64,000 nt of DNA from NCBI RefSeq assembly GCF_032854445.1, contig NC_088302.1:3901338-3965337 (forward strand). The letters run 5' to 3'. This document shows positions 1 to 64,000 of this stretch, one piece after another (within the stretch, counting starts at the first letter, position 1; each line of letters opens with the position of its first letter). This DNA is from Liolophura sinensis (Eukaryota > Mollusca > Polyplacophora > Chitonida > Chitonidae). Below the pieces are notes generated by a model. The model did no database searches, was not told where the DNA came from, and saw only the letters and a program-made list of their open reading frames with translations. Made by a program: the position numbers and the translations under genes.

Positions 1-9
1 CCATCAGTT

Positions 10-121
10 GTACAAGGAAACTTTTCTCCCCAGGCTCTGTTCGGTTTTGTCCCACATGCTGACCGCTGTTGTATAAGTGAAATGTTTGTGAGTACAGCGT
101 AAAACACAAATCAAATAAGTA
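10..121 (+). mobile_element. SINE, 3' part
   Basis: Only the 3' body and tail of the tRNA-headed SINE are present (GTATAAGTGAAATGTTTGTG, ACACAAATCAAATAAGTAA). Confidence 0.7.
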
Positions 122-180
122 AGCATACAAGAAAATTTGGATATCAAGCATGTTATTAGTGTCTTTTGATCAAAACTATC

Positions 181-430
181 GTGGCCTCCATGGCTCAGTT
201 GGTTAGCGCGCTAGCGCAGAGTAATGACTTAGGAGCCTCTCACCAACGTGGTCGCTGTGAGTTCAAGTCCAGCCATACGTGGCCATACGTGGGAAGGTGT
301 GCAGAAACCTGCTGATGGTCGTGGGTTTCACCCGGGCTGTGCCCGGTTTCCTCCCACCATAATGCTGGCCGCTGTCGTATAAGTGAAATATTTTTGAGTA
401 CGGCGCAAAACACCAATCAAATCAAAACTT
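181..430 (+). mobile_element. tRNA-derived SINE, near full length
   Basis: The head is tRNA-like, with an A box in TGGCTCAGTTGGTTAGCGCG and a B box in GAGTTCAAGTCC. The conserved body (TCGTGGGTTTCACCCGGGCT, CACCATAATGCTGGCCGC, GTATAAGTGAAAT) and tail ACACCAATCAAATCAAA follow. It is not a tRNA gene: the 3' half of the cloverleaf is replaced by SINE body. Confidence 0.9.
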
Positions 431-654
431 TCACAGTCAGCAGTATTTTATAAAAAGAAATATACTGGTCACCCTTTTGTTAAAATACTGCTTGAATGGT
501 TTCCAGATCACCATACCATAATGAAACTTGAAAGAAGCCAACCAGCCCCACCAGGACATTGAGCAATTCTTATGTGCAGTATTTGATGGGGTGCCATGAA
601 GTTCACTAATTAACTCTACCACAGGACTCCATAGCCTCTCACAAATCTGTTCAC

Positions 655-1255
655 TACGAGTTCACGTCCAGCTCATGCTGGCTTCCTCTCTGATCTCTTG
701 TGAGAAGGTATTCCAGCAACCTGGAGATGATTGTGGGTTTGCTCGGCCTGGTTTCCTCACTGATCGCTTTTGAGAAGGTATTCCAGCAACCTGTGGATGA
801 ATGTGGGTTTGCTTGGTCTGGTTTCCTCACTGATCGCTTGTGAGAAGGTATTCCAGCAACCTGTGGATGATTGTGGGTTTGCTCGGCCTGGTTTCCTCAC
901 TGATCTCGTGAGAAGGTATTCCAGCAAGCTGTGGATGGTTGTGGGTTTGCTTGGTCTGGTTTCCTCACTGATCTCTTGTGAGAAGGTATTCCAGCAAGCT
1001 GTGGATGGTTGTGGGTTTGCTCGGCCTGATTTCCTCTCTGATCTCTTGTAAGAGGGTATTCCAGCAACCTGTGGATGGTTGTGGGTTTGCTTGGTCTGGT
1101 TTCCTCACTGATCTCTTGTGAGAAGGTATTCCAGCAACCTGTGGATGGTTGTGGGTTTGCTTGGTCTGGTTTCCTCCCGCCTTATGAATAATTATAGTCG
1201 TCTTGGTATAAACTGAAATATTTTTGGTATAAACACCAATGAAATAAATAAATCA
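655..1255 (+). repeat. SINE with its body expanded into a 70-bp tandem array
   Basis: The B-box side of a SINE (GAGTTCACGTCCAGCTCATG, 658-680) is followed by seven copies of a 70-bp unit containing TGAGAAGGTATTCCAGCAAC at 701, 771, 841, 909, 977, 1047 and 1117, then by the normal 3' body and tail (ACACCAATGAAATAAATAAA). The repeated unit is the SINE segment normally present once. Confidence 0.85.
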
Positions 1256-1388
1256 AGACTCCATGGTCAGTCTCACAAGAGTCCATGGTCGGTCTCACAA
1301 GAGTCCATGGTCAGTCTCACAAGACTCCATGGTCAGTCTCACAAGACTCCATGGTCAGTCTCACAAGACTCCATGGACTGTCTCACAT
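1256..1388 (+). repeat. 22-bp tandem repeat
   Basis: Six copies of GACTCCATGGTCAGTCTCAC plus AA directly after the expanded SINE. Confidence 0.9.
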
Positions 1389-1662
1389 AACTAAAATCAT
1401 AATTTGATAATCTGATATAATCGATAACAATCTTGCTACTGTCCAGAAAACTTTGCTGGTCAGTAATAGCATCCATACTGGAACACTGCTGACTCAAGAA
1501 ATTGAGAATGCTAATTTGTTTGTCTTCCTTTAATAAAATGATACATGTAGTACATAATCACAGAGAGTGGGATCTATCTTTAATTTAGCTCATGAGATTT
1601 GAGACCCCCTTCTACATGTATTTGCGTATTTCCATTTCAGCCATCTGGGCATCGAAGTTTGG

Positions 1663-1738
1663 TTATCGGTCAAGCTCATGAAGGGAGAATACTCTGGCTG
1701 TTTGGTCTTCTGATGTTGAAACAAGTACACCTCCATCT
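1663..1738 (-). CDS. AAMP: AAMP exon 11 (stop codon)
   Basis: 76 bp, phase 2 to stop (TAA at 1663-1665), residues 373-397. It encodes [19 protein letters not shown] and HELDR, matching the AAMP C-terminus (VVTTSGDHKAKVF). The acceptor is TTTGGTTTTCAG. It is joined to exon 10 across a 16-kb intron. ATTAAA (antisense of 1579-1584) about 80 bases past the stop is a candidate polyadenylation signal. Confidence 0.92.
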
Positions 1739-4700
1739 CTGAAAACCAAACAGTCTTGGTTAGATACTTAACAAGTATATCAGAGTAACAAACATAATTG
1801 CGCTGTCCGAATTAAAATCATGTGTTTCAATACATCCCACTGCCTGTAGAGATTTCTGAACTACCTGCCATATGTTCACAATTTAACTAAATTGCACGTA
1901 TATTTCCACATTTTCTTCACAGAAAAACAAGCATGTAGCAGACATGCTAATTGGGACACATTGAGAGTAAGCGGGTAGATCAAAGAAGTCTCCCGTGAAC
2001 CGCAAACCACGGGTGACATCGACGTAACAGCTGGAGTATAGGCCTACCCCAGCCTATAAAGCGAGCCTTTCCCGACAGCTTGTACAATGCAACTCACGAT
2101 GTCATTTTTCAGTATACGCGCTTGTTTAAAAGAAGAAAAATACTGAAACCGGAAAATCAATCTAGTGAAAATACATCTTTGCTATTTCCCTTCCCACAAC
2201 ACTTACCATGCCGTTTTCCAGGTTGTGTTCTACAAACTATGCAATTCAATATTTAAAGTTGATGGTTGTGTGGCATTACTTACAGGGAAGCATTCAACAC
2301 CAAACTGCATTAGGCTTTATATTTGCAGAATTGTCTCGAATCTACCGACCGCTTGTCTTCTTCCGCACTCGTTCATGTGAAGAATGGAACATTGATGATT
2401 GCCGTTTGATCATTGAAATAATAATGCTGCCTTGCATTACAGTACAAACCACTTGTCTACTTTGGCGGAACATGACATAAATCTGACAGCTGAGTCTAAA
2501 TGAGGAGAGGAGGTGTGTGTATGTGTGTGGGGTGTGTGTGGTGGGGGGGGGAGGGTACACTCTTTTGGATTAATTTTAAAAAAAGATTGTTTGCAATGTA
2601 CATTCATGTATTTATGTCATTAAATTAGCTAAACCGGGCTTTAAACTTCACCATACAGATGCCTTCAAAGCCCACTGATATATGCACCTGACGACATTGT
2701 GAAAATATCTAGCACTGAGGAGCATGTTTTGCCGTGAATGGCATCGGTAATTTCGCAGAAAATATAAAAACAATCTTGGCTCAGAAAACTAAGTTCAAGT
2801 GGTTAGATCCAACTGAAAAGATGAAAGGTCTGATTTCCCAGTTCCCTGACGAGAATAGAAACCATGAAGATTTCATCTGGCACCTGCAGGTCTGGGAAAT
2901 GCGAGGTTCTGGAAGGTCGTTTGCAGACGCAACACCACACATACCACTTGTTCAGTGTCTTAATAAATGTCTATATTAAAGAGAATAATTGTCAAATTCT
3001 CATGTGTATTTATCTACTGCTCACTCTAAAGGTATGCCCAAAAGTTACGGTAAATACATTACCAGGTACTTCAACTCCCATCCCTCGGAAACCTCACTTG
3101 GTTGATTCGGACTTTAATTAATCTAAAGTATCAAACTCCTCAGTTGAACATGGGTGAGACAAAATATGCAATGTGTATGTGGACTACAAAAATCAAGATC
3201 CCATGCACAACACCATGCACAACATACGCCAGAGGTACAGGTTTTACTACCAGATTACAAACTCGCAACAAAAAGCAGGATTAAATTATTATAGAATTTC
3301 ACAGCTTGTATGTAACCCGCTGAAAATATATGTTTAAGGAGCTGTCTCAAATCATCAGCGGGCTTACAGGTACATAAAATAGGTAATGAACGAACGGTTA
3401 CCTACTGTGAAAAAACTTTTGAACCAGGTCTTATTTCTAATGTGACAATAAAAGCTCTTAAACAGGGCTTGATCAGCAGGAGCCAGATGCCTCTGGCCAC
3501 ATCAAGAGTCTCAAGAATGGACATGAGCTATTAACATTGTTATTCTTAATTAGATTCCAAGCCAAGATTTCCTCTTTTTGGGGCAAACATGCATTACGCA
3601 ATACAGAATTCAACACGGAGTGCACTCCGCCACCGGTTGGTAGGCTATGAAACCTCCACAACTGTCCAAGCCTTGTATGCCTGGAAACGTGTGATCGTTT
3701 TTGAAGTAGAACTACATGTATAAAGTATGTCACACCACATATCAAGGCCGATATTACGGGCTCGGGAATATCGTGAAATATGTAAGTAGCTGTGTATATA
3801 TGTCAAACTGTGCCAAACTTTGATTTTCCTTATGAAAGGTTTCTATCGAGTCGTGTCGCTATTGTTGTCGTTTCTCCAGAATTATTTCTAGCGTGTGCTC
3901 TCACAGTGTTTTAATGCCAGCCGGTTTACACAACGACGTTTGAAGTAAACTTAATTTTTTCAGATAGTCTTCGTGAAAATTGTAAATGTCGTTAATTGTT
4001 ATGAATGACAAATAATTAGCTTCCAAATTTCGAGAACCTCATGTTTTGACAACATGCCATGTATATCCAACAAGAGATTCTATGGGTGGACGTTCAGTTG
4101 AACAAAGATAATTAATACATGTCACAATGCATGTTACAAGCGAAAATTCCGGAAACATCTATTTTTCTGCAATTTTGTAAATTATACAGGTCTACCAATC
4201 TCCTGTAATCTGGAAAAACCTAGTTAGTCAGTTGAATGCAAATTGGAGGAAACAAAGGAAACGTGTTTTGTTTCAGGATTAAGCTGCAAAATATGAAATA
4301 AATTTTATTTCGGCATTTTAGATCAAGACAATTAGATGCCTTTTCAGCTCACATAGGTATATTATTGTTACTGGTTTAATTTGGTTACAAAATGACTTAC
4401 TATGTTTTACCTGATCTAACCAATCCTTCAACTAAAACATTTTATCAACAAAAGCCTAGTATGTCAACAGCAGCGTGATAACTTCACTTTATTGCCTAAC
4501 ACATGAACAATTATCAGAGAAATAACACCAAGTGTAGTTTGAATACATAAAACAACTGTTTTAACTAATCAACAAGATCATGATTTGCTGTGATTTCCAG
4601 CCAGAATTTTATCTTAGCCGTGGTAAAAAAATCTACCAGTCTGAGACATTTTCGAGGAATAGCAGCAACTGCAGCTTGATTACATATTTAGGAATCACCC

Positions 4701-7700
4701 AAAGTGTTCAACAAGGTCATCATTGTTGTCATTTACTGGAATTTCCTGCCAGAATTTCCTCTTAGCAGCGGGGAATGAATCGGCCAGTTTCAGAATATTC
4801 TGGCATTTCACGCTAGGAATTCCTCTTGGTTCATTCTGTGTTGGTGGTGTAAAGTCCAGTCTGAACTTGGGTTTAAGAAAGTCAACTTCCTGGTACATGT
4901 AGTCTCCTTCAAAACCCTCCTTAAACCACATTGCGCGTGAACCTTTACGAAATTCTGCCACTGATATGGAGCTGAGATGAGGTAGCGTTACGTTCTTGGA
5001 CTTTCTATTACCGTGACCGTCCTCAAATTCATAAAAGTCATGGTATTGCATTGTGATTGGCTTGATCTTAGTTCCCGATTTGTCACACAAATCTACGAAG
5101 TCCTGGAAATTACAAATCTCGGGACATTTCTTCATTTTCCTTCCAATGCAGCCATGGACGCTGTCTGCACGCATAAAAGTGTGTCCCCTTTCAAAATACT
5201 TCATTGTGATACTTTGTGGGCCCCAGGGTTGATTGACACACCAACACAACACCGTGTAAAGGACCCAGTTTTTGTTTTGTCCCGTGCAGTTGTCTGCCCA
5301 GAATATCACAAATCTGTCTCACAAAGGCATAAACACTTTATATACGTGGAGGCAATGTCAACTCCTAATCTACCCCTGATAGCCTCATGCCACAAAATAA
5401 CAAAGTCACCGTCTTCTTTTACTGATGCAAATGTCTCATTGAAGACAACTAATCTGCTAACAAAGAAATGTTCTTTGATGGTCATTTTGGGAAGGAGGAT
5501 AACCTTTTGCATATCTAAGTAAATATACTGGTGTTTTCCTTATCAACAGCACCATCGTGGTCTTCTCGATAATGGGTACAGAAAACGTGAGAACATCCTG
5601 ACTGAATTGTCTTTAAAAAAGTTGTCCAATTTGTTGTGATCACATGACCAGAATTAGCTAATGTGATTGGTTTAACTCATATGAGAAATAATTTGACTTG
5701 CTATGTTTTTCCCTTTCAATTGATCCAGGTAAAGAGTGTGAAAGCGCTTCCTGTTGAGAGCTTTTGATCTTGTAGAACCTAGTAAGTGACATGTAGTCGT
5801 ACATTGATCTGGAAAAACCTAGCAAGACGAATTACTAGGTTTTCCCAGATGACTATGTGGTATTTTTCCACATGATATTGACTTACTAGGTTCTTCAAGA
5901 TCAAAAATTCCCAACAGGAGGACTTTCACACACTTTACCTGGATGAAATGAAAGAGAAAAACATAGGAAGTCCAGTTGTGGGCCTAACTCATTTTTCACC
6001 AAAATTTGACTTACTAGGTTTTTCCAGATGACAGGAGCAATGTGTGCAGTGTTTTAAACGATAGGCATGAAAAGCAGACGTCCAATCATATAAAAATGGA
6101 AATCTTTCCAAAACCCGGTAGTGTCTTGCCCGGTCTGGCCAAGTTGTGTGGCTCACTGAGGAGTGACGGAGATGTGAACTACTGTCACTGATCAACTACC
6201 AGTAATCCCCTACGACTTAAGACAACAGCCCCTGCAAGGTATCATGGTATATATTTTCTGAATATGTGTATGAAATTATTGAGAACGTATGTTCACTAAA
6301 AAAAACACACAAGTATTCTCTGATATTAAGTTTACAAACTATTCTGCAAACAAATGTTCCCTACCAGTTTCAGCCATCTACTGATCAGAATGTAAAAAAG
6401 CTTTCTCAAAACAGGGCAAAAACAGGCATAGTTTTTGTCCAAAATGGCCCCAAAATCAATTCTCTTATCTGTATCAGCATTATGGAAACGTATTAAATTT
6501 CAAATCAATTTGATGAATCGCCATGTTAAAAAGTCGAAAACACATGTACTTATGAATGTTTCACCATACATGTTGCTAGTATACCATGTGTACAACAGCA
6601 GTCAGTGTCATGGGTGTAATGAAATATACAAGCTCATAATGGCCATATTGTCACATTCATACAAGCTCATAATGGCCATATTGCCACATTCATACAAGCT
6701 CATAGTGGCCATATTGCCACCTTCATACAAGCTCATAATGGCCATATTGCCCACCTTCATACAAGCTCACAGTGGCCATATTGCCACCTTCATACAAGCT
6801 CATAATGGCCATATTGCCACCTTCATACAAGCTCATAAAAGCCATATTGCCACCTTCATACAAGCTCATAGTGGCCATATTGCCACCTTCATACAAGCTC
6901 ATAGTGGCCATATTGCCCACCTTTCATACAAGATCATAATGGCCATATTGCCACCTTCATACAAGCTCATAGTGGCCATATTCCCACCTGCATACAAGCT
7001 CATAGTGGCCATATTGCCACCTTCATACAAGTTCAGAATGCCATATATAAGCACTGGCATCATTATCCAAAACGAGTCTAGAATTTCTCCTTGCTGACCT
7101 ATCCACTGTGATACAATATGTGAGCCAATAATGATGTACAGACCTGGCCATGTCAAAGTCTAGAATTTCTCCTTGGTCACCTTCCACTGTGATACGATGT
7201 GTGAGTCAATACTGATGTACAGACCTGGCCATGTCAAAGTCTAGAATTTCTCCTTGGTCACCTGTCCACTGTGATACAATGTGTGAGTTAATACTGATGT
7301 ACAGACCTGGCCATGTCAAAGTCTAGAATTTCTCCTTGGTCACCTGTCCACTGTGATACAATGTGTGAGTTAATACTGATGTACAGACCTGGCCATGTCA
7401 AAGTCTAGAATTTCTCCTTGGTCACCTGTCCACTGTGATACAATGTGTGAGTTAATACTGATGTACAGACCTGGCAATGTCAAAGTCTAGAATTTCTCCT
7501 TGGTCACCTGTCCACTGTGATACAATATGTGAGTCAATACTGATGTACACCCTGGCCATGTCAAAGTTTAGAATTTCTCCTTGGTCACCTGTCCACTGTG
7601 ATACGATGTGTGAGTCAATACTGATGTACAGACCTGGCCATGTCAAAGTCTAGAATTTCTCCTTGGTCACCTGTCCACTGTGATACCATGTGTGAGTCAA

Positions 7701-10700
7701 TCCCTGATGTACAGACCTGGGCCATGTCAAAGTCTAGAATTTCTCCTTGGTCACCTGTCCACTGTGATACAATGTGTGAGTTAATACTGATGTACAGACC
7801 TGGCCATGTCAAAGTTTAGAATTTCTCCTTGGTCACCTGTCCACTGTGATACCATGTGTGAGTCAATCCTGATGTACAGACCTGGCCATGTCAAAGTCTA
7901 GAATTTCTCCTTGGTCACCTGTCCACTGTGATACAATGTGTGAGTTAATACTGATGTACAGACCTGGTCATGTCAAAGTTTAGAATTTCTCCTTGGTCAC
8001 CTGTCCACTGTGATACGATGTGTGAGTCAATACTGATGTACAGACCTGGCGACATCAAAGTTTAGAATTTCTCCTTGGTCACCTGTCCACTGTGATACGA
8101 TGTGTGAGTCAATACTGATGTACAGACCTGGCAATGTCAAAGTCTAGAATTTCTCCTTGGTCACTTGTCCACTGTGATACAATGTGTGAGTCAATACTGA
8201 TGTACACCCTGGCCATGTCAAAGTCTAGAATTTCTCCTTGGTCACCTGTCCAGTGTGATACAATATGTGAGTCAATACTGATGTATAGACCTGGCCATGT
8301 CAAAGTCTAGAATTTCTCCTTGGTCACCTGTCCACTGTGATACAAGGTGTGAGTCAATACTGATGTACAGACCTGGCCATGTCAAAGTCTAGAATTTCTC
8401 CTTGGTCACCTGTCCACTGTGATATGATGTGTGAGTCAATACTGATGTACAGACCAGGCCATGTCAAAGTTTAGAATTTCTCCTTGGTCACCTGTCCACT
8501 GTGATACGATGTGTGAGTCAATAGGCCTACTGATGTATAGACCTGGCAATGTCAAAGTCTAGAATTTCTCCTTGGTCACCTGTCCACTGTGATACGATGT
8601 GTGAGTCAATACTGATGTACAGACCTGGCCATGTCAAAGTCTAGAATTTCTCCTTGGTCACCTGTCCACTGTGATACAATGTGTGAGTCAATACTGATGT
8701 ACAGACCTGGCCATGTCAAAGTTTAGAATTTCTCCTTGGTCACCTGTCCACTGTGATACGATGTGTGAGTCAATACTGATGTATAGACCTGGCCACGTCA
8801 AAGTCTAGAATTTCTCCTTGGTCACCTGTCCACTGTGATACAATGTGTGAGTCAATACTGATGTACAGACCTGGCAATGTCAGTCTAGAATTTCTCCTTG
8901 GTCACCTGTCCACTGTGATACAATGTGTGAGTCAATACTGATGTACAGACCAGGCCATGTCAGAGTCTAGAATTTCTCCTTGGTCACCTGTCCACTGTGA
9001 TACAATGTGTGAGTCAATACTGATGTACAGACCTGGCCATGTCAAAGTCTAGAATTTCTCCTTGGTCACCTGTCCACTGTGATACGATGTGTGAGTCAAT
9101 ACTGATGTACAGACCTGGCCATGTCAAAGTCTAGAATTTCTCCTTGGTCACCTGTCCACTGTGATACGATGTGTGAGTCAATACTGATGTACAGACCTGG
9201 CAATGTCAGTCTAGAATTTCTCCTTGGTCACCTGTCCACTGTGATACGATGTGTGAGTCAATACTGATGTACAGACCTGGCCATGTCAAAGTCTAGAATT
9301 TCTCCTTGGTCACCTGTCCACTGTGATACGATGTGTGAGTCAATACTGATGTACAGACCTGGCAATGTCAGTCTAGAATTTCTCCTTGGTCACTTGTCCA
9401 CTGTGATACAATGTGTGAGTCAATACTGATGTACACCCTGGCCATGTCAAAGTCTAGAATTTCTCCTTGGTCACCTGTCCAGTGTGATACAATATGTGAG
9501 TCAATACTGATGTATAGACCTGGCCATGTCAAAGTCTAGAATTTCTCCTTGGTCACCTGTCCACTGTGATACAAGGTGTGAGTCAATACTGATGTACAGA
9601 CCTGGCCATGTCAAAGTCTAGAATTTCTCCTTGGTCACCTGTCCACTGTGATATGATGTGTGAGTCAATACTGATGTACAGACCAGGCCATGTCAAAGTT
9701 TAGAATTTCTCCTTGGTCACCTGTCCACTGTGATACGATGTGTGAGTCAATAGGCCTACTGATGTATAGACCTGGCAATGTCAAAGTCTAGAATTTCTCC
9801 TTGGTCACCTGTCCACTGTGATACGATGTGTGAGTCAATACTGATGTACAGACCTGGCCATGTCAAAGTCTAGAATTTCTCCTTGGTCACCTGTCCACTG
9901 TGATACAATGTGTGAGTCAATACTGATGTACAGACCTGGCCATGTCAAAGTTTAGAATTTCTCCTTGGTCACCTGTCCACTGTGATACGATGTGTGAGTC
10001 AATACTGATGTATAGACCTGGCCACGTCAAAGTCTAGAATTTCTCCTTGGTCACCTGTCCACTGTGATACAATGTGTGAGTCAATACTGATGTACAGACC
10101 TGGCAATGTCAGTCTAGAATTTCTCCTTGGTCACCTGTCCACTGTGATACAATGTGTGAGTCAATACTGATGTACAGACCAGGCCATGTCAGAGTCTAGA
10201 ATTTCTCCTTGGTCACCTGTCCACTGTGATACAATGTGTGAGTCAATACTGATGTACAGACCTGGCCATGTCAAAGTCTAGAATTTCTCCTTGGTCACCT
10301 GTCCACTGTGATACGATGTGTGAGTCAATACTGATGTACAGACCTGGCCATGTCAAAGTCTAGAATTTCTCCTTGGTCACCTGTCCACTGTGATACGATG
10401 TGTGAGTCAATACTGATGTACAGACCTGGCAATGTCAGTCTAGAATTTCTCCTTGGTCACCTGTCCACTGTGATACGATGTGTGAGTCAATACTGATGTA
10501 CAGACCTGGCCATGTCAAAGTCTAGAATTTCTCCTTGGTCACCTGTCCACTGTGATACGATGTGTGAGTCAATACTGATGTACAGACCTGGCAATGTCAG
10601 TCTAGAATTTCTCCTTGGTCACCTGTCCACTGTGATACAATGTGTGAGTCAATACTGATGTATAGACCTGGCCATGTCAAAGTCTAGAATTTCTCCTTGG

Positions 10701-13700
10701 TCACCTGTCCACTGTGATACGATGTGTGAGTCAATTCTGTTGTATAGACCTGGCCATGTCAAAGTCTAGAATTTCTCCTTGGTCACCTGTCCACTGTGAT
10801 ACGATGTGTGAGTCAATACTGATGTACAGACCTGGCCATGTCAAAGTCTAGAATTTCTCCTTGGTGACCTGTCCACTGTGATACAATGTGTGAGTCAATA
10901 CTGATGTACAGACCTGGCCATGTCAAAGTCTAGAATTTCTCCTTGGTCACCTGTCCACTGTGATACGATGTGTGAGTCAATACTGATGTACAGACCTGGC
11001 GACATCAAAGTTTAGAATTTCTCCTTGGTCACCTGTCCACTGTGATACGAGGTGTGAGTCAATACTGATGTACAGACCTGGCCATGTCAGTCTAGAATTT
11101 CTCCTTGGTCACCTGTCCACTGTGATACAATATGTGAGTCAATACTGATGTACAGACCTGGCCATGTCAAAGTCTAGAATTTCTCCTTGGTCACCTGTCC
11201 ACTGTGATACGATGTGTGAGTCAATACTGATGTACAGACCTGGCCATGTCAGTCTAGAATTTCTCCTTGGTCACCTGTCCACTGTGATACAATGTGTGAG
11301 TCAATACTGATGTACAGACCTGGGAAGGTCAAAGTCCAGAATTTCTCCTTGGTCACCTGTCCACTGTGATACGATGTGTGAGTCAATACTGATGTACAGA
11401 CCTGGCAATGTCAAAGTCTAGAATTTCTCCTTGGTCACCTGTCCACTGTGATACAATGTGTGAGTCAATACTGATGTACAGACCTGGCCATGTCAAAGTC
11501 TAGAATTTCTCCTTGGTGACCTGTCCACTGTGATACAATGTGTGAGTCAATACTGATGTACAGACCTGGCCATGTCAAAGTCTAGAATTTCTCCATGGTC
11601 ACCTGTCTACTGTGATACAATATGTGAGTCAATACTGTTGTACAGACCTGGCGACATCAAAGTTTAGAATTTCTCCTTGGTCACCTGTCCACTGTGATAC
11701 GATGTGTGAGTCAATACTGATGTACAGACCTGGCAATGTCAGTCTAGAATTTCTCCTTGGTCACCTGTCGACTGTGATACAATGTGTGAGTCAATACTGA
11801 TGTACAGACCTGGCCATGTCAAAGTCTAGAATTTCTCCTTGGTCACCTGTCCACTGTGATACAATATGTGAGTCAATACTGATGTACAGACCTGGCGACA
11901 TCAAAGTTTAGAATTTCTCCTTGGTCACCTGTCCACTGTGATACGATATGTGAGTCAATACTGATGTACAGACCTGGCCATGTCAAAGTTTAGAATTTCT
12001 CCTTGGTCACCTGTCCACTGTGATACAATGTGTGAGTCAATACTGATGTACAGACCTGGCAATGTCAAAGTCTAGAATTTCTCCTTGGTCACCTGTCCAC
12101 TGTGATACGATGTGTGAGTCAATACTGATGTACAGACCTGGCCATGTCAAAGTCTAGAATTTCTCCTTGGTCACCTGTCCACTGTGATACAATGTGTGAG
12201 TCAATACTGATGTACAGACCTGGCCATGTCAAAGTCTAGAATTTCTCCTTGGTCACCTGTCCACTGTGATACAATGTGTGAGTTAATACTGATGTACAGA
12301 CCGGGCAATGTCAAAGTCTAGAATTTCTCCTTGGTCACCTGTCCACTGTGATACAATGTGTGAGTCAATACTGATGTACAGACCTGGCCATGTCAAAGTC
12401 TAGAATTTCTCCTTCGTGACCTGTCCACGGTGATACAATGTGTGAGTCAATACTGATGTACAGACCTGGCAATGTCAAGGTCTAGAATTTCTCCTTGGTC
12501 ACCTGTTCACTGTGATACAATGTGTGAGTCAATACTGATGTACAGACCTGGTCATGTCAAAGTCTAGAATTTCTCCTTGGTGACCTGTCCACGGTGATAC
12601 AATGTGTGAGTCAATACTGATGTACAGATCTGGCCATGTCAAAGTCTAGAATTTCTCCTTGGTCACCTGTCCACTGTGATACGATGTGTGAGTCAATACT
12701 GATGTACAGACCTGGCCATGTCAAAGTCTAGAATTTCTCCTTGGTCACCTGTCCACTGTGATACGATGTGTAAGTCAATACTGATGTACAGACCTGGCCA
12801 TGTCAAAGTTTAGAATTTCTCCTTGGTCACCTGTCCACTGTGATACGATGTGTGAGTCAATACTGATGTACAGACCTGGCCATGTCAAAGTCTAGAATTT
12901 CTCCTTGGTCACCTGTCCACTGTGATACAATGTGTGAGTCAATAATGATGTACAGACCTGGCCATGTCAAAGTCTAGAATTTCTCCTTGGTCACCTGTCC
13001 ACTGTGATACAATGTGTGAGTCAATACTGATGTACAGACCTGGCCATGTCAAAGTCTAGAATTTCTCCTTGGTCACCTGTCCACTGTGATACAATGTGTG
13101 AGTCAATACTGATGTACAGACCTGGCAATGTCAAAGTCTAGAATTTCTCCTTGGTCACCTGTCCACTGTGATACTATGTGTGAGTCAATACTGATGTACA
13201 GACCTGGCCATGTCAAAGTCTAGAATTTCTCCTTGGTCACCTGTCCACTGTGATACAATGTGTGAGTCAATAATGATGTACAGACCTGGCCATGTCAAAG
13301 TCTAGAATTTCTCCTTGGTCACCTGTCCACTGTGATACAATGTGTGAGTCAATACTGATGTACAGACCTGGCCATGTCAAAGTCTAGAATTTCTCCTTGG
13401 TCACCTGTCCACTGTGATACAATGTGTGAGTCAATACTGATGTACAGACCTGGCAATGTCAAAGTCTAGAATTTCTCCTTGGTCACCTGTCCACTGTGAT
13501 ACTATGTGTGAGTCAATACTGATGTACAGACCTGGCCATGTCAAAGTCTAGAATTTCTCCTTGGTCACCTGTCCACTGTGATACAATGTGTGAGTCAATA
13601 CTGATGTACAGACCTGGCAATGTCAAAGTCTAGAATTTCTCCTTGGTCACCTGTCCACTGTGATACAATGTGTGAGTCAATACTGATGTACAGACCTGGC

Positions 13701-16700
13701 CATGTCAAAGTCTAGAATTTCTCCTTGGTCACCTGTCCACGGTGATACAATGTGTGAGTCAATACTGATGTATATACCTGGCCATGTCAAAGTCTAGAAT
13801 TTCTCCTTGGTCACCTGTCCACTGTGATACAATGTGTGAGTCAATACTGATGTACAGACCTGGCCATGTCAAAGTCTAGAATTTCTCCTTGGTCACCTGT
13901 CCACTGTGATACGATGTGTGAGTCAATACTGATGTACAGACCTGGCCATGTCAAAGTCTAGAATTTCTCCTTGGTCACCTGTCCACTGTGATACGATGTG
14001 TGAGTCAATACTGATGTACAGACCTGGCAATGTCAAAGTCTAGAATTTCTCCTTGGTCACCTGTCCACTGTGATACGATGTGTGAGTCAATACTGATGTA
14101 CAGACCTGGCCATGTCAAAGTTTAGAATTTCTCCTTGGTCACCTGTCCACTGTGATACAATGTGTGAGTCAATACTGATGTACAGACCTGGCCATGTCAA
14201 AGTCTAGAATTTCTCCTTGGTCACCTGTCCACTGTGATACAATGTGTGAGTCAATACTGATGTACAGACCTGGCCATGTCAAAGTCTAGAATTTCTCCTT
14301 GGTCACCTGTCCACTGTGATACAATGTGTGAGTCAATACTGATGTACAGACCTGGCAATGTCAAAGTCTAGAATTTCTCCTTGGTCACCTGTCCACTGTG
14401 ATACGATGTGTGAGTCAATACTGATGTACAGACCTGGCAATGTCAAAGTCTAGAATTTCTCCTTGGTCACCTGTCCACTGTGATACAATGTGTGAGTCAA
14501 TACTGATGTACAGACCTGGCAATGTCAAAGTCTAGAATTTCTCCTTGGTCACCTGTCCACTGTGATACAATGTGTGAGTCAATACTGATGTACAGACCTG
14601 GCAATGTCAAAGTCTAGAATTTCTCCTTGGTCACCTGTCCACTGTGATACAATGTGTGAGTCAATACTGATGTACAGACCTGGCCATGTCAAAGTCTAGA
14701 ATTTCTCCTTGGTGACCTGTCCACGGTGATACAATGTGTGAGTCAATACTGATGTATATACCTGGCCATGTCAAAGTCTAGAATTTCTCCTTGGTCACCT
14801 GTCCACTGTGATACAATGTGTGAGTCAATACTGATGTACAGACCTGGCCATGTCAAAGTCTAGAATTTCTCCTTGGTCACCTGTCCACTGTGATACGATG
14901 TGTGAGTCAATACTGATGTACAGACCTGGCAATGTCAGTCTAGAATTTCTCCTTGGTCACCTGTCCACTGTGATACAATGTGTGAGTCAATACTGATGTA
15001 CAGACCTGGCCATGTCAAAGTCTAGAATTTCTCCTTGGTCACCTGTCCACTGTGATACAATGTGTGAGTTAATACTGATGTACAGACCTGGCCATGTCAA
15101 AGTTTAGAATTTCTCCTTGGTCACCTGTCCACTGTGATACGAGGTGTGAGTCAATACTGATGTACAGACCTGGCAATGTCAGTCTAGAATTTCTCCTTGG
15201 TCACCTGTCCACTGTGATACAATGTGTGAGTCAATACTGATGTACAGACCTGGCCATGTCAAAGTCTAGAATTTCTCCTTGGTCACCTGTCCACTGTGAT
15301 ATAATATGTGAGTCAATACTGATGTACAGACCTGGCCATGTCAAAGTCTAGAATTTCTCCTTGGTCACCTGTCCACTGTGATACAATGTGTGAGTCAATA
15401 CTGATGTACAGACCTGGCAATGTCAGTCTAGAATTTCTCCTTGGTCACCTGTCCACTGTGATACAATGTGTGAGTCAATACTGATGTACAGACCTGGCCA
15501 TGTCAAAGTCTAGAATTTCTCCTTGGTCACCTGTCCACTGTGATACAATGTGTGAGTCAATACTGATGTACAGACCTGGCCATGTCAGTCTAGAATTTCT
15601 CCTTGGTCACCTGTCCACTGTGATACAATGTGTGAGTCAATACTGATGTACAGACCTGGCCATGTCAAAGTCTAGAATTTCTCCTTGGTCACCTGTCCAC
15701 TGTGATACAATGTGTGAGTCAATACTGATGTACAGACCTGGCCATGTCAAAGTCTAGAATTTCTTCTTGGTCACCTGTCCACTGTGATACGATGTGTGAG
15801 TCAATACTGATGTACAGACCTGGCCATGTCAAAGTCTAGAATTTCTCCTTGGTGACCTGTTCACTGTGATACGATGTGTGAGTCAATACTGATGTATAGA
15901 CCTGGCCATGTCAAAGTCTAGAATTTCTCCTTGGTCACCTGTCCACTGTGATACGATGTGTGAGTCAATACTGATGTACAGACCTGGCCATGTCAAAGTC
16001 TAGAATTTCTCTTTGGTCACCTGTCCACTGTGATACGATGTGTGAGTCAATACTGATGTACAGACCTGGCCATGTCAAAGTCTAGAATTTCTCCTTGGTC
16101 ACCTGTCCACTGTGATATGATGTGTGAGTCAATACTGATGTACAGACCTGGCCATGTCAAAGTTTAGAATTTCTCCTTGGTCACCTGTCCACTGTGATAC
16201 AATGTGTGAGTCAATTCTGATGTACAGACCTGGCCATGTCAAAGTCTAGAATTTCTCCTTGGTCACCTGTCCACTGTGATACAATGTGTGAGTCAATACT
16301 GATGTACAGACCTGGCCATGTCAAAGTCTAGAATTTCTCCTTGGTGACCTGTCCACTGTGATACAATGTGTGAGTCAATACTGATGTACAGACCTGGCCA
16401 TGTCAAAGTCTAGAATTTCTCCTTGGTCACCTGTCCACTGTGATACAATGTGTGAGTCAATACTGATGTACAGACCTGGCAATGTCAAAGTCTAGAATTT
16501 CTCCTTGGTCACCTGTCCACTGTGATACAATGTGTGAGTCAATACTGATGTACAGACCTGGCCATGTCAAAGTCTAGAATTTCTCCTTGGTCACCTGTCC
16601 ACTGTGATACAATGTGTGAGTCAATACTGATGTACAGACCTGGCCATGTCAAAGTCTAGAATTTCTCCTTGGTCACCTGTCCACGGTGATACAATGTGTG

Positions 16701-19700
16701 AGTCAATACTGATGTATATACCTGGCCATGTCAAAGTCTAGAATTTCTCCTTGGTCACCTGTCCACTGTGATACAATGTGTGAGTCAATACTGATGTACA
16801 GACCTGGCCATGTCAAAGTCTAGAATTTCTCCTTGGTCACCTGTCCACTGTGATACAATGTGTGAGTCAATACTGATGTACAGACCTGGCAATGTCAGTC
16901 TAGAATTTCTCCTTGGTCACCTGTCCACTGTGATACGATGTGTGAGTCAATACTGATGTACAGACCTGGCCATGTCAAAGTCTAGAATTTCTCCTTGGTC
17001 ACCTGTCCACTGTGATACGATGTGTGAGTCAATACTGATGTACAGACCTGGCCATGTCAAAGTCTAGAATTTCTCCTTGGTCACCTGTCCACTGTGATAC
17101 AATGTGTGAGTCAATACTGATGTACAGACCTGGCCATGTCAAAGTCTAGAATTTCTCCTTGGTCACCTGTCCACTGTGATACAATGTGTGAGTCAATACT
17201 GATGTACAGACCTGGCCATGTCAAAGTCTAGAATTTCTCCTTGGTCACCTGTCCACTGTGATACAATGTGTGAGTCAATACTGATGTACAGACCTGGCCA
17301 TGTCAAAGTCTAGAATTTCTTCTTGGTCACCTGTCCACTGTGATACGATGTGTGAGTCAATACTGATGTACAGACCTGGCCATGTCAAAGTCTAGAATTT
17401 CTCCTTGGTGACCTGTTTACTGTGATACGATGTGTGAGTCAATACTGATGTATAGACCTGGCCATGTCAAAGTTTAGAATTTCTCCTTGGTCACCTGTCC
17501 ACTGTGATACAATGTGTGTGTCAATACTGATGTACAGACCTGGCCATGTCAAAGTTTAGAATTTCTCCTTGGTCACCTGTCCACTGTGATACAATGTGTG
17601 AGTCAATACTGATGTACAGACCTGGCCATGTCAAAGTCTAGAATTTCTCCTTGGTCACCTGTCCACTGTGATACAATGTGTGAGTTAATACTGATGTACA
17701 GACCTGGCAATGTCAAAGTCTAAAATTTCTCCTTGGTGGCCTGTCCACTGAGACACAATGTTGCCTGTTCTCGCATCCCACAACCTGAGAACTCTGTCCA
17801 GACTGGCTGTGTAAATCATGGAGGTGGCAGAGTCCCAGCGCAGTTTCACAATACCGGCCTGAAAAAATGTAATTTTTTAAATTTGTTTTTGTTATACTTG
17901 ACTAACTTTTTCACCGACACATTCAGATTTACATGTTGCTCCATCACAGATCTTCATAACTACTCCTATTCTGTATTCATTGAATGATATTGCCTACCAG
18001 CACTGAATGATATTGCCTACCAGCACTGAATGATATTGCCTACCAGCACTGAATGATATTGCCTACCAGCACTGAATGATATTGCCTACCAGCACTGAAT
18101 GCAAAGACAATAAATCATGTGAACTGGAAGGCGAAATTACCATTAGTTCATTTCTAAGATTTCGATAATACAATTTTGAGTTTATTTTGTGCTAAATTAA
18201 GTTTTTTTAAAAATGTTACTACCTACGAACAAAAGTAAGAATGGAATAGCAAATGATTCTCCACATAAATGTATGTGTATGCTAGTTTAAGCCACCGGCA
18301 TATTTGACATGCAATAAAGACTGAAACGTCATCCTGACCTTAGCTTGAAATGTTTTTCACGCAACCTATAACTACTTGCATCTTAAAGTGCAAACTTAAG
18401 CCAAAAAGGGAAGAATAGGAAACACAAAAACTACCTCTCATACAAATATACATTCACTAATCATTGGTAATTCACACATATTCAAGTGCGTACATTTTCC
18501 CAACATGTATATCCACTAATCATTGGTAATTCACACATATTCAAGTGCGTACATTTTCCCCACATGTATATCCACTAATCATTGGTAATTCACACATATT
18601 TAGGTGCGTACATTTTCCCCACAGGTAATTTTAACAGGGATCATTTCAATTTATTTATTTATTTATTTGATTGGTGTTTTACGCCGTACTCAAGAATATT
18701 TCACTTATACGACGGCGGCCAGCATTATGGTGGGTGGAAACCGGGCAGAGCCCGGGGGAAACCCACGACCATCCGCAGGTTGCTGGCAGACTTTCCCACT
18801 TATGGCCGGAGAGGAAGCCAGCATGAGCTGGACTTGAACTCACAGCGACCGCATTGGTGAGAGGCTCCTGGGTCATTACGCTGCGCTATAGCGCGCTAAC
18901 CGACTAAGCCATGGAGGCCCCTGGGATCATTTCAAGCTTTTACCACAATGTTACTGACCAGAAGTGATATGGGAACACTTTGCTGCTATGTTTCAGGAGG
19001 AATCCAGAATCCTTTACCCCATCCATTCACCTTACGCACAATGTATAAGACAATGCCCCTAAGCATGTATCAAGCCCACAGCAGTTTTAGTTTATATTAA
19101 TCTTGTTAGGTGATGAAGAACAACATTCTACCTCATGTGGACAAGTATGTCGCAACACTTGTGTAGGAACATCCCAGACACACAGTGATCCAGAGAGAGA
19201 GCCTGTGGCGACCAGAGGCTGACTGAAACAAAGCCAAGGTATAAACAAACATGTACACACTTGTGTAGGAACATCCCAGATACACACTGATCCACAGAGA
19301 GAGCCTGTAGCGACCAGAGGCTGACTGAAACAAAGCCAACATGTACACACATTTGTAGGAGCACCCCAGACAGACACTGATCCCCAGAGAGAACCTGTGG
19401 CGACCAGAGACTGACTGAAACAAAGCCAAGGTATAAACAAACATGTACACACTTGTGTAGGAACATCCCAGACACACAGTGATCCAGAGAGAGAGCCTGT
19501 GGCGACCAGAGGCTGACTGAAACAAAGCCAAGGTATAAACAAACATGTACACACTTGTGTAGGAACATCCCAGACACACAAGAGATCCAGAGAGAGAGCC
19601 TGTGGCGACCAGAGGCTGACTGAAACAAAGCCAACATGTACACACTTGTGTAGGAACATCCCAGACACACAGTGATCCAGAGAGAGAACCTGTGGTGACC

Positions 19701-22700
19701 AGAGGCTGACTGAAACAAAGCCAAGGTATAAACAAACATGTACACACTTGTGTAGGAACATCCCAGACACACAGAGATCCAGAGAGAGAGCCTGTGGCGA
19801 CCAGAGGCTGACTGAAACAAACCCAAAGTATAAACAAACATATACTAGCTTGTGTAGGAACATTCCAGATACACATTGATCCAGAGAGAGAACCTGTGGC
19901 GACCAGAGGCTGACTGAAATAAAGCCAACATGTACACACTTGTGTAGGAGCATCTCAGATACACACTGATCCACAGAGAGAACCTGTGGCGACCAGGGAC
20001 TGACTGAAACAAACCCAAGGTATAAACAAACATATACAAACTTGTGTAGGAGCATCCCACACACACACTGATCTACAGAGACAACCTATGGCAATATTCA
20101 CACTTGTGTAGAAGCATCCCACACACACACTGATCTACAACCTATGGCGATATTCACACTTGTGTAGAAGCATCTATTCACACTTGTGTAGAAGCATCCC
20201 ACACACACACTGATCTACAACCTATGGCGATATTCACACTTGTGTAGAAGCATCTATTCACACTTGTGTAGAAGCATCCCACACACACACTGATCTACAA
20301 CCTATGGCGATATTCACACTTGTGTAGAAGCATCCCACACACACACTGATCTACAACCTATGGCGATATTCACACTTGTGTAGAAGCATCCCACACACAC
20401 ACTGATCTACAACCTATGGCGATATTCACACTTGTGTAGAAGCATCCCACACACACACTGATCTACAACCTATGGCGATATTCACACTTGTGTAGGAGCA
20501 TCCCACACACACACTGATCTACAACCTATGGCGATATTCACACTTGTGTAGAAGCATCCCACACACACACTGATCTACAACCTATGGCGATATTCACACT
20601 TGTGTAGGAGCATCCCACACACACATTGATCTCCAACCTATGGCGATATTCACACTTGTGTAGAAGCATCCCACACACACACTGATCTACAACCTATGGC
20701 GATATTCACACTTGTGTAGAAGCATCCCACACACACAATGATCTACAACCTATGGCGATATTCACACTTGTGTAGAAGCATCCCACACACACACTGATCT
20801 ACAACCTATGGCAATATTCACACTTGTGTAGGAGCATCCCACACACACACTGATCTACAACCTATGGCGATATTCACACTTGTGTAGAAGCATCCCACAC
20901 ACACACTGATCTACAACCTATGGCGATATTCACACTTGTGTTGAAGCATCCCACACACACACTGATCTACAACCTATGGCGATATTCACACTTGTGTAGA
21001 AGCATCCCACACACACACTGATCTACAACCTATGGCGATATTCACACTTGTGTAGAAGCATCCCACACACACACTGATCTACAACCTATGGCGATATTCA
21101 CACTTGTGTAGAAGCATCCCACACACACACTGATCTACAACCTATGGCGATATTCACACTTGTGTAGAAGCATCCCACACACACACTGATCTACAACCTA
21201 TGGCGATATTCACACTTGTGTAGAAGCATCCCACACACACACTGATCTACAACCTATGGCGATATTCACACTTGTGTAGAAGCATCCCACACACACACTG
21301 ATCTACAACCTATGGCGATATTCACACTTGTGTAGAAGCATCCCACACACACACTGATCTACAACCTATGGCGATATTCACACTTGTGTAGGAGCATCCC
21401 ACACACACACTGATCTACAACCTATGGCGATATTCACACTTGTGTAGAAGCATCCCACACACACACTGATCTACAACCTATGGCGATATTCACACTTGTG
21501 TTGAAGCATCCCACACACACACTGATCTACAACCTATGGCGATATTCACACTTGTGTAGAAGCATCCCACACACACACTGATCTACAACCTATGGCAATA
21601 TTCACACTTGTGTAGAAGCATCCCACACACACACTGATCTACAACCTATGGCAATATTCACACTTGTGTAGAAGCATCCCACACACACACTGATCTACAA
21701 CCTATGGCGATATTCACACTTGTGTAGAAGCATCCCACACACACACTGATCTACAACCTATGGCGATATTCACACTTGTGTTGAAGCATCCCACACACAC
21801 ACTGATCTACAACCTATGGCGATATTCACACTTGTGTAGAAGCATCCCACACACACACTGATCTACAACCTATGGCGATATTCACACTTGTGTAGAAGCA
21901 TCCCACACACACACTGATCAACAACCTATGGCGATATTCACACTTGTGTAGAAGCATCCCACACACACACTGATCTACAACCTATGGCAATATTCACACT
22001 TGTGTAGAAGCATCCCACACACACACTGATCAACAACCTATGGCGATATTCACACTTGTGTAGAAGCATCCCACACACACACTGATCTACAACCTATGGC
22101 GATATTCACACTTGTGTAGAAGCATCCCACACACACACACTGATCTACAACCTATGGCGATATTCACACTTGTGTAGAAGCATCCCACACACACACACTG
22201 ATCTACAACCTATGGCGATATTCACACTTGTGTAGAAGCATCCCACACACACACTGATCTACAACCTATGGCGATATTCACACTTGTGTAGAAGCATCCC
22301 ACACACACACTGATCTACAACCTATGGCGATATTCACACTTGTGTAGAAGCATCCCACACACACACACTGATCTACAACCTATGGCGATATTCACACTTG
22401 TGTAGAAGCATCCCACACACACGCTGATCTACAACCTGTGGCGATATTCACACTTGTGTAGAAGCATCCCACACACACACTGATCTACAACCTATGGCGA
22501 TATTCACACTTGTGTAGAAGCATATTCACACTTGTGTAGAAGCATCCCACACACACACTGATCTACAACCTATGGTGATATTCACACTTGTGTAGACCAT
22601 ATTAACACTTGTGTAGAAGCATATTCACACTTGTGTAGAAGTATATTCACACTTGTGTAGAAGCATATTCACACTTGTGTAGACCATATTCACACTTGTG

Positions 22701-25700
22701 TAGGAGCATATTCACACTTGTGTAGAAGCATATTCACACTTGTGTAGAAGCATATTCACACCTGTGTAGAAGCATATTCACACTTGTGTAGAAGCATATT
22801 CACACTTGTGTAGGAGCATATTCACACTTGTGTAGAAGCATATTCACACTTGTGTAGAAGCATATTCACACTTGTGTAGAAGCATATTCACACTTGTGTA
22901 GGAGCATATTCACACTTGTGTAGAAGCATATTCACACTTGTGTAGAAGCATATTCACACTTGTGTAGAAGCATATTCACACTTGTGTAGAAGCATATTCA
23001 CACTTGTGTAGAAGCATATTCACACTTGTGTAGGAGCATCCCACACTCCAGTTTATATCGCATCAAAATTCATCAACGTCCAGTAAATCATCTGCCCTAG
23101 ATCATAACTCCTATAACGCACTTGATTTTCAGACCAGGAATTTTCAGGTTTTGTATGGCTTGTTTTTGTCAATGTTGTATACCAGTACTTGGAAAGTGTA
23201 AATAGAGCAAAAAACTGAGTATTTTTGCCTCACGTTTGACTGAAGCCCACTGTCTCCACACAGTCAGTCTCTAGACTGGCTGGCTTTCCACACTGGAAGG
23301 TTGCCAACACCTGAAACATCAGACACAAAGAAAGAGAATCATGTAGTCATTCAATATTTTCATTTACAAAATTCAAAAGTAAATTAATAAGTAATTCAAA
23401 TGTGTCATACCTTATGTCTGAAACGACTTTAGCTAGGTAATTTAAGTCATGTGACAACACGATTATTGAGAAAAATCTATGAAAAACATCCACAAGAAGA
23501 TACTTGTCAGTGATTATAAATGGTTATCCTGGGAAAAGTCCGCCACTGACAAATTAGGTATCATGTTTGACTTCAGACCTCACTTATCAGGATGTAGCTT
23601 TATGTCATTTACAGTTCAGGTTAGATCTGGATTCAGCCATGATGCATATACCACGAAGGTTTGGTGTACAAAAGCCTTATACCTGACCGCTTTTATTTCA
23701 ATGAAAACTTCCTGAATGGGTTTGTTAAACCCTCTATTAAACAAATAACCTAGAATCACCTCACTCTCTTACCTGTACAGATAATGTATCATTTCTGATA
23801 AACCAGAATGTGACAGTTATGTGTACATAATGTCAGAGATGTGTCAGAAGCAAGTCAAAGAGATGTAACAAGAGCCCAAGGGCTGAGAAATGGGTCTACT
23901 GTTTTTCTACTTTCATATTATTTTTCTTATAACTAATGACCAATTGTCTTCTAGTACAATTCATTGGTCTTTGCCACTCACAAAGAGCCTATCAGTTATT
24001 CTGTCTGTAACGGAGGACCTAGCCTCACCTCATTATGGCACGACGTGAAGGAGAATTCATTGCACCAAAACATCATATTACAATATACTGCAAGATTGTA
24101 GATATTTTCCCAAAATTTTTTTGCAATTAAATCATTACCATTTCTTTTTGTTCGGTTAGTGTGAGCATGAAAATCTTTATTTGTAAGTGGCAACAGATCA
24201 AGGCAACACATCGTAATGCAATACATGTTTTGGCCCTCACACTGTATAGTCGTATCTCAACAGTACACATACAGGCAATGACACATAAAATATATGTACA
24301 ATCTGTCAACCTTTTTTTTTTTTTTTATCTTTTCAGAATTATGTGCAAATGTTCATCACATAAAGCCAATGTAATTAAAAGTTCATTCCTCAATTTAACA
24401 GATGAATTTTTCAATGGAGCATGAAAAACTTTGTATAATAAGTTTGTTGGCATTCACGCAGTTAGAAAGATCAACTATTGGGCAGTAACCCACAGGATTA
24501 AGCAGTGTTACAGATAATTTTCAGAGGTAGTGCAGCACTCCCTACTTTTCCAACAGAGGGAGTATTGGGTAAGCCTACTGCGGTACGCATTATTTGAAAA
24601 TACTCAACATTTCACTATTTTGGGTCCCCTGCAATACATCTGGAAAGTGTGAAGTTGATTGAGAGAAGAGGGGTGAGAAAATCGAAATACACACATGTGC
24701 ATACAGGGATAGGTCTAAATAGACCTACCAGTCATAGAATGTTGTAGTTATACACAGGACTACAAGTATATGTACGTACATGTCGACTGCCCAGAATTAC
24801 GACTTGTCATAACATTCTAGAATAAATTAATTATTTCAGCTCTTCCTCACGAGGTATGAATCTGAATGATTGGGCTACATTTATTTGGTGTATTCCGCTA
24901 ACGCCTACGGTTTCACACCTTCCGCTGATCCGGGTATTAGTAAAAGCGGCTAACACAAAGGAAATGGGGATAATCCGTTTAACCCTGGTGAGGTAGGCGA
25001 TGAGGGAAATTCTGTCAGTAATACAAGAAATTCTGCCGGGAAGTTGAGTGAACAGTGCTCCTATTCGGACACTTGACCAGAATATATAAATAGGTCGTCA
25101 TTCACAGCTGTGAAATCAGCCCCATATGAACAATGAAACAGAATCCTTCCATCTATTTCCAAAACCCTTGATGACGTGGACCTCCATGGAACCTGGACAG
25201 AAACAAAACCTTGGAATCCTTTTCTTCTGGCAAATGATGGCATAGATGACTGGATAGTTCTGTTGGGTACAGCCAGCAATCTTCAGCATCTATGCTCAGC
25301 AGATAAGATATTCTGCGATGGGACCTAGCTGAAGATGTTTGGCTTCAAGCTCTGGCAGAGATTCTCCAAACACTGCCACAGCTCGACTCTTTGCAGACTA
25401 TGTCACTGAAACTTGGATAGTGGATCAAGAGACATGGAACCACTATGGCACAAAGGGACCAAGCACTACAAACCATTTGGAGGTCTGGCATTGAAAGCTA
25501 AACTTGGATAGAGGGAGCCTTCGATCAAGAGACATGGAACCACTATAACACAAAGGGACCAAGCACTACAAACCATTTGGAGGTCTGGCATTGAAAGCTA
25601 AACTTGGATAGAGGGAGCCTTCGATCAAGAGACATGGAACCACTATGACACAAAGGGACCAAGCACTACAAACCATTTGGAGGTCTGGCATTGAAGGCTA

Positions 25701-28700
25701 AATCCCTTGGTGAAGAAAGTCCATCCTAACATTTCTGAGTTCATCATCTTTATCAAGACAGAACAAGCCGCAAATGACGTGAAGATCTGCAACTTGAAGG
25801 CGGGCCAGCTCCTCCTCTTAACAGACGCAAATATAGAAAACTGTATGCCAGATTGACAGACCTTAAAATGAAATTTGTTCAGCAAATGATTGATGTAATG
25901 TGATATGCTGAATGGGTATCACACCTTCTTGCTATATAAATATGTATTCAATATCATCTGCTAAATATTACTGTATTGTTTGTGTATATTCAGTCACATT
26001 GTCTAAAATGTTGCTTATTTAAAAAAATAAATAAACAGCACTGAAATTTATTCAATTTGTTTTGCACATTGACATACTAGATATGTCTATCAATCTCCAG
26101 CCACTGTAGACTTACACCCTCCCCCTCAGTAACCGCATGCGGCGATAATCCAAGTTAATCATACCAGCTTATAACACTTCGGGGGTTGTTAGCCGAATAA
26201 ACCCATTTATTTATTACACATCAGCCTGTAGGCCTCCTGGGTGTATTCCAATAATTGGCTGACAATTTTACTTTTTCATTTTGTTTTGATAGCATGGGCT
26301 GCAGTATTATTTCATTCTATGGCAATCTGCCTCATGCGACTTGTAATTAATATTTACCATACATTAACAACTGCTGTTATGCTAAATCCAAATGTAGGCC
26401 TACATTAGAAGACAAAAATTTATTATTTGTGCGTTATTTATTGGCAGTATATAGAAGAAACCTAAAGTGTTTCTGATGTTCTTGTGATCATGGTATTTCA
26501 TTGCATTAGCTTCTCTCCTCAGAAATCACCGATACATGTAAACGTTGAAAACTGGACCCTCGATGACATTTTCACGTCGCACAAATAACTGACGATTGGT
26601 GTAGAATTAAAACCATACACTGGGTGCGATATTAAGATGATGTAATGCAGTACAGTAGCAGAACTTGCTGTATGGTAACCCAAATGACAATTTTTTTTAG
26701 CCCTTGTTACATCTTCTTCATAGCAAAAACTCTATGTCACAAATACAAATATCACAGTAGTCATTCTCCATGACTGCGAGTAGTGGAACATGAGCCTTTG
26801 CTGTAACACCCATAAAAAAGCCTTCCTTCAAAACCAGTGTTTCATGCACACCTTTCCTGTTTCCGTGTTGGTGAGTTTTGCTGTGCTGTCTGCTGATCCT
26901 GTCACCACTATAGTGTTGTCATGGTGACAATCCATGGCAACCACATCAGCAGTATGGCCGTCATGACCTGCAATAAAGATATGCCTGTAGATATGTGATT
27001 ACATTCTTTCTTGACCACTTGTGAGGCACTTACCGGGCACCTCTACAAGTGCTTTGTAGATTGTACCTGATTCTCAAATTCTCAAACAGTGGGTCATGGG
27101 CTGGACATGGATTTAGTATGATTAAGTACAGAAAAACGGGCTGACAAGCAAACAGAAAATATCAGACACCAAATGTCACTCTGTACTAACTTACATCATA
27201 CATAATTTACATGTAAAATTATTAATTAAAAACAAATAACAAGCGATAAACACTCACCTGTAACAGAGTGTAAACATGTGGTTGTTCGCAAGTCCCAGAC
27301 TTTGACAGTGCCATCTGCATGGCCAGTGCACGCTCGCTTACCTGAGATATAACGTAGAACAAACATTTACAAAAACACACTGCAATACTACAGGGAAACA
27401 ACCTAACAAAAACAAATGTTCAGTTTGCTGCCCCACCTGATGATGAGAGAGGTCTCTTCTGAGGGCTTCTTTCTCATCATGCACAAAGTGTTCTTCATTG
27501 TTCTGTCCATCATTAATATTGTGACACCTATCCATACTGGTATGGGCTACTGTTTAACCACACTGAATCTCATAAATCAGAAATGTGTGCTCAGCTATTT
27601 CTGCACGCAAAATCCATGTATCCTACACACAGAGAATCACAAGTGTCAGCGGGGCGATCTGTAAAGTGACAAACCATGTCATACACAAATGCCTGAAGTA
27701 TCTAGGTATCTGTTAACACAAGGACAGGATTGTTTGTCTTTTTTCTTTCTTCCTCTGTTTTTTACCTTTATAACTGTAAATTATTACCAGTTTATATAAT
27801 TATAAAATTTGATTTACATACTCCGATAACAAGATATCAAGAAGAAAACTTCAACATTTGGATTTACATGGAATCTATCCTGCATGATAAAATTTACCCT
27901 GCTGAGGTAGGCGGTGAGCGAAATTTAAGCATAGGGCATTTTGGGGAAAAGACATTTATGCACCCTCTTAAATCATGTCAATGCAGACACCTGCATAAAC
28001 CAGAAATAAGGGAAAGCCAACCATCAGGTAAGAAACGCCCACATCCCACTGTTGACCCATGACCCTGAAACGTTTTACAGTCACCGCTGGGTATTTTCCA
28101 CATCCACGTATCTCCGTCTGAAGTCCCCACCAGTAATACATGCGCCATCGGGTGCCACTCCAGCCACTGAAACAGAGATGCCCATTAAATAACCACTTGA
28201 ACTCATAAACAATTACGAGAATCTCTCAGAGAATAATTTTACAGTGTCTGCTCTCCGCAATGTTTGTTTTCTAGATTCCACAGCAAGATTTCAGTGGTGC
28301 TAATGATTGTTGCCAATCAAAGCTATCCACCCCAGAGTTTTTGCAGATGTGACCCATGACAACCTTCCATTTCATCATCCATTCTGGGGTGAATCTGAGT
28401 TGAACCGCAGTGGTCTCAGAACAAACTAGTTACTAGATTACTAAACTACCAGGCAAAAGAAAGGTTTCACCCACTTCTTGAGCCCATAAAACAAAAACAA
28501 AGGCAGATATAAGAATTAAGAAGATTGGTTTATAAACAGGAATCATTGTGAAATATTCTCTCAAAAAGGCTTTAAAATACTGGCATTCAATTGGCCACAA
28601 AACACAATGAAAGAGACAAGGGGTCAGAAGAAAAAATTACACAAATGTAAAGTTAACTGGCAAGTGCATGTAAAGTCACAGTATCCACAGAAATGAAGGA

Positions 28701-31700
28701 CTAGAGTCATCAGTAGCGAGTGTGGCCACCCTGGGCATCAATGCAAGCAAGCATACGCCTCCGCATTGACGTTGTCAGTCGCCGGATGATGTCAACAGGG
28801 ATAACGTTCCATAGGTTTAACAGAGCTTGCTCAAGTTCCTGTTGGTTAGTTGGAGGAGGCACCAGCTGTCTCAAACGGCGGTCAAGGTGATCCCAGAGAT
28901 GCTCAATGGGGTTCATGTCTGGTGAGTTGGCTGGCCAGGGCAACACAATGACGTTTGCAGTCTTGAGGTAGTCTGCAACAATGCGGGCAGTGTGAGGTCT
29001 TGCGCTGTCGTGTTGCAAGATCGATCCTCTTGGCTGTTGTTGGAGGAAAGGAAAGACGACAGGTCTCAGTATCTCATCAACGTATCGCTGGCCAGTCAGA
29101 TTACCTTGCACAATAACCCGCTGCGTCTTCATTTGGTCACAAATCCCTCCCCAAACCATGACGCCTCCGCCTCTAAACGGATAAACCTCTCTTACGCAGT
29201 TTGGCGCGAGACGCTCGCCTCTTCGTCGGAAAACTTGAACTCTGCCATCGTTCCTGAATAGACAGAACCTGCTCTCGTCTGTAAACAGCACTCTCGCCCA
29301 GTCACGTCGCTGCCACCGACGTACAATACGTGCCCATCGCAATCTGCGTTGACGGTGTAAAAGGGTCAAGGCCATCCCACGGAAGGGGCGGTAAGGTCGT
29401 AAACCAGCTGAACGAAGACGACGCAGTGTTGTTCTGGGGCTGATGACATGGCCTAGTGCCGTCGCCGCTGTTGACGTCGCCGTGACGAATCGGTTTCGGA
29501 ATGGATCTGCCGGATGTAGCGATCTTCAGCCGCAGTTGTTACCCTCGGTCTTCCCGATCTTGGTCTGTCTTGGATCTGGCCTGTCTGCTGATAGCGTATC
29601 AACAACCTCCTGATGGTGGTTTGGCTACAGTTGAACGTTCTTGCAATGTGACGTTGCGAGACTCCCATTGTGGACATACCGATGGCCTGGTCTCGTTGCG
29701 CTTGCGTAAGTCTTGGCATACTGTTGGTGTTTTTTCGGTCACTGAATGTCTGCTCTTTCGAGCAAGAGTATTTATGCAACATTACCGCACGTGCATCACG
29801 AGCCATGCCTCAAAAGGATGTTTTGCATGTGGTCGCAATTTCACAATTCCAATTGCTGCGTTCGTGACGATGCGTTCTGGTAGAGGAAACGATGCAGTCA
29901 TACACTAAGTCCTGCTTAGAATCAAACCCACAACCGTGCTTTTACTTTTTTTATGACAAAAAATATGGTGAAACCTTTCTTTTGCCTGGTAGTTTAGTTC
30001 ACAGCTCCGTTAAAAAGATGTACATCATTTGACACATGTGCACATATGTGGTTCAAGGAATGTAACACTCGGTCATGATGTAACATTTCATGCAAGGAAT
30101 CCATTTCATATATTTTGTTCTTTCTGGAGTTTCCAACCATAATTCAAAACACACATGTACTTGTACTCACAGCTGAATTCTGCTGAAGTCTTGCTTAAAT
30201 TGACAGAAAACACTGCCTGCATGAGGGGCTTTGGAATCATTCCAAAAGTGGGTGAGTTAAGTATCAAATTAGAGGAGGGTCCAATGAACAATGGTTGCTC
30301 TCTAGAATGGCAGTGAGTACGGTCAGGCAACTCAAAGCTCCAAACTTAAAGTGAAATACACTATGTATAAGATGACATATTCTTGAGACCAGAGATAACC
30401 TCCAAAAAAATAAACAAATAACTATGGACATACCTCAATATCAGAGCAGTGAAATGCCCAGACCTCCTTCCAACTGCTTACTTCCCAGACCTTAATTAAA
30501 CCACTCATGTCAGCTGTAGCCAGGTAAACACCATCGTGACTGAAGCCCACGCTCGTAACTGAGTCTGTGTGACCTGTCAACATCAAAAGGTAAACACTAT
30601 CATGACTAAAGCCCACGCTTGTCACTGAGTCTGTGTGACCTGTCAACATCAAAAGATAAACACCATCATGACTGAAGCCCACACTCATCACTGAGTCTGT
30701 GTGACATGTCAACATCAACAATCACCAGCTTCAGATGAACACCATCGTGACTGAAGCCCACTCTCGTCACTGAGCCTGTGTGACATGTCAACATCAAAAG
30801 ATAAACACCATCATGAATGAAGCCCACTCTCGTCACTGAGTCAGCTTCAGATGAAGACCATCGTGATTGAAGCCCATGCTCATTGCTGAGCCTGTGTGAC
30901 CTGTCAACATCAAAAGATAAACACCATCATGACCGAAGCCCACACTCATCACTGAGCCTGTGTGACCTGTCAACATCAAAAGATAAACACCATCATGAAT
31001 GAAGCCCACTCTCGTCACTGAGTCTGCGTGACATGTCAACATCAACAATCACCAGCTTCAGATGAACACCATCGTGACTGAAGCCCACTCTCGTCACTGA
31101 GCCTGTGTGACATGTCAACATCAAAAGATAAACACCATCATGAATGAAGCCCACTCTCGTCACTTAGTCTGCATGACATGTCAACATAAACAATCACCAG
31201 CTTCAAATAAACACCATCATGACTGAAGATCCCACTGGTCAATGTGTCTGTGTGACCTGTCAACATCAACAATCCCCAGCTTCAAATAAACGCCATCATG
31301 ACTGAAGCCCACTCTCGTCACTGAGTCTGCATGACATGTCAACATCAACAATCACCAGCTTCAAATAAACACCATCATGACTGAAGATCCCACTGGTCAC
31401 CGAGTCTGTGTGACCTGTCAACATCAACAATCACCAGCTTCAGATAAACACCATCATGACTGAAACCCACGCTCATCACTGAAGTCTGTGTGACCTGTCA
31501 ACATCAACAATCCCCAGCTTCAGATAAACACCATCATGACTGAAGCCCACTCTGGTCACTAAGTCTGTGTGACCTGTCAACATCAACAATCCCCAGCTTC
31601 AGATAAACACCATCATGACTGAAGCCCACTCTCGTCACTGAGTCTGTGTGACCTGTCAACATCAACAATCACCAGCTTCAGATAAACACCATCATCACTG

Positions 31701-34700
31701 AAGCCCACGCTCGTCACTGAGTCTGTGTGACCTGTCAACATCAACAATCCCCATCTTCAGATAAACACCATCATGACTGAAGCCCACGCTCGTCACTGAG
31801 TCTGTGTGACCTGTCAACATCAACAGTCACCAGCTTCAGATAAACACCATCATGACTGAAGCCCATGCTCATCACTGAAGTCTGTGTGACCTGTCAACAT
31901 CAACAATCTCCAGCTTCAAATTAACACCATCATGACTGAAGCTCCCACTGGTCACCGAGTCTGTGTGACCTGTCAACATCAACAATCCCCAGCTTCAGAT
32001 AAACACCATCATGACTGAAGCCCACTCTCGTCACTAAGTCTGTGTGACCTGTCAACATCAACAATCTCCAGCTTCAGATAAACACCATCATGACTGAAGC
32101 CCACTCTCGTCACTGAGTCTGTGTGACCTGTCAACATCAACAATCCCCAGCTTCAGATAAACACCATCATGACTGAAGCCCACGCTCGTCACTAAGTCTG
32201 TGTGACCTGTCAACATCAACAATCACCAGCTTCAGATAAACACCATCATGACTGAAGCCCACGCTCGTCACTGAGTCTGTGTGACCTGTCAACATCAACA
32301 ATCCCCAGCTTCAGATAAACACCATCATGACTGAAGCCCACGCTTGTCACTGAGTCTGTGTGACATGTCAACATCAACAATCACCAGCTTCAGATAAACA
32401 CCATCATGACTGAAGCCCACTCTCGTCACTAAGTCTGTGTGACCTGTCAACATCAACAATCCCCAGCTTCAGATAAACACCATCATGACTGACGCCCACG
32501 CTCGTCACTGAGTCTGTGTGACCTGTCAACATCAACAATCACCAGCTTCAGATGAACACCATCATGACCGAAGCCCACGCTTGTCACTGAGCCTGTGTGA
32601 CCTGTCAACATCAAAAGATAAACACCATCATGACTGAAGCCCACTCTGGTCACTAAGTCTGTGTGACATGTCAACATCAACAATCACCAGCTTCAGATAA
32701 ACACCATCATGACTGAAGCCCACGCTCGTCACTGAGCCTGTGTGACCTGTCGACATCAAAAGATAAACACCATCATGACTGAAGCGCACGCTCGTCACTG
32801 GGTCCGCGTGACATGTCAACATCAACAATCCCCAGCTTCAGATAAACACTATCATGACTGAAGCTCCCACTGGTCACCGAGTCTCTGTGGCCCGCAATGG
32901 TAACCTTTTTCACCTCTATGTGGCCAAAAATGTATACAAAACAGTTCTTATGCAAAAAGAAAAAACAACATAAAAAAAAAACCACAACAAAAGCTACTGC
33001 ATGGTTTGAGCATCGATGAAAAGATTGCCAACAATATGTTAAAATATAACATGTTTGACATCACACTGGTTCAAATATCACAAAACAACATTACATTAAT
33101 TACCAACTTTGTTCTCAGCTTCACATGGACATCCATCAATGTTTTTTTGTGTCCATAATCATTTTTAAAAAATCATCATTCTCTCAAATCAAATAATTTC
33201 TTTCAACACAAATGTACAATTTATTTGTTTGATTGGTGCTTTACGCCCTAATCAAGAATATTTCACTTAGCATTAAAGTGGGAGGAAATCGGGCAGAGCC
33301 CTGGGGGGAAACCCATGCCCATCACATACATGTACAAGTACAATGCTGCTGATGTTAATTTTCTACCTGTGCACTCAAACAGGGTGTTGGCGGAGGAGAC
33401 ATCCCACACCATAGCTCTGTTGTCCTGTCCCCCTGTGACAGCTCTCGCACACGTGGCTGGGTCTACTCGCACACAGAACACAGCATCTGTAATGCAAAAC
33501 AAGATAACCGACATTCATGGCTGTTTACGGCATACATTACATCTTCACACATGTACATCTACACTATTTATTTTGATTTGATTGGTGTTTAATGCCAGAT
33601 TCATGAAAACATCAGTGCGTCTTTGCATGGTTGGTCACGTGTGGACCATACAGAGTGTGTATATGCTGTATATCTCCTATATCTTCCAGTGCTCACAGTA
33701 GGATCTACGTCAAAATACTCTTATCCATCACTGTGTAATGTCAATTAATACTTATTACATATGATTATTAGCTGGTTAACAACTTTTGTCATTAATGTCA
33801 TATTCATTGAAAGAGTAGGTTTCTGTAGACATTTGTATGCATAGTAAAGCAAAAAGGGTGATAACGAAGCCTATAGCCATTATTAACCTTGCTGACATAA
33901 AGATGCATTTATGCAGACTCACTCTATTGGCTTTGTTGTCTTACACATATTTTAACAGTCAGCACTAAACATGCTTCTGTCCTTCTTGTAAGATAGTGTT
34001 TGGTTGTGCACATATATAATGCATCAGTCACATCAGTGAAAGCAGAAAAGTACCTGTGTGCTTTGAAAATATCACATCTGCATTATCCTGCACATCAGCC
34101 TCATCTACCTGTGCCCCTTCTTCAATGTCCAGCTCATCAAGATCACCACCCACACCATTCAAATCTACAGGCAAGCAAAAGACAATCAAAGTAAATGATT
34201 AAGATCCAGTGATGGACCAATTACAGCTCAACTTTTCCAACATTTTAGTCCTTACATCATATTACTTGCTGCATAGCTACCGTAAGCTTACGCCCTGATA
34301 TCTACTGTAAGAGTTGTGTATGCTGTGAGGTCCACTGTAACAGCAGTGTATGCTGTGATGTCCACTGTAAGAGTAGTGTATGCTGTGATGTCTCCTGTAA
34401 GAGTACTGTATGCTGTGATGTCTACTGGAAGAGTTGTGTATGCTGTGATGTCTACTGTATGAGGAGTGTATGCTTTGATGTCTACTATAAACGTAGTGTA
34501 TGCTGTGATGCAGGGATCAGTTTAGCAAATGTTCCATGGCTTGCTATCTTTTACGTTATTTTATAAGTTGCAGGACAAATGTGACCTGTTGTTTTATTTT
34601 ATTACATGTGTTTTCCCTAAACTCTCATTTGAACATGCTCCGGGAATTTCCAAAGAGTATATGGTCACCATCACCACATTACATAAATCCACAAATCACA

Positions 34701-35779
34701 CTTACAACATGTAAAATGTTGTTTTATTGGCAGAATGCATGAGGATGTAGGGGATGAGGATGTAGGCGATGAGGATGTAGGGCATGGGTTTCTTTTAACT
34801 ACATGTATTATGATGTCATGATCAAACAAACAGACAGACTACATGTACATGTATTATGATATTATGGTCAAACAAACAGACTACATGTACATGTTTTATG
34901 ATATTGTACCCACTCCATTCGACAAAAGCTTCTGAACAATTCCTGTTGTTGTTGTACAATGATTTGTGACTAGTAGTACCTTGCTACATGTTATTCAGTG
35001 GGCAGTGTAATACAGAGAAGGCAACAAGGTCCTAGACAACAACACCGCAGATCATTTATTTTGGTCTTCTTTTGAAATCGTTCATAATTACTTTTTATTT
35101 TCAAAGCTGTTTTGTTTAAAATAGTCTTTTTATAAACCAACACATTTTATACAAAATGAACTTTGGCCAGATAATTTTTTCTCTTTCATTTTGTTTAGCA
35201 GGTCATATCAGGACTGGCCTGCTGTATGCAATTTTTCGCCTTTTCAGCCATTAACAGGCCACCAAATCAAGCCCTGTTGATGTCTACTATAAGAGTAGTG
35301 TATGCTGTGATGTCTATGGTCTCCTGACAGAGTAGTGTAAGAGCAATGTGTTTGTGCACAGTGAGGTGCAATGACCCAGGGGCCTATGACCAGTGGTGTG
35401 TATGGTGACAGCAATGTGTATGGTGACAGCAATGTGTATGGTGACAGCAATGTGTATTGTGACAGTAGTGTGTATTGTGACAGTAGTGTGCATAGTGACA
35501 GTAGTGTGTATAGTCACAGTAGTGTGTATAGTCACAGTAGTGTGTATAGTCACAGTAATGTGTACTGTGACCGTGGAGTGTATTGTCACATTAGAGTGTA
35601 TTGTGACTGCACTGGGTCAGTGGAGTAGGCCTACTGTATATACGATCTAGGACAGCAGAGCGTACAGTCAGCAGCTTGTGCTGTACAAAATTTGACTCAC
35701 CCCCTGAACTGTTGTCTCCTAACTCTATCACTTCCTCTATGTCTTCAGCCTCCAGCCTGGCTCCACCATCTTCCTCCAT
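1663..35779 (-). CDS. AAMP: AAMP orthologue, WD40-repeat protein (whole gene, 11 coding exons)
   Basis: The eleven coding exons are 35701-35779, 34054-34164, 33367-33486, 30434-30573, 28022-28166, 27258-27341, 26852-26967, 23234-23310, 19132-19222, 17704-17858 and 1663-1738. They total 1,194 bp (397 aa plus stop), every junction is GT-AG, and all phases agree. The product follows vertebrate AAMP (about 434 aa) from end to end: an acidic N-terminus, then WD40 blades with landmarks such as [46 protein letters not shown] and [14 protein letters not shown], ending HELDR. AAMP is a cytoplasmic and cell-surface WD40 protein linked in vertebrates to cell migration and angiogenesis; its yeast relative Sqt1 is a chaperone for ribosomal protein uL16. 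ATG at 35779 is chosen because it has a purine at -3 and G at +4 and matches the acidic start. Introns 1, 3, 8 and 10 are swollen by minisatellites and intron 4 holds a Tc1 element. Identity rests on recalled family similarity, exon structure on the sequence. Confidence 0.93.
1739..4694. other. Left part of AAMP intron 10, no recognised gene
   Basis: Mostly AT-rich unique sequence. Short plus-strand ORFs (up to 90 codons, around 2165-2480 and 2734-3120) have no recognisable domain or splice context. A (GT/G)-rich stretch lies at 2510-2560. GTAATCTGGAAAAACCTAGT at 4207-4226 is a scrap of the foldback family at 5.7 kb. Confidence 0.6.
4695..5620 (-). pseudogene. Broken DUF7869-type element protein
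   Basis: Two adjacent minus-strand frames, 5306-5512 and 4695-5308, read as one interrupted protein: [27 protein letters not shown], then after a one-base frameshift at about 5308 [35 protein letters not shown] and ADSVHGCIG. This series is typical of the repetitive DUF7869 proteins of invertebrates, probably transposon-encoded. A further frameshift at about 5535 separates an upstream part with a [10 protein letters not shown]-like reading. It lies in AAMP intron 10 on the gene strand and has no intact product. Confidence 0.7.
5716..5950. repeat. Foldback (long imperfect inverted repeat)
   Basis: The left arm (5722-5798: GATCCAGGTAAAGAGTGTGA to GAACCTAGTAAGTGACATG) pairs with the right arm (5870-5948), and an inner hairpin (5805-5858, TCTGGAAAAACCTAGCAAG against TTACTAGGTTTTCCCAGA) lies between them. 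The loop motif ACTTACTAGGTTTTTCCAGA recurs at 5992-6015 and inverted at 4211-4228. MITE-like; in AAMP intron 10. Confidence 0.85.
5951..6629. other. AAMP intron 10, between foldback and 33-bp array
   Basis: Holds one foldback scrap (5992-6015). Otherwise nothing recognised; short ORFs only. Confidence 0.6.
6630..7045 (-). repeat. 33-bp minisatellite
   Basis: About 12 copies of a 33-bp unit containing ATAATGGCCATATTGCCAC and CTTCATACAAGC. The period is a multiple of three, so artefactual open frames appear on both strands (for example repeated [11 protein letters not shown]). It abuts the 82-bp array in AAMP intron 10. Confidence 0.93.
8162..10619 (-). repeat. 1,229-bp higher-order duplication inside the 82-bp array
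   Basis: Rare variants recur at a constant offset: CACTTGTCC at 8162 and 9391, and ATAGGCCTACTGATGTATAG at 8521 and 9750. Both offsets are 1,229 bp, equal to 15 units. The blocks 8162-9390 and 9391-10619 look essentially identical. Confidence 0.9.
12900..13560 (-). repeat. 328-bp (four-unit) higher-order duplication inside the 82-bp array
   Basis: The rare variants AATAATGATG (12941 and 13269) and ATACTATGTG (13171 and 13499) repeat at exactly 328 bp, four 82-bp units. Confidence 0.8.
17704..17858 (-). CDS. AAMP: AAMP exon 10 (seventh WD40 blade)
   Basis: 155 bp, phase 0 to phase 2, residues 322-372. It encodes [26 protein letters not shown] and [12 protein letters not shown], matching [26 protein letters not shown] and GHTAEILDFALS of AAMP. 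The acceptor is TTTTTTCAG and the donor GCCAG|GTCTGT. The last 57 bp plus 25 bp of intron form the 82-bp unit repeated about 130 times directly downstream. Confidence 0.92.
17982..18100 (+). repeat. 23-bp tandem repeat in AAMP intron 9
   Basis: Five near-identical copies of TGATATTGCCTACCAGCACT plus GAA. Confidence 0.92.
18440..18630 (+). repeat. 59-60-bp tandem repeat in AAMP intron 9
   Basis: Three copies of a unit with CACTAATCATTGGTAATTCA at 18454, 18513 and 18573, followed by CACATATTCAAGTGCGTACA. A SINE has inserted just after the last copy. Confidence 0.9.
18650..18922 (-). mobile_element. Full-length tRNA-derived SINE with 13-bp target-site duplication
   Basis: Minus orientation, with (TTTA)n tail at 18650 and tRNA-like head at the right (antisense of GCCTCCATGGCTTAGTCGG). 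It is flanked by the direct repeat GGGATCATTTCAA at 18637-18649 and 18923-18935, direct proof of target-primed insertion into AAMP intron 9. Confidence 0.95.
19132..19222 (-). CDS. AAMP: AAMP exon 9 (sixth WD40 blade)
   Basis: 91 bp, phase 2 to phase 0, residues 291-321. It encodes [20 protein letters not shown], then [10 protein letters not shown], matching MPLAAVGYLDGTLAIYDLAT and QTLRHQCQH of AAMP. The acceptor is GGCTTTGTTTCAG and the donor GAG|GTAGAA. Nine copies of this acceptor with about the first 72 bp of the exon lie in tandem. Only the copy at 19132-19222 carries the TTGCGACATACTTGTCC continuation and a donor, so it is taken as the true exon. Confidence 0.9.
19132..20080 (-). repeat. 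Nine tandem copies of the AAMP exon 9 acceptor region
   Basis: Units of about 90-111 bp each contain GGCTTTGTTTCAG, about 72 bp of exon 9 ([20 protein letters not shown]) and a short linker; the length varies with presence of GGTATAAACAA. Acceptor-like motifs recur near 19222, 19322, 19413, 19518, 19619, 19709, 19810, 19913 and 20012. All three minus-strand frames stay open for 230-325 codons because the unit has few stop codons. Confidence 0.95.
20080..22590 (-). repeat. 56-bp minisatellite derived from the exon 9 array
   Basis: About 45 copies of a 56-bp unit, CACTTGTGTAGAAGCATCCC followed by an ACACACAC run, TGATCTACAACCTATGGCGA and TATTCA. The unit is a shortened form of the exon 9 unit next to it (shared CACTTGTGTAGGAGCATCCCA, TGATC, CCTGTGGCGA). 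Copies differ by AC number and a few point changes. Confidence 0.96.
22590..23040 (-). repeat. 22-bp minisatellite derived from the 56-bp array
   Basis: About 20 copies of CACTTGTGTAGAAGCATATT plus CA, i.e. the first 16 bp of the 56-bp unit joined directly to its last six. It ends about 190 bp from exon 8. Confidence 0.95.
23234..23310 (-). CDS. AAMP: AAMP exon 8
   Basis: 77 bp, phase 0 to phase 2, residues 266-290. It encodes [22 protein letters not shown], matching VVGVFRPET and SNSVESLGFCS of AAMP. The acceptor is GATGTTTCAG and the donor CAAAC|GTGAGG. The intron that follows (23233 down to 19223) is almost wholly minisatellite. Confidence 0.9.
23311..25129. other. AAMP intron 7, no recognised gene
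   Basis: AT-rich, with a poly(T) run at 24310-24327. Near 24880-24990 is a GC-richer stretch (TATTCCGCTAACGCCTACGG) that loosely mirrors 26160-26210 (inverse of GGTTTATTCGGCTAACAAC), possibly decayed ends of the MULE. Confidence 0.5.
25130..25900 (+). pseudogene. MULE-type transposase remnant
   Basis: Plus-strand reading at 25138-25315 gives [41 protein letters not shown] and then a stop. This matches the start of the MULE transposase core, which normally reads DGTF. A second part at 25630-25830 reads [20 protein letters not shown], an in-frame TGA, then [17 protein letters not shown] and [12 protein letters not shown], matching the C-terminal part (NHLEGWHxxLNxL). The middle, with the remaining catalytic residues, is missing. 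The C-terminal start is tandemly copied in about 100-bp units (25410-25700). Inserted in AAMP intron 7, opposite orientation. Confidence 0.7.
25410..25700 (+). repeat. 100-bp tandem triplication within the MULE remnant
   Basis: The segment beginning AACTTGGATAG and containing GATCAAGAGACATGGAACC and CATTTGGAGGTCTGGCATTG occurs at 25410, 25501 and 25601 with few differences. The first copy is about 10 bp shorter. Confidence 0.85.
25901..26851. other. AAMP intron 7, right flank of the MULE remnant
   Basis: Apart from the possible decayed terminal repeat at 26100-26210, nothing recognised. Confidence 0.5.
26852..26967 (-). CDS. AAMP: AAMP exon 7 (fifth WD40 blade)
   Basis: 116 bp, phase 1 to phase 0, residues 227-265. 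It encodes [26 protein letters not shown] and TETGK, aligning with GHQGPLTCVAANQDG, ILTGSVDCQAKL and ATTGK of AAMP. The acceptor is TTTATTGCAG and the donor GGAAAG|GTGTGC. Confidence 0.92.
27258..27341 (-). CDS. AAMP: AAMP exon 6 (fourth WD40 blade, part)
   Basis: 84 bp, phase 1 to phase 1, residues 199-226. It encodes [17 protein letters not shown], corresponding to KRAVVGYEDGTIRIWDL of AAMP. The acceptor is ATATCTCAG and the donor CACAG|GTGAGT-like (ACAG|GTGAGTG). Confidence 0.92.
27342..28021. other. AAMP intron 5
   Basis: Short ORFs only. CCCTGCTGAGGTAGGCGGTG at 27898-27917 resembles CCCTGGTGAGGTAGGCGATG at 24982-25001, so both may belong to one old repeat. Confidence 0.5.
28022..28166 (-). 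CDS. AAMP: AAMP exon 5 (third WD40 blade)
   Basis: 145 bp, phase 0 to phase 1, residues 151-198. It encodes [26 protein letters not shown] and GRFLPD, a close match to [28 protein letters not shown] and GRVLPD in AAMP. The acceptor is CTGTTTCAG. The donor is GATG|GTTGGC, a weak site, but it gives the exact join to LPDGKRA in exon 6. The exon has no long open frame of its own. Confidence 0.93.
28444..29994 (-). mobile_element. Tc1/mariner element with perfect 28-bp TIRs and TA target duplication
   Basis: The ends read AACTACCAGGCAAAAGAAAG followed by GTTTCACC, perfectly inverted at both sides, and are flanked by TA (28442-28443 and 29995-29996). The 1,551-bp element carries a minus-strand transposase with one frameshift. 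It is inserted in AAMP intron 4 in the gene's sense orientation. The intact TIRs point to a fairly recent insertion. Confidence 0.93.
28707..29731 (-). pseudogene. Tc1 transposase with one frameshift
   Basis: The N-terminal part starts [19 protein letters not shown] and contains a paired-like helix-turn-helix region ([25 protein letters not shown]). After a frameshift at about 29500 the rest reads [20 protein letters not shown], then VLFTDESRF (first D), HDSARPHTA (second D) and [12 protein letters not shown] (E), a DD34E core, ending HTRY. Joined it would be about 340 aa, the normal Tc1 length. One frame break makes it non-autonomous as it stands. Confidence 0.88.
30434..30573 (-). CDS. AAMP: AAMP exon 4 (second WD40 blade)
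   Basis: 140 bp, phase 1 to phase 0, residues 104-150. It encodes [26 protein letters not shown] and KEVWAF, corresponding to GHKDSVTCAGFSHDS and DMSGLLKVWQV of AAMP. The acceptor is TTTTGATGTTGACAG and the donor GAG|GTATGT. The acceptor plus the first 54 bp have been tandemly copied about 30 times upstream in intron 3. The nearest copy (acceptor before 30639) lies exactly 66 bp away and in frame. Confidence 0.93.
30510..32885 (-). repeat. 2.4-kb minisatellite built from the AAMP intron 3/exon 4 acceptor
   Basis: About 30 copies of a 79-bp unit (and a 65/66-bp form lacking CAATCACCAGCTTC). In gene orientation the unit holds 25 bp of intron ending GATGTTGACAG, then 54 bp of exon 4 ([18 protein letters not shown]). 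Many copies keep ACAG; others read ACATG, destroying the acceptor. The unit nearest exon 4 is 66 bp and in frame. Confidence 0.96.
32890..33366. other. AAMP intron 3 left of exon 3
   Basis: Apart from the SINE fragment at 33214-33320, AT-rich sequence with A and T runs; no gene seen. Confidence 0.6.
33214..33320 (-). mobile_element. SINE fragment in AAMP intron 3
   Basis: The tail and 3' body only (TTTGATTGGTGCTTTACGCC, AAGAATATTTCACTTA, GGGAGGAAATCGGGCAGAGC), about 50 bp inside the intron from exon 3. A further scrap of the tail lies at 33565-33600. Confidence 0.8.
33367..33486 (-). CDS. AAMP: AAMP exon 3 (first WD40 blade)
   Basis: 120 bp, phase 1 to phase 1, residues 64-103. It encodes [25 protein letters not shown] and TLFECTG, matching blade 1 of AAMP (SVFCVSLDP, AVTGGEDDKAFVW, LLFECAG). 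The acceptor is GCATTACAG and the donor CACAG|GTAGAA. A truncated SINE lies about 50 bp into the following intron. Confidence 0.93.
33487..34053. other. AAMP intron 2
   Basis: A SINE tail scrap at 33565-33600; otherwise nothing recognised. Confidence 0.6.
34054..34164 (-). CDS. AAMP: AAMP exon 2 (acidic linker)
   Basis: 111 bp, phase 1 to phase 1, residues 27-63. It encodes a Glu/Asp-rich stretch ([20 protein letters not shown]) matching the acidic region before the first WD blade of AAMP. The acceptor is CTGTAG and the donor G|GTACTT. It is not visible as a long open frame and was recognised from splice sites and phase. Confidence 0.87.
34285..34515 (+). repeat. 30-bp minisatellite in AAMP intron 1
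   Basis: Seven to eight imperfect copies of TGTATGCTGTGATGTCTACT plus GTAAGAGTAG. One and a half further copies lie at 35277-35335 next to the 18-bp array, so the two parts were probably once continuous. Confidence 0.88.
34738..34905 (+). repeat. Short tandem repeats in AAMP intron 1
   Basis: Three copies of an 18-bp GATGAGGATGTAGG(G/C)GAT-type unit (34740-34790) are followed by two to three copies of an about 46-bp unit containing CTACATGTACATGTATTATG and CAAACAAACAGA. Confidence 0.75.
35395..35610 (+). repeat. 18-bp minisatellite in AAMP intron 1
   Basis: About 11 copies of an 18-bp unit (TGTGTATGGTGACAGCAA to TGTGTATTGTGACAGTAG). The multiple-of-three period keeps frames open on both strands (VYGDSN, TVTIHT repeats), which are not regarded as genes. 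Confidence 0.93.
35701..35779 (-). CDS. AAMP: AAMP exon 1 (start codon)
   Basis: This exon encodes residues 1-26, an acidic stretch with [12 protein letters not shown] that corresponds to the DEEIIEVVELD segment of vertebrate AAMP. It ends in phase 1 at a strong donor (G|GTGAGT). The same exon appears to begin at 35806 after a TTTTTTTTACAG acceptor, so 27 bases before the ATG would be 5' UTR. Confidence 0.88.
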
Positions 35780-35806
35780 TCTGTCTGGTATCACTTGAAG
35801 CAAAAC

Positions 35807-36534
35807 CTGTAAAAAAAAGCTGAATTAAGGCAAAGCCAATATCACTCAGTCTAATGTGTGGAGGGTAGGCCTACTGTTCCGAGCCTGGAAGCCACTGTAC
35901 CTCAAAATTTGTGGATATCATTATTATTATCTTAAATCCAATGTAATGTTCCTTTTTAATACATAAATTAAAACAAAAAACAAGCAATAATTCTGAAAAA
36001 AAGCACTGTGTAATGCATAGTCTTCTATTGATTCCCATGTACTGCTGTGCATCAAGTCAAAAAATTACAAATATGCAGTCACAGTGTATGGGATTACCAA
36101 ATTATAACCATGTAGTTCTCATACAGTTGCATTTTAACAAATGACTGTGAGACTTAAGTGTATGGTAAAACTTAGCCTTTGGCAACCAAATGTTGTACTG
36201 CCGACTTATGGCCGATAAATAGCAGTACCGGCAGATCGTTTGACTTGTTGAACTAAGACACAATAAGTCTACTTTTATAATTATTTGAAATCAACAAGCC
36301 TGCGAGGCAGGATAGTAATTCTGTTTACAAGTACGGTTTTTTAAATCTAAGTATCTGCGTCGTGAAATACGCCCACGTGAACTAATGTAAACTGCGTAAT
36401 CATACTGACACAGCCACTGACAGTCACTGATTCATTCAATCCTGATTTGAGCTGCTCAAGCTGGGAGTTCACTGGTTAAAAGTGGCAGGGGAATTTTCAA
36501 AATAAGTTAAGCGTCTGACAATCGTCTCCCCTAC
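35807..36534. other. Probable AAMP leader intron
   Basis: Lies between the candidate 5' UTR exon donor and the exon 1 acceptor. AT-rich; no ORF of note. Confidence 0.45.
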
Positions 36535-36660
36535 CTTGAGAAATTTGTCGGCGATGGAGAAATTGATAAGTTCAAAGCACTCAGAATAAAATAGTTTAAC
36601 TTGAACACGTTTTACTCGCCACAACAACCAAGTCGAGTTGGAAAACCTTTTTTAACTCCG
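36535..36660 (-). other. AAMP: Candidate AAMP 5' non-coding exon
   Basis: A strong donor (TTTCTCAAG|GTAGGGG) ends at 36535, and a matching acceptor with a poly-pyrimidine tract lies before 35806. Together they suggest a 5' UTR exon and a 728-bp leader intron. The upstream end is not defined. It has in-frame stops, so it is not read as coding. This is inference from splice-site quality only. Confidence 0.45.
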
Positions 36661-36744
36661 ACAACAGGAGAGTGACAGCGACATGCAAGGTGCACATGTC
36701 AGTGCGGAAACGTTTGTGAAAGTGTAGAGAAAGGTGCTCCTGTC
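36536..36744. promoter_or_regulatory. Likely bidirectional promoter between AAMP and the 58-aa gene
   Basis: The candidate AAMP leader exon (donor at 36535, minus) and the start codon of the small plus-strand gene (36745) face away from each other about 210 bp apart. No TATA box was seen. Divergent short intervals like this commonly act as shared promoters; that role is inferred. Confidence 0.45.
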
Positions 36745-37046
36745 ATGGCATTAGGGAAAGTGGGCAAGATATATCTGGGGTGGTAAGGATTCAAGTTGAC
36801 GCTGTTGACTATAACCATCGTCCATGTGTCTCTTGTCCTAATATGACAGCCATACCATGCAAGCAAACAAGGAAGCGTGTGATTATAAGAAGCACGAATG
36901 TGTGCGTAAATTGACAGTGTTGTTATTAACGCGATGCAACTGAGCGCAGCTAGCCCAAAGGCCATCGTGATGTGTAGTACTACAGGACTGTGATTGCGTA
37001 TATACCATAACACTCCTGTCTTGTTCCATAAACTTCCCTTTAACAT
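36699..37046 (-). other. Minus-strand ORF with one hydrophobic helix, not recognised
   Basis: From ATG at 37046 the frame reads about 115 codons and holds a hydrophobic stretch (VLHITMAFGLAALSCIALIT). It overlaps exon 1 of the 58-aa plus-strand gene and its intron. No family, splice pattern or polyadenylation signal supports it; probably chance. Confidence 0.15.
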
Positions 37047-38367
37047 ATCTTTACCTCCATACACATTTTATCATTGTTTTACATGTGTTAATTTATAAAT
37101 CTGTATGAGCAATAGAAAAAGACATGCACATTTACTTTGTGACATTGTTTTAGAAAACAATTAGATTAATCTTCAGTACTGATAGTTTTGTCTATGTTAC
37201 ATTTATTCACTGTTTGATGAGGATTATTTTGAACTCTTTGTAGGTGTCCTGTGTTTAGTATGAAGCAAGATACGGTGGAAATCAAATTTTCAGATGTCTC
37301 ACATTAGGAGAGTGTTAAATTACACTGTCTACAGTGTAACCATAATCAGCTTGTGTAACGTTTGGACATTATGTTGCTGATTATAGACTCAGATTCATAC
37401 ACTGTAAACATCCTGAACTTGACTGTCATCAATAATGTTTTTCCTCCAAACATCCTCACTGAAACATCCCCACAGCACAAATGTTTTGTTTTGCATGGAG
37501 ATTAAGACAAACACATCTCATTTTATTTTATATGGTAATGTCTGCTTGATTCTTCTCCTACTTCAGGCAGGTGGAAGCGAAAGTCATACAGAGGCCTCAT
37601 CCCTTAGCATTGTTTTAATGTTACTGTATATTAAATGTGATGACATCGCAGCAATTTAAGTAATTCTAGACCAGCAACGTCTAATAAACTGCAGTTAATA
37701 TCACTGCATTTTGTTTTTTCACTGACTCCACTGTAAGCATGGGTCTAGGGAGCATTTAAGGTACTACTATTTAAGCATAAATGTAAATTTGTGTGAGCAG
37801 TTAGAATAAAACCCTAACGGAGAAAAATTGACAAGAGGCTGTATTTCATCAGTTATGTGTGACCATTTGTCAATTATCACACTGTCGGCACTTCTCTGGT
37901 CATACTAGTTACTCTCTGTGTTGTAGTCTTTTTATGTTGTCAATGTACAATTCATGCAGGAAGAGCCTTATTTGATTGGTCTGATAAATTCACTTGTCCA
38001 GAATCTTGTGATTCATCTCAAATCCTAATGCTATCGACAAAAGGAGAAGCTGGGTGTATCAAAACTCAGTGTCCTCATGGTAAAATACTTAGATGGCTTC
38101 TTCAACCGTTCAATTTTGAAAATCTAGAGTTGGGCTTTGAGTCCTCAAAGTTCAGTTTTACTGTGGAGCTTAATATTGTACATGCTATGAGCAACTGGAT
38201 GATGGTTTTGGGTTTCTTTTCTTTTTAGGGGAGGTCTTGTTGTAGTAGGAATACTTGCCTTTGTGCAGGCCAAGAGGCAGGTGACCCGAAATCGTGTTGA
38301 AGTGATGAACACTAAGAGGAGAGTGAGAGATGCCGTACATGCAGATGTCAGAGACGGCCCAAGTTGA
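36745..38367 (+). CDS. Two-exon gene for a 58-aa single-pass membrane protein
   Basis: Exon 1 is 36745-36782 (ATG, ends TG|GTAAGG). Exon 2 is 38229-38367 (acceptor TTTCTTTTTAG, stop TGA at 38365-38367). Joined in phase 2 they give exactly 59 codons. The protein has a short basic N-terminus (MALGKVGKIYLGW), one hydrophobic helix (GGLVVVGILAFVQA, residues 14-27) and a long basic tail (KRQVTRNRVEVMNTKRRVRD). This layout suits a small inner-mitochondrial or ER membrane protein, possibly of the DUF4748 type, but I am not certain of the family. AATAAA at 38521-38526 lies 154 bp past the stop. It is transcribed away from AAMP. Neither exon forms a long ORF, so ordinary ORF calling would miss it. Confidence 0.7.
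36783..38228. other. Intron of the 58-aa gene
   Basis: Begins GTAAGG and ends TTTCTTTTTAG. AT-rich; no repeat recognised, only short ORFs. Confidence 0.6.
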
Positions 38368-38520
38368 CAGTCATAATGATAACTGTCTCCTACACTCCAC
38401 AGGCAGTGTGATGCAGTGTGACCAAATGTTGACTGTTGTATAGGTGTAAGCAAACTATTTCCAGGTATCCAGGTGTGCTTTAAAATGGACAGGTGGCAAG
38501 TTGTGAAATATTTGATGCAG

Positions 38521-38526
38521 AATAAA
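38521..38526 (+). terminator. Polyadenylation signal of the 58-aa gene
   Basis: A canonical AATAAA lies 154 bp downstream of the TGA at 38365-38367 on the same strand. Cleavage site not determined. Confidence 0.5.
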
Positions 38527-38529
38527 GTG

Positions 38530-41035
38530 CAGGTGGCTCTTTTTCTTAGATTTATTTGTAATACTTAATAAGTGTGCTGACGTTGTATGGAACCTTTCCT
38601 ATGTCATTTACCTCAGGCCCAATCTTTGTAGTGTATTGTTAATTACTGACTTTGTGTTCATGATTTGAGGGCACACTGGTAGTGTAGTACTCATATATTT
38701 GTGATGTAAATGATAGTGCTTCACTGTAGGAAGGTGATTACTTGAAAGTGTTAGTAGGACTGTTTTAGTCAAATAAATATAAGGCAAAACTCGAGGGTTG
38801 CAGTTGATGTTGATTGCTAAAACTAGGCTTCTACAGTACCAGCCACACTATATGTCAGCATTCCACTACCATTTACACCTTACCTTAGTTGTCGCAACCA
38901 TAAAGGTATAAATACACGAAACAACAAAACAACTCTTTGTCCAGTTTTCAAAATGAAGTCAAGAAATGTTCCTTTAACTATATATTGGGCAAAAAAAAAA
39001 GTTAATTTGAAAGCTGAGCGAAATTAGGTGTTGAAATATCAATGCAAGGGTTTCCATTTGACTGCAACGTATTAAAGAGAGACAGTGCTTGTGGTGGAAA
39101 GTTGTAGACTTTTCAAAACTGCAGATGCCCCTTTTAATCTTGGACTTGGATCACAGGCCTTGCAACCTCTCCTCATTAAGTTCACAAGGGCCTTGAAGAA
39201 TGATTGGGACAAGATGTTGTACTCAAACATTGTGCAAATATGGTAGGCAATCCGACGCCCAGTGCCGTCCAAGATATCCAGTAGGAGCCATCAGTGCTGT
39301 CCAAGATATCCAGTAGGAGCCATCAGTGCCGTCCAAGATATCCAGTAGGAGCCATATCCAAAGGAAGACCATGGAAGAACCTTGATGCCTGTTTTGTACC
39401 TAGGTACGTCTTCACACTGTTGTTATTGGTGCGACAGAACTCCAGTCAAGTACATGCAGTAACAGGGTGAGGGCAGAAAACATGATCCTTATGTTCTGAT
39501 CGTACTGGCGGATACTGGTCTTGTTGTTGCTGATGTTTTGGTTACTACTTGAGTAAGGTTCAATAGATAAGAGACACCGATGAATTGATCTTGTGTAGAA
39601 CTTGTCACCCCTTGGGTGTCCGGGATAAATGACAATCTGTAACGGCCACAGTTTGCTGTTGACGTTCAGGAAGTCTTGTGATGGTGGTCTTATGTTCGGA
39701 CTGATTGCAGGGATGTGAGTGAAGGTTGTGTGACGTGTATAGGTATACGCGTGCCCACGTTAGTTAAAAACACGTTACTAGGTGAATATTGAACGTTTCG
39801 CGACAACCTTTTACAGATGATGCTGTAGAATGCCTCTGACCGCATGTGAATGTACAGATTACATGGTTTTGCATACCTGTGTTAGTATGAATGTTTATAG
39901 GATGTATACCAAATTGCATCACTTCGTCTAGTATCATTACGTCATTTCACTGTGGTCTTTCAGCAAATGTTAGTAGCTACTGTTATGAGTTTTAAGTTTT
40001 TCAGAGTTGCGTTTTTTTTTTTTTTTTTGCTACGATTCTGGGCCTTATATACATGTATTCAGGTAAAATAATTTTAACACGACACGATGTGTCTCTTCCG
40101 ATAATTCCATCGTCTATAGAGACTTGTTTTTTTATTGTCTTCAGTAATAAAATAATGTCGATTTTATTTATGGCCTTGTTCCGGCTGTTACCATAATTCT
40201 CAGTCTACAAACGGAGTCATAATTGCGCACGATGATTAAGCATTCAACATTATTTATTGGCCGAACAAAGGACCGCCTTCTGTTTTACAAAACGGATCCC
40301 AGTATTAAATGACAGATGGAATCAATAATTCGAGAAATGGAAGTATTGTTGTCCGCAACAGTTTTCCAACCAACAAAGCTTTATGAAAGTTCATTGTAAA
40401 ATGTAGTAAGGTTGGTGTTGGAAAGCCGACATTTGGCCAAGATTCCATCTGCAAACCGTTAAACAATTATGCGGAAGGGTATATCGTCACGATGTCTGTC
40501 CGTCGGTCAGTAAGAACGACTTGGATAATCGCAATTTAAGCCCTGCCGCTTCTGATAAAAATTGTATATTTGGTATAAGTTCAAGTTGAGGTCATGGTTT
40601 CAGCAAAATTTCTATTTAAACTTGCGCTGTCACGATGAAATTTCTCGTATCGATGGCAACCAACTGGAAAGAGGAAATTTCAACAACATTCTGGAGCTGT
40701 TTGTTTTCTTACTTTATTACAACTGCCTGAAAATGACAAGATTCGATAACACAATCTCTGCAGAAATCAAAGCCCTTTACCTGAAAGGATTTTACATTTG
40801 GCATGCCGGTTTATATTGAGATCCACTAAACTAAGGTTTCTAAACTGTTAAACGAACTAAGTTCTTCCTAAACGTTGGTTGATATGTACGAATATATATT
40901 TCAAGAAATTTTGCGCACACTATCCCAGTAAGTCGGCATAATGCATTAAAGGTATAAGTTGTGTTTCAATTAGCTTCATCTGGATTTGTCGTGGTGAAAA
41001 TGCTCATTTTTCAAGACATCTGGCGATCTGTTTTA
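38530..41035. other. Intergenic, mostly unrecognised
   Basis: Contains the 32-bp repeat at 39270 and a T run at 40012-40028. A plus-strand ORF at 40562-40819 follows a stretch (GTATATCGTCACGATGTCTG) that looks repeat-derived. No gene is supported. Confidence 0.5.
39270..39362 (+). repeat. 32-bp tandem repeat
   Basis: Three copies of CCGTCCAAGATATCCAGTAG plus GAGCCATCAGTG. Confidence 0.88.
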
Positions 41036-41230
41036 GAGTCGTCATAGTTGTATCTAATTCTGCTTAGCCTGGGATTAGGGGATGTAAAAGCAGTCTTTTA
41101 CAGGTTGCATCTACAGGTTGCATTTATGAACACTTCCAGTGAAAGAGCGACTGAGATACCTGTGTATTGTATGTGACCGAGAAATTAATCAGGGACTTTG
41201 AAATAACTTCGCATTTTCTGGCTAACTTAC
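41036..41230 (+). repeat. Interspersed repeat, copy 1 (partner at 45468-45660)
   Basis: Shares CTGCTTAGCCTGGGATTAGG-type sequence, CATTTATGAACACTTCCAGT, GCGACTGAGATACCTGTGT and GACTTTGAAATAA with 45468-45660 at roughly 70-75 % by eye. It sits alone here but downstream of the RT remnant at 45.2 kb. Confidence 0.6.
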
Positions 41231-41289
41231 AGCTATTAGCTCAATGTTACCTGTTATTACTGTTTTGAATGCAATACATGCGTCGAAAC

Positions 41290-41490
41290 AGACATTCGTA
41301 GGCCGTTCACTAATAGGGACGCTCCATATCAATAATCGCAAGGCCAATACTCAAAAACTAGGTTTAACACAAACACCAAAGAACTAAGAAAGTATTTAAG
41401 GCACGAAATTAAGACTGAATCATACAAAGAGAAGCGTTCAAACAGTTAAGTTCGGTGTAAAACACCAATCAAAAAAATAAATAAATACGA
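41290..41490 (+). repeat. Interspersed repeat related to the 53.39-53.78-kb sequence
   Basis: AATAATCGCAAGGCCAATAC, CACCAAAGAACTAAGAAAGT and ACGAAATTAAGACTGAA match 53398-53458 and 53733-53775 across the SINE insertion. It ends with a SINE-like tail (GTGTAAAACACCAATCAAAA). Class unknown. Confidence 0.65.
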
Positions 41491-41884
41491 CCATGGGAGC
41501 TGGAAGTTTATCCATTACGATCCCTGTCGTCGTCCATTCTTGTTTGTTTTCTAATTTCTTACTGTTTTGGCCTAGCTTAAGTTCTGGAAGATACCGGCAC
41601 CCTGCCCAAAATTTAAGTCCCGCTCATTCGACGATTTCGTTTTCCTGTCACCCCAGGAATGGCTGTCCCCATTGGTCGGCCCATTTATAGTTCTCCATGA
41701 AGCTATCTAGTAGTATCTGTAGGCGTAAACCAATAACTCATTTGCGATAGAAAAGATCGATCCATTGGTGCTAGGATCTTTTTGGCTGTACCAACGGCTA
41801 GACGCTGTTCGCAATTTGTTGGATTCACCGTTATGGAACGGAAGCTGTAGGTGGCACCCTGAAAAACTGCTTTCTTACCATTAC

Positions 41885-42140
41885 CAAAGTTTTTAACAAA
41901 GCAATTTGTTCTATGTTGTCAACAAAGTACTTTGTTAAATTAGTTCTAACAAAGTCACTTTGTTCATTCATTTAACAAAGTAATGTGTTAATTTAACAAA
42001 CTAATATGTAAACGTTTAACACACTGGTTTGTCAGATTAGTAAACTGTTTTGTAGCAATTGTACACAGTAATCTGTTAATTCAACAAAACTGTTTATTAC
42101 TATCGCAAGGAAATGTGCAAAATTCAACGTAGTAACTTGT
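41885..42140. repeat. Cluster of AACAAAGT/ACTTTGTT palindromes
   Basis: Perfect or near-perfect short palindromes such as AACAAAGTACTTTGTT (41921-41936) and AACAAAGTCACTTTGTT (41948-41964) are followed by six or more decayed forms spaced about 25-35 bp. A perfect 19-bp relative, TAACAAAGTGACTTTGTTA, lies alone at 50191-50209. Confidence 0.75.
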
Positions 42141-42299
42141 TAGCTAATCTCTTTAATTTAACTACCTAGAACTGAACAATTAACGTAATCTGCAGATAAA
42201 TAATACTAATTTGTCGTCTGGATTTGTTCACTGTCACACATAAAGCTTATTACCATTGACGTTCTCATCCATAGGCAGTAATGCACTCGCCACTAACTA

Positions 42300-42540
42300 C
42301 ACTGGTCTGTAACCAGTACTTCATTGCTTCATAACCAGTACCATACTGCTCTATAACCAGTTGCCCAAATAACCAGTAACACAATGCTGTGTAACCAGTG
42401 ACACACTAGCCTGTGACCAGTGACACATTGCCCTGTTGGCACTGTCATGCACAACTGTGTAGCCGGCAGCATCCTGCTCTATAGCTAGGAGCGGACAGCA
42501 TGCTCTTTGACCAGCAACACAACCAATGGACAACTCCATC
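42300..42540 (+). repeat. Degenerate 25-27-bp tandem repeat
   Basis: Eight or so imperfect copies around a (T)AACCAGT(A/G)(A/C)CA(C/T)A(C/T)TGC core. No coding potential beyond chance. Confidence 0.65.
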
Positions 42541-44272
42541 TGTTAACATACTGGTTTGAAACTAACGAGATGCCATGCAATCATAATAACACACTGCGGA
42601 TAATGAAACATTCATGGTGTACAGAAGCACACATTACATTTATTAATGTCAAATAAAATAGTAATTACAAATCCATACATTCATTTTCTTGGCTTATCTA
42701 TTTGACTAATATCTCTTCACCAATTGTCCAATAAATTAGCATAAATTCAATAACACATAACCAACCAGAGAGAAACTGAATTATTCGTTGAGCTCGTAAT
42801 GTGTGTTTTCAAAGATTACTTAAAAGAAAAAGTTAGACTAAACACTTTTTTACATGTTTCTAAGACAGCGTCACGCCAATATTTCGAACTTACAGCCCTA
42901 CCCTGATTACTTCAGTGTTTAGTCAGAATTCCTCTGGAATTTATTCTCCACGTGAGAAACGATTTAGCTAGCAAGTTATCATCTTGCTGCAAGAAAGGCT
43001 GCTACAAGCTATCACGTCTTGTACCTCCTATTTACTCTAAAAGACCTACACTCATATCTTTGGCCACAGCAGTTCGAAGGAACATGTAGAGCACCCCTGC
43101 ACGTTTCTCACGTTGAAAACAAGATCAAATTTGAATAGTGAATTGAGAACTTCGCGAATTGCTGTGATTGTACCCAAGAGGATCTGTCCAAAAAGTATGG
43201 AGTTGACGTTCAAGTCCAGGTCATACTGGCTTCCTCTCTGGCCGTAAGTGGGAAGGTCTGTCAGCAACCTGCGGATGGTCGTGGGTTTCCCCCGGGCTCA
43301 GCCATCATAATGCTGTCGTATAAGCAAAATATTTCTGCGTACGGCATAAAACACCAATCAAATAAATAAATAAATAAATATGGAGTTGACGAAAGCATTG
43401 GGTTAGAAGTCCTTGTGAAGGGAAAGGGTAACCCTATATGAACATGGGCCCTTTTGGTCCAGTGGGCTTGGCAGCAAAATTAAAGAGTGACATCGCTAAA
43501 AATTTACTGATTCATTTGTATACTCATAGATTTTATCAGGAAATAATAAAATGCTACATTACTACATGTTGGTGCTTACAGTTATCCATGAATAAACCCA
43601 AATAATGGTCCTTACAATTATACATGAATAAACGAATGTTTCTGACCTTTCAAAGTTAAAATACTGAAAATAAAAAATAAAAAACAAAGGGTAGCATCGA
43701 AATTATTAAGCTTGTTGGTATGAAAGGAAGTCGGCAGGATTATTTTACACCAACTGGAAATCTTGGACAATCTGTAAAACACCAATGAAAATTTGAGAAC
43801 ATACCACCAACATTTCGACACCGAGAGACAGAACTGCACAGTGGATAGAACATACAAGTATACTGGAAGATGCAAGTAGCAGAATTTATCTAGGCCTAAG
43901 GCTGTACATTTCAATCCCTCTTTATTTCAATTTTCAGTAGGCCTATCTGTTAAATGTATATCATCAATTCTACGTCGTCATAGGTTTACGTCACTCCAGA
44001 ATCTGGTTATGTTGCGCTTATGAGTTTCACGTCAGTGCGCTCTTGACTTCACAACGTGTAGTTGAATTGTATGGTCTCGATTCTATCGCAGCTTTATTTG
44101 GTAATTTTCTGTTAGGAGACCCTGCCATTCCTGATTTATAGACGGAAATATTGCTCTTTGCCTGTGGAGTAGTCCCCACATGCGATAACTGGGTCGGCCA
44201 TCTTACTTACGAGAGCTTGACAAGAAGTAAAGTCATTTTGGAATAAGTATTGTTGTGCCATAACAAAAATAT
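42541..44272. other. Intergenic, one SINE, otherwise unrecognised
   Basis: Only the truncated SINE at 43209-43378 is recognised. The last few hundred bases may be the untranslated 5' part of the reverse-transcriptase element that starts at about 44273. Confidence 0.5.
43209..43378 (+). mobile_element. 5'-truncated SINE with 13-bp target-site duplication
   Basis: Begins at the B box (TTCAAGTCCAGGTCATACTG) and ends (AAATA)n. The direct repeat TATGGAGTTGACG flanks it at 43196-43208 and 43379-43391, so the truncation happened at insertion. Confidence 0.93.
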
Positions 44273-45211
44273 TCAGGTGTCAACTGCATGTGGATTCTTA
44301 ACAACTCCAAGCGCCTTACAGAAGAACTTGATGCCCATGTGCATATAACGTACAAAGACGTATCCACATCGGATTTCTCTACTCTCTGTACTACAATTCC
44401 ACACAATGATCTTGTTGAAAGAATATCGTCGTTAATTGTCTCGGTATTTACTAAAACAGGCCACCGTTACATTAACGTCAGAAGCAACAAGGCTTTCTTT
44501 AGTTCTACTCTTTATAAAGGTTACCACTCATGGGATGTTACATTATTTATTGAATTACTTGAATTTCTCATTAACAACATCTATGTAAAAATTCGGGGAT
44601 ACCATTTACCAACAGTGCATAGGTACCAGTGGGTACCAACTGTGCGCCTCTTTTGGCAAACCTATACCTGTTTTCATATGAATATGACTATATGCAGATA
44701 TTACTTAAAAGTACTATTTTTATAGCTCGATCCTTTTTATTTACCAAGCGGTATATTGATCTACTGGCGTTAAATAATCCCCATATTGCTGAAACGGTGA
44801 AGGAAATCTATTCGCCTTCATTGGATTCAAAGGAGACAACAGATAGTCGTGATGGTACATCTTATTTGGATCTATATCTGTACAAAGACGAACAAGGCCT
44901 CCTTTCACACCGCCTTTATAAAAAGGGATAATTTCAACTTTGATATTGTAAATTATCCTTATTTGGATAGCAATATACCAAAGGGTCCTGCATATGGCGT
45001 ATACATATCTCGCCTTGTAGCATTTGTCAGATCTTGCGTAAACTGTGATGACTTTAATCTGCGTCACAAGGTGTTAGTTCAAAAACTAGTTTGTCAAGGA
45101 TACTCCATCAAACGCCTTCATTCTAAGTTTCTCAAATTTTACAATGTGTATAACACTCTCATTGGCAGGTATGGACAGAGCGCTCAGATTCTATGGCGAT
45201 CTGCATTGTGA
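44273..45211 (+). pseudogene. Penelope-like or related reverse transcriptase, broken
   Basis: The plus-strand reading starts at about CMWILNNSKRLTEEL and runs FSTLCTTIPHNDL, YINVRSNKAFF, YKGYHSWDV, then shifts frame at about 44625 into MGTNCAPLLANLYLFSYEYD, RYIDLLALNNP, and later DNFNFDIVNYPYLDSNIP and AYGVYISRLVAFVRSC. This set belongs to a widespread metazoan RT family with GIPMGTNCAPLLA and RYIDD motifs; I believe Penelope-like but the class is not certain. The catalytic YIDD has lost one Asp (RYIDLL). At least two frameshifts; not functional. Confidence 0.75.
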
Positions 45212-45467
45212 TCAACCACAAAGACGGCGCTGTTATCCTCATGTACATATCTATCGCATACATGGTATTTAACGACACAGATGGCGCTGGTTGCCGAGTG
45301 TAACCGTTTATCTTGTAGACAGCTTTTATACAGACCAGTATGTAATGTGTAACATCACAGATGGCTCCTCCTGTAGTATGAGATCCTTACATATTACAGG
45401 GAAAGACGTAATCGTCCGTTACTTTTGAATTACAATCTGTTCGCTTAAGGTCTGTAACGCTCGTCAT

Positions 45468-45660
45468 TTTCGAACTGTACCTAATACCGCTTAACCTGGG
45501 GCTAGGGGGCGTAAAGGCAGCCATGACCATTATATCTGGGTGATGCCTTTATGAACAGTTGCAATCAAAGCGCGACTGAGATACCTTGTTTAATTGTTAT
45601 TTGACCTGGAACTCATTCATGGACCACGTATTTGAACTTTGTCTGCCAGGCATCATTGAA
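45468..45660 (+). repeat. Interspersed repeat, copy 2 (partner at 41036-41230)
   Basis: See the 41.0-kb copy. This copy lies between the reverse-transcriptase remnant and the DIRS-like element and may be the 3' end of one of them. The 45212-45467 stretch before it has no recognisable feature. Confidence 0.6.
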
Positions 45661-46216
45661 AACTGATGACCGCTTCTCTCTTGTGTATTACCCGCTTTGT
45701 TTCCTATTTGTGTAATTTCTTACATACCTTTCTCTTTGGGAGCTAGTGTTAAACCATTGTTTTGGAAATGGATCTTGTGATTATCGACTTGGGACGCCCT
45801 TTATGGACTAAGAATGGTATACGAATATCGGACATGACATTTATATCATGTATACTGCAGACCCTGCAGTGCGCGTGCTTGAATTGTAGAGGCCTACCGA
45901 AAATGGATTCTGTCTCTAAAGAGATGAATAACCCACCGGGTATGAACGAAAATGATATCCTTCGTTTGTCTGACTGATTGAATCCGTCAGAAAACAGACC
46001 TGTCAGGGTTAGTGAAAATCATGTCAACATGCCAGTGTTCTCCATTCAAAACCTGGTGTCTGTCATGACGGCAGAACGAAAAGAGCAACAGGCGAGTTTG
46101 TCACTATTAGCAAAATTTATCGCCTAAATGGGTAATGCTTGGGAAAAAAACCGCTGATACTGTAAGAGCTTTGGCAATGGTACAATTCAATCAGGACAGC
46201 CGTCCCTAAAAAGATA

Positions 46217-47753
46217 AACTCTGTCAAAAAAGAAACGCAACCCCCGTATTGTAGAGATTTTAATATTTAGTTTTAAGACGGCACAACTTTTTTCTTATTG
46301 AAGACAGAAGTCAGAAATTTGGCAGAATAATAATCAAGATGGTCATGTTTAAAACTGTCTTTTCAAAAGTCATCTCACAGACACCAGTTGCTCACCAGGG
46401 GGCGTCTTCCTCAGTATCTCGTATGACCACCACGAGCTGCAATCACTGCACGGCATCTCCTTGGACAAGAACGGATAAGACGCCGGATTCTCTCCTGGGG
46501 AATGGCCCTCCACTCCTCCTGTAACGCAACGGCGAGCTGTTGAAGCGTCTGTGGCGGTGGCTGACGTTGACGCACGTGTCGATCCAGAGTATCCCACAGG
46601 TGTTCAACAGGGTTGAGGTCTGGTGATTTAGAGGGCCACGGCAAGACATTGACGTTGGAATCCTGCAGAAAGTTCATTGTTGCACGTGCAGTATGACGCC
46701 TGGCGTTGTCCTGTTGAAAAAGCTGTGTCTGTCGGTCAATAATGGGGAGAAGGTGAGGCTGTAACACGTGGTTGGTGTAACGTTGGGCTGTCAGGTTCCC
46801 TGGAACGATCACCAAGTCTGATTTCTGGTTGTACGAGATGGCTCCCCAAAACCATAAGACTGCCTCCACCAAATCTGTCCACCTGTCCATCCGGACGCAG
46901 ATGGGCGCAAAGCGTTCATGACGTCTCCTATACACACGCTGTCTTCCGTCGTGACGTGTCAAAAGAAAACGGGATTCATCAGAAAACCAGATGCGCCTCC
47001 AGTTTTGTAAAGTCCATATCCTTACGTTGTTGCACCACCTGAGTCGTAGGCGTCGATGTAAGAGGCGTAGTACAGGTCCAACAACTGGTCTACAGGCACG
47101 TAAACCCGCTTCTTTCAGACGGTTCCTAATCGTCTGAGCCGACATTCTCCTCAAACCTGGTATTTGTGTGGCAGTCACGGTTGGTAGGGCATGCCGATTA
47201 CGCAGGTGAAGGACCCGGATGTACCGATCTTGAAGTGGGGTCGTGATTCTTGGCCTTCCACTTCTCGGGCGATCGTTGGTCGAATTAAAGTTGTTGTAAC
47301 GGCTCCAAAGTCGGGATATCGTTGTTTTGTGAACATTTAGGTGTCGTGCAATAGTGCCAAAACTTTCTCCGGCTTGAAGACGACCAATGGCGATATTTCG
47401 GTCGGCAGCACTCAGTTGCGGCATTTTACCGACTGCCTTTCGTCGACGAATATATGAATAAAATACGAAAGCACATGGGTTTTTATACACCCCCACACTA
47501 TAACTGCCATTGACATGATTTGCATGTAAATGGTTCTGTGTGCGACGTCAATAGGGTCAGTCCATGCGTTGTGACGTCATAAGCAATAAAATACACTTAG
47601 GAGAGATAAGGCAGTTGTTTGGATGGTAATCTTCATTAAAAACGTGTATAATTTCATTACATTTGGCTAAAATTTAGTTTGGAAGCAATAACTTTATTCG
47701 AACGAATTTTTGATATCCGAGGACAGGGGTTGCGTTTCTTTTTTGACAGAGTT
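46217..47753 (-). mobile_element. Second Tc1/mariner element, 28-bp perfect TIRs, TA target duplication
   Basis: The ends read AACTCTGTCAAAAAAGAAAC followed by GCAACCCC in perfect inversion, flanked by TA at 46215-46216 and 47754-47755. The element is 1,537 bp and belongs to a different Tc1 subfamily from the 28.4-kb copy (different TIR and transposase). It splits the 5' part of a DIRS-like retroelement. Confidence 0.93.
46411..47424 (-). CDS. Tc1 transposase, open reading frame intact
   Basis: The likely start is the ATG at 47424 (MPQLSAADRNIAIGRLQAG), giving about 337 aa; an upstream in-frame ATG at 47496 would add 24 aa. Seen in order: helix-turn-helix (FGTIARHLNVHKTTISRLWS), GRPR hook, TIRNRLKEAGLRA, then FSDESRF (D), QQDNARRHTA (D) and SPDLNPVEHLWD (E) of the DD34E core, ending HTRY. 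The segment normally reading about GGGSLMVWGAIS reads VEAVLWFWGAIS: a one-base loss and a one-base gain about 30 bp apart have replaced some dozen residues without stopping the frame, so activity is doubtful. Confidence 0.88.
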   Translation of the reverse strand: MPQLSAADRNIAIGRLQAGESFGTIARHLNVHKTTISRLWSRYNNFNSTNDRPRSGRPRITTPLQDRYIRVLHLRNRHALPTVTATQIPGLRRMSAQTIRNRLKEAGLRACRPVVGPVLRLLHRRLRLRWCNNVRIWTLQNWRRIWFSDESRFLLTRHDGRQRVYRRRHERFAPICVRMDRWTDLVEAVLWFWGAISYNQKSDLVIVPGNLTAQRYTNHVLQPHLLPIIDRQTQLFQQDNARRHTARATMNFLQDSNVNVLPWPSKSPDLNPVEHLWDTLDRHVRQRQPPPQTLQQLAVALQEEWRAIPQERIRRLIRSCPRRCRAVIAARGGHTRY

Positions 47754-47755
47754 TA

Positions 47756-48513
47756 GAAACGTGACGGCAATTTATCGGATGATACATGTGGTCAGTCAAA
47801 TTTTAAGAAGATCAGTGATGCAGATACTGACATCGAGGCAGACATCGCAATGCTTTGCTCTTCGCCTAAACCCGCCACACTATCAACCAGTCACTCTGGA
47901 GGTAGTGATGACGTATTGAATGATATAGAACAGGACCTAGATGAGGACGGGAATAAAGGTCCGAACACTACGGAAAAACCGTTGACTATTACTCAACATA
48001 GATGGGTTAAAAACCATAGGATGACAAACTTCAAGCTGAGCTGTAAAGGTACAGTCGTCCATCGAACCGCAGACGTATGTTTGTTCCACGAGTGAACGCC
48101 CTGTTATAGAGGAAACTGAGCGCTTTTGCCAACGTGTTCATCTTCGACTTTCTAACATTCAGAACACTCTGCTGAAAGCGGAAGTAGCTGTTGTACAGCT
48201 CACTGATACTATGTTCATTTGCAACAAAGGCGCAACTCCAGTGAACTTCAACCAAATTGTTCCCATGGCGACGGATACACCGACGGTATTAGGTTACGCC
48301 TCATACGATATTTTATTGAAGAGAAGGGACGCAATCAGGCTTTTCCTTGGTAAAGAGTACGCCGTTATTTGTACCCAAGACGTCCCAGTAACTGAATTAT
48401 TGTTCGGTGACAATTCGTTGCCGCAAACGCTGAAAGAGGCGAAAGAAGCTGACCGAATTTGCTTCAATGCTTGTGCCCAATGCAAAGGCAAACATAGCCA
48501 TGATCCCTCTTGA
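47756..48513 (+). pseudogene. DIRS gag-like region
   Basis: The first frame holds a Ser/Asp-rich stretch (SHSGGSDDVLNDIEQDLDED) that stops at 48093. The second, from about 48100 to 48513, holds TERFCQRVHLRLSNIQNTLL, VVQLTDTMF, YDILLKRRDAIRLFL, KEYAVICTQDVPVTELLFGD and CAQCKGKHSHDPS. The LGYASYDILLKRRD/KEYA/LLFGD order matches the capsid-like protein of DIRS elements. Broken by stops and frameshifts. Confidence 0.65.
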
Positions 48514-48897
48514 AAACAGAAGTCCAAGTCGGATTACAGGTCCCCCTGAAGCTAACAGGGGGCAGAGCAGAAAGCCTTTTGTTGGGCGGCGATACCACAA
48601 ACGCAAACAGACACTGGACAACAAATAGTGTCCACTGTTGCTTCTCGAGAAACAAAGGTACGTGTGCATGATTTATTAGCCTTAAGAATGACATCTGAAA
48701 GAAAAACAGCTAATTTTAAATCTTTTCACCCTGAAATTTTAGGCATTGTAAGTGGTGCTGTGATTTAATTTGATGAAATGTCACATAAGAAATACCTTCC
48801 TGCCTCAGCAGAGGTCACAGAAAAGGGGAAGTTCATCGCTGATTTGGAGATAGTTTAACTACTTTCTAAAGGAGTAACTGAAATATGCCAACATGAA

Positions 48898-49606
48898 AAT
48901 TTGTGTCTCCCATATTCGTTACACCTAAAAAGGATGGGACCCACAGGTTGATTTTAAATTTGAAGAAACTGAACTCTCATGTCAGTTACCATCACTTTAA
49001 AATGGAGTCTCTTCACTCTGCCGTAAATTTGATGACGCAGAATTGTTATATGGCTTTTGTCAATCTTAAGGATGCCTACTATTCAGTGAATGTGTCACCT
49101 TACCATCGTAAATACCTACAGTTTACTTGAAGAAACCACCAGTTCGATTCACCTGTCTTCCAACTCGACTAGCCTCATGTCCACGCATGTTTACAAAACT
49201 TCTAAAGCCGGCTTCTGTCACTGTGAGACAATACGGATATGTCTCTATACAGGTTATAGTGATGATTCATATTTACAAGGGGATATGTTTAAAGATATGC
49301 AGATCAGTGAAACTGTGTCTTTAGCTGATAGTTTGGGATTTGTTATTCACCCCACAAGTTCTCAAGCCAACACCCACGGGAAGCCAAATGACCCCGGAAG
49401 AGGTTAAAAAGCACATCAATTACCGAGAACTCTTGGCTGGTTTTGGGGGGTCTGAAGGGTGTTTCAACTTTTCCTTTTCTCTTTTAATTTGGTTGAATTA
49501 TGGCCAGACTGTTCGTGTTTATATGATATTCGCTCCTCACGTTTCAAAGATCGGGATAAGTGGACTTCGGCACAGCAAAAAATCGCAAGCATTTATATAT
49601 TCATAA
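48898..49606 (+). pseudogene. DIRS reverse transcriptase/RNase H remnant
   Basis: Reads SPIFVTPKKDGTHRLILNLK, VNLKDAYYSVNVSPYHRKYL, QFT then a stop where Trp is expected, a frameshift, YTGYSDDSYLQGD (the Y-x-DD site) and SLADSLGFVIHPT, then KKHINYRELLAGF of the RNase H-side region. These are hallmark DIRS pol motifs. Several breaks; not functional. Confidence 0.8.
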
Positions 49607-49620
49607 CACACAGGTGTCCG

Positions 49621-50591
49621 CTTTGAGCGCCCGTCTGCTATTATCATGTCGTTGTGGACAGCCATCTTGCAGATCATGTGTCTCGGAAACACATGCGCGT
49701 TGGCGACTACTTGAAAAGAGACAGATTTCGTTCGCCGCGCACGGCAAGGCACCATGCATGAATACAAGAAATTATCAACACGTTAGATATTTAGCGCGGC
49801 GCCACAAAAGGCAAAAACTTACAGAAAATTTCACCGCAGACGAGGGTTACGTGTTGAAGGCATGTGCCACGAACAAATTTTTGTTAAGCACATAGCTCTC
49901 GTGTGCGCCGGGCGTAATCCTCGTGCTAGTGTTGTTGTTGTTTCGCTTCTATATTTGTATTAATATATATATATATATATTAAGTCTTATTAGTCATAGT
50001 TTTCATCAACTTTATTGACCTTTACATGCTGATTCTAGGAGATAGTTAGGTTTCCCCTTTAAGCTGCACCAAATTAGGTATACATACTAGGACTGAAGAG
50101 CAGAATCTTCTCTCTGCCACCTCTCCAGACGGTTGCTTATTGTTGCAGAATGACGGCGCGCCATTGTTGAGGGCGCTGCCGGTTCAAGTTTAACAAAGTG
50201 ACTTTGTTACCTTTCCTTTCGTAAATTTGGACTGTCTTCTTGGCAATAAGAACACTTCAGGCACTAAATTTAGTGTATATTTGTCATTCCGGACAGCAAC
50301 AGCGATTGGTTGGCTCGTTGCAATTCGGCACATTTAGTGAAACACTGATGTCCGCCAAGGCTTCGGTCGAGAATTTCATCAAGTACAAACTCCTGAATGA
50401 GTCCTTGAGTCCGTTTACTGTACTATGTCACACACGTACAAAAAATAGTTTCGAATATTGTCCGGAACAACTCTAAAGTTCGTTTTTGCCTTGTGACGAT
50501 GAAAGGAATGCGTGTAAGGCATTACCATCGTCTCTCCTGGCGCGTGACTTTCGCGATTGGATTGAACCTCATGAGCCTCATGAATTCTGCG
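49621..50591. other. Retroelement-rich spacer, unrecognised
   Basis: Lies between DIRS and Gypsy remnants. It holds a short (TA)n run (49963-49981), the 19-bp palindrome at 50191 and ORFs of up to 111 codons with no recognised motif. Confidence 0.5.
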
Positions 50592-51215
50592 TTACTTCAT
50601 ACAAACTCTGTCCGATTTCAACAACTCATTTAATGGCTGGAGCAGTTCTGAGAAATTTGGAAAATATTGATGATTAGCCATCCCCCAAATCCGTCTTAAT
50701 CCCGACAAGTCAGTGGGCGGATTCAAGTCTTGCATTGCCTTCATTTTATCGGGGTGTGGACTGATTTCTTCAGCAGTAAGCCTGAGTACTATAATATCCA
50801 TTTCTGTTTGGCAATATACGAATCTACCCTTGTTCAGTGTTAATCTAGAATCTCGCACTCCATTCTGTGTTGTTCGATTGTGTCGCTTCCAACAAAGAAA
50901 TTATCCATGTCCTTTCTAGATCTCCAAGAAGTTCTCTGACCGCACCGGTAAAGATATCTGGGGCACTTGTTATACCGAACGGAAGTCTACGGAAAGAGTA
51001 TTTGCGTCGTGTCAGTTTGAAACTTTCGTTGTCTAACGGGCATTTGACAGAATCCCAATCTTGCACCTAACCGCAACAAAATATTTCGCACTCCGATATT
51101 TATGACGGGCATCGTCAAACGTCGGTAGCGTGTAACGCCCGTGCTTTGTGGCTTTGTTGAAGTTGTCTGAAGGTATTATAAATCCTTTCTTCATTGGACA
51201 AGACCAACCAAGTTT
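50592..51215 (-). pseudogene. Ty3/Gypsy reverse transcriptase fragment
   Basis: The minus-strand reading gives GRYTLPTFDDARHKY, SAKYF, then a shift to NESFKLTRRKYSFRRLPFG, ITSAPDIFTGAVRELLGDLE, a degraded active-site strand (MDNFFVGSDTIEQH, where VDD is expected), and DKMKAMQDLNPPTDLSGLRR and QYFPNFSELLQPLNELLK. These are the palm and thumb landmarks of Gypsy RT. At least three frameshifts; no LTRs or other pol domains were found nearby. Confidence 0.8.
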
Positions 51216-51405
51216 GACTGGGGCTCGTTCTGCTTCCGGATCTTTTCATTCCTCTTTCAGAATGCATTAGGACATAAACAATCACGCAGGTGTGACAAAT
51301 GTAACATATTTCTAAAGTAAACTGGAAATTAATACGTAAAGTAAATCATAAAATAATGCAAACGTAAGCTGTTATCTTTATAGTATGAAAAATATAATGT
51401 ATGGT

Positions 51406-51602
51406 TTAGGCCATATAGATTCTGACTCGTCCTTTGATAGTGGCCCTGCAAATTGGACACTTCCGGAGTTTGGGACCACAAGTGAGGCAGGTGACAAGAT
51501 GGCCACACGGGAGGAAGGTCAGTTGGCACTTCTCCGTAAGACAAATCTTGCACATCGTCTTCTCCATTAACTCACGGTTCTCTTCCACCAAAGACATCAT
51601 CT
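51406..51602 (-). CDS. IAP exon 5 (RING finger, stop)
   Basis: 197 bp with acceptor TTGTCTGTTTTCAG and stop TAA at 51406-51408. It encodes a short helix ([12 protein letters not shown]) and the C-terminal RING, with [12 protein letters not shown] and CPICR in order and the usual IAP-type hydrophobic end (RVRIYMA). This is the E3 ubiquitin ligase module. Confidence 0.94.
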
Positions 51603-54600
51603 CTGAAAACAGACAAGAAGAGTGTAAATGGACAAGCGCAAAACGCAGATCGATCACAACTCTGTTTATACAAATGATTTACAGGATTTCACTGATTGGA
51701 GTTAAGCTCCGTACTCAAAAATATTCCAATTGTCGTATGGCACGCAAGGCTTCATGTAAATTGGGAAACTGGATATAATTGGCGAAAGTCACCTCCCTTA
51801 TAATAGCCAGGTACCTGACAATCCCCTTACTTAAAGCCACATCCTAGCCAGCAGGACATGGCCTTTCTTCGAGCACGTTAAGTCATTGGCCTAAGGCTAC
51901 AAGAGCGAAGTTCTTTACACACCATCAAAAGATTCAGAATCCAGCCCACGCTGGCTTCTTCTCCGGTCGTATGCGTGTGAGGGTCTCGGGTTTTGCCCAC
52001 TTTTCTTCCACTATAATGCTGGCCCCTGTCGTATACGTGAAATTTTCTTGAGCGTAAAGCACCAATTTAATAAAAAAATAAATAAATAAATAAAGTCTTT
52101 GTTGTGAGGTGGACACTCTAACCATTAGTCTACTGAAGCGGCCAGTTCCTGCCAGAAGTCATTAATCATTTATATACGTGGCGATATTATTATTATGAAG
52201 AGATAAACCAGTAATTTTTATCTAAATAGTTCTGACTGTATGCTTTTACACCTTATTCGTGAATAGTTTAGGTATATGATGACGCTGACCATGAACCTGT
52301 AATCTGGACACATCACTCGCACCCCCCCCCCCCCGGTGTGTACTAGTCACTCCATTTAAGTACTTAAATCCTAACAGAGGTAAACAGACATGACGCCGTA
52401 TTTCACCGGTCACGTGTGACAATCTGCTATTTGTCACAATGTCGCCGCAGCTCTGGTTTTTCTCTACATACTGAAAGTCTTTCATTATATTTTATACTTC
52501 GTCCACTCTGCGATAGCCTATTTAAGGGACGCTTCCTCCCTACTCTTTCAAAGATGTTACAAATGTTGCAGTCCGATGCTTTAGGAAAGTCCTCTAATAC
52601 AGTTAACCCTTTGTTTACTACTGTGGACACTTGGACACTTTCTGTCCATTCCACTCCCCATTTGGGCGCCCCGTTGGCGGTATATGACTCACCCTGGCGT
52701 TCAGCATCTGTATCATCTATCTTCTCTTGCTTTGAACTACCGATGTCCCTTGGCGCTTCCGATACATCAACATGCGGCGATACCGTCGGACAGGCTGCCG
52801 ATGCATCCTGGACAACAGCAGGGCGATGCTTTCCTGCAATATGCAATCATCCATGTCATGAGCTTGACAGAGTATATTGAACACATGTACATTTATATGC
52901 ATGACTGGTGTTCACCGGTGTATTCTCAGAAATTTTTCACTGAGACGAGGACGGCCAGGTTTTTTAAGTAGAAGAAAACGCAATCTGACAAACCTCCTGA
53001 CTTAAGACGAACGCAAACTGGATTGAGCATGTGTCCTTGCTGATCAAGGATCGACATTTTCGCCCCCAGTGCATATATATGGCTATATTAACTGTCAGTT
53101 CCTCCCCTGGCCGTGAGTGGGAAGCTCTGTCAGCAACCTACGGATGCTCGTGGGTTTCCCCGGCCTGGTCTGTTAAGCATGTGTGATTACTCTGATAACG
53201 CGTCATCACAGTGTAAATATACTCACTATCAGCTGTGTTCCACGAAAGTCGATTGGTGACAGGAGCGTTGGTGGAAAGAGATGTTTTCTGCAAGGAGAAA
53301 GCAGTCCATAAATCAGCGTTGTCCACACTGGTAGACAGCATGACGACAACTGGAACGGAATCTGAGGAGATATCTCCCAGGTCAAAAATCATCCAGGTCA
53401 ATAACCGCAAGGTCAATTCCCAAAACAACGTTCAAACACAAACCACCAAAGAATTAAAAAAGCGTATTTATTTATTTATTTGATTGGTGTTTCACGCCGT
53501 ACTCAAGAATATTTCACTTATTTTATGGCAGCCAGCATTATGGTGGGAGGAAACCGGGCACAGCCGCGAGAAAGCCCACAACCATACGAGAGTTGCTGAC
53601 AGACATTCCCACGTACAGCCAGAGAGGAAGTCAGCATGAGCTGGACTTGAAGTCACAGCGACGGCATTGGTCAGAGGCTCCTGTGTCATTACGCTGCACT
53701 TGCGCGCTAATCAACTGAGCCACGGAGGTCCCGAATTATAAAAGTATTTACAGTATGAAATTAAGACGGATGGTTGCAAAGACTAGAAATGGACTTTTCT
53801 ACCGCTTTAAATGGCAGTGAGTTTGTCTCTAAAAGTCAACAACTCGTCCAATGTAGGCTACGCATCCAACCACATACACTATATGTGGGAGAGCTGGTGT
53901 AAAATATTTCGTTTAAGGGTGAGCATTTCACTGCCAAGTCACAATGTTTACATTGCAAAAAAAAAGTTAAGAAAAAAGATTTGTATCATAGGTGCTATAA
54001 GAATATTAGGGGGAATGTGACATATTTCAAATATATGTGCCATTGGAAAAATTTGCTTTACCCGATCCAGCAAAACCCTTCCGCTGGTTGCGGCCGTCAA
54101 GGCATAACTCTGTTCCTTCTTAAGGAAACTACAAGATGGATACCACTGCGCATGCTCACACCACGGGTCATCGCCAGGTAGCCAGTTCCTCAAGCCGCCA
54201 TTACAGTGGTGGCATTTAACACAGTCTGATATCCCTGCAAAGAATTGAAAATTCACATCAAAAAGTGTTTAGACTGAGTATGTTTTGAAATAACTTTGAA
54301 GTTTTCACTAGTTTCAAAAGATTTAAAACTGCAATTACGTCCTCGACATTGAAACGTGATTTAAATACGTTGTAAGCATATTCACCTGCATAGAAAAATC
54401 CAGCTGAAGCCATATCAACGGGGGGATGAGTTTGAGTTTTGGGCCAGTCTACGAAGGATGCTAATCTTGATTCAAGTGTAGAAAAGTTGGGAAATGCTGG
54501 ATCCGTTTGGACTGAGCTTGTAAGGGACAGCTGTTCAATAGCCCTATCCAAATCTTGAATTCGATGGCGCTCCCTGGCGAATTCGCAAGACGGGTAACGG

Positions 54601-55253
54601 AGCAGATGCATCTCGTTGGGGACATCACCTTGCTGGAATCCACTCAGCATCCCCTGACAAAACGCACACTTCACAATGTCGCCTACTCCGGTGAAATACA
54701 AGCCAGACTGTGACAATGATTTTGGATCCACTATCTCTGGTTTTGGCCAAAATCGGTATGTCTCTTGACGATGTCTTCCTTCCTTCATTTTCACAGCAAA
54801 CAATGATATCTGGTCAGCTGGCGATTCTTGGCAGAAGTCTGTTGATTGTCTGCCTTTGATAACGGCGTCATGACTATCAATGCTGACGCCTGGTGACGTC
54901 CACACACAATCACGGTTAAACTCTCCGTGTATCGGTATGTCTCCACGAGTGACGCCTCTAATAAACTCACAGTCCAGACTGCGAGCTTTGTGCTCATCTA
55001 GGGGGTTCATGCCCTTCCTCCAGTTCTCAATTGTAGCATGACACGAAAAGCAGATAACCTTATCACGTGAAAAGGTGTATGAAAATCCAGCTCGCGCGTA
55101 CTCTGACGGAAATCCTTCCGCCCAGTGGGGCCATGTTATAAACGTTTTAAGACGAATCCATTCATAACACAGTGCGTCAGTTTCCGTGAATTTTGGATCG
55201 ATTCTTTTTTGGTTGAAATAATGTTCCAATGAAAAGTGCTTAGAACAGGCCAT
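51406..55253 (-). CDS. Inhibitor of apoptosis protein, BIR-BIR-BIR-RING (whole gene, 5 exons)
   Basis: Exons 54386-55253, 54062-54234, 53227-53287, 52693-52833 and 51406-51602 sum to 1,440 bp, exactly 480 codons (479 aa). All junctions are GT-AG and all phases fit. BIR1 (about residues 33-98) has zinc ligands C68, C71, H88, C95; BIR2 (about 166-226) C196, C199, H216, C223; BIR3 (about 262-327) C297, C300, H317, C324. All three keep the C-x2-C-x16-H-x6-C spacing. The C-terminal RING begins C432-x2-C435 and contains PCGHLVTC and CPICR. IAPs bind and ubiquitinate caspases or IAP antagonists and regulate apoptosis and innate signalling. The layout resembles XIAP and BIRC2/3, without a CARD; no UBA was recognised. 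Bivalves carry expanded IAP families, so a specific symbol is not given. ATG at 55253 is the only in-frame methionine before BIR1. Confidence 0.93.
51930..52095 (+). mobile_element. SINE fragment
   Basis: 5'-truncated copy with diverged body (CCAGCCCACGCTGGCTTCTT, CACTATAATGCTGGCCCC) and tail CACCAATTTAATAAAAAAAT, in the last IAP intron, antisense to the gene. Confidence 0.8.
52693..52833 (-). CDS. IAP exon 4 (linker before RING)
   Basis: 141 bp, phase 1 to phase 1, acceptor GCATATTGCAG and donor CAGG|GTGAGT. It encodes a polar, acidic linker (residues 368-414) with [20 protein letters not shown]. No domain is recognised. Confidence 0.8.
53098..53175 (+). mobile_element. SINE fragment
   Basis: A central piece only (CCTGGCCGTGAGTGGGAAGC, TCAGCAACCTACGGATG, TCGTGGGTTTCCCC), in the IAP intron between exons 3 and 4. 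Confidence 0.7.
53227..53287 (-). CDS. IAP exon 3 (short linker)
   Basis: 61 bp with acceptor TTTCTCCTTGCAG and a strong donor GATA|GTGAGTAT. It encodes [20 protein letters not shown] (residues 348-367), a Ser/Thr-rich linker between BIR3 and RING. It is called because it is the exon that restores phase between exons 2 and 4. Confidence 0.75.
53460..53735 (-). mobile_element. Full-length SINE nested in another repeat
   Basis: Minus orientation, with TTTATTTATTTATTTGATTG tail and tRNA-like head at the right end (antisense GTTGATTAGCGCGC). It is flanked by imperfect direct repeats (GAATTAAAAAAGCGTATTT / GAATTATAAAAGTATTT). An unoccupied relative of the target lies at about 41385-41440. Confidence 0.88.
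54062..54234 (-). CDS. IAP exon 2 (zinc-binding half of BIR3)
   Basis: 173 bp. The acceptor TTCTTTGCAG joins G|GG to give AGISDCVKC. The exon encodes residues 290-347 with [20 protein letters not shown] and the H-x6-C ligands. The donor is ATCGG|GTAAAG (phase 0). The open frame runs on past the donor, but only this donor keeps phase with the next exon. Confidence 0.88.
54386..55253 (-). CDS. IAP exon 1 (BIR1, BIR2, start of BIR3)
   Basis: 868 bp, ending in phase 1 at TATGCAG|GTGAAT, in the middle of BIR3 just before its zinc-binding core. It holds residues 1-289. A 67-residue linker of no recognised domain separates BIR1 and BIR2. Confidence 0.93.
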
Positions 55254-55332
55254 GTTCGAAATCCAAGCAAACAATTTTTAAAAAATCAGTCTGAAATAAT
55301 AATATAATAAGTTGTCCGACTAACAGTCACGA

Positions 55333-56199
55333 TTACACGATGCAGATTAGAGAACTAGAAAGCTGTTTTTCACTTGTAACGAAAGGTAATGCCCTCTTCA
55401 ACTGCCACCACCTAGTTATTAATTTAGGGTTAGGACGAAAAATTTGCTTTTGAAACTGCAGCAAAAGGAATTTCCGCGTAAATAATTGTTCACGGTGAGT
55501 CCTCTGAAAGAATTCCTGCAGTATTTGAGTCCTTGAACTATAAGAAGCAAAGTAAAACGCGGACAAGCGATAGTACGACAGACTGATCCTGGAATGATTC
55601 GCCAGTCTTTCGAGATGCTTTTGGTGAACTTTTCGCCGCCTTCGCACTTCTAGCTGAACGAGAAGCCTTGGACGAAAATACGCTGACAGGCTCACTTGAT
55701 TTCGTAGCAGATGCTCCGCGAAGCGTACTCGATGACGAACACAATTACTAGCGTAACACTTGGGACAGTTCAGGAGTTGGTTGCTGTCATCTACTCTAGC
55801 AGAGTCCTGATTGGCGCAGGTGCAAGCGCTGACACTCGCTGACAGGTTGCAGAAAACGGTGCTGCTGTTGCAAAGTGGTGATGTTGCCAGAACAGTTGGC
55901 ACTGTCGCGTTATTTCCGAGCACCGGCAATGGATCAAGGTCTTGGCTTGCAGGCAACGATTCGCAGGATCTCTTCCGTTGTACTTGGCCTAAGAATTTTG
56001 CCTTCGGACAAACACCCGTCAAGATATCCGCACCGTTCTTCTTCAGGTTATTGGAAAGTTTAGTAGAGTTTTCCGAAATCCGGTAAGTCTCACCACACAA
56101 CAAAACAGCCCAAAGACTGAACAAATGCCAATACCCAGTAACCTTCATGTCCTGTTTGAAACTTAGCCGATCCTGTCCAAACAAAACCAGATAAAACAT
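55333..56199 (-). CDS. Unrecognised ORF, possible secreted cysteine-containing protein
   Basis: A 288-codon open frame from ATG at 56199, GC-richer than its surroundings. A second in-frame ATG at 56148 starts a good signal-peptide-like run (MKVTGYWHLFSLWAVLLCG). The mature part has about ten cysteines in its first half, several N-glycosylation sequons (NST, NAT, NSS, NLS, NHS) and a very basic, aromatic-rich second half. I do not recognise a family. It ends 79 bp before the IAP start codon on the same strand, so it could instead be a long upstream ORF or IAP promoter/leader sequence. The length is hard to explain by chance, but the basic tail looks unlike a normal secreted protein. Confidence 0.42.
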   Translation of the reverse strand: MFYLVLFGQDRLSFKQDMKVTGYWHLFSLWAVLLCGETYRISENSTKLSNNLKKNGADILTGVCPKAKFLGQVQRKRSCESLPASQDLDPLPVLGNNATVPTVLATSPLCNSSTVFCNLSASVSACTCANQDSARVDDSNQLLNCPKCYASNCVRHRVRFAEHLLRNQVSLSAYFRPRLLVQLEVRRRRKVHQKHLERLANHSRISLSYYRLSAFYFASYSSRTQILQEFFQRTHREQLFTRKFLLLQFQKQIFRPNPKLITRWWQLKRALPFVTSEKQLSSSLICIV

Positions 56200-59100
56200 C
56201 GCATCTGACTGTATTTTGTATCACATAAAACCACGTATTACAATTACATAACTGTGTATTACATTACCTGCATTTGTATTACAAACTTGTGAAATTTCGG
56301 TCGTATTTTCTCAGTTCTCCCCGTTTTGGAGAGATAAACTTACTGCATGAGCGGACTAGAAAGGTAAGTGTTTATTGCCTTGTAATACTCCCCATTGTAT
56401 GGAGTATATTTTTTATTTTTGATATTCATTTGACTAAAGTTTGTCATTATAAGTCTATGTAGTACTTGCCTTGCCAGTCAGTATTGTTATTGTTTACTAG
56501 TGACGTATGGTCACGTTACAGGGATAGCTGCAAAAAGCATTTGTGATATACCTGCAGGGCGAGAGATATGACGCAACTGTCAGGGACGTTGTAATTCTGG
56601 TTTGTTGTGTTCGAAAAATAAACAAGTCTGTTTGAACTTGATGGGGTCTGTGAGTTTGGTGAAGCGAGTGCTCCCCAAAGAACTCCTCTTGCACTGACAG
56701 TAAGCGACGCGTGACGCGAACTGGTTGTAACAGACTCTTACTCCCACTTGTCTACACATTGTGTACCAGAGCTTGTGCATAAATCTGCACCTGCAGTCGG
56801 CGTACGTCTTACATACATGCCACCAAAAACAATCTTACTCATCCCGAGGAGGTGCCATCGGGAGTGGCTTTCATAAACATACATAAACATAAATTGATAA
56901 GCCACCAATTCACGTTTTCAGGGAGCAATGTAATTTCCATTTTTCATAAGTACGTTGATCCATCCACATCCTGACTGGAGTCGCTATAATTTTTGATTAA
57001 ACTTAATTTGGAAACGAAACAAGGAGGAAATTTTGTACACATGGTGTATCTGAATACTTGAGCTAAAACCGTCAAACAAATTTTTAATATCTTTTCTAGT
57101 TTTAAAGATATTAGTAAATGTGAAATTTTCCAAAACTTTTGAACCATTATCATTCAGATAAGACTCAGACATGACTATTAAAAACCTCTGGAATTTTTTT
57201 AATTTAAATAGTAAACCATTTAGTAGGACAATAAAATTTCGAAAACGTTGACAATTGATGAAATTGGTGATTTTTTTACAATTTTGTCATTATTTTCACA
57301 AATACGATAGGTAGATAAACTTTGAAAGTGTTTTGGAAATCGGCAGGCCACTCAGAATTTTCACACACCTGTGACTAATAACTGTGGGCTACACTACGGA
57401 GTCACAATACGGAGTCACAATACGGAAGTTTAGTTCTAAAGTTCGAGTATCCTTAAATTCGATCGTTTGAGCATTTCCATGCATTAGTGCATGCATAAAA
57501 TCACACAATTCCACAACTAATTACTTCCTTGATTGCACTGCACTATAAGCTCGTGAAATTTCATGAGTACGTACTTTATTGAAAGATCTCTATCCCAAAC
57601 TGGCGCAATTACATAACAATATTGTGCGTACGCCTATAACGCTGGCTTACTCTCTGTTCGTAGGGTGGGAATTACGGTCTGGCAGCAAAACAGACAGACA
57701 ATAGTCGTGGGTTTCTCCCGGGCTCTGTCCAGTTTCCTCCAATCGTATATTGCTGGTCGCCGTCGTATAAGTGAAATATTCTTGAGTACAGCGTAAAACA
57801 CCAATCAAACAAATACACTGTACATAAATTTATTATAATCACATACCCATTAATGTACTTCTTAAATGTGGTACCAGCCCACTTGCATGTCCACCGTATT
57901 TTTTAGTTCTACATTATCAGCAGATGATTGAGAAATTAAGCTGGTGATGTTAGCATTTTGACTAACTATTTTTTGCTGTTGTTCCAAACACTGTCATTGT
58001 GTCTTATACATTCACAACTATTTTGTAAATATATATACTGATTATAGGTTTCTATGAAATTTATAATGAGATTAGGATAGATTTGTTTGACAGAACCATT
58101 ACGAAATATACTTAACTTATGAAAAATGAACACTGAATGATGATTAACGAAGAAGTTGAGGTTATATACATGTGGTTTATTGCCATACAGTAATGCCCAA
58201 TAATACAATTCGTGCTACTATAATAATGATTAAAACAGTGATTAATTGGACGCATGTTGAGCATTGTATGTAGGCCTATATTTTGTTTGTGTTTTTTCTT
58301 CACCTGTTTTCTAGGCCATTTATCAGTTTGTGTCATTGTATATACTTGTTTTTTTTTTTTGTTTTTTTTTTTACTTTTGTTTCTGTATTATATTCTATGC
58401 AAAAGATTTCTGGCAGTATAAATATATTGTCTTTGTGTCCTTGTTTCTTATGCTGTGTGACTTTGCACTGGATCTGTACCTTGTTCGTTACGGGTATTTG
58501 TGTAATGGGGGTCATTTATACCGTGAGACCTTAGCCGAGATTTCAGAGTGGAAATACCTATCACGCAGTGTCCTCTTTTATGGCTCTTTGGTATCGTTTC
58601 GTTCGCAACACCATGCGTGTCTGCAGTTTTAGTTAAAAGTTTTCGTAGTCGTATATATTATATATTTATGTATGTTAATTTCAGGCTGAGCGTTTATCAT
58701 ACTTATGTTTTTCTGTAATAAGTATCACTCGTTATAATGCGATATAGCTGAACATTATTTTGTTCAATTGCTCACTATAAAATTTTATGTTTCCTCCAGG
58801 ATGTTATATTACATTAGACTCGTCACTTATATGCTTGTATATGTTGTTTCATCATGCTTTAGTGTAGGCAGTGGGAAGGTCTGTCTGTTAAGGTCAGTCA
58901 GTTAATACGGAAAGTACGGAGGTGTTGGGGAAAACCCAGTAAATAGATCTAACTGATTGTCAAAGTAGGCTTAATTCACGCTAGCTGTGGTGTAATACCC
59001 ATCGGTCCTCGCCTATCATGGTCTAACATAGGCCTATTTATCGTATGCTGCATTTATAGGCCCACTGTATGTGGGGAAAATACATGTATTCACCCTTTCA

Positions 59101-59304
59101 TTGGTCAAGACAATGTGCTTCAGTGATACTTATATTTTTGGTATGTGTAAAACATCGTCCTGAAGAAATTCCGTTTACACTATACAACGATCAGCTAATT
59201 GATGTGGCAGAAATGGAGTGCCCTGAGTTGGCGTAAAGCATCAACGTTTGTCAATCACCATAAGCCAAAGTTCTGATTTACAGCCTCAGCCACACAACGT
59301 GTAG

Positions 59305-59308
<4 letters not shown>
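56200..59308. other. Intergenic, AT-rich, no supported gene
   Basis: Apart from the SINE at 57650-57826 and T runs at 58350-58372, nothing was recognised. ORFs of 60-100 codons show no domain. Confidence 0.55.
57650..57826 (+). mobile_element. 5'-truncated SINE
   Basis: Body and tail of the same family (AGTCGTGGGTTTCTCCCGGG, GTATAAGTGAAATATTCTTG, ACACCAATCAAACAAATA). Confidence 0.82.

Positions 59309-59378
<70 letters not shown>
59309..59378. repeat. (TA)n microsatellite
   Basis: About 35 TA units ending 12 bp before the palindrome. Confidence 0.95.
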
Positions 59379-59381
<3 letters not shown>

Positions 59382-59389
59382 CCCTGGGT

Positions 59390-59455
59390 ATTTTTATGTT
59401 TTATATTCTATATTTGGTCAGGCGATAGACGCCCAAACATACTCATACAGGTTTA

Positions 59456-59515
<60 letters not shown>

Positions 59516-59581
59516 TAAACCTGTATGAGTATGTTTGGTCGTCTATCGCCTGACCAAATATAGAATATAAAACATAAAAAT
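59390..59581. repeat. 192-bp near-perfect palindrome with (TA)n centre
   Basis: The arm ATTTTTATGTTTTATATTCT through CATACAGGTTTAGTA (59390-59456) is exactly inverted at 59515-59581 except for one mismatch (GACGCCC against GACGACC). The centre is about 57 bp of alternating TA. The sequence can form a long hairpin or cruciform. Confidence 0.95.
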
Positions 59582-59938
59582 CTAATCAACACTTAAGATT
59601 CACTTTACCGTATATTTTTCACAGTAGAAAATCTAATGTAGGCATGTAAAGGAACCATGTCACCTGAAACCATCCATTTCTGAGGAAAAGCCGCAGGCAG
59701 AGCTAGGCTAAATTGTGACGGACATTTTAGTATTTCCAAATTAGGCCTATTCCTCGAGAAAATCATTGAAGTTCACTCATCTTATTACAGATTTGCTTAC
59801 TTTACTATATATAAGTTTACATCGTTTACTTACCTGGAAACCTTTCCACGGAGAACATCGGTATGACTATCCATTCACAAAATGGGGCCTACTGTGTACC
59901 TTCTACGTCGATAAAGCACTACCCTGCATACAACAGAG

Positions 59939-59941
<3 letters not shown>

Positions 59942-60015
<74 letters not shown>
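59942..60015. repeat. (TA)n microsatellite
   Basis: About 37 TA units; alternating Ile-Tyr ORFs on both strands here are artefacts of it. Confidence 0.95.
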
Positions 60016-60016
<1 letters not shown>

Positions 60017-61242
60017 GTCTGGGTAACGTCAGAAATATAAACTGTGTATTCCACTTCTCCGCAGCAGAAAACGAATGCCATAGGCGTACAAGTGGTGGGG
60101 CGGGGGGGAGTCAACCGGGGATTTCCGGCTAAAAGGGGTTTTCCGTGCACCTTGGCTTGACCGCAAATTGTTGGACTCAATCAGATCGTATCTTACAAAC
60201 CTGGCTGTTTCGTCCAATCACAGCAGCTCTTACTCAGGCACTCGGGTCGATCAGTGGCACATGTAACTTCAGTTCAATGGAAGGTGTTGCTACCTCAGCT
60301 GATGTAAGCTCACTTATTTTTACTATTTTTTAAGTAAAAATTTATACGCGTCATAATTAATCCAAACAGTGCTCGCCAATCTGTGAATTACGCTTGCCAG
60401 TCTGTGCCATTTGAGTTCAGCAGTGTACAATGTGGGCTAATTACAACAGCGCAAACTGTCAAAGTTGTTGTTGTGCTCTTTATTTTAGCAATGTTAGTGC
60501 ATCACGTACTCCTCCTCAGTATTTAATAAGCCCAACTTAGTAGTTGCAAACGTAAGGTTGGTGGTAGCTCTATGTGGCTAGGTTTGTGTAGAAATATATG
60601 TAAGCATTTACTTTCCCCGCACTCTTTGGTTCTCAGTGTGCTATCTTCAACACACTGGTGTTGTCCACAGTTAGCCCGAGACCTCGGTCTAAGAGTGGCT
60701 TATATATACTGGACCGCTAGCCATCAATTTGCTGTCAATCCATACTGCTGCTACATTATGCGGCCATTTTGTTTTAGATACGAAAGGGTGGTCACGTGAT
60801 CCCCAACTTCCGACCCCTCTCACAGAATACCAATGACGCTAATGTAAGATAAGGAGTTGGGAGTATTTCGGGGTTACATGTTCGCCTACTTAATTCTGTT
60901 TCCCCCTAACTACCGCTAAGTTTTCTCTTCTTCAGTTTTGATGACCAGTGAGCAAACAGTTGTGTTTCTCATTTAGATAATTGTCTTAATGTGTTCATAC
61001 AAACTGACGGAAGATACGTCTTCTTAGGGAGAAGGGGAACATTTTGATGTATGACATTTCTACTCTCATCGCAGAGTATTGTAAACATTTTCTTGTTGTT
61101 GTTGGCCTACGTAACCTTGGCGTTAGGTACCACCTAAACTGTGGCCGATACTCTCCAACAGTCCAAGTGGTCCAGCAATAAGTAAATAATTAAATCATGT
61201 ACCCTAGGCGGCACTGAAATTACCGCTAGCAAAGCTGTATAC

Positions 61243-61274
<32 letters not shown>

Positions 61275-62029
61275 AGGTAAATGAAGCTGTAGGACCTACA
61301 TGTTGTTTACCGTTTTGAATAGCCTAGTGATAAGGCTCACTGAGGAACGGTCTGATATCAGGGTGACTGTGGAGATTCCTGCTAAAGTGTTACGTGATTG
61401 GTTGGCTGACAGTCAGTAGTGTTACCAGTGCACATATCTAAGCTCCCTTCTTCAAATGCAGAAACGTGAGAGACTAAACGACGCTTCCGGTAAACCTTCT
61501 GTGGATATTTTTCTTTGCGCACAAGTGAAACCAAGTTGAATATTTTCTTGGAAAGTTTTGTATGTTCTGAGAGGTAAAATGGTGAATATACTCAACGACA
61601 CCGGAAGGAAACGGGAATTCCCGATTCAAGCGTAGGGTGGACAGCAAATTGTTTGAAAAATTGCTCGAATTGTGTACAGGTGCAAGGGTAGTTTGGATGC
61701 ATGGCGATTTGGTTGGTAGACCTTTGCTAAGGCGATCTTCTCGGGCAGAATGACATAAAATTGACGAGGAAATCTCCCAGATTACAACATTCCAAGATCG
61801 ATGTGTAACAGGAACTTCAAATTTAGAATGACGTACGCTTTGCACGAGACTGTGCAGCCTCTGTCGATTCTGCACTTTTCCACTTGCTTAGACTGTAAAT
61901 AAGGGTGGGTACATGTAACTGGGGAGTTCTGAAGACTAGGGTAATATTTACCGGTTGATTTCCACGATTGGGGATTCAATTGGTTCAGGTAGTGTCTGCA
62001 TTGAATGATATATGTTGTCCGGGAACTTG
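60016..62029. other. Intergenic, no supported gene
   Basis: Contains the (GT)n at 61244 and a C/G-rich stretch at 60095-60130. A minus-strand ORF of 133 codons (61474-61875) shows no domain. Confidence 0.5.
61244..61275 (+). repeat. (GT)n microsatellite
   Basis: About 15 GT units after TATATAT. Confidence 0.95.
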
Positions 62030-62822
62030 CAGAAGTTTATCGATCAGGTCGCGTATGAAAGGTTTGACACATTGAACATACAGAACTGTATGTGAAAACG
62101 CCAAAATGGTGATTCTTAAGTGCGGCAGCCGTGCCCAGGCCTGTAGGCGTGGGGTAGAAAGTACCCCAAAACTAATTTTATCGGTCACATTGCATATGAG
62201 GATGAAAGTCATTTTATACATTCCTTGGGAAAACCTGATCACTGAAAGCTAATTCTTAAGTTCCCAGCTCATGCACTAAACCACATAAGAACAGTCTAAT
62301 TAACGCTAATTATGACTTAATTATCAAATTGTCTTGAGGAATGTATAAAAAAAGTTTCGTCCTTGTTCTCATTTCTGACCGATTGTCTTGTTTTAAGGTA
62401 ATTTAGCCCAAATATTGACCTTTGACTCGTTCTCAAATTGTTTCTAGTGTGGAGTTGGAAATTAGGAATTACCATTTTATAATAAGCACGTCTAAAAGAG
62501 TCTTTTGATAAAAAAAAATATCCTCGTACAAGATATGACCGATAAGTCATTATGAGCGTTAATTAAACCGTTCCTAAATGGCTAGTGCATGAGCTGGGAA
62601 TTAAAGAATTAGATTTTAGTAATCAGGTTGTCATAATGAATGTATAAAATGAGTTTCATCCTCTTATGCGATCGTGACCATAAACTTAGTTTTGAGGTAC
62701 TTTCCACCCAACCCGTAAAGGGGGTGGGGTGGAAACTTAAGAACCACCATTTTAGCATTTTCCCACATGGTTCTGTATGTTCATTGTGTCAAACTTTTCG
62801 TACGCAACCTGATTGATATACT
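62030..62822. repeat. Nested foldback element
   Basis: The outer arms, about 62030-62276 and 62578-62822, are inverted (AGTTCCCAGCTCATGCACTA against TAGTGCATGAGCTGGGAATT; CCAAAATGGTGATTCTTAAG against CTTAAGAACCACCATTTTAG). Inside them a second inverted pair (TAATTAACGCTAATTATGAC at 62289 against TCATTATGAGCGTTAATTA at 62550-62568) encloses sequence that again resembles the arms (GAATGTATAAAA, TTTCGTCC). No coding capacity. Probably a non-autonomous DNA transposon that has inserted in itself. Confidence 0.82.
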
Positions 62823-62999
62823 AGTGTTATATTGTAGCTCACGGGCACATAAGATATGGAGCAGTTAGATATGGTCCATGTTCTTCATGTGTTTAGTAAC
62901 ACAAGTGGTACCTGAACCCACTGGCAACATAGAGAGGAAAACTGGGTTAATGATGTGTCTGTTTTGGGTAATTGTAGAGTTATAGGTTTTATAGTCAGT

Positions 63000-63345
63000 A
63001 TGTTAAGTACTGACATAGCACAGCACACCTCTACATGAACTCACTGAAAGCCCCTAATACCCCAGTGGGTTCATGTTTGATACTGAGATAGCATAATACA
63101 CCTCTACATGGACTCACTGAAAGCCCCTAATACCCGAGTGGGTTCATGTTTGATACTGAGATAGCATAATACACCTCTACATGGACTCACTGAAAGCCTC
63201 TAATACCCCAGTGGGTTCATAGCTATTAACACAAGGCCCCATTGGGGTATCATGGAGTTAGTTCATGTCAGTATTAAACATGAACCCACTGGGGTATTAA
63301 GGAGTGACAATGAGTCAATGCAGCGGTGTACTGTACTATGTCAGT
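63000..63345. repeat. Three tandem units plus an inverted copy
   Basis: A unit of about 73 bp with CACCTCTACATGGACTCACT and CCCCAGTGGGTTCATG occurs at about 63005, 63079 and 63153. It is followed after 50 bp by the same unit inverted (CATGAACCCACTGGGGTATT, 63276-63345). Confidence 0.85.
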
Positions 63346-64000
63346 ATGTAAGGGTACCACTACCGGAGAGTAAAGATGAGAAGCAACTGGTTTGGTTAAA
63401 TCTCAGATGAGCGATAGCCCTCACACAAGATCAAACAAAGAAACACGAAGACACTTAAATAAGTTCAATACATATATTTGAACAAAATAGACAAACAATA
63501 CAACTGACAATGTACAAAACAATACTGCTAATTACAAAAATATATGGTCTCTCACTGATGACTGCATCCAAATCCAGATGGATTATTCCGGCTTCCAAGG
63601 GCAAGTCAGTCCAGGTGAATATAGAATCCACAGTTAAGTGGACATGAGTAAATGACTGCAAGCTTCACAACTCCGCTAATATTTGTGGATTAATGCAAAG
63701 AAAATTATGGATGGTTTGATCGTAAACATGTTTACAGCACTGATACATATTTCCAGAATGTATACTCTATATACAATGGCATTAAACTCATAAAGACTGA
63801 AGCCTCCAGGATGCTCGTCTCAATTACAGCGCAGTCGGTAACCTACACAGAAAAAAAGTAGGTCAGACACTCCCTCAAGAACAAATAAAAAAAAACCTAA
63901 TACAATATTTAAAGACTGTGTTCGTATACCTTCACCCCCACACCCCTAAAGAAAGTCAACTGTACATAAGTATGGTGATTTTTGCAATCACTAAATATAA
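63346..64000. other. Right end, no supported gene
   Basis: AT-rich sequence; a 68-codon minus-strand ORF (63455-63661) is unsupported. Confidence 0.5.

Follow-up and report, generated by a model that had tools for sequence, protein, structure and literature searches.

Why should a single gene carry three minisatellites, each of which contains a splice junction? The question arises in the window, the whole 64,000-nucleotide stretch of chiton DNA analysed here, which comes from an assembly originally published under the name Liolophura japonica and today assigned to L. sinensis. On its minus strand lies an intact gene of 11 exons and 34,144 bp, whose product we take to be AAMP (47% identity over 369 amino acids to human AAMP). 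The spliced frame is predicted to be intact over all 11 exons, and every intron has AG/GT. The gene goes further than the interval 7070–32885 given in the initial annotation, with exon 11 at 1,738–1,663 and exon 1 at 35,806–35,701. A search of the whole window against Rfam gave no family above threshold.

Anatomy of the three AAMP arrays

The exons of the gene model and the arrays lie as follows, in window coordinates.

1663..1738, minus strand: AAMP exon 11, the last exon, carrying the stop codon
7075..17761, minus strand: array 1, an 82-bp minisatellite of 130 copies (10.7 kb)
17704..17858, minus strand: AAMP exon 10, donor GTCTGT; array 1 begins with its functional copy at the 3′ end of this exon
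19132..19222, minus strand: AAMP exon 9; array 2 ends with its functional copy at the 5′ end of this exon
19155..20092, minus strand: array 2a, 102-bp units with the acceptor and about 68 bp of exon 9
20032..22523, minus strand: array 2b, 56-bp units (41 copies by scan) from a diverged exon 9 start, without acceptor
22578..23039, minus strand: array 2c, 22-bp units (22 copies by scan), a piece of the 56-bp unit
23234..23310, minus strand: AAMP exon 8
26852..26967, minus strand: AAMP exon 7
27258..27341, minus strand: AAMP exon 6
28022..28166, minus strand: AAMP exon 5
30434..30573, minus strand: AAMP exon 4; array 3 ends with its functional copy, the initial 52 bp of this exon
30522..32901, minus strand: array 3, 32 copies with a spacing of mostly 66 or 79 bp
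33367..33486, minus strand: AAMP exon 3
34054..34164, minus strand: AAMP exon 2
35701..35806, minus strand: AAMP exon 1, a model with the ATG inside; exon start not certain

The initial annotation had described three separate arrays, at the exon 10 donor, the exon 9 acceptor and the exon 4 acceptor, and all three are found there, each with its junction and with a sequence that differs from the other two. Its estimates of extent needed revision: the junction content stands, with an exon 9 part of about 68 bp rather than 72 and an exon 4 part of 52 bp rather than 54, and the arrays together occupy 16,940 bp, or 50% of the gene, rather than about 14 kb and 40%.

The unit of array 1 consists of the last 53 bp of exon 10, the GT donor and 29 bp of intron 10, and the decoy copies occupy most of 10.7 kb of this 15,965-bp intron. 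Spacing is unlike 82 bp in 20 of 129 cases, and 63 distinct units occur among the 129. Set against the consensus, the functional copy shows 7 differences in 82 positions, and the copy scanned last is 80% identical in the scanned register. Array 2 had been placed at 19–20 kb only; its 102-bp units in fact grade into 56-bp and then 22-bp units, out to 23,039. Since these shorter units also derive from the start of exon 9, array sequence makes up almost the whole of intron 8 (4,011 bp). One scan of array 2 gave 8 acceptor-bearing copies including the functional one, another gave 8 decoys besides it, and the functional copy and one decoy are identical over 83 bp. Array 3, whose copies were counted by a sliding scan over 30,522–32,889, takes up most of intron 3 (2,793 bp), and nearly all of its copies hold the last intron bases, the acceptor position and 52 bp of exon 4. 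The extra copies sit on the intron side of the real junction, and decoy copies in the AAMP arrays carry indels and stops.

Junction arrays in other genes

Two samples place these arrays in a wider context. The first comprises 23 loci of other WD40 genes, taken from the first 27 WD40 clusters; three clusters, judged likely to contain few introns (C1:86038499, C1:9376082 and C4:23059154), were omitted, as was one more, C7:51317180, without stated reason. The second comprises 68 exon windows of chaperonin and proteasome genes, that is, 71 matches minus three in long open frames, some other long-frame matches being kept. The WD40 loci hold 23 larger arrays, among them one at L026 that contains no junction. 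To be counted, an array had to lie in a cluster of 150 bp or longer, have a period no shorter than 30 and comprise roughly three copies or more; arrays that were smaller or had just two copies were passed over. An array was classed as strict with at least 8 exon bases at a junction and as borderline with at least 4, thresholds chosen when both samples were already known; L013, with 4 exon bases, and L082, with about 5–7, belong to the borderline class only. Exons were annotated with a home-made gene finder and by eye, by one reader aware of the hypothesis, and the junction arrays of L015 and L018 were fully recognised by eye only.

Among the 23 larger arrays, 8 are strict junction arrays and 9 are reached with the lower threshold, against 1.7–3.6 expected from random placement (P 2e-5 to 0.009); for the strict count alone the expectation is 1.65–3.37 (P 1e-4 to 0.009). 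The second sample has 4 strict cases against 0.93 expected (P 0.015), or 4–5 against 0.93–0.99 with one borderline case included. Two of the 4 lie in exons of CCT3, and the borderline case lies in an exon next to them that probably also belongs to CCT3. The strict cases outside AAMP are found at donors (L018, L022, L024, L026, L036, L048, L080, L081), at acceptors (L009, L015, L016) and, in L005, at both, where a whole exon is duplicated; all three copies of it are open, and they may be alternative exons. WDR3, CCT3, CCT5 and PSMB1 are among the genes concerned. Junction arrays thus occur in many genes of this chiton beyond AAMP, as both samples show, and in these small samples arrays fall on junctions at roughly two to five times the frequency expected under random seeding. 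The initial claim that such arrays exceed chance is borne out by this excess in other genes. That three in one gene are exceptional is not: at the pooled rate of 12 in 390 sampled boundaries, three or more out of 20 has a probability of about 0.025 per gene, so many genes would show three if the sampled rate holds.

Could chance alone account for the arrays, with many minisatellites seeded anywhere in genes and those spanning a junction merely tolerated? Minisatellites are dense in genes (12% of sampled bases), and when boundary density is doubled, in case exons were missed, and L005 is removed, 3.2–3.6 are expected against 7–8 of 23, leaving P at 0.011–0.033. With annotated boundaries only, on the other hand, the expectation is 1.65–1.91 against the 8–9 observed. 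Over both boundary densities, the removal of L005 leaves 7–8 of 23 with P between 1.6e-4 and 0.033. The excess in the second sample also speaks against chance, as do the array edges, 12 of which fall on the exon side and 3 on the near intron side (P 0.018 in a post hoc test; 11 to 3 without L005), in a count made by hand from a listing of which part covered boundaries within 60 bp. Random placement therefore fits the junction arrays badly, and we regard chance only as an unlikely explanation.

We give no greater probability to a first duplication caused by mutation aimed at junctions, through R-loop or transcription-linked breaks or through template switching near exon ends. The excess at junctions is what such a process predicts. 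Moreover, only one 8-mer is common to three or more of 15 units (it occurs in three; the shuffled mean is 0.1 and the maximum 2; L015 lies outside the 15), so that position rather than motif would be the common factor. However, donors and acceptors are both used and the L005 array holds a whole exon, so there is no one-sided signature. Composition bias could also mimic targeting, since exons are GC-richer than their loci (0.48 versus 0.38); junction arrays have a GC content of 0.44 versus 0.40 in other arrays (P 0.32). The simplest account of the excess would combine a raised duplication rate in exon-containing DNA with selective loss of purely exonic duplications.

Splice-site choice among the copies

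In array 1, the dinucleotide is kept in 125 of 126 decoys, and on a simple score 110 equal or surpass the real donor. All 8 decoys of array 2 have an intact AG, only 3 of them scoring as high as the real site, and in array 3 the AG is intact in 20 of 29 and lost in 9, only 5 of the intact ones scoring as high. Elsewhere, GT is intact in 3 of the 8 decoys of L018 and lost in 5, and all 17 decoys of WDR3 are intact. Since the extra copies lie on the intron side and most have intact splice sites, the real site is probably chosen by its position among the copies, and exon definition is the most likely way in which this would be done.

The nearest upstream decoy of exon 4 would add 22 residues in frame and without a stop (the next copy would give 44, but its AG is lost), and the nearest upstream decoys of exon 9 would add 34, 64 or 98 residues, again without a stop. 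Because they are in frame and open, these decoys may enter the mRNA. Such stop-free segments are what one would expect if the arrays were functional, with decoys regulating splicing or adding in-frame pieces of protein. Against this, those decoys of exons 4 and 9 that were tried farther out shift the frame and end in stops, and translation continued past the exon 10 donor runs into a stop no more than a few codons on. Multiples of three are not clearly favoured among the periods (7 of 16, 5.3 expected), and the codon positions vary about alike (0.070, 0.066 and 0.101 in array 3; 0.065, 0.045 and 0.073 in array 1), the third being highest in both arrays, without a significance test. We thus hold a function of the arrays to be improbable.

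Least credible of all is an assembly artefact: a mean HiFi read of 8,347 bp at 14x cannot span the 10.7 kb of array 1, whose copy number is thus uncertain, and a concatenated mitochondrial contig is a flaw in the assembly, but a read of mean length is long enough to contain array 2 or array 3, which makes error unlikely, the decoys are unlike each other, as the distinct units of array 1 attest, and arrays built in this way turn up at 12 further sites. With two stretches as queries, no second copy or other allele of the locus was found in this haplotype-purged assembly.

Proposed origin of the arrays and relation to known systems

The phenomenon itself has already been described, in amphioxus, and the chiton arrays share its anatomy in another phylum. 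The passages of PMC3087553 that deal with these mirages define them as minisatellite-like tandem duplications across an exon–intron boundary, on the donor or acceptor side, with units of 10 to about 160 bp of which many, not all, keep AG/GT. They name Adh3 and the globins BflGb6 and BflGb9, cite further genes, and report regular splicing and instability of length. Amphioxus mirages are further marked by length differences between alleles, by somatic instability, and by units that are homogenised within the array with the exception of the edge copies. In the chiton, the functional and last copies of array 1 diverge from the consensus, but the functional exon 9 copy of array 2 matches a decoy exactly over 83 bp. 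First of all, the chiton units likewise span the boundary (AAMP arrays 1, 2a and 3, and the 12 strict cases elsewhere), at donors and acceptors alike, and many but not all copies keep AG/GT. Second, the host is a mollusc, as the initial annotation had supposed; the mitochondrial gene order fits molluscs, and an amphioxus host, considered on account of the mirage papers, is rejected by the match to the chiton assembly. The host belongs to how mirages were reported and not to what they are. Third, a chiton array reaches 130 copies and 10.7 kb, whereas 3–6 units are given for BflGb6 in the same passages. Finally, the chiton cases are set against chance over the sampled boundaries, and for the chiton gene an intact spliced frame is predicted.

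Two further systems are related. Variable internal tandem repeats at exon–intron boundaries are described for human segmental-duplication genes in the relevant part of PMC2812944; these minisatellites, like ours, reach the splice boundary and change gene structure, and in recent paralogs they modify exons or may give rise to new introns, whereas the predicted chiton gene structure is intact and the copies lie within the intron. The Rogers model, as discussed in part of PMC3087553, derives intron gain from tandem duplication of proto-splice sites. Here too the duplicated splice signals adjoin the exon; the AAMP arrays, on the other hand, lengthen introns, and no new intron was identified in the 11-exon AAMP model.

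We consider it quite probable that the chiton arrays are mirage-type minisatellites, in which a stretch across the junction has been duplicated in tandem and amplified intron-ward, in many genes. A short stretch across the exon–intron junction would first be duplicated, and the duplicate would then be amplified by slippage or unequal exchange. Growth would proceed toward the intron only, since the outermost copy has to remain attached to the exon it completes, and the remaining copies would turn into intron, to be removed with it at splicing.

The published mirages that we found belong to a few amphioxus genes, and their occurrence in a mollusc now exceeds random placement in two gene samples. 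In chiton genomes, genes modelled or variants called close to such arrays may be wrong. Two old questions can also be put to a direct test: whether duplicated junctions contribute to the gain and growth of introns, and how one splice site is singled out in a row of many near-equal copies. More tentatively, and as something that we hold less likely than not, a process that preferentially duplicates junctions might act throughout the chiton genome, converging with amphioxus and leaving about 3% of splice boundaries beside tandem decoys. If true, such a process would continually supply material for introns to grow or arise and for exons to be extended. It would also provide a natural experiment in which the spliceosome, with nothing but position to go by, must pick one of as many as 130 near-identical sites.

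AAMP and the anatomy of its arrays

The gene on the minus strand is called AAMP because of the likeness of its predicted protein to human AAMP (369 aa aligned at 47% identity, E 6e-130). It has 11 exons, from 35,806 to 1,663, which form a single open frame once joined, with AG ahead of every exon and, for all but the last, GT behind it. That last exon, at 1,738-1,663, lies far beyond the span initially given (7070-32885). A PDB search with the predicted protein matched WD40 proteins, with no entry named AAMP among the matches listed (60 of 422). Three minisatellites in the gene are junction arrays, that is, tandem repeats with an exon-intron junction inside the unit:

Array 1: 7,075-17,761, minus strand, exon 10 donor; 82-bp unit, 130 copies
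Array 2: exon 9 acceptor, extending into intron 8
Array 3: 30,522-32,901, minus strand, exon 4 acceptor; 32 copies

In the array 1 unit, the final 53 bp of exon 10 run through the donor into 29 bp of intron; the first copy is the real exon 10 end. The copies of array 3 are spaced by 66 or 79 bp (exceptions being 50 once and 80 twice), nearly all of them comprise 52 bp of exon 4 along with the acceptor position, and the last copy is the real exon 4 start. Array 2 starts at the real exon 9 and holds eight acceptor-bearing copies in one scan, the real site counted in; its middle part has 41 copies of a 56-bp unit with a diverged exon 9 piece and no acceptor, and in its far part a 22-bp fragment of this unit is present 22 times. 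The arrays take up 10.7 of the 16.0 kb of intron 10, nearly all of the 4.0 kb of intron 8 and most of the 2.8 kb of intron 3. This anatomy agrees with the initial annotation that each of the three carries a splice junction; for the exon 9 array, placed there at 19-20 kb, the acceptor units stand and the extent does not, as the 56- and 22-bp units reaching 23,039 belong to the same array.

Other elements lie in the gene. A 33-bp minisatellite (6,626-7,046, 12.7 copies), unlike array 1, lies about 30 bp off its end. In intron 9, a repeat of about 270 bp (18,648-18,924) matches 39 other places, of 40 candidates scored, at 94-98% identity (a first count gave 3,569 places) and looks like a short interspersed element. 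Intron 4 holds an open frame (28,863-29,309, minus strand) that presumably resembles a Tc1/mariner-type transposase fragment.

Splice sites among the copies

Besides the functional copy, each array holds extra copies, or decoys. Array 1 retains intact splice dinucleotides in 125 of 126 decoys, array 2 in all 8 and array 3 in 20 of 29. By a simple consensus score with generic rather than chiton-trained weights, 110, 3 and 5 of these intact decoys, respectively, equal or exceed the real site. Sequence alone thus does not single out the real donor of array 1; for arrays 2 and 3, the real site ranks among the better-scoring ones. If the nearest decoys were used, the protein would be extended in frame: exon 4 would gain 22 residues, and exon 9 would gain 34, 64 or 98. 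One copy further out at exon 4 (predicted gain of 44), the AG is lost.

The 129 decoys of array 1 comprise 63 distinct units, and neighbours are as similar (87%) as random pairs (87%). Of its 82 positions, the functional exon 10 copy departs from the array consensus at 7, with 6 of these differences lying in exon sequence. Since 20 of the 129 spacings are other than 82 bp and read-through beyond exon 10 runs into a stop after a few codons, these decoys do not behave like coding sequence. In array 2, the decoy at 19,531 equals the functional exon 9 copy over 83 bp, with no differences; there has thus been either recent duplication or sequence exchange between the exon 9 coding sequence and the array.

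Junction arrays in other genes

We sampled other loci from the same assembly, GCA_032854445.1, described as 609.5 Mb in 632 scaffolds from 14x HiFi data with a mean read of 8,347 bp (PMC11068029); the host, Liolophura japonica at publication, was corrected to L. sinensis (PMC12441733). COX1 matches seven times on contig C99, at a spacing of about 15.5 kb, and once on C632; C99 is probably a mitochondrial concatemer, an assembly artefact. The mitochondrial contig is 15,209 bp, with a gene order typical for chitons and other molluscs.

The first sample comprised 10-kb stretches around WD40 clusters of the genome (23 of the first 27), annotated with a local WD40 profile and a small gene finder for exons and overlaid with Tandem Repeats Finder arrays. 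Nine of the 23 larger arrays contain a splice junction (array list checked mechanically, junctions by reading the sequence):

L005: entire exon, including both splice sites
L009 (WDR3): acceptor, 98 bp; 17 decoys, AG in all
L015, L016: acceptor
L018, L022, L024, L026: donor
L013: borderline, 4 exon bases

The remaining 14 were read as lacking a junction; one, L004, starts 3 bases into the intron. L015 also has a 4.2-kb array (5,808-9,997; 128 copies of 33-bp units) whose minus strand reads as repeated open frames.

When units were placed at random within the same loci (254 supported boundaries in 204,950 effective bases), 1.65-1.91 junction arrays in 23 were expected; we observed 8 with at least 8 exon bases (strict) or 9 with at least 4, thresholds set after both samples were seen (P 2e-5 to 1.3e-4). 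Doubling the annotated boundaries raises the expectation to 3.2-3.6 (P 0.003-0.009), and leaving out L005 gives 7 and 8 junction arrays (P 1.6e-4 to 0.033). The second sample, 68 exon hits, each with 215-bp flanks, in chaperonin and proteasome genes, was picked before its sequence was seen:

L036 (CCT5): strict
L048 (PSMB1): strict
L080, L081 (both CCT3): strict
L082 (probably CCT3): borderline; contig and strand as L081, about 4 kb away

At the same array density and with all 136 boundaries assumed visible, 0.9-1.0 were expected and 4 strict ones observed (P 0.015, or 0.003 with L082). In line with the initial suspicion, random placement is a poor fit in both of these small samples. By a post hoc hand count, array edges fall on the exon side of the boundary 12 times and near it on the intron side 3 times (L004, L030, L082; P 0.018).

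AAMP itself had been taken as exceptional for its three junction arrays. With 12 of 390 boundaries as the pooled rate, finding at least 3 in the 20 of one gene has P ~0.025, and AAMP is therefore in the tail, but unexceptional for a genome with 28,010 reported protein-coding genes (PMC11068029).

Origin of junction arrays

What has to be explained is the observed anatomy of junction arrays, their recurrence and their excess in small samples. The first duplication may arise by slippage or end joining, and the array may grow via unequal exchange. Extra copies would be tolerated because they sit in the intron, and the outer splice site would be selected through exon definition. The functional copy is outermost because it must stay joined to the rest of its exon, which is geometry, not separate evidence. 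GC is 0.48 in exons versus 0.38 in their loci; that of junction arrays does not differ significantly from that of other arrays. A bias to exon-like DNA, with loss of within-exon duplications, would leave junction arrays as survivors. It is also possible that a process directed at splice junctions makes the arrays.

The closest known counterparts, the mirages of amphioxus, which are minisatellite-like duplications across exon-intron boundaries, were reportedly first described by Canestro and others in 2002. Our full-text literature search found no report of junction arrays in a mollusc among the papers listed, which is weak evidence because many journals lie outside its coverage. In the chiton genome paper, the word 'tandem' is absent from the main text (PMC11068029); a comparative chiton paper uses neither 'minisatellite' nor 'tandem repeat' there (PMC12005716). 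An abalone gene has a polymorphic 27-bp minisatellite within an intron, with a junction unmentioned in the portion of text covered (PMC6905558).

Finally, L005 (1,732-2,169) holds three tandem WD40 exon copies of 98, 98 and 89 bp. Since all three are open and each is preceded by AG, they may represent alternative exons instead of decoys, and, since joining two copies would break the frame by their length, they may be mutually exclusive. L005 may thus connect alternative exons to junction arrays.
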